A stretch of 22,238 nt of DNA, taken from a virus. Location: positions 1 to 22,238 of IMG/VR virus record IMGVR_UViG_3300034022_000649. The stretch is one strand, 5' to 3'. The notes under the pieces are model-generated. The model was not told where the DNA came from. It searched no databases and was given only the letters and a program-made list of their open reading frames with translations. The position numbers were made by a program, and so were the translations under genes. This document shows positions 1-22,238 of this stretch, one piece after another. The first letter of the stretch is position 1; each line of letters begins with the position of its first letter.

Positions 1-57
1 GTGCGTCGCTCGGGATGTCCGTATGCAAAGCCTTGACGCTTAGGAACCAAGCCAGCC

Positions 58-570
58 ATGCCACGAACCACCATCGCAGAAGCCTGCCGGAAGCGCGGAA
101 TCGACCGGAAAGATTGGGACGAAGCCAAGCGTCAGGGAGTCGATCCGTGGGACCAGAAAGCCATGATCGACTGGCAATCTGGCCGCCGCCACCGCCTAAA
201 ACCTGGTGCAACCCTCCCGCCGGAATCCCCCGAGGCCAAGGCGCAATCACTGGAGGAGATCGAAGACGCGATCAAACGGGCGGTCGATATCGATGCGGTC
301 AAGATCCTCAAAGAGAAACTGGCCGGCATTAAAATCGCCGTCCAGGTTCGCGCAGAAACCCGCGAGCTAGTCCCAGTCGGCGAGGTCCGCCAGTCCATCA
401 CCCGCGTCGTCTCAGCAGCCCGCTCGCAACTCCTCAAGCTCTCCTCGGATGTTCCGCCGAAACTCGCAGGGCTGTCCGAGGCAGAAATGCAGAACATAAT
501 CCGCGAGGAGATCACTGAAATCCTGACCCGGCTATCCGACGAAACCTCATCCCTCTATGCTGAAAGTTGA
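58..570 (+). CDS. terS: Terminase small subunit
   Basis: A 170-residue protein that would recognise the packaging site and recruit the large subunit to the concatemeric phage genome. The N-terminal 50 residues (AEACRKRGIDRKDWDEAK) look like a small helix-turn-helix or winged-helix DNA-binding unit. The middle is helical. The C-terminal half has the pattern ELVPVGEVRQSI, then helices ending in IIREEITEIL, as I know it from phage small-terminase proteins of the Nu1/DUF1441 kind. The gene lies directly upstream of the large subunit and overlaps it by 14 nt, the normal order. The ATG at 58 is chosen because the N-terminal domain begins there. There is no strong Shine-Dalgarno sequence, only a weak AGGAA 13 nt upstream. 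Family assignment is from pattern and position; function is inferred. Confidence 0.8.
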   Translation: MPRTTIAEACRKRGIDRKDWDEAKRQGVDPWDQKAMIDWQSGRRHRLKPGATLPPESPEAKAQSLEEIEDAIKRAVDIDAVKILKEKLAGIKIAVQVRAETRELVPVGEVRQSITRVVSAARSQLLKLSSDVPPKLAGLSEAEMQNIIREEITEILTRLSDETSSLYAES

Positions 571-2347
571 CCCCGTCATCAAAGGCGCCTGCATGGGATG
601 GCGACCACCGACCCGGCTGACCCCGTGGGAATGGGCGGAACATTTCGTGAAAATCGCCAACTCAGAGCGATCCACCCGCTACGATGCTAGACAGCTTCCA
701 TGGGTTAAGGCCCCGATGGAATGTTGGGGCGACTCGACAACCCGGCAAATCGTCTGCCCATGGCCAACCGGCGCGGGCAAGTCCACCATGGCGGAAGGCT
801 GCATACCCTACAGCGTCTCCGAAGACCCCGGCCCGCTTATGTATCTCAGCCAGACCGACGAGGACGCTAAATTTTGGGTAGAAACCCGGCTCAAGCCTGC
901 CCTGAAATCCGTCCCTAGCGTGGCTGACCTATGGCCGGAAGATCGTCACTCAAGCCGCAAGCTCGAAATTATCTTCCCTCACATGCCATTCGTGAGCGGC
1001 GGGGCGAACCAATCCAACACCCAGGAAAAATCCATGCGCGGACTGTGGGGAGATGAGTGCATTTTCTGGAAACCCGGCGTGATGCGTGACTTCCTCGCCC
1101 GCCATCATAACCGATGGAACCGAAAGGTCATGCTCGTTAGCCAAGGCGGCGCGGCGGGGACAGAGGACGAAGACGGGCAAGTCTCCGGCGGCGACGAGTT
1201 CTGGCTGGAATGGAAGAAATCCGACATGGGAGAATTCTCGTGGAAATGCCAGTGCGGCGAGGCGCAACCATTCATTTTTGAGGCGATCAAATACGACATC
1301 ATCACGCGAGGATCCAAGGGCGTGGATGAACAGGCCACCTCAGAAACCGCCCGGTTAGTCTGCCGATCCTGCGCCAAGGAGCACCCCGACGAAGTGCAAA
1401 CACGCCGGCGCTTGTCGTCATCCAACATGGAAAACGGGACACTCGGCTACATCCCGACCAATCCGCAGGGCTTGAAAAACATCCGGGGATTCCACGTCGA
1501 TTCACTGGCGATCTGGTGGATCCCATGGGCGCAGGAGGTGATTGAATTCCTAGAAGCGAAACGGTTAGCCAAGGCAGGCGTCACCGAAAAGCTGCGCCAA
1601 TGGCACCAAAAACGCCGCGCCCGGTTCTGGAGCGATGACATGTCGGACTCACAGGTCGCCGTTACCCGTGGCGATTTCACGAAGCTGGACCACGAAGATG
1701 GGCTACTGATAGACGGTGAGGTCCGCAGGTTCGCAACCGCAGACGCCGGGGGGGATCATTACTGGCTGGCGATTACCGCTTGGCGTCAGGGCGGCACGAT
1801 GCGCGTGCTTTACGAGGGCTACGTCCCATCTGATGGCGACGAGGAACTGCCGTTGAAAGCCGTATGCGACAGCTACAATGTCCCGGCTCCGCAGACATTC
1901 ATTGATATCGGTTATGAGCAAGACCGCATCCTTGATATTTGCGTAAAGCACGGCTGGACAGGTATCAAAGGCGAGGGCAACAAGCGGTATTTCCTCCACA
2001 AAGGCGCGAACGGCAAGATGTTGGAAAAGCTGTATTCGCCGATTAAACGGGCAAGAGCGAAATCCGGCGGCATCGCCCGGTTCATCTTTATTGCCTCAAA
2101 CGAAATCAAAGACATCCTCGCCCGCATGCTCGCCGCAGGTGATCAGGTCGAGATTCCCGCCGACGTTTCAAAACCGTTTGAAAATCACATGAAGTGCGAG
2201 CGCAGGACCGTCGAGAAGAACTCAAAAACCGGAGAAGAAAAGAGCGTCTGGATCCGACCCGGCAGCAAGGCGAACCATTTGTTCGACGCTCTTTGCTACT
2301 CGGTCGGGGCGGCGCTGGCTTTCCGGGTGTTCGACGATGTTGATTGA
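557..2347 (+). CDS. terL: Terminase large subunit (lambda GpA family)
   Basis: A 596-residue ATP-driven packaging motor and nuclease. The ATPase half has a Walker A loop, WPTGAGKST (residues 69-77), and a Walker B-like LWGDE (163-167). A zinc-ribbon-like set of cysteines follows (C231, C233, C269, C272), as seen in GpA-type terminases. The nuclease half has acidic residues at the expected places: D396 in ATADAGGD, D450 in FIDIG and D577 in HLFDAL. Length is typical for the family (about 600). The start at 557 overlaps the small subunit by 14 nt; an in-frame ATG at 593 is a possible alternative. The Walker A here is closer to the classical P-loop than the diverged loop of lambda gpA. The gene ends just before a hairpin and the first copy of the repeated TTTGAC element. 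Confidence 0.95.
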   Translation: MLKVDPVIKGACMGWRPPTRLTPWEWAEHFVKIANSERSTRYDARQLPWVKAPMECWGDSTTRQIVCPWPTGAGKSTMAEGCIPYSVSEDPGPLMYLSQTDEDAKFWVETRLKPALKSVPSVADLWPEDRHSSRKLEIIFPHMPFVSGGANQSNTQEKSMRGLWGDECIFWKPGVMRDFLARHHNRWNRKVMLVSQGGAAGTEDEDGQVSGGDEFWLEWKKSDMGEFSWKCQCGEAQPFIFEAIKYDIITRGSKGVDEQATSETARLVCRSCAKEHPDEVQTRRRLSSSNMENGTLGYIPTNPQGLKNIRGFHVDSLAIWWIPWAQEVIEFLEAKRLAKAGVTEKLRQWHQKRRARFWSDDMSDSQVAVTRGDFTKLDHEDGLLIDGEVRRFATADAGGDHYWLAITAWRQGGTMRVLYEGYVPSDGDEELPLKAVCDSYNVPAPQTFIDIGYEQDRILDICVKHGWTGIKGEGNKRYFLHKGANGKMLEKLYSPIKRARAKSGGIARFIFIASNEIKDILARMLAAGDQVEIPADVSKPFENHMKCERRTVEKNSKTGEEKSVWIRPGSKANHLFDALCYSVGAALAFRVFDDVD

Positions 2348-2355
2348 CCCGTTTT
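2324..2355 (+). terminator. Possible terminator overlapping the TTTTGAC element
   Basis: CGGGT (2324-2328) can pair with ACCCG (2347-2351), followed at once by TTTT (2352-2355). The stem is only 5 bp and the loop about 18 nt, so it is weak alone. It spans the stop codon of the large terminase gene. Its T-run is also the first four bases of the repeated TTTTGACATTCGC element, the same arrangement as the stronger hairpin near 6890. Confidence 0.4.
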
Positions 2356-2364
2356 GACATTCGC
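2352..2364 (+). promoter_or_regulatory. Repeated TTTGACWTTCGC element, copy 1
   Basis: TTTTGACATTCGC. From the first T of TTGAC (2354) to the GTG start at 2388 is 34 nt. It lies in the 40-nt gap between the large terminase and the gpW-like gene. TTGACA equals a consensus sigma-70 -35 box, but no TATAAT-like box follows. The start codon is directly preceded by GC, as in most other copies. The role as promoter or initiation element is inferred from recurrence and spacing. Confidence 0.55.
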
Positions 2365-2387
2365 TCCGCGTTACGGATTCCAAGGGC

Positions 2388-2663
2388 GTGAACGTCGCTG
2401 CCCTCGGGAATACCATCTACCGCGCCATTTCGTGCGATGCAGCCGCGTGTGCCAGCATCCGGCGTGAGTTCAGTTCTCTGGCTGTCCTGATCGCCACCGA
2501 TGCCAACGCATCCGCCCGCATTACAAGCGCCACCGTCAACGGCCAGACGTTCTCCGCGCAGGCGTCGATGACCAACGCTCAACGCCTGCAACTCCTGCGC
2601 TGGGTTGTCGCGTGCCTCGACCACGGCGGGCCAATCAGCACCACCCAGATTTCCACGTTCTAA
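2388..2663 (+). CDS. Head-tail joining protein, gpW-like
   Basis: A 91-residue protein that probably seats on the portal as a head-completion factor. Its central part reads ITSATVNGQTF followed by MTNAQRLQLLRWVV, the beta-hairpin-then-helix order I associate with small gpW-type proteins, which pack a short sheet against helices. Its place between large terminase and portal matches lambda (A, W, B). The start is GTG at 2388, supported by the repeated TTTTGACATTCGC element 34 nt upstream and by the lack of a better in-frame start. It is somewhat longer than lambda gpW (about 68 residues). The assignment rests on size, order and a weak pattern; a distinct unnamed connector family is possible. 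Confidence 0.55.
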   Translation: MNVAALGNTIYRAISCDAAACASIRREFSSLAVLIATDANASARITSATVNGQTFSAQASMTNAQRLQLLRWVVACLDHGGPISTTQISTF

Positions 2664-2665
2664 CC

Positions 2666-4432
2666 ATGGCAATCCTCAACGAATTCGGGCAACCCTTCAC
2701 CTTCGCCCATGCGGCGGATCGTTCCAACCGGCGCGGCCCGCAATATACCGTGCGGAATGACGATATCGACAAGCTGATTCCGTCGCATGACCGCAGGACG
2801 CTTTGCAGCCTATCAAATCGGCTGTTCATGAATATGGGCGTGCCTCGCGCCTGCATCCTCCAAAAGGCTGATTTTGCCACCGGGGAAGCCTGGTTGCCGT
2901 CCTATATCGGCCCCGAATCTGACAAGGGTCGAGCTATCTCGAAATTCATGCACGATGTCTGGTATCCTCAATGTGATACCCGCGGCGGAATCTTCGATTG
3001 GTGGAAAATACTAGAGCTTTCGAGCGTGGCAATCGACCGGGACGGGGAGATTTTCTGGTTGCTCGTCAAAGGTGAGGACGGTTTCCCGCGAATCCAACTC
3101 ATCCCGTCGCACCGCTGCCATTCCAGCTATGTCGGGACCGCACAGGTGGGCGATGGACCCTTCAAGGGCTACCGGATGAATGATGGCGTGATCTACTACC
3201 GCAGCGGACGACCCGCCGCCTATCGGTTTAACCTCGGCAACAATGGCCAAGATGATTTCCGCGATGTCCCCGCCGCCGATGTAATCCACCTGTTCGACCC
3301 GTCTCATTCCGAACAAGGGCGAGGATTGCCGGCCTTCACTCATGCGCTTGAGTCGCTGAAAATGTCGCTGTTCTCGACCGAAGACGAACGTATCCGCCAA
3401 CAAATCATTTCCCGGCTGCACCTAACCGTATTCAACGACACCGGAGCGCCTGACCTGGATGACCCGATGACCACGCTTGACCGGACAACTACGGACGGCG
3501 CAGCAGGATTCTCGTCCAAGGCATTCCCCGGCGGCGTTATGTATCTCCCAAGCGATGGCAACCAGCGGATTGAGCAAATCAAGCACGACAACCCCGGCCC
3601 GATCTGGGACGCATTTCAAGATCGCATCGTCCGCGATGCTGTCATTTCCGTATGGTCCTACTCCGTTTGGAAAGGTTCCGGCCAAGGCACCGCAGAGCGT
3701 GGCGAAATCCTCAAGTGCCGCCGCTTCATCACCAAGCGCCAAGGTCAACTTTGGTATGCCGCCAAGCGTGCGTTTACTTGGGCTTACTCAATCTTCGCTG
3801 TATCTGGACGCTTCGCACCACTCAGCAATCCGACCGCTTGGACATTCTCCTACCCTCCACGCCTAACGGTTGACGATGGCAGGGAGTCCAAAATGGAACT
3901 CGACGAACTCCGCACCGGCGCACGCAATATCAGCGAGGTGCTCGGGGCGCGTGGCCTAACCAAAGACGAATTTTTCAAGGAACGCGCAATCTCGGTATGG
4001 GAGCGCAAATACATCGCGCAAACCGTCGCTGAGGAAATGAACGCCAAGCACGGCGTCGAAATCACCATCGAGGACCGCGAAATGTTCATGCAGACCGCCA
4101 ACGAAATGGGCGAAGTTGATTCCGATTCGTCTATCTCCACCGATGAAGATGGCAACCCACTGCCACAAGAAGATGACGAACGTATGAAGTTCGACAACCT
4201 CAAGGCCAAGTTTGATGCCTACGGCGTCGCCGTTCGCGCAGGTGCCATCACTCCATCAGACAGCGATGAAGAAACCTTCCGCGCCGAAGCGGGACTTCCA
4301 CCGATGACTCCTGCCGTTCGCGGCGCATGGAAGGAAGACAAGGGCTATCGCCGACCCATCACCCTTCTCCAAAAAATGGCACAAACTGCCGGTTTCGGAC
4401 CACCTAAAACGGAAGACCCCATTGAAGAATAA
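2666..4432 (+). CDS. Portal protein (lambda B-like)
   Basis: A 588-residue portal forming the dodecameric ring at the capsid vertex through which DNA passes. The segment HSEQGRGLPAFTHALESLKM and the following helix with RIRQQIISRL match the conserved RG-P-L region of lambda-family portals. The N-terminal part is rich in aromatic and basic residues, and the C-terminal 150 residues are acidic (EMGEVDSDSSISTDEDG), as in many portals. The ATG at 2666 is chosen because it follows the upstream stop by two bases and gives a normal N-terminus; an upstream in-frame ATG at 2612 would overlap the gpW-like gene needlessly. It sits between gpW-like and protease genes as in lambda. No Shine-Dalgarno sequence is visible, only TTCTAACC directly before ATG. 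Confidence 0.9.
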   Translation: MAILNEFGQPFTFAHAADRSNRRGPQYTVRNDDIDKLIPSHDRRTLCSLSNRLFMNMGVPRACILQKADFATGEAWLPSYIGPESDKGRAISKFMHDVWYPQCDTRGGIFDWWKILELSSVAIDRDGEIFWLLVKGEDGFPRIQLIPSHRCHSSYVGTAQVGDGPFKGYRMNDGVIYYRSGRPAAYRFNLGNNGQDDFRDVPAADVIHLFDPSHSEQGRGLPAFTHALESLKMSLFSTEDERIRQQIISRLHLTVFNDTGAPDLDDPMTTLDRTTTDGAAGFSSKAFPGGVMYLPSDGNQRIEQIKHDNPGPIWDAFQDRIVRDAVISVWSYSVWKGSGQGTAERGEILKCRRFITKRQGQLWYAAKRAFTWAYSIFAVSGRFAPLSNPTAWTFSYPPRLTVDDGRESKMELDELRTGARNISEVLGARGLTKDEFFKERAISVWERKYIAQTVAEEMNAKHGVEITIEDREMFMQTANEMGEVDSDSSISTDEDGNPLPQEDDERMKFDNLKAKFDAYGVAVRAGAITPSDSDEETFRAEAGLPPMTPAVRGAWKEDKGYRRPITLLQKMAQTAGFGPPKTEDPIEE

Positions 4433-4444
4433 TCACTTAAAGCC

Positions 4445-5458
4445 ATGAAGATCATCCAGATTGAAAACAAATCCGGCAAGGTCAAGCTGACCGACGCAAT
4501 CATGCCATGGAGTGTCGAGAAACTCACCGAGGATATTGGCAAGCTCTTCGGCGCCAAAGCATCGGCGGAAGGCGCGGACTTCGGGGTGATCACGAATTTC
4601 GCCGAGAACGCGGTGGACACGCTGGAGATTGAAATCAATTCCCCCGGTGGAAGCATTTTCGACGGTTACAACATTTACAACGAGATCATGTCTCTGCGTG
4701 AGCGTGGCGTTGTCGTGACCGCAACCGTGACCGGAATGGCAGCATCCATGGCGAGCGTGATCTGCATGGCCTGCAATGTCATCCGCATGGTGCCGCATGG
4801 GAAAATGATGATCCATGAGGCATCGCAAGGCGTCCGGGGTAATGCCGATGAACTCCGCAAAGCTGCCGACCTGCTCGACGGGCTATCAAGCGACATCGCG
4901 CAAATCTACGCGAACCGCACCGGCAAACCGCTGGAAGAAATGCGCGAGCTTATGAAGAGGGAAACCTGGATGAGCGCCAAGGAAGCAGTCACCGCCGGAT
5001 TCGCAAATGAGGTGTTTGACATTCGCGCCGAAGCCCCGAAATCAGTGGGCATGAATCTATTAAAGATGATTTTCCCCGGCAACGAAGCTGAGATTTCCAA
5101 AATCGAAGCCGCACTTGTCGAAGCTGACTCCCTCCGCGAAGACCTGATCAAAGCCGAATCTCGCATCACCGAGCTTTCTGGACTGGCAGAAGCTAACGCA
5201 TCGCTGCAAGGCGAGGTTGCATCACTCACCACCGCTAAGGCCGATCTGGACGCCGCACTTGTGACCGCTTCCGCTGAACTCGCCGCGAAGGATGCCGAAA
5301 TTGAATCCGTCACCGCATCGATTCCGCTCAAGATCACCGAAGCTCTCGCTGCGATTGGCCAGCCTGAGCCGCTGGCGATTGAATCTAAGCCAACCGAGGA
5401 AATCAAAAGCCTCACCGGCTTCTCCAAAGTCTCCGCATTTTTCGCCAAGACCAAATAA
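4445..5458 (+). CDS. Prohead protease, ClpP-like (S14), fused to scaffold-like tail
   Basis: A 337-residue head maturation protease. Residues 1-200 form a ClpP-type domain: INSPGGS (65-70), GMAASMAS with the probable nucleophile S101, and MIHEAS with the probable catalytic H124. At the place where ClpP carries its third catalytic residue, in the segment after SAKEAVTAGFA, I read N188 rather than Asp, which deserves an alignment. Residues 203-337 are rich in Glu, Ala, Leu and Lys with heptad-like spacing, as expected of a scaffolding coiled coil. The end SKVSAFFAKTK is basic and may bind coat protein. Protease, scaffold and coat in this order is the lambda C/Nu3/E plan. An internal ATG at 5051 may start the scaffold alone (separate entry). 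Confidence 0.9.
   Translation: MKIIQIENKSGKVKLTDAIMPWSVEKLTEDIGKLFGAKASAEGADFGVITNFAENAVDTLEIEINSPGGSIFDGYNIYNEIMSLRERGVVVTATVTGMAASMASVICMACNVIRMVPHGKMMIHEASQGVRGNADELRKAADLLDGLSSDIAQIYANRTGKPLEEMRELMKRETWMSAKEAVTAGFANEVFDIRAEAPKSVGMNLLKMIFPGNEAEISKIEAALVEADSLREDLIKAESRITELSGLAEANASLQGEVASLTTAKADLDAALVTASAELAAKDAEIESVTASIPLKITEALAAIGQPEPLAIESKPTEEIKSLTGFSKVSAFFAKTK
5015..5026 (+). promoter_or_regulatory. Repeated TTTGACWTTCGC element, copy 2 (inside protease gene)
   Basis: TTTGACATTCGC within the protease coding frame (reads as FDIR). The 15 bases GTGTTTGACATTCGC (5012-5026) recur identically at 8917-8931. From the first T of TTGAC (5016) to the internal ATG at 5051 is 35 nt, and that ATG is preceded by GGGC. 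The protein-level constraint cannot explain exact reuse of the same codons at two unrelated genes, but a regulatory role is inferred. Confidence 0.45.
5051..5458 (+). CDS. Probable nested scaffolding protein (internal in-frame start)
   Basis: An internal ATG at 5051 (residue 203 of the protease) opens a 135-residue product identical to the protease C-terminus. It begins MNLLKMIFPG and runs as a charged Ala/Glu/Leu-rich probable coiled coil. In lambda the scaffold Nu3 is made exactly this way from within protease gene C, and many phages with a protease-scaffold fusion do the same. The start falls just after the last ClpP-like segment and 35 nt after a copy of the repeated TTTGACATTCGC element, with GGGC before the ATG as at other element-linked starts. 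No Shine-Dalgarno sequence is seen. The domain boundary is visible; separate expression is inferred. Confidence 0.55.
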   Translation: MNLLKMIFPGNEAEISKIEAALVEADSLREDLIKAESRITELSGLAEANASLQGEVASLTTAKADLDAALVTASAELAAKDAEIESVTASIPLKITEALAAIGQPEPLAIESKPTEEIKSLTGFSKVSAFFAKTK

Positions 5459-5487
5459 TCACCAAACCACTCTAACTAACCGATCCC

Positions 5488-6429
5488 ATGCCTAATATCA
5501 CACTACTCGACGTTGCAAAACTCAATGGCAACGATGCCCTCGTTGGACTCGTCGAAGAGTCCATTTCCGCCGCGCCGGAGGTGAATCTGTTTCCCGTCCG
5601 CACTGTTAGCGGCACCGGATTCAAGACCCTGGTCCGCACCGGCCTCCCAACGGTTGACTTCATCGCCGCCTCCCAAGGTATCCCCGGCAGCAAGTCCACC
5701 TTTGACAACAAGCACTTTGATTGCTCGGTTCTAGGTGGCCGGATTGAAGTCTGGAAAACCGTTCTGGACGCTCCCGAAAACGGCAACCCCGCCGACATCA
5801 AAACCATCGAAGCAATGGGAGTCATGGAAGCCGCCATCCGCAAAATCGGAAAGCAGATCTTCTACGGTAAGACCGCCCTCGGTTCCGCTAACGGCTTCCC
5901 TGGCCTTGTTTCCTTCGTAGATTCCGGCATGATTTCCGACGCCACGGGCAGCACCGCCGATACTGGTTCCTCGGTTTACTTCGTGAAGTTCGGACCCAAG
6001 GATGTTTCTCTCGTCATGGGCAAAGATGCCACAATGGAGCTTTCCGAATTCCGTGTGGAATCCCTCGCTGACGCCGACGGTAACAAAGGCCCTGGCGAAG
6101 TTGCGGACCTCGCCTCGTGGATCGGTTTGCAGCAAGCATCCAAGCACTCGGTTGTGCGGATCAAAAACCTAACTGCCCAAGCGGGCAAAGGCTTGACCGA
6201 CGTTCTGATTGCAAACGCTCTTGAACTATTCCCCGCCGGATTCACTCCTGACGCAATCTTCATGAGCCGCCGCAGCCGCCAACAACTCCGTGCTGACCGT
6301 TCCAGCCGCCAAACTAACAGCACTGGCAAGGGCGACGGTGGATCCACTTACACCCCGACGCCAACGGATTTCGAGGGTATCCCGATCATCGCCACCGACA
6401 GCATTCTTAACACCGAGCCAATCGCTTAA
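5488..6429 (+). CDS. Major capsid protein
   Basis: A 313-residue protein taken as the coat subunit, probably of HK97-like fold. The N-terminal stretch LLDVAKLNGNDALVGLVEE and the following RTVSGTGFKTLVRTGLP are a pattern I know from a family of phage major capsid or major structural proteins. The end includes DGGSTYTPTPTDFEGIPIIATDSIL, typical of the C-terminal strand of such coats, where the peptide resembles F-G-IPI-TD. It follows protease and scaffold and precedes a small cement-like gene, the standard order. The start codon lacks a Shine-Dalgarno sequence; the leader is CTAACTAACCGATCCC. No long N-terminal delta domain is present, consistent with a scaffold supplied by the upstream gene. 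The family is fairly sure, the name by position. Confidence 0.82.
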   Translation: MPNITLLDVAKLNGNDALVGLVEESISAAPEVNLFPVRTVSGTGFKTLVRTGLPTVDFIAASQGIPGSKSTFDNKHFDCSVLGGRIEVWKTVLDAPENGNPADIKTIEAMGVMEAAIRKIGKQIFYGKTALGSANGFPGLVSFVDSGMISDATGSTADTGSSVYFVKFGPKDVSLVMGKDATMELSEFRVESLADADGNKGPGEVADLASWIGLQQASKHSVVRIKNLTAQAGKGLTDVLIANALELFPAGFTPDAIFMSRRSRQQLRADRSSRQTNSTGKGDGGSTYTPTPTDFEGIPIIATDSILNTEPIA

Positions 6430-6441
6430 CCTACCACGACC

Positions 6442-6864
6442 ATGTCTAACAAATTCTCACCGAACGTTACCGATAAGGCTGTCAATCCCGTCCCATTCGC
6501 AATGGGCGCGGCTTCGGCAAGCACCACAAGCACCGCGATCGACCTTGAAACAGTCGGGACCGGAAGCTTCCGCGATGGCAACATCGAGTTTGAGCTTTCT
6601 ATTCCTGCTCTTGCAACCGGCGTCATCCCTGATGCTTCCGTTGTAAGCTTGATTCTGGAAACCTCCACCGCGTCGAACTTCGCCACAATCACCGGCACCT
6701 ATACCGAAACCGTCACTGGCGCTGGTGGTGTTGGAATTGCAGCGACTGCCGCCCGGTTCCGTATTCCTAGCGACTGTCCGCGTTACGTCCGCTTTAAGAC
6801 GACTCGTGGCGCAGGCGGAACCACTGCCGCCGCTGTCAACGCGACCGGCAACGTCCGCTTCTAA
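6442..6864 (+). CDS. Probable capsid decoration (cement) protein
   Basis: A 140-residue protein directly after the coat gene. It is small, rich in Thr, Ala, Gly and Val, with alternating hydrophobic residues that suggest beta structure, and ends RFKTTRGAGGTTAAAVNATGNVRF. Size, composition and position match capsid cement or decoration proteins, which sit in this slot in many siphophages. No signal peptide or catalytic motif is visible. It is followed by the best terminator in the window, so the coat and cement pair can be transcribed to a defined end, as needed for very abundant proteins. An alternative is a minor head protein. Function is inferred from context only. Confidence 0.55.
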   Translation: MSNKFSPNVTDKAVNPVPFAMGAASASTTSTAIDLETVGTGSFRDGNIEFELSIPALATGVIPDASVVSLILETSTASNFATITGTYTETVTGAGGVGIAATAARFRIPSDCPRYVRFKTTRGAGGTTAAAVNATGNVRF

Positions 6865-6889
6865 ATCTCTGTTGGATGTGTTCATGCAG

Positions 6890-6921
6890 CCGCCGTCCTG
6901 AGTAATCGGGGCGGCGGTTTT
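6890..6921 (+). terminator. Rho-independent terminator after the capsid genes
   Basis: CCGCCGTCC (6890-6898) pairs with GGGGCGGCGG (6908-6917) in a 9-bp stem with one G-T wobble and a loop of about 10 nt, followed by TTTT (6918-6921). It lies 25 nt after the cement gene stop. The T-run doubles as the start of TTTTGACTTTCGC, so termination and the next start signal are fused. Confidence 0.7.
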
Positions 6922-6930
6922 GACTTTCGC
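6918..6930 (+). promoter_or_regulatory. Repeated TTTGACWTTCGC element, copy 3
   Basis: TTTTGACTTTCGC. From the first T of TTGAC (6920) to the ATG at 6953 is 33 nt; GGGC precedes the ATG. It follows directly on a terminator hairpin, which is the strongest local argument that it is a promoter restarting transcription for the connector genes. Confidence 0.6.
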
Positions 6931-6952
6931 GGGGTGGGCGTGACCACCGGGC

Positions 6953-7264
6953 ATGTCGATTGTCTCCGATTTCGTCCGCAGCATGGCCGAGCAAGCCTTC
7001 CCGATGTTAGGCGAGGAAACCGTGACCATCGGCGCAGTCTCGCTCGCTTGCGTTCTGTCCGAAGTTGAACACGGCAAAGACTTCTCAAGCGGCGGATTTG
7101 AGAACATCCAGCGGCTCCAGGCTGTCTGCCGCACCGCATCGATGCCGGCCACTTCAATCATCAAGAAATCCGCCACAGCGCGGGGTCTATCGTTCCGAGT
7201 GGAAAGTATCCGCAAGGGCGGCGATTTCACCACCATCACGCTGGAACAAATCGAAAAAGCATGA
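6953..7264 (+). CDS. Head-tail connector, FII-like
   Basis: A 103-residue protein in the position of lambda FII, after coat and decoration genes and before tail completion genes. It begins with a helix (SDFVRSMAEQAFPML), then ETVTIGAVSLACVLSEVE, and ends SFRVESIRKGGDFTTITLEQIEKA. Helix, beta strands, and a final R-G-FTT-L-LEEIEK segment are what I recall from small FII-type joining proteins in phages. It would complete the neck and give the docking surface for the tail. The start ATG follows GGGC and lies 33 nt after TTTTGACTTTCGC, with no Shine-Dalgarno sequence. Assignment rests on order, size and a remembered pattern. Confidence 0.6.
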   Translation: MSIVSDFVRSMAEQAFPMLGEETVTIGAVSLACVLSEVEHGKDFSSGGFENIQRLQAVCRTASMPATSIIKKSATARGLSFRVESIRKGGDFTTITLEQIEKA

Positions 7265-7309
7265 CGCTTTTTCCTTTTATGCGGCACGGATCGGGGGTAG
7301 GTTTCCCGC

Positions 7310-7846
7310 ATGTCCGCCGCCGCGCTCCTCACCTCTGAAATCCCCGCCGACGTTTCCGGCTGGTGGGTATCGGAGAAATATGACGGCGTGCGTGCAATAT
7401 GGAACGGTCGCAAGCTGCTTTCCCGCAACGGGAAAGATCTGAAAGCGCCGAAATGGTTCACCGATAACCTTCCGAAAAACCTCCGTTTGGATGGCGAACT
7501 TTGGATGGGACGCGGAACCTTTGATACGCTGGTTTCCGTTATCCAGCGGAAAGACGCCAACTGGCAGGGAGTCAAATTCATGGTCTTCGATCTGGCCGAC
7601 GTTGGCGAGTTTGAGTCACGCAACCGCATCTTGCAGAGCGCAAGCCTCCCCTTCCACGTTGTCGCGGTGCCGCACCTGCCGCTCGCTAGCCACGCTGAGC
7701 TTGATGCCTTGGAGCGCGATATCGTCAACGCTAGCGGCGAAGGATGTGTGATCCGCCGCCCCGGCTCCAAGTATCGCCCCGGTCGCATGGGCGACACCAT
7801 CAAGGTGAAACGGTTAGTTGAGGATTGCGACCGCTGGCAGGGCTGA
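7310..7846 (+). CDS. ATP-dependent DNA ligase-like nucleotidyltransferase, no OB domain
   Basis: A 178-residue protein with the full nucleotidyltransferase motif set of ATP-dependent ligases: motif I EKYDGVR with the AMP-accepting K23, SRNG (38-41), motif III LDGELW (60-65), IIIa FMVFDL (90-95), motif IV EGCVIRR (144-150) and motif V TIKVKR (163-168). It ends ten residues after motif V, so the C-terminal OB fold of about 80-100 residues that all classical ligases use to engage DNA is absent. The motifs look closest to the minimal LigE-type enzymes, but there is no signal peptide. It should be able to bind ATP and form the enzyme-AMP intermediate; nick sealing without a partner is uncertain. 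Its place inside the connector module, not with replication genes, is odd. No known head or tail role exists for such a domain. Confidence 0.88.
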   Translation: MSAAALLTSEIPADVSGWWVSEKYDGVRAIWNGRKLLSRNGKDLKAPKWFTDNLPKNLRLDGELWMGRGTFDTLVSVIQRKDANWQGVKFMVFDLADVGEFESRNRILQSASLPFHVVAVPHLPLASHAELDALERDIVNASGEGCVIRRPGSKYRPGRMGDTIKVKRLVEDCDRWQG

Positions 7847-7860
7847 TTTTTGACTTTCGC
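7847..7860 (+). promoter_or_regulatory. Repeated TTTGACWTTCGC element, copy 4
   Basis: TTTTTGACTTTCGC begins directly after the ligase stop codon. From the first T of TTGAC (7850) to the GTG at 7883 is 33 nt; GGGC precedes the GTG. No clear hairpin is upstream here. Confidence 0.55.
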
Positions 7861-7882
7861 GCCGGGCGTCTGATGACGGGGC

Positions 7883-8581
7883 GTGATCAAGGGCGAGATT
7901 GACCGGCCAAAACTAGAGCGTTCGCTGAAACGCTTTGCGAAGGAATTTGGCGACACCAGCGCGCAAGCCGTTGTTAGGTGGTCGATTCAAACATGCCGTG
8001 ACCTAGCGATTGAAACGCAGGCGTGGGGCAAGACTGGCACCAAGAAGAAGCAGGAAGCCGCGATCATCGCCGACGCCTACAATGTGGTTGAGGTGATTGA
8101 CCGGGAGCCTCGCGGGGTAAAGGCACTCAAGACACCCGGCGAGGTCAATGACTGGATCGAACTCAACCGCACGCGCCGCCGTGGCCGCACCGCGCATCTA
8201 TCTTGGGAGGATAAGAAGCGATGTTCCCGCCAAACTTTCAACGCCGCGATGAAGATCCGCCACGCCCGCGCAGGTATGGCAAAGGGAGGGTGGTTAGGCG
8301 CAGGCCAAGCCATCGCGTCGGCGCAGACCGGGCAAGACCGGATCAACATCGGCAAGAACTTTCTCGGCTACGCGCAGAAACACTCCCGGTTCGGAAGCGC
8401 CAAGAAGCCCGCCAGTGGATGGAAACCAGCCGCGTCCATCACTAACTCCGCATCCCACTCCGCTAGCAGCCATGTCGTTAGGCCCGCAGCGATTGATAAA
8501 GCCATCAACTGGGGACTCAAGAAAACCATCACTTGGTATCGCTCCGCAATTCGCCGCCAAGACCAAAAGCAAAGACCATGA
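7883..8581 (+). CDS. Tail completion protein candidate (gpZ-like position)
   Basis: A 232-residue basic protein between the FII-like connector and the putative tail terminator, where lambda has gene Z. The N-terminal half is helical, with ERSLKRFAKEFGDTSAQAVVRW and CRDLAIETQAWGKTG; the middle carries RTRRRGRTAHLSW and many further Arg and Lys; the C-terminus is Ser/Ala- then Arg/Gln-rich. I do not recognise a diagnostic motif. An N-terminal helical pattern with early acidic and basic residues followed by a GKTG turn fits gpZ or HK97 gp10-type minor tail proteins loosely. The start is GTG at 7883, 33 nt after TTTTTGACTTTCGC and preceded by GGGC. The stop overlaps the next start as ATGA. The role is inferred from order. 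Confidence 0.5.
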   Translation: MIKGEIDRPKLERSLKRFAKEFGDTSAQAVVRWSIQTCRDLAIETQAWGKTGTKKKQEAAIIADAYNVVEVIDREPRGVKALKTPGEVNDWIELNRTRRRGRTAHLSWEDKKRCSRQTFNAAMKIRHARAGMAKGGWLGAGQAIASAQTGQDRINIGKNFLGYAQKHSRFGSAKKPASGWKPAASITNSASHSASSHVVRPAAIDKAINWGLKKTITWYRSAIRRQDQKQRP

Positions 8582-9012
8582 CCATCCTCCACTCCCTATC
8601 CGACTGGCTCGCATTCAAGCAAGCGACCACCCCATCAATCGCCACTCTGCCAGTCGTCAAAATGGGTGACGATGGCGACCTTTCCCCGCCGTTTCTTGGG
8701 TTGATGGAGAGTGGGTCGAGCACGCACGAAACCGCCGGGGTCAACATGCGCGGGGTGACTGACTACGAGGTAACCGTCGAACTCCACACCATACCGACTG
8801 ACGAGGAAGAGGAAGGAACCGAACCGGAAACCGAACGCACAATTCGCAATGCGATCTATGGTGTTTTGGGGGACCAAGCATCAATCGCATGGATGGAGGA
8901 CCGCAACGGCTGGCGGGTGTTTGACATTCGCATTGCTGCCCCGACGACAGAAGCAGGTGACGGACGCAGGATTTCCCGATGGAACCTCACAATCGTCGCT
9001 TGTCCTATCTAA
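8578..9012 (+). CDS. Tail terminator candidate (gpU-like position)
   Basis: A 144-residue protein likely to cap the tail tube. The sequence opens with a helix, SLSDWLAFKQATTPS, then has strands such as TDYEVTVELHTIP, an acidic loop (TDEEEEGTEPETE), a helix RTIRNAIYGVL, and a last strand WRVFDIRIAAP followed by RRISRWNLTIVACPI. A small alpha-beta protein with a final outer strand is compatible with tail terminators of the U type; I cannot show homology. The ATG at 8578 overlaps the preceding stop as ATGA, so translation is probably coupled. The sequence encoding VFDIR contains copy 5 of the repeated element. A tail tube gene follows, as in lambda (Z, U, V). Confidence 0.5.
   Translation: MTILHSLSDWLAFKQATTPSIATLPVVKMGDDGDLSPPFLGLMESGSSTHETAGVNMRGVTDYEVTVELHTIPTDEEEEGTEPETERTIRNAIYGVLGDQASIAWMEDRNGWRVFDIRIAAPTTEAGDGRRISRWNLTIVACPI
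8920..8931 (+). promoter_or_regulatory. Repeated TTTGACWTTCGC element, copy 5 (inside gpU-like gene)
   Basis: TTTGACATTCGC, coding for FDIR in the overlapping gene. The 15-mer GTGTTTGACATTCGC is identical to copy 2. From the first T of TTGAC (8921) to the GTG at 8957 is 36 nt; that GTG is in frame with the tail tube gene and would add 23 residues before the ATG at 9026. This GTG is not preceded by GC, unlike the other five. Confidence 0.4.
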
Positions 9013-9025
9013 CTTCCCAAACACT

Positions 9026-9451
9026 ATGGCTGCAACTGTCCACGGAGCTTCTCGTTTCGGCATCACCAACGACTCAACCGCCACCGGGCTTCTGCTTGGT
9101 GATCTGTCCTACGATTACAGCGTCGAAATCACCTATGCCATGAATCACGTTGGCGACAAGGTTTCAATGGCGTTGCTCAACGACATGACAGAGGTCACCG
9201 CTTCCGGTGTCGTCGCTGTCAAAGGATCGGGATTCACGCTTAATCTGGGTGATGCTCTCACACTCGCCAATGCGACCGCGGATTCGCTCAACCTAAACTC
9301 TCAGAATCTCTTTTCGACTCCGGTGGCGAATGCTGGAACCGTGATTTCCGGCGCGAGCCTAAAGCGCATGAACGCCGATTTCGAGACGGGTGAACTGAAG
9401 GCGATCTTCAATCCACTCATTGCAACAAGCTCTCCTAGCATCGTGAGCTAA
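9026..9451 (+). CDS. Probable major tail (tube) protein
   Basis: A 142-residue protein in the slot of the tail tube subunit, between the tail terminator candidate and the chaperone and tape-measure genes. It is rich in Ala, Thr, Ser and Val with few charged residues. It has strands around YDYSVEITYAMN, DKVSMALLN and EVTASGVVAVKGSGFTLNLGD, and a C-terminal NADFETGELKAIFNPLI. Strand-rich, small and uncharged fits a tube subunit that stacks in hexamers. Two starts are possible: ATG at 9026, which I use because it follows the upstream stop in the usual manner, and GTG at 8957, which is in frame and lies 36 nt after a repeated element. There is no Shine-Dalgarno sequence at either. Function is inferred from position and composition. 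Confidence 0.55.
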   Translation: MAATVHGASRFGITNDSTATGLLLGDLSYDYSVEITYAMNHVGDKVSMALLNDMTEVTASGVVAVKGSGFTLNLGDALTLANATADSLNLNSQNLFSTPVANAGTVISGASLKRMNADFETGELKAIFNPLIATSSPSIVS

Positions 9452-9464
9452 CGGACCCCCAACC

Positions 9465-10040
9465 ATGACAGGCCAAAAGAAAACATTCGGCAGCGGGGAC
9501 ATCAACCTCTCTGCCGCCATGCTGACGATGGGAGTCCCCCCCGACGCCCGCAATCCCATCGAACTGATAGCCCGCGACAACGGCAAGGACTACGTTCGTT
9601 TCCATTTCGATGAGGTGTCATTCTGCGGAGACTACACGCCCGACGCACTTTCCTACGCGTGGAGTAATCCGCGCCAATTCAAAGCTGAAAATCCGGCGCA
9701 TCCTTTCGCGCTGCTGATGGATTTCATCGCCGCCCGCCCGAATGGCTGCGGCAATGCTGACGAATGGCAAGACCACGCCGCTGGATTCCTGGCACTGCCG
9801 ATTGACGAGATCCGCAAGACCTACCGATCTATCGCTAGGACGTGCCTAGCGGCTCCCGAATCGCCGTTGGCTTATGTCTGCGCATTTATCCGCAACCGTG
9901 CCGACCTAGTGGCAGCAGCGAAGCAGCGCGAGGCAAATGGAGTGTTCACCAACATGCAGGATCGAAGCAAATCGGTTTCGATGATCAACGCGAAAGCGCC
10001 ACGGCGGATTCGTGATTTCCTGCTTTCACACGTTAGATAA
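9465..10040 (+). CDS. Unrecognised tail-region protein
   Basis: A 191-residue protein of unknown role between the tail tube and the tail chaperone genes. I do not recognise its family. The first half is mixed (GVPPDARNPIELIARDNGKDYVRFHFDEVSF); the second half is helical and basic, with LPIDEIRKTYRSIARTCLAAPESPL, an AFIRNRADLVAAAKQRE helix and a basic end, KAPRRIRDFLLSHVR. Three cysteines occur in scattered places (FCGDY, NGCGN, RTCLA). No membrane segment or signal peptide is visible. The position would suit an extra tail chaperone or a tube-associated factor. It starts 13 nt after the tail tube stop and ends 7 nt before the next gene, so it belongs to the same transcript. Confidence 0.7.
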   Translation: MTGQKKTFGSGDINLSAAMLTMGVPPDARNPIELIARDNGKDYVRFHFDEVSFCGDYTPDALSYAWSNPRQFKAENPAHPFALLMDFIAARPNGCGNADEWQDHAAGFLALPIDEIRKTYRSIARTCLAAPESPLAYVCAFIRNRADLVAAAKQREANGVFTNMQDRSKSVSMINAKAPRRIRDFLLSHVR

Positions 10041-10047
10041 AAAGACA

Positions 10048-10425
10048 ATGACCCACGAAAAAGCAAAGCATCAATCCGTCATCGATGGCCCGAAAGAATC
10101 CGGCAAGTTCACGCTCTATCCGGTCACGTTCGGCCTGCTGGAGTGGCTGCAATCCACCCGCAAAAATCCGCTGATCGTCGGTGGCGATGCTGAAGTGAAG
10201 CACGCCGTCGAACTATGCTACGCATTCACTCGCCCCGCCGCTGAAATCTGCCGAATCCAAAACGCCAAGGTCGCCAAGCTGGTTTCTGACTTCTCTAACG
10301 AACTCACGCCATCCGAATTCCACCGCATCCAAAAGCACGCACAGGATGAGCTGATGAAATTCGGGCAAACCTCCGCCGTGCCAAAAAAAAAGCCGACGCC
10401 ACCCCGTCAGAAGGTCAAGCGATAG
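10048..10425 (+). CDS. Tail assembly chaperone, short form (gpG-like)
   Basis: A 125-residue protein just upstream of the tape measure gene. It reads FTLYPVTFGLLEWLQSTRKNP, then helices AVELCYAFTRPAAEICRIQ and EFHRIQKHAQDELMKFG, and a basic Pro/Lys end, PKKKPTPPRQKVKR. In siphophages this slot holds a chaperone (lambda G) that coats the tape measure before tube assembly, usually with a frameshifted longer form. Here nine A residues (10383-10391) encode the PKKK segment and create an A AAA AAG slip site at codons 113-115. The zero frame stops 33 nt later at 10425, leaving a 208-nt gap before the tape measure that is otherwise unexplained. The start at 10048 is preceded by AAAAAGAC, with no canonical Shine-Dalgarno sequence. 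Confidence 0.72.
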   Translation: MTHEKAKHQSVIDGPKESGKFTLYPVTFGLLEWLQSTRKNPLIVGGDAEVKHAVELCYAFTRPAAEICRIQNAKVAKLVSDFSNELTPSEFHRIQKHAQDELMKFGQTSAVPKKKPTPPRQKVKR

Positions 10426-10655
10426 ACCCATGCTCAACCGCGTCCATCGTTTTTATTCTCGGGCAATGCGGCATCCCATGGCGGGAGGCACTCTACGAAA
10501 TCCCTTGCGGGTTAGCCCATCAACTCATGGCCTGCCACTGGCTTTCCCTCGGGCTGGAAATTGAATCTCCGTCAACGCCTGACACATCAACCCGCCTCGA
10601 AACCTTCCACGAACTTTCTAACCGCGAACACTCATGGCAATTGGAACAACTCTAA
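10048..10655 (+). CDS. Tail assembly chaperone, frameshifted long form (gpGT-like)
   Basis: A -1 slip at A AAA AAG joins 115 zero-frame codons (10048-10392) to 87 codons of the -1 frame (10392-10652), ending with TAA at 10653-10655: 202 residues in all. The extension has no good start codon of its own. It reads as a normal protein, with IVFILGQCGIPWREALYEIP and GLAHQLMACHWLSLGLEIE, a helical pattern like the T part of G/GT chaperones, which bind the tube protein while the G part binds the tape measure. The extension overlaps the tape measure start (10634) by 22 nt. I translated the -1 frame by hand and found it open throughout. The product is an inference; the open frame and heptamer are seen. 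Confidence 0.68.
10386..10392 (+). promoter_or_regulatory. Programmed -1 frameshift site A AAA AAG
   Basis: The heptamer A AAA AAG lies in the right phase (zero frame AAA AAA AAG) at the 3-prime end of the chaperone gene. It is the same heptamer as in Escherichia coli dnaX. A short stem, GACG (10395-10398) with CGTC (10405-10408), follows within a few bases and could stimulate pausing, though 4 bp is weak. After a -1 slip the frame is open to the stop at 10653. Confidence 0.7.
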
Positions 10656-11896
10656 AAATCAGCTTTGACGCCAAAAGTGTTCAACGTGGACTAGCAGGCC
10701 TAAAAAGCGGATTATCTAGCATCGCCGGAATCGGTTTGTCTGCATTCAAGGGAATTGCAGTCGGAGCAACCGCCGCCGCCGTCGGAATCACTGCCCTTGC
10801 TGTCAAGCTCAATGGAATTGGGGAGTCGGCAATCTCTTCCGAAAACCGGGTTAAGAACATCGTAAAGCAGATGGGGCTTTTCGGCACCGAGGCCGACAAT
10901 GTTTCTAAGCGATTACTGGACTTCGCAGACGTGAGCGCAAGGCAGCTCGGTATTGATGATGGCATCATTGCCATGACCCAAGCGAAGCTCTCGACGTTCA
11001 AGGATCTTGCTGCTTCCGCTGATGTGGCTGGTGGGGCGTTCGACCGTGCCACCATGGCGGCAATCGACATGGCGGCGGCTGGATTCGGCACGGCTGAGAC
11101 TAATGCCGTCCAACTGGGCAAGGCGCTCAACGATCCAATCAAAGGCATTAACTCACTCACCCGGTCAGGCATTACTTTTACCACTGAAGAGAAAAAGATG
11201 ATCGCTGGAATGGTGGAAATGGGCAAGGCGGCACAAGCTCAAAACATCATCCTCAAAGCCGTCGAAACTCAGATCGGGGGGACCGCTGCCGCAACAGCAA
11301 CAGCAAGCCAAAAAATCAACGTGTCTCTTGGCCAGCTTGTTGAAGCATTCGCGAAACCATTCAGTCAAGGATTCTCCACTTTACCCGGCCAAGTTGAGGG
11401 GGTGTTTTCCGGCCTTGTCGCCATGGCTGAAAAGTTCGGGGGTATGTTCGGCAACGCCATAGCGGACTCCATCAGCGGGAATTATGACAAGTTCATTACC
11501 GCCGGAAAACTCATCGGGGACATATTGTCAGCAGCCACAGAGGCGTCTTATCAAGCAGGGATTATGAATCTCCACAAAGGGATAATGAAAACGCTAGAAG
11601 ATATTAATCCTATTCGGCGCATGTCAGAAGCTGTGGGTTATGAAGGGGCTAGGGGTAGTCAGTGGGAAACTCCAAGTTTTGGAGAGCTTTTAGAGGCTCA
11701 TATGATCAACCGAGGGATCAAGCAACAAGCGCAGAATGTGTCGCAAGGAACCCAGGGCTTCGTCCCCGGCACCAACAACCGATTCCAATTCGCGCCCCCC
11801 GGAAGCGATTCGCCCTTAACCGATGGCAACGGAAACCGAGTCATTGAGGTTCTCAGCAACATCGAAAAAAACACCGCGTCAGGCGCAAAAATGTGA
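10634..11896 (+). CDS. Tail tape measure protein
   Basis: A 420-residue protein that would set tail length and pass into the host envelope at infection. Near its start (about residues 25-60) is a Gly/Ala-rich hydrophobic stretch, SIAGIGLSAFKGIAVGATAA, the membrane-like segment common in tape measures. It then continues helical, with FADVSARQLGIDDGIIAMTQAKL, KALNDPIKGINSLTRSGI and repeated Ala/Gly segments; the phrase ALNDPIKGINSL-R-GI-FT is widely found in tape measures. The rule of 0.15 nm per residue gives a tail of about 63 nm, so this is a short non-contractile tail if fully helical. The C-terminal third is Gly/Pro-rich. It starts inside the -1 chaperone extension and ends with TGATG overlapping the next gene. 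Confidence 0.88.
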   Translation: MAIGTTLKISFDAKSVQRGLAGLKSGLSSIAGIGLSAFKGIAVGATAAAVGITALAVKLNGIGESAISSENRVKNIVKQMGLFGTEADNVSKRLLDFADVSARQLGIDDGIIAMTQAKLSTFKDLAASADVAGGAFDRATMAAIDMAAAGFGTAETNAVQLGKALNDPIKGINSLTRSGITFTTEEKKMIAGMVEMGKAAQAQNIILKAVETQIGGTAAATATASQKINVSLGQLVEAFAKPFSQGFSTLPGQVEGVFSGLVAMAEKFGGMFGNAIADSISGNYDKFITAGKLIGDILSAATEASYQAGIMNLHKGIMKTLEDINPIRRMSEAVGYEGARGSQWETPSFGELLEAHMINRGIKQQAQNVSQGTQGFVPGTNNRFQFAPPGSDSPLTDGNGNRVIEVLSNIEKNTASGAKM

Positions 11897-12750
11897 TGGC
11901 AAAACTCTACGGACACGCACCAAACAAACTCGTCCCGCAAGACGATTTTCACGCCTATCAAAACGAAAACGGCGGATGGGAATGCACGCAGTCGTTCAAC
12001 ATTCGGAAAGGGGACATCAGCAACCAGAGCGTTTACTCAATTTTTGTCGTAGGAACGAGGCTGAGTGAATACGACCCGAATTGTGATGAGATATTCACAG
12101 GAATGCGCCTGTCGAAAATGACGGGAATCCACAACGTCCCCGGAGGCTGGCAGAAAATCACGCTCAAGTTCGTCGGTTTCACGACCACCGGAGGCGGTGA
12201 TTTCGACTCGGAACCAACAACCGTAGCACAAGCCACATTCTCAAAACGAGGGACGCTAGTTGATGCTCCGCTAGATGAGCATCCAAAATGGAAGACGCTT
12301 GAGGATAGCGAAAAGTGGGCGCTTGGTCTTTTTATGAAGGGCGACATGGCGGCGAACAGCGCAATGACAGCGGTCGGGACGTATGAAGAATACGACTATC
12401 GCCGCACCTTCGCCACCGCCATTGATAACGACAGTTCGCCCATCACGTTTTCTGTGGCAGCCCAAGAGTTCATCAAGCGAATCGCGCAAGGAAAGATGAC
12501 ATATAAGATGGCGACCTACGAGTATCACCACCGCTGGCAGAGTAACAAGGGCGTGACCGCCGCGCAAATGAACAAGCTCGGCAAGATCGCCACCCCTACC
12601 GGAAGCCCTCCAACACCCGGCGCCGGGCGCGACTGGCTGCTTGTCGGTGTGGACGAAGAGCAGAACGGAAGCGGTGATTTTCTCTATGATAACGTGCTTT
12701 CCTATCTACTCTCCGACGAGGGTGGACACGATGAATTCCTGCAATCCTGA
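11896..12750 (+). CDS. Distal tail or baseplate protein (unrecognised family)
   Basis: A 284-residue protein directly after the tape measure, where distal tail and tip proteins lie. It starts MAKLYGHAPNKLVPQDDF and has many strands, such as WQKITLKFVGFTT and PITFSVAAQEFIKRI, a helix GKMTYKMATYEYHHRW and a glycine/proline linker, TPTGSPPTPGAGRDW. The ATG at 11896 overlaps the tape measure stop by one base (TGATG); a GTG one codon upstream is less likely. I do not recognise the domain. The beta-rich middle and the position suggest a ring protein at the tail end. Nothing about host specificity can be said. Spacing to the next gene is 3 nt, so translation is coupled. Confidence 0.72.
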   Translation: MAKLYGHAPNKLVPQDDFHAYQNENGGWECTQSFNIRKGDISNQSVYSIFVVGTRLSEYDPNCDEIFTGMRLSKMTGIHNVPGGWQKITLKFVGFTTTGGGDFDSEPTTVAQATFSKRGTLVDAPLDEHPKWKTLEDSEKWALGLFMKGDMAANSAMTAVGTYEEYDYRRTFATAIDNDSSPITFSVAAQEFIKRIAQGKMTYKMATYEYHHRWQSNKGVTAAQMNKLGKIATPTGSPPTPGAGRDWLLVGVDEEQNGSGDFLYDNVLSYLLSDEGGHDEFLQS

Positions 12751-12753
12751 CCG

Positions 12754-13365
12754 ATGATTATCAAGCCACGCGGAACCGTAGTATTGCCACGCCGTTCAAG
12801 ACCGGGCCTGGACCTTTTGCCATGGTGCCGGGAGGTGGACGCCGCATTGCAACAACTCCGCGACCGAGGAATAAATATCGACCCCCGGCGCGGTGGACGC
12901 GGTGGCGCGGTTGATTCCACCTGCTACTTCGGCGAGGTAATCACCTACCTGGTCGGCGAAACCACAAAGACCGGAATCCGTGGCGGCACCATCGCCTGCG
13001 GCAACAAGAATTTCAACGTCCCCAACAAGGAACTCAACCTTGCATCCACTGGCGTGACCCTGATCTATCTGGAAATTTCCGTCACCGCGAACAACGACGA
13101 CGACGGTGAAATCCTGCTGCCCGGCATCGAGACCAGCACCGAAACCACACCCTCGGGATTCTGGAAATCTGACCCATGGACGGCGGAACCTGTGACCCAA
13201 TACCCCAACAACAACCGCCCCCTGGTCACAACCGGCGTCGGCAAAATCATCGTGCCAATCGGCAAGTTGACCATCGCGGACGGCGCGGCCACGCTTGAAG
13301 CGGTCGGCTGTGGCAACATCACCATCAACCACTGCGGTGGAACCCTAACGGCAGCGCGAGGATGA
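12754..13365 (+). CDS. Tail tip-associated protein (unrecognised)
   Basis: A 203-residue protein with no family I can name. It begins with basic and hydrophobic residues, including LPRRSRPGLDLLPWCREVDAA, has a very Arg/Gly-rich stretch, DPRRGGRGG, and then a beta-rich body with GVTLIYLEISVTANNDDDGE and GVGKIIVPIGKLTIADGA. It ends with GCGNITINHCGG, a possible cysteine pair. The beta body with IVPIGKLTI and the order after a distal tail candidate fit a tail tip component. It overlaps the next gene as ATGA (13362-13365), so the two proteins are likely co-produced and may bind one another. Function is inferred only from context. Confidence 0.7.
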   Translation: MIIKPRGTVVLPRRSRPGLDLLPWCREVDAALQQLRDRGINIDPRRGGRGGAVDSTCYFGEVITYLVGETTKTGIRGGTIACGNKNFNVPNKELNLASTGVTLIYLEISVTANNDDDGEILLPGIETSTETTPSGFWKSDPWTAEPVTQYPNNNRPLVTTGVGKIIVPIGKLTIADGAATLEAVGCGNITINHCGGTLTAARG

Positions 13366-14942
13366 ACGTAATCACCTCGCAAGACGTGGCCTTGATTGGC
13401 TGCTGCCCGTGCCAACCGGATGAGTGCGAGGCCCCGAGGAAGGAGTGTCAGTCTATCAGTGTTTCGGCGTCCAGCGCGGATGACGATTATATCGATGCGC
13501 TCGCGGAATGGGAGGCTGGCGGCGAGGTTGGCGATCCTCCACCGGAGCCGGAAGGATACAGCGATGTGACCCATGGCAGTTGGGCATCATTCACGCAGCC
13601 GATGGGCGAGCTAACCGATGATGTCCCCACGCTTTACCGTGAGCTTGCCAGCGTGACCGGAGAGGTGGTCTACACGGGTGACATCAAGTTTTATTATGCC
13701 GTCCCCGGCACATCTTACGGGTCTTTTTACATCCCATCTTCAAACCAGTTTGTAGAGTGGACGGCAAATGGAACGAGCTTCGACTACACGGCGATTTCAC
13801 GGCAATACGATTACGGGGTCGATATTGGAGCAGATGGCGGATGGGCGGTTAGAATTATAGCCGAAGATGAGGGAACCGAGGGATTCCCCTCAATCCCCGC
13901 GCCATTCGCGTGGGTTGAAACCGACCCACCGGAATCCCCGCCATGCACGGCAACGCTCAAGATCGTTGTCACGCTGGACCGCTCCGCAGAGGACGCAGGA
14001 AGCGCGGTGGATGTGCCAACACTGGCGATCACCGAAGACCCAGAGGCAGACGATACCCCTGCCGGATGGGATGCAGCGGACGACTGGCAGTGGTCAAACC
14101 TAACCGAGAAAACGCAGGACTCGGCAGAGCTAGGTGAGGGCGTGGACAAAGACGCTGTTATCGCCAGGGCGACCGCGAAAATGCCAGCCGGGTGGGACGA
14201 TCCTGATGGCGATGCTTGCACAGCTTCCATCGTCACGGTGTGGCCAAAGATCGGGGATTTACTATCAGGCGCAGACCCCGAAGCTGAACCACCAGTTGCG
14301 GCAAGCTGGCCACCGTGCAGTTCCGAGGAATTGCCAATCTCGGCGACTGGATCCGCGACCGTCACCAAAGCCCGTTACCGCATGGGCATCCCCGCCGGCG
14401 CACGATGGGAAGCGACGACCGCCGAATGGTTGGCATGGGACGCGGCAGACATCGAAACCAGAGGCGACGAGCCACCGCAAACCACCTTCGACGCCGCGCA
14501 TGCCGCCTGGGTGATTGCCCACGCCGCATGGACCGCCGCCGATCCCGACGAACGCGGAGAGGAGCCGCTGGAGCCGACCCCGCGCAGCACTTACGAACTC
14601 CAGTGGGATGAGGTGTTTTTCCCGGAGGAGTGGGAAGCATGGAAAGCACTCAAGGACGCCTTCGACGCCGCCACCGCCGCGCATGAAATCTGGACCGAAT
14701 GCGAGGAAGACTGCGGTGACGAACCTGTCATTCCCGAGGATCCCGGCGCGGAACCGACGGCGCCTTCGCTGGTCGCATCCCGCTCATGGGTCTATGCCGC
14801 CGATGAATGGTCTGGCTGGTTTGAAATCGCGGTGCCAACTGAGCCAGGCGAAACCCGGGTGGTAAACATGCTCGTCATCTGCTATCGCTCGGCAGCGTTA
14901 GGCCAGAAACCCACCGCCCACGGGGAGGTGTATGAACTCTGA
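13362..14942 (+). CDS. Large acidic tail protein with Trp/GDEP repeats
   Basis: A 526-residue, strongly acidic protein, not recognised. It begins with a cysteine cluster, CCPCQPDEC, then CQS. The middle is beta-like with many aromatic residues (GDIKFYYAVPGTSYGSFYI). Four times a helix with Ala and Trp is followed by an acidic Gly-Asp/Glu-Pro turn and a proline segment: AEWEAGGEVGDPPPEPEG near residues 50-65, WLAWDAADIETRGDEPP near 365-380, AHAAWTAADPDERGEEP near 385-402, and AHEIWTECEEDCGDEPVIP near 440-460. Such A-W-helix plus acidic-Pro units look like spacers between virion domains. It probably belongs to the tail tip or a fibre base. Its start overlaps the previous stop as ATGA and its end overlaps a 54-codon gene. 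Confidence 0.75.
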   Translation: MNVITSQDVALIGCCPCQPDECEAPRKECQSISVSASSADDDYIDALAEWEAGGEVGDPPPEPEGYSDVTHGSWASFTQPMGELTDDVPTLYRELASVTGEVVYTGDIKFYYAVPGTSYGSFYIPSSNQFVEWTANGTSFDYTAISRQYDYGVDIGADGGWAVRIIAEDEGTEGFPSIPAPFAWVETDPPESPPCTATLKIVVTLDRSAEDAGSAVDVPTLAITEDPEADDTPAGWDAADDWQWSNLTEKTQDSAELGEGVDKDAVIARATAKMPAGWDDPDGDACTASIVTVWPKIGDLLSGADPEAEPPVAASWPPCSSEELPISATGSATVTKARYRMGIPAGARWEATTAEWLAWDAADIETRGDEPPQTTFDAAHAAWVIAHAAWTAADPDERGEEPLEPTPRSTYELQWDEVFFPEEWEAWKALKDAFDAATAAHEIWTECEEDCGDEPVIPEDPGAEPTAPSLVASRSWVYAADEWSGWFEIAVPTEPGETRVVNMLVICYRSAALGQKPTAHGEVYEL

Positions 14943-15096
14943 ACCCAATCCATGGCCACGCCCGCGCAAACGGTCTGGCTACGCGCTAGGCACGCCTGAG
15001 AAGCCCGTTGGCGTGATGGTCGCCAAACCTGCCGCCGGAGCCGCCACGGTGGCGCGGTGCAAGACCTGCGGGCCGCCTAAGCCTAAGCCGCTTTGA
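14932..15096 (+). CDS. 54-residue basic KPKP peptide, unknown
   Basis: A small gene in an otherwise empty gap. It starts with ATG at 14932, overlapping the end of the acidic protein gene, with GGGGAGGTG directly before it, one of the few good Shine-Dalgarno sequences on this strand. The product is basic (MNSEPNPWPRPRKRSGYALG at the start) with a pair of cysteines, CKTC, and ends GPPKPKPKPL-like: I read CGPPKPKPL. There are nine Pro in 54 residues. Its stop codon TGA (15094-15096) is part of the repeated TTTGACATTCGC element for the next gene. No family is recognised. The ribosome binding site and tight fit argue for a real gene; the small size argues for caution. Confidence 0.55.
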   Translation: MNSEPNPWPRPRKRSGYALGTPEKPVGVMVAKPAAGAATVARCKTCGPPKPKPL

Positions 15097-15103
15097 CATT
15101 CGC
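15092..15103 (+). promoter_or_regulatory. Repeated TTTGACWTTCGC element, copy 6
   Basis: TTTGACATTCGC. From the first T of TTGAC (15093) to the ATG at 15127 is 34 nt; CGC precedes the ATG. The TGA inside it is the stop codon of the 54-residue gene. A short GC stem (15068-15071 with 15088-15091) precedes it but is too weak to call a terminator. It would serve the fibre and lysis region. Confidence 0.55.
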
Positions 15104-15126
15104 GGGAGGGTTGCGACACACTGCGC

Positions 15127-16023
15127 ATGGCTACGATTTCAGACGCCCGCGCTATCTATGGGCTACAAGCTACCGGGGCGCATACCTCCACCAACGTCTC
15201 CGGCTCCGTCCAAATCGGCACCGCGCAAACCCAAGTTAGATTTCCGACCGCCGACGTTGCCTATTCCCTCCGCGCAATCTTCGCGGGCAATGGCGACGTT
15301 CTGGCCATCAACCTCACAAATTGCAATACCACCGGAAGCACGGCGTTCGTGGCCGGCAACGCGCAGATTGAAACCGCAACGATCACCGCAGCATCCGGCG
15401 CGACATCAAGCGGGACCATGACCATGGTTTTGACCGCAGCAGGACTGACCGGAAGCCCGCTGAATATCGCCGTCCCGCTGGTCACCGGAACGCATACCAC
15501 CGCCGCTTTCATCGCGACCGCAGCACGCAACGCCCTACTTGCAAACGCCGCTGTCATCGCCCGCTTTTCCATCGGCGGAACCGGGGCGGATATCGTTCTA
15601 ACTCGCCTGCCAACTTCGACCCACACGGTCCCGACCGGAACCCTCAACCTCTACGCTGCAAACGATCCCACGCTTAATCTTGCGATTCCTGCGGGACTCG
15701 GAGTTACACTCGCCGTAGCATCCGCAAACACTACGCTGGGAGTAATCAGCGACGGCGTCAAAATCTACGACGGTGACGGGAAGGATTTCGAGGGGGAGAC
15801 GCTCGCGTCGATTGATACGATCAACGGGATTCTCGTGTCTAGCACTAATACAAGCGGTGGGGTTGTGATGGCGGGAACATCAACAGATTTACAACTCGCC
15901 GGCGGCGGGTTTGCACTAATTGCGAACAACAATACGGAGGTCGGCGTTGATCAAACTCTCACGTTTACAAACGGGGTCATGCCATGCGACCTAACCATCA
16001 CAGTCATCGGAACATACGCATAA
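15127..16023 (+). CDS. Virion adhesion or tail fibre protein, beta-rich
   Basis: A 298-residue protein rich in Thr, Ala, Gly and Ser, with very few charged residues. The middle has the segment LTGSPLNIAVPLVTGTHTTA, then AARNALLANAAVIARFSIGG and TGADIVLTR, a domain pattern I have seen in phage fibre and neck proteins. The C-terminal third reads as beta sandwich (TTLGVISDGVKIYDGDG, then GVDQTLTFTNGVMPCDLTI). No signal peptide is present, so it acts on the virion. It is preceded by copy 6 of the repeated element, so this may be the first gene of a separate fibre and lysis transcript. Its stop overlaps the next start as TAATG. The exact role is not known. Confidence 0.68.
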   Translation: MATISDARAIYGLQATGAHTSTNVSGSVQIGTAQTQVRFPTADVAYSLRAIFAGNGDVLAINLTNCNTTGSTAFVAGNAQIETATITAASGATSSGTMTMVLTAAGLTGSPLNIAVPLVTGTHTTAAFIATAARNALLANAAVIARFSIGGTGADIVLTRLPTSTHTVPTGTLNLYAANDPTLNLAIPAGLGVTLAVASANTTLGVISDGVKIYDGDGKDFEGETLASIDTINGILVSSTNTSGGVVMAGTSTDLQLAGGGFALIANNNTEVGVDQTLTFTNGVMPCDLTITVIGTYA

Positions 16024-16388
16024 TGTCCTGCCCCGATCAAATCATTTACCACCTGGAGGATACGTTCGAAGGATGCACGTTTTCCGGGTTTACCGTTTCG
16101 CTCACCTCCGATGCTGAAGACACGGAGTTTGCGGATGAGCTATCATTGGCCGTTTTCCGACTCAAGGACTCAGTGAGCGGCGACGAGTTGACACTTAGCA
16201 GCGCAAACGCGGGAGAGATTACTCTGGAATCCACAGCGTCAAACGCATGGAGCATAACCGTAGAGCCAAGAATCGTTAATCTCACAGCCGGAACCTATTC
16301 CTTCGCGATCATCACCACTGACGCGGGCGGCTTCAAACTCCCACTGATGCAAGGCACGCTCCGTATTCACCCTTCCCCTCTCTCCTAA
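16023..16388 (+). CDS. Small Ig-like baseplate or fibre-anchoring protein
   Basis: A 121-residue protein with an acidic, strand-rich sequence: FEGCTFSGFTVSL, DELSLAVFRLKDSVSGDELTL, AWSITVEPRIVNLTAGTYSFAI, and a final strand LMQGTLRIHP. The order ends with Y-FAI--TDAGG, followed by G-LRI-PSPLS. It resembles the N-terminal domains that plug fibres onto baseplates (the BppU type), in which a short beta sandwich ends with V-L-I. A similar plan, though not close sequence, is seen in the gene at 18694. Start ATG at 16023 overlaps the preceding stop (TAATG). The SGNH-type fibre gene follows one base after its stop. Anchor function for that fibre is inferred from proximity. Confidence 0.6.
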   Translation: MSCPDQIIYHLEDTFEGCTFSGFTVSLTSDAEDTEFADELSLAVFRLKDSVSGDELTLSSANAGEITLESTASNAWSITVEPRIVNLTAGTYSFAIITTDAGGFKLPLMQGTLRIHPSPLS

Positions 16389-16389
16389 C

Positions 16390-18075
16390 ATGGCAACGCA
16401 AGTCTCAGTTATCACACGCAACGGCACGACCGCTTACACTCTCACCACTGGCGGGAGGGGACCGAAGGGGGATGTGGGCGCATCTCTGGAGCTAACCTCC
16501 GGCCCAGTCCGCAGCGCCGCCGGAACATCCAGCATTGCGGCTGACCAGATCACCCCGACGATGCTTGCCACTGGCATCCCGGTTGCGAAAATCACCGGAC
16601 TTGCTACCACCGCAACCAGCACGGATGCCGCGAACCTTACCGGCACCTTGGCGGCGGCGCGTATTGCCGACGCCGCCCTCACCATCGCGAAAACCAGCGG
16701 GCTTCAAACCTCGCTAGACGGAAAAGCATTCGGCAGTAAATATCTGCGTGGCCCATCCGCCCCATTGCAGAGCCTCAAGCGTGCTATGACTTTAGGTCGC
16801 GATGCCTCTATCGGAATCATTTCTGACAGCACCGGCGCTAATAGTCCAAATTGGGTCTATCGACTCGCGGCCATGCTGGGGACGAGCCACCCAAACCACC
16901 GGGTGATTTTTCAGCCGTGGAATATCGGCACGCAAAAATATGATGCTCCCACAGTGATTCAATCCGGCGTAGGCGGTGATCGGCATATCTCCTACGAGTC
17001 TAATTCGCGCCCTGCAACCATGTCGTCCAGCGCCAAAAATATTGCGAATTTTGGAGGTAGCGACCTTGAAATGCAGGTGGAGGCATCATGGGATTCCGCC
17101 GCGTTGGTAAGCGGCTGGCCATCTGCGGCGCAGAGGTTGCTGGTATTCGGGAACACAAATGGTCGGGGGTGGATAGAAGTCTCTAACGGGTATCTTTCAC
17201 TGAGATGGTCTGAGGACGCATCAGGAGCCACACTAAAAGAGGCGGGAGTAACCATGACCGCCCAGCTACCGAGTGGTTTTTCGGCCGACACAAAATACCG
17301 AATCAAAGCGGCGCTGGATGTCAATAATGGCTCAGGGGCATACGTCGTGACGTTTTCGTATTCGCTAAATGCCGGCGTCACGTGGACTCAATTCGGAAGC
17401 CCCGTGACTGGCCCCAGCACCACTGTTGTGCATGATGCGAACCTAACGTTTGCGTTAGGCGGGATTGATGGAAACGCAATCGGCCGCAAGTGTAAATTTT
17501 ACTTTGCTCAGATTTACCGAGGTATCGGTGGGCAACCCATATTGCCTGAACGGATCGACTCATGGGGGCTTTCGGGCAGCGAGTCCGTAATAGGCACGTT
17601 GTCTGGAGCACCCGTGCTCTACGTCGATAACGTGGCGTGTTCGGGGTATGGAGTTGGCACGTTCCTCTCGACACTAGCACCCTACCACCCGCAGGCGTTT
17701 TTTAACCGGGACCGCCATTTTTGGTTTTTATCGCTATCGCACAATGACAATCAGCAGGGCGCTGGTTGGTGGGTAAACATTGCGGAGCTGATTGCGGCCG
17801 TCAATTCGTATGCGCCGAGCGATCCGGCGTGGGTCATGCTAACGCAAAATCCTGAAGGCAGCACAATCCCACTGAGGGACTCGCACCACCGCAGGACGTT
17901 CTCAATCGCTCAATTTGCCGCCGCCGAGTCTTATACTATGATTGATGTGACGCGTGCATTTGACGACTACACAGGGGCGCTCGATGATTTGGTATCAGGA
18001 GTCCACACCACTACCGCCGGATCGGTGCTGTGGGCCGAGTTGATTCGGGATATTATCAACGACTCGGAACCATGA
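16390..18075 (+). CDS. Tail fibre with SGNH hydrolase split by a lectin-like domain
   Basis: A 561-residue fibre protein. Residues 1-130 contain a short collagen-like GRGPKGDVG and an Ala/Thr-rich shaft. From 141 it reads IGIISDSTG, block I of SGNH/GDSL hydrolases with nucleophile S147. Residues about 220-375 look like a concanavalin/laminin-G type beta sandwich (GWIEVSNGYLSLRW, KYRIKAALDVNNGSGAYVVTF, CKFYFAQIYRG). Then FLSLSHNDN (446-454) fits block III and SGVHTTTAGSVLWAELI (536-552) fits block V with H539. The position three before that His, usually Asp, is Ser here. A Ser esterase on a fibre would deacylate host surface glycan. The middle part looks lower in GC than its surroundings, suggesting acquisition. 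It ends in an ATGA overlap. Confidence 0.75.
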   Translation: MATQVSVITRNGTTAYTLTTGGRGPKGDVGASLELTSGPVRSAAGTSSIAADQITPTMLATGIPVAKITGLATTATSTDAANLTGTLAAARIADAALTIAKTSGLQTSLDGKAFGSKYLRGPSAPLQSLKRAMTLGRDASIGIISDSTGANSPNWVYRLAAMLGTSHPNHRVIFQPWNIGTQKYDAPTVIQSGVGGDRHISYESNSRPATMSSSAKNIANFGGSDLEMQVEASWDSAALVSGWPSAAQRLLVFGNTNGRGWIEVSNGYLSLRWSEDASGATLKEAGVTMTAQLPSGFSADTKYRIKAALDVNNGSGAYVVTFSYSLNAGVTWTQFGSPVTGPSTTVVHDANLTFALGGIDGNAIGRKCKFYFAQIYRGIGGQPILPERIDSWGLSGSESVIGTLSGAPVLYVDNVACSGYGVGTFLSTLAPYHPQAFFNRDRHFWFLSLSHNDNQQGAGWWVNIAELIAAVNSYAPSDPAWVMLTQNPEGSTIPLRDSHHRRTFSIAQFAAAESYTMIDVTRAFDDYTGALDDLVSGVHTTTAGSVLWAELIRDIINDSEP

Positions 18076-18152
18076 AACACCTAACCCTCGCCCTCTGGAT
18101 CGCCCGCGAATTGATCGAGCTAACAATCCCCACCCCACCCACCACCCAATGA
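18072..18152 (+). CDS. 26-residue coupled mini-gene
   Basis: A 26-codon frame, MKHLTLALWIARELIELTIP and then a Pro/Thr tail. Its ATG overlaps the fibre stop as ATGA (18072-18075), and its stop overlaps the next ATG in the same way (18149-18152). The first 18 residues can form an amphipathic helix with Leu, Trp and Ile on one face. Without this frame there would be 73 nt between two tightly packed genes, so the double overlap is its main support. It could be a small lysis regulator or simply a bridge that carries ribosomes to the next gene. No homology can be claimed. Confidence 0.4.
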   Translation: MKHLTLALWIARELIELTIPTPPTTQ

Positions 18153-18349
18153 CCATACCCACCGAATGGATTTTAATGGTCCTGCTCGCCCTCGCCACCG
18201 TCATTTCGACGCTGGCCGCGATCATCTACCGCTCACTCGCTACCGAGATCGCCACACTCCGTAGCATCGTCGGCAAGCTCCAGAACGATGTTGATCGTTT
18301 AAGCAAAGGTTGCGGGCTTGGGCAATGCCTCTACAAAAACCGCCAATGA
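18149..18349 (+). CDS. Small membrane protein with coiled coil, i-spanin or holin-partner candidate
   Basis: A 66-residue protein with one membrane segment near the start (IPTEWILMVLLALATVISTL, residues 3-22, extending to about 27), followed by a coiled coil with regular heptads at I34, L37, V41, L44, V48 and L51, and a Cys-containing end, KGCGLGQC. A single N-terminal anchor followed by a periplasmic coiled coil is the plan of inner-membrane spanins (Rz), though it is shorter than most. It sits two genes before a lipoprotein and one gene before a holin-like protein, which fits a lysis cassette. Start and stop both overlap neighbours as ATGA. A holin-associated protein is the alternative. Confidence 0.6.
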   Translation: MTIPTEWILMVLLALATVISTLAAIIYRSLATEIATLRSIVGKLQNDVDRLSKGCGLGQCLYKNRQ

Positions 18350-18507
18350 ACACCACCATCCTCGGACTGCTCGCAGCCGTCGCCGCCACCATTCAATCGA
18401 CCTTGCAACAAGGCCACATGCTCACCGACTGGAAAACCTGGATACTCCCCGCCGCGCTCGCCGCGTTGGGATACCTCGCCAATGACTCCACCACCTCCAA
18501 GCCATGA
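18346..18507 (+). CDS. Small holin candidate
   Basis: A 53-residue protein with two hydrophobic stretches, TTILGLLAAVAATIQ (3-17) and TWILPAALAALGYLA (31-45), separated by a short polar turn, QQGHMLTDWK. It ends with a polar tail, NDSTTSKP. Two short membrane helices with a tight turn is the class II holin plan: such proteins gather in the inner membrane and open holes on schedule so the amidase can reach the wall. The ATG at 18346 is chosen because it overlaps the upstream stop as ATGA; its own stop overlaps the lipoprotein gene likewise. Size and neighbours support lysis; activity is inferred. Confidence 0.65.
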   Translation: MNTTILGLLAAVAATIQSTLQQGHMLTDWKTWILPAALAALGYLANDSTTSKP

Positions 18508-18677
18508 AAACACTCCTCTCCATCGCCGCTGCAATTAGCCTAGCCTCCTGCGTTTCGACGACCACCACCACCACCTCACCGGATGGCACCGTGACCGTGA
18601 TCGAACAACGCGGGGTTGATGCTGCCAGCGTCGCGGCTGCTACCGAGATCAGCCGCAGCATCGTCCCGGCGAAATGA
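18504..18677 (+). CDS. Small lipoprotein, o-spanin (Rz1-like) candidate
   Basis: A 57-residue protein with a bacterial lipoprotein signal: MKTLLSIAAAISLASC, where LASC (13-16) is the lipobox and C16 the lipidated residue. The mature part is 42 residues, beginning with six threonines in a row, then SPDGTVTVIEQRGVDAASVA and a short helix. It would be anchored in the outer membrane. A tiny lipoprotein next to a coiled-coil inner-membrane protein and a holin is the two-component spanin arrangement that joins the membranes at lysis. It is not Pro-rich like lambda Rz1, so a lysogenic-conversion or exclusion lipoprotein remains possible. ATGA coupling to the holin candidate is seen. Confidence 0.6.
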   Translation: MKTLLSIAAAISLASCVSTTTTTTSPDGTVTVIEQRGVDAASVAAATEISRSIVPAK

Positions 18678-18693
18678 CCGCAACACTCTAATC

Positions 18694-19017
18694 ATGGAAA
18701 CCGACAATATCAAATGGGGCGAAACCTACGACATCGAAGCGACGGCGCAGGACGTTGACGGCGTGGCCATCGTGATGGATTCGACATGGCAAGCCGCCAT
18801 CCGTGTCACTAAACGCACGGTCGGCGGGGCTACTCTCGTCGAACCGGCCATGACCATCGCGGGCGGCAAAGCGACCTGCACCATCGACACCGGAGAGGCG
18901 CCATGGTTTGTCGGCGTTTTCTGGTATGACATCCGGCTAACCGACCCGGACGGCAACGACCAATGGAGCGAACCGGTTAGGTTGACGCTTGAGGACCGCA
19001 ACACCCCCAACACCTGA
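18694..19017 (+). CDS. Fibre-anchoring protein, BppU-like N-terminal domain
   Basis: A 107-residue protein: METDNIKWGETYDIEATAQD, then strands AIVMDSTWQAAIRVTKRTVGG and TCTIDT, ending WYDIRLTDPDGNDQWSEPVRL. This matches the order of the BppU-type N-terminal fold in which a strand-turn W--A---V is followed by Y-YDIRL-D--G. Such domains attach receptor-binding fibres to the baseplate. The ATG at 18694 is chosen as the first Met of the domain. It is followed within 3 nt by a long fibre gene, its likely partner, as the gene at 16023 is followed by the SGNH fibre. No Shine-Dalgarno sequence is seen; the leader is CACTCTAATC. Confidence 0.65.
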   Translation: METDNIKWGETYDIEATAQDVDGVAIVMDSTWQAAIRVTKRTVGGATLVEPAMTIAGGKATCTIDTGEAPWFVGVFWYDIRLTDPDGNDQWSEPVRLTLEDRNTPNT

Positions 19018-19020
19018 CCC

Positions 19021-20058
19021 ATGCCACTCCGCACTATCATCATCAAGGCGACGCGTTCCGGCACCGCGTCCACCGTCATCATCCGGCGCGGGGCATCTGG
19101 CACAGGCGGCGGCACAGGTGACCACGGCGCATTGACCGGGCTGGGGGATGACGACCACACGCAATACCTGAACAATACGCGGGGGGATGCGCGGTATGCC
19201 AAGCTGACGGGCGCAACGTTCACTGGGCCAATCACCGCGCAGTCTATTACAGGCGATGGCGGTGCCCTAATTGTTGAGAGTTCGCTAGATATCCAAGGCA
19301 ATGTGACTATTCCAAACGGTGATCTTAGGCTTGATGACCCGACGGGAGCAGGGATCACATGCAACGGGCCGATCATCGCCGATTCTTTGGCACTCCTCAC
19401 CACCCCCCTGCCGATCAGCAGCGGCGGCACGGGTGGGTCTTCACAACCTGCGGCATGGACCGGACTCGGCGGCGGCGGGACGATTGCGAGTCCTGCATTT
19501 ACCAGCCTCGCCATCGGCGGCGGCACGGCGATCAGCGCCACCGGCACCACCGGCGCGGCTTTGGTGGCGGCTGGGACGGTCGCGGAGGCGGACGTAATTT
19601 TAGGGACCCTCAAAAAACGCACCACCGGGACAGTTTCCCGCGATTCGAATGGGACAGGCTCAACATTCACGGATGACCCGACGCTAAATGGATGGACTCT
19701 AGCGGCTAACACCTCATACCGCATCGAGTATTCCATCCTGTATGATTGCGGGGCCGGGGGGATTAAAACACAGTTCACCACGCCGTCTCACGATTACATT
19801 CATGGCGGAAATATTGGACACTATTCGATGAACGGCACCGCCGCCGCCGCGCTGGTACTGAACTCAACAGCCATTACGTCGGGCAGCCGAACATCGGCCA
19901 CCAGCGGCACAGGCACCATCGCTGCAATTGTTGGTTACATCGAATTCAGGACAACGGTTGCGGGAACGTTGAATTTCCAATGGGCGCAAAGCTCAAGCAA
20001 CACCGCAGCAACAAGAATTTTTGCGGGTTCCGTGATTAAAGTCATTAAGCAATTCTAA
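19021..20058 (+). CDS. Tail fibre protein
   Basis: A 345-residue fibre. After a short N-terminal strand region it has the sequence DHGALTGLGDDDHTQYLNNT followed by RGDARYAKLTGATFTGPI, one of the clearest signatures of phage tail fibres. The shaft contains beta-helix-like repeats with GGA, and Gly/Ser/Thr-rich segments such as PLPISSGGTGG and AIGGGTAISATGTTGAA. The C-terminal 130 residues form a probable globular receptor-binding domain (SYRIEYSILYDCGAGG, GYIEFRTTVAGTLNFQWAQ), the pattern seen in phage fibre tips. The preceding gene likely provides its anchor. There is no intramolecular chaperone motif. It is a second receptor-binding protein beside the SGNH fibre, so host range may be broader than with one fibre alone. 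Confidence 0.85.
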   Translation: MPLRTIIIKATRSGTASTVIIRRGASGTGGGTGDHGALTGLGDDDHTQYLNNTRGDARYAKLTGATFTGPITAQSITGDGGALIVESSLDIQGNVTIPNGDLRLDDPTGAGITCNGPIIADSLALLTTPLPISSGGTGGSSQPAAWTGLGGGGTIASPAFTSLAIGGGTAISATGTTGAALVAAGTVAEADVILGTLKKRTTGTVSRDSNGTGSTFTDDPTLNGWTLAANTSYRIEYSILYDCGAGGIKTQFTTPSHDYIHGGNIGHYSMNGTAAAALVLNSTAITSGSRTSATSGTGTIAAIVGYIEFRTTVAGTLNFQWAQSSSNTAATRIFAGSVIKVIKQF

Positions 20059-20062
20059 CACC

Positions 20063-20485
20063 ATGCCACTCCAAACCCCCACCACCCTCGCCGCCGCGCA
20101 GATGGCCGAAGCCGCCGTCAATGCCCGCAGCCACTACGCCGCCGCCGCCTCACAGCTCAACGCGATCAATCGGACGATCCTCGGCATGCCGAACGACCAG
20201 CTCGCGGAGTTCGGCAACGCCCTCGGCCCGCTCGAAATGGCGGCACTCACCACTTCGCACGCCGCGCAGGGCGATGGCTTGAACGCACTGCTCGACGGCA
20301 TCAACGCCGTGTTGGCCGCGTCTGGCATCCCTCCTGTCAGTGCGTCCGTCGATACCCGCCCGCTGTCCGACAAACTCGCGGAGCAACGCCGCGAGATCGT
20401 CCTGACCGATGGCGTGTTTGCGGTGGTTGATTTTCCGGCTGAGGTGGAGCCTGAGCCTGAGCCTGAGCCTGAGCCAGAGCCGTGA
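20063..20485 (+). CDS. Helical protein with (Glu-Pro) tail, next to endolysin
   Basis: A 140-residue protein of unknown role. The first 90 residues are helical and Ala/Asn/Leu-rich: TLAAAQMAEAAVNARSHYAA, SQLNAINRTILGM, LNALLDGINAVLAASG. The region RPLSDKLAEQRREIVLTDGV follows, and the end is EVEPEPEPEPEPEP, encoded by six gagccn hexamers. The protein has no signal peptide. The (EP) tail is rod-like and negatively charged. The stop overlaps the endolysin GTG start (GTGA), so the two are made together. It might be a fibre-associated factor or chaperone of the upstream fibre, or an endolysin partner. I cannot choose between these. Confidence 0.65.
   Translation: MPLQTPTTLAAAQMAEAAVNARSHYAAAASQLNAINRTILGMPNDQLAEFGNALGPLEMAALTTSHAAQGDGLNALLDGINAVLAASGIPPVSASVDTRPLSDKLAEQRREIVLTDGVFAVVDFPAEVEPEPEPEPEPEP
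20447..20482 (+). repeat. Tandem hexamer gagccn, six copies
   Basis: Six in-frame hexamers, the first four gagcct, the fifth gagcca and the sixth gagccg, encode the Glu-Pro tail of the gene at 20063. Such perfect short repeats can change copy number by slippage without breaking the frame. Confidence 0.9.
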
Positions 20486-21024
20486 CCGCAATTTTGGACC
20501 CCGGCCATGGCATGGGCAACCGCCGCGCTGGCGTATTCGACCCTGGAGCATGCTCTGGCGGCTTCCGCGAGTCTGACATTGCCTTGGCATGGGCAAACGA
20601 GTTGCGAGGCATCCTCATGGCCGCTGGGCATCGCGTCATTCGGACCAGGATCGACCACACAGACCCGGCACCAGTCGGCAAACGTGCTGGCATTGCTCGC
20701 CACTTCGGCGGGGAGATCATGTTGTCGATCCATTGCAACGCCGCCAACGGATCCGCCAGCGGCACGGAGACGTTCTACCGCGGCGAGGCTAACCGCGAGC
20801 AAGCGGAGGCCATCAACAAGGCCGTCGTCGCTGCCCTCGGCACCCGCAACCGTGGCACCAAGCTCGAGAGCGACAGCCAGCACGCGACACTCGCCGTGAT
20901 GGCGTTTCAACCGTGTTTTTTGATCGAGCTTGGCTTCATCGATCACGCAGGCGACCGGGCGAAAATGCTGGATCCGGTTTTGCGGAAGCTGGCTTGCAAT
21001 GCGATTGCGCGGGTGCTGGCTTGA
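20482..21024 (+). CDS. Endolysin, N-acetylmuramoyl-L-alanine amidase (Amidase_3)
   Basis: A 180-residue catalytic domain that cuts the bond between muramic acid and the stem peptide of peptidoglycan. The zinc-binding and catalytic residues of the Amidase_3 family are in place: DPGHG with H9, GGFRESD with E30, LSIHCNA with H84 and FLIELGFI with E149. The start is GTG at 20482, giving DPGHG at its usual distance from the N-terminus and overlapping the previous stop. There is no signal peptide and no separate wall-binding domain, so release depends on a holin, which fits the holin candidate at 18346. The endolysin is separated from the other lysis genes by fibre genes. It closes the + strand gene series. 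Confidence 0.93.
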   Translation: MTAILDPGHGMGNRRAGVFDPGACSGGFRESDIALAWANELRGILMAAGHRVIRTRIDHTDPAPVGKRAGIARHFGGEIMLSIHCNAANGSASGTETFYRGEANREQAEAINKAVVAALGTRNRGTKLESDSQHATLAVMAFQPCFLIELGFIDHAGDRAKMLDPVLRKLACNAIARVLA

Positions 21025-21233
21025 CGCATCCCGCCGGATCGCTAGGTTTCGGGCTTCGGGATAAAACAGACTGCGGCGGGTTGATCGCCTCTGCTAGCTG
21101 GGGCCTAGGAATAGTCTCTCCCGTCCAACTTTCCGCCGCGAGGCATCCGGCTTGGCCCGTCTGGATTCGCCCTCTTCGCGTCGAAACCGTCAGGAATCCA
21201 AATCCGAGCGGAGTCAACGGGCCTTCACTTTTG
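21025..21233 (+). other. Intergenic gap between convergent gene blocks
   Basis: This 209-nt gap lies between the last + strand gene and the end of the - strand block. I see no convincing gene or tRNA. The only structure noted is ATCCCG (21028-21033) matching CGGGAT (21057-21062), a 6-bp stem with a 23-nt loop and no T-run, too weak to call a terminator. A terminator for both blocks would be expected here. Confidence 0.5.
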
Positions 21234-21722
21234 CTAGAGGTTTTTGATTCGCCCGTATTCCGCGATTAGAGCCGCATCAATCATCCCATCATGCGGTTTG
21301 CTGCATCGCGGCGACGCAAGCCAGCTTTCCGCCGGCCACAACTGCCTTGCCCGTGCCAGCGCGGCGGGTTTGGTGTCGCCCTTCGCACATCCCGGCAGCA
21401 TGACCTTCTGCCACATCTGCGGTGTGATCCGGTGATGACGAATCCCGCGAGATTCCAGAACTCCGCGGATGGCGCCGTAACTGTCCCACATGGAGCACAA
21501 CGCTTGCACACCGGGGGAGTGTTTGCCGGGGGTTTCGAGGATGACAGTGCAGTCATTGCCTCGGTGGGTGCAGATGAAATCCCAGACAGTCCATGCGTTG
21601 ATCTCGTTGCCTTTGGATTTGTTGCGCGTCGGCATCGGCATGCAGGCAATCGGCGGGCCAGGGTGATCGGAGAGCGCGACTAGGCCACCTGTGAGTCCAT
21701 TATCCACGCCGATGTAGATCAT
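21234..21722 (-). CDS. RuvC-like Holliday junction resolvase
   Basis: A 162-residue phage-type RuvC relative that would cut branched DNA during replication or before packaging. It starts MIYIGVDNGLTGGLV, with D7 in the D-G--GG motif, then ILETPG with E63, and a C-terminal CSKPHDGMIDAALIAEYGR with D145 and D149, matching the four acidic residues of the RNase H-like fold. The lysine-rich loop GCAKGDTKPAALARAR also fits the family. The ATG at 21722 is preceded by GGGGAGGTGGAGTC, a good Shine-Dalgarno sequence, unlike most + strand genes. It overlaps the upstream gene as ATGA. Context: first gene of a block that runs against the structural genes and is likely part of a replication or middle module. 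Confidence 0.85.
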   Translation of the reverse strand: MIYIGVDNGLTGGLVALSDHPGPPIACMPMPTRNKSKGNEINAWTVWDFICTHRGNDCTVILETPGKHSPGVQALCSMWDSYGAIRGVLESRGIRHHRITPQMWQKVMLPGCAKGDTKPAALARARQLWPAESWLASPRCSKPHDGMIDAALIAEYGRIKNL

Positions 21723-21982
21723 GACTCCACCTCCCCGCACACAAAGCATTTGCCGGTCATGTCGAGATTCATCCTGCACGCATGCGGGGGAATCACTCCA
21801 TCGATCCAAAACGTCTGCGGCGTGGTCGTCAGCGTCGTGCCGATGCATTGCAGGATCTCGAAACTATCGCCGGGGTGTTGAGTTGCTAGGCGTATTGACT
21901 CGGCGTGCGCGTCTTCCAGACTGGCATGTTTGATTCGCGGATGACCGCCATCAACGCGGAAAATGTAGTAGTATGGCTTCAT
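21719..21982 (-). CDS. Small unrecognised protein with C-terminal Cys pair
   Basis: An 87-residue protein starting MKPYYYIFRVDGGHPRIKHA, then helix SLEDAHAESIRLATQHPG and a strand SFEILQCIG, and ending MTGKCFVCGEVES with a C--C pair. I do not know its family. The first part is compatible with a small alpha-beta fold (strand, helix, strand); a third cysteine in HACRM lies 11 residues before the pair, so metal binding is possible but not shown. The start ATG at 21982 overlaps the upstream stop and its stop overlaps the resolvase start, both as ATGA, so the three genes form one translationally coupled unit. Confidence 0.7.
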   Translation of the reverse strand: MKPYYYIFRVDGGHPRIKHASLEDAHAESIRLATQHPGDSFEILQCIGTTLTTTPQTFWIDGVIPPHACRMNLDMTGKCFVCGEVES

Positions 21983-22238
21983 TCGGATACCCACTTTCCG
22001 ATGGTGCGCAAGAAGGCTTCGGCGCGTTGGGCGGCGGTCGCTTCGGTTGCCTCCGAATATCCATGCAAGGATATTGCCCCGCTTACGATAGTGCAAAGAC
22101 ACGCAAAGTAACGAGGCTTGATGTTTTGTGGTAAACTTTTCACAGCCTCGTGCATCGCGTTGAGGTCGTTGAGGTAGTCTGGGCATCTCATTCCACAACT
22201 AACTCCAATTTTGTTGCCTTTTGGATCTTCCCAATACG
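21979..22238 (-). CDS. Phage ABA-sandwich-like protein, 5-prime part outside window
   Basis: The frame is open to the window edge. It can be read upstream of the ATG at 22191 as WEDPKGNKIGVSCG before MRCPDYLNDLNAMHEAVKSL, so the gene most likely begins outside. The end reads TAAQRAEAFLRTIGKWVSE. DYLNDLNAMHEAV and A-QRAEAFLRTIGKW are typical of the small phage ABA-sandwich family found among early and replication genes; their role is not known. A start at the in-window ATG (22191, 70 residues) is possible but would cut the domain. It overlaps the next gene as ATGA. The gene is partial, so the length is unknown. Confidence 0.65.
   Translation of the reverse strand, partial: YWEDPKGNKIGVSCGMRCPDYLNDLNAMHEAVKSLPQNIKPRYFACLCTIVSGAISLHGYSEATEATAAQRAEAFLRTIGKWVSE

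Follow-up and report, generated by a model that had tools for sequence, protein, structure and literature searches.

The 22,238-nt stretch of viral DNA analysed here (the window) carries six exact copies of TTTGACWTTCGC, at 2353, 5015, 6919, 7849, 8920 and 15092, all on the + strand, and comparison with related phages makes it highly probable that they form one promoter class, which a sigma70-family RNA polymerase would recognise, probably late in infection, and which is leaderless at five of the six copies. TTGAC(A/T) would serve as the -35 hexamer and the TTCGC following it as a lineage-specific extension, while an A lying 12 nt past the 12-mer, together with a weaker pyrimidine preference 4 nt further on, would be the remnant of the -10 box (-11A and -7) at a spacer of 16. 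Transcription is predicted to begin at the start codon or within about 2 nt of it, so that genes B, the scaffold, C, D and F would be expressed from leaderless mRNAs. The features, with the -10 positions placed by the fixed-A alignment, are as follows.

2353..2364, +, copy 1, -35 box with TTCGC extension, upstream of gene B
2376..2381, +, -10 position of copy 1, GATTCC, with the A at 2377
2388..2663, +, gene B (91 aa) in the terminase-portal interval, predicted leaderless GTG start
5015..5026, +, copy 2, within the head protease gene (synonymous-codon test)
5038..5043, +, -10 position of copy 2, GAAATC
5051..5458, +, internal in-frame start, predicted leaderless ATG, inside the protease gene (4445-5458)
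6919..6930, +, copy 3, upstream of gene C
6942..6947, +, -10 position of copy 3, GACCAC
6953..7264, +, gene C (103 aa), predicted leaderless ATG
7849..7860, +, copy 4, upstream of gene D
7872..7877, +, -10 position of copy 4, GATGAC
7883..8581, +, gene D (232 aa), predicted leaderless GTG start
8920..8931, +, copy 5, in the 3' end of gene E1 (8533-9012)
8943..8948, +, -10 position of copy 5, GACGAC, predicted +1 near 8955
9026..9451, +, gene E2, start most likely ATG 9026 and not GTG 8957
15092..15103, +, copy 6, upstream of gene F, overlapping the last bases of ORF 14932-15096
15115..15120, +, -10 position of copy 6, GACACA
15127..16023, +, gene F (298 aa), predicted leaderless ATG

Gene B occupies what we take to be the gpW position of lambda, and the product of 5051..5458 is probably scaffold-like, judging from its position; copy 2 inside the protease gene would provide a separate transcript for the scaffold.

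An earlier sequence-only reading had reported six copies on the + strand, none on the - strand, and far fewer expected by chance. Exact search confirmed all of this: the - strand of the window holds none, and 100 shuffles of the window gave a mean of 0.01 copies and a maximum of 1. Three of the positions it gave were right and the other three were off by 1-2 nt, while its distances from TTGAC to the start codon (34, 35, 33, 33, 36 and 34 nt) were all reproduced, as was the GC directly before five of its six start codons. When two mismatches were allowed, 8 matches were found in the window against 4.2 expected; the excess is then gone, which leaves the exact 12-mer as the signal. TTGACW was present in 6/6 window copies, as was the extended form TTTGACWTTCGC-N12-A, and in the 40 kb record the 12-mer occurs six times, every copy within the structural region.

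As copies 2 and 5 both encode FDIR, conservation of the protein, or else chance, was weighed as an explanation and carries a negligible probability. Copies 1, 3 and 4 are intergenic, copy 6 merely overlaps the end of an ORF, the shuffles leave almost nothing to chance, and the codon choice is fixed: across the protease copies GAC was kept in 21/21 and ATT in 21/21 while the first residue varied between F, V and L (2 of 23 rows, L014 with LDMR and L101 with LDMG, were dropped as other protein places). The in-gene copies hold their nucleotides fixed past what the protein requires, and this codon test largely refutes the coding explanation.

The arrangement is conserved in dozens of related phage sequences. 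The reliable counts come from 59 loci fetched by terminase similarity alone, where every remaining gene except D and E2 served as a control. In these loci 51/65 regions upstream of B, scaffold and C had TTGAC at -40..-27, against 2/167 for the other genes. Gene by gene, it preceded B in 29/33 distinct orthologs, the scaffold start in 11/14, C in 11/18 (15/18 for TTGAY) and D in only 5/22. Gene F had the element in 10/10 orthologs, a count that carries little weight because all its loci were fetched by motif, none of its orthologs occurring in the terminase-fetched set. A wider pool of 142 loci, 65 of which (L016-L080) were fetched by the motif itself, gave inflated counts of 82/97 against 2/193, with controls that omitted twelve small gene sets (1/48, the one being window gene 19021).

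Downstream of the 12-mer, the isolated A 12 nt past it is present in 55/58 distinct sites of the window and the terminase relatives and in 28/31 after grouping the sites by spacer similarity, where other columns have A in 2-17/31. Among extension-bearing sites of the terminase-fetched loci, 43/44 have A at the -11 position for spacer 16. Its place corresponds to the key -11A of the sigma70-type -10 box. A pyrimidine at -7, 4 nt after the A, shows a weak preference (25/31 groups, other columns reaching 24). The sequence-only reading had noted a loose GA-containing stretch before the starts, which does mark the -10 position, but it overlooked the second half with its fixed A. TAnnnT was found in 0/6 window copies and, at spacers of 15-18, in 8/70 sites of the terminase-fetched loci, about the chance level of a few per cent if position is set apart. 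By the -10 criterion the element is filed as a variant of the sigma70-type leaderless promoter and would function like one; the pairing of a TTCGC extension with a near-absent -10 box is unusual. Bacteroidetes promoters follow the consensus -33 TTTG and -7 TAnnTTTG, and by eye TAnnTTTG near -7 was absent from all six copies. We also considered, on the wider pool of loci, that TTCGC offsets a poor -10, as an initial rough scoring yielded rho -0.21 (p 0.03) and TAnnnT was rarer with the full extension (Fisher p 0.006), but the idea was rejected when spacers 16-17 only gave rho -0.11 (p 0.29) and removal of GC gave -0.06.

The distance from box to start codon was 34 or 35 nt in 65/70 sites of the terminase-fetched loci (range searched 26-40) and in 100/105 sites of the inflated wider pool. 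Such a nearly fixed distance, and the lack of a Shine-Dalgarno sequence at the usual spacing by eye, would also suit an RNA-level initiation element, in which a ribosomal or phage factor would recognise the transcribed 12-mer some 34 nt ahead of the start codon. This option, offered by the earlier reading, is disfavoured and we hold it to be quite improbable, since the start codon follows the lone A and TAnnnT boxes of relatives peak 6 nt ahead of it. With A solely at spacer 16 the start lay at 34 nt in 21 and at 35 nt in 7 terminase-fetched sites, and with A solely at spacer 17 at 34 nt in 0 and at 35 nt in 10, a movement by single bases with p 4.1e-5 (1.4e-6 in the wider pool), these p values being optimistic because the sequences are kin. 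The 7 spacer-16 sites with the start at 35 nt count against the leaderless promoter. In the same loci TAnnnT ended precisely 6 nt short of the start codon in 7/70 sites, any other gap having 0-2, and A was the second place of the hexamer ending there in 57/70 sites, the runner-up being 39 at gap 5. Some relatives carry ordinary TAnnnT boxes in the corresponding position, and L106, L107, L123, L083 and L092 are example loci. The RNA consensus fold energy was zero, and column shuffles were likewise zero, so the fold test says nothing.

Copy 5 also stands against an RNA element, as some 100 nt separate it from its gene, E2. Its start in the sequence-only reading, GTG 8957, is doubtful and probably false because alignment of gene E2 homologs begins at ATG 9026 and 18 of 19 distinct E1 copies, their nucleotides kept nonetheless, have no usable start; an open in-frame ATG or GTG at 33-37 nt was found in 1/19, the window's own, with some of the loci motif-fetched. 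A start-proximal box was seen in 1/20 E2 orthologs of the terminase-fetched loci. The leaderless promoter that the earlier reading had proposed is well supported by comparison for five copies and not for copy 5, which would instead give E2 a transcript with some 70 nt of leader. A promoter with short leaders, initiating some nucleotides before the start codon, is unlikely in general: the start site chosen can vary by a few nt and 5/70 sites fall outside 34/35, but the distance from -10 to start equals that of the leaderless genes described by Zheng et al. (PMC3160421).

Within the promoter reading, the layout might need a dedicated alternative sigma or a TTCGC-bound late activator beyond the host main sigma, which we rate at somewhat under an even chance. 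Activator-dependent promoters such as the T4 middle class have an accessory protein bound beside the -35, and conservation of TTCGC is only suggestive of one here. The conserved extension and the weak -10 favour such a factor, as do the placement of all six copies of the 40 kb record in the structural region and the phage's repressor gene, which has TACATT 8 nt before an ATG without TTCGC. Against it, Sigma70_r4 (PF04545) was over the cut-off in 0/18 phage records and weak in 5, many of the records being fragments, and some relatives have ordinary TAnnnT promoters in that position. A small conserved gene ahead of the terminase (4 sequences) was considered as the activator and gained no support from its predicted structure, a single helix with a mean pLDDT of 68. 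With similar reserve, we suggest that TTTGACWTTCGC with a -10 of hardly more than one A may be a new late-promoter class, 'late' being judged from gene content, where a factor encoded by phage or host reads TTCGC and switches on a regulon of leaderless structural genes, each with its own promoter and with that of the scaffold lying inside the protease gene. This class would extend over a wide phage lineage, probably of Verrucomicrobiota.

The promoter class looks specific to the present phage lineage. In the viral collection at large, among the matches listed, the exact 12-mer with GTG at 19-49 nt had 8/133 placements at 34/35 with no peak at the start distance, and A was at the key place in 33/125 placements elsewhere. 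Raw counts fail to separate the pattern from its reversed control (at least 119 against 113 stretches among the matches listed). Homologs of window genes, in contrast, were found in 87/155 pattern loci of two pooled searches against 3/113 control loci, and two or more matches per locus in 29/155 against 0/113, again among the matches listed. Scans of genome contigs by terminase and integrase alignment found no relative that would indicate the host, and the integrase had no match among phages or plasmids.

Known systems include leaderless genes whose TANNNT -10 box lies some 12 bp upstream of the start codon (Zheng et al. 2011, PMC3160421), an arrangement also described in Deinococcus-Thermus (PMC12340547). 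The present sites share with them a -10 position 12-13 nt before the start, the lack of a Shine-Dalgarno sequence and a start codon at the predicted +1, but differ in the strong -35 with TTCGC, a -10 of little beyond the A and their occurrence at phage structural genes; a word search of the two main texts gave no match to 'verrucomicrobi'. Cluster O mycobacteriophages have predicted leaderless SigA-type promoters (PMC4351075), which differ in being SigA-like boxes from a sigma70 search in another host phylum, with no extended -35 mentioned in the account of them. The leaderless structural genes would, if separately started as predicted, set this phage apart from one with a single leadered late operon, and their transcription starts are predicted to the base in a lineage whose host the present searches did not find. 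Lambda has a leaderless cI mRNA and a scaffold, Nu3, nested within the protease gene C; the likeness extends to both, and the difference is that the nested scaffold here has its own predicted promoter.

The nearest cultured likeness is Verrucomicrobia phage P8625 (KP792622), the top record in the portal search and one of 66 in the terminase search, with similar terminase, portal and protease and a very weak match to gene C (E 0.07). TTGACA or TTGCCA stands exactly 36 nt before its ATGs at 5448, 9656, 10772, 15594 and 22442, and these are predicted sister promoters at gene positions similar to those of the window; the upstream scan covered 44 of its 52 annotated genes. They differ in being without TTCGC and in having a GTATCC-N7-GGATAC-like inverted repeat over the -10 region at three of the five starts; the word 'promoter' is absent from the searchable text of the P8625 paper (PMC4642752). 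P8625 and its host form a cultured system suited to test these predictions, which also bear on gene-start annotation, as the annotated start of P8625_13 is a TTG that belongs to a likely -35 box.

The six exact copies of TTTGACWTTCGC that the sequence-only reading had described were present in the window. All are + strand copies, the - strand having no match, and 100 shuffles of the window gave a mean of 0.01 copies. The distances from element to start codon, and the GC directly before five of the six starts, were likewise as it had stated.

Copies of the element and the genes that follow them
2353, + strand: copy 1, before gene B (2388)
5015, + strand: copy 2, inside the head protease gene (4445-5458), before the putative internal scaffold start 5051
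6919, + strand: copy 3, before gene C (6953)
7849, + strand: copy 4, before gene D (7883)
8920, + strand: copy 5, inside the 3' end of gene E1 (8533-9012), upstream of gene E2 (9026)
15092, + strand: copy 6, before gene F (15127)

A second half had been overlooked, namely a GA at a fixed 11 nt past the element in all six copies. The 22,238-base virus record is identical end to end with part of a 40,102-base record (G001), in which TTGACWTTCGC-N11-GA (at most one mismatch) occurred six times, these being the six of the window, and the reversed control 0 times. As a motif-independent set we used 59 terminase relatives, 58 from one terminase search (24-100% identity) and one (L015) from another search, which also found 8 of the 58. 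Together with the window these gave 58 distinct sites (at most one mismatch, one of the matches being on the reverse strand) with the consensus TTTGAC[AT]T[TC][CG]GC, twelve loose columns and then A. This lone A was found in 55 of the 58 sites and C or T four positions on in 51. With sites grouped by spacer similarity, A was retained in 28 of 31 groups, against 2-17 for A in the remaining downstream columns; the pyrimidine (25 groups) is much less special, because other columns reach 24. An isolated A 16 nt past TTGACA fits the -11A of a sigma70-type -10 box.

Among 70 distinct sites within 26-40 nt of a start, the distance was 34 nt in 39 and 35 nt in 26. Where the key A was present only at spacer 16 (-35 to -10), the start lay at 34 nt in 21 sites, 35 in 7, 33 in 2 and 38 in 1, and where it was present only at spacer 17, at 35 nt in 10 and 36 in 1 (34/35 table, spacer 16 vs 17, p 4.1e-5, which is optimistic because the sequences are related). 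The start codon moves with the -10 position, as would be expected if it were the transcription start. A passage of Zheng et al. (PMC3160421) places TANNNT ~12 bp upstream of leaderless starts, and the -10 position here begins 12-13 nt before the start. TAnnnT at spacer 15-18 was found in only 8 of 70 sites of the terminase-fetched loci, and its position was sharp, seven ending exactly 6 nt before the start and one at 7 nt; no other gap in the range 0-25 had more than 2. By eye, the six starts named by the earlier reading had no Shine-Dalgarno at the usual spacing, and Shine-Dalgarno-like stretches were seen at some early genes (g11324, 5800-6519 and 2296-2511). Organisms in which such signals are scarce include, in a portion of PMC10783764, some Verrucomicrobia (Akkermansia, IMCC26134).

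In the relatives, TTGAC was concentrated before B, scaffold and C (pooled, 51/65 vs 2/167 for control genes in terminase-fetched loci).

Orthologs with TTGAC within -40 to -27 of the start (distinct upstream regions, terminase-fetched loci)
B: 29/33
scaffold: 11/14
C: 11/18 (TTGAY 15/18)
D: 5/22
E2: 1/20
F: 0 orthologs found
TerS: 0/16
TerL: 0/38
portal: 1/25
protease: 0/28
ligase: 0/10
E1: 0/14
g9465: 1/19
eight small gene sets: 0/17

The extension differs between lineages: L095-L097 have TTGCCATTCGC, L101-L105 have TTGACATTG, and L099 and L109 have TTTGACATCCGC at several sites. Some distant relatives carry an ordinary promoter in place of the element, with 6-7 nt separating its end from the start codon.

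Ordinary promoters at the position of the element
L106: TTGACA-N17-TAACAT
L107: TTGACA-N17-TAGAGT
L123: TTGACA-N17-TAGTTT
L083: TTGATT-N17-TAACAT
L092: TTGATT-N16-TATTTT

Besides, an ATP-dependent DNA ligase-like gene (7310-7846) lies between C and D. A promoter copy belonging to D was present in the window, L100, L109 and L123, all with ligase homologs; as exceptions, the copy is present in L099, where no ligase match was found, and absent from L084 (same contig as L024), which does have a ligase match.

The codons of the two copies inside genes show that the constraint acts on nucleotides. At the protease copy (21 rows, 2 of 23 having been dropped as other places in the protein), GAC and ATT were each kept in 21/21, with backgrounds of 57% and 39% in the terminase and portal genes, while the first residue varies between F, V and L with a codon always ending in TT. 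At the E1 copy GAC was kept in 15/15 and ATT in 13/15. The start proposed for copy 5 (GTG 8957) is probably false, since among 19 distinct E1 copies in the loci compared only that of the window is followed at 33-37 nt by an in-frame ATG or GTG with an open frame. As alignments of E2 homologs begin at ATG 9026, and L028, L065, L075 and L116 (the first three fetched by motif) carry a TTGAC box 35 nt directly upstream of E2, copy 5 is best read as a promoter that would give an mRNA with a leader.

P8625 (KP792622; L143), a lytic phage in culture on a Verrucomicrobia strain (PMC4642752), has counterparts of the window's terminase, portal and protease genes and a very weak match to C (E 0.07). Among 44 starts examined, TTGACA lies exactly 36 nt upstream of the ATGs at 5448, 10772, 15594 and 22442, the first three of which would be equivalent to B, E2 and F on position only; in two further genes TTGAC is 41-42 nt from the start. 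At L143:9620-9656, TTGCCA precedes ATG 9656 by 36 nt, and the annotated TTG start of P8625_13 is part of this TTGCCA, which is likely a -35 box. The weak match to C starts at ATG 9656, which suits the homology better than the annotated start. Inverted repeats like GTATCC-N7-GGATAC occur at L143 5426, 8089, 10750, 15573, 16569 (N8) and 17515, three of them overlying -10 regions of structural genes with 36-nt boxes, and could possibly be an operator. Because P8625 has similar genes and boxes, the host of the window is likely, though not certainly, a member of the Verrucomicrobiota.

In the open-licence literature we found no description of the element itself (among the matches listed, for broader surveys), and nothing on leaderless transcription with promoters and transcription start sites in Verrucomicrobia, on phages among reports of leaderless mRNA in Verrucomicrobia (judged by title), on Akkermansia transcription start sites with a promoter motif, or on ONT-cappable-seq start sites for leaderless phage transcripts. 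In the same literature, late-gene promoters of Verrucomicrobia phages returned only chlamydiae papers (judged by title), and leaderless phage late promoters at the start codon only mycobacteria work.

Sigma70_r4 had no match above cut-off in 18 phage records, many of them fragments. Upstream of the phage's repressor gene, TACATT stands 8 nt from the ATG (a start chosen by us) and TTCGC is absent, one example suggesting that other genes of this genome may rely on ordinary -10 boxes. A small protein of 60-70 aa with KRG(S/T)Y(A/S)RR, predicted as one helix, is encoded on the reverse strand of G001 (16851-17063; L132:2941-3150:-), just upstream of the terminase genes, and is conserved in four motif-bearing loci.

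The phage is probably temperate, since G001 encodes an integrase-like gene (Phage_integrase, E 1.9e-5, slightly below the curated cut-off) and an HTH_3 repressor-like gene. Its reverse strand also encodes one 763-aa protein fusing SNF2/Helicase_C and N6_N4_Mtase domains (8867-11158; L132:8846-11134:-), which is 96% identical in the virus record G004, the structural genes diverging more. In the window, a GAGCCT tandem repeat (20430-20485) encodes the EP-rich tail of the protein preceding the endolysin gene.
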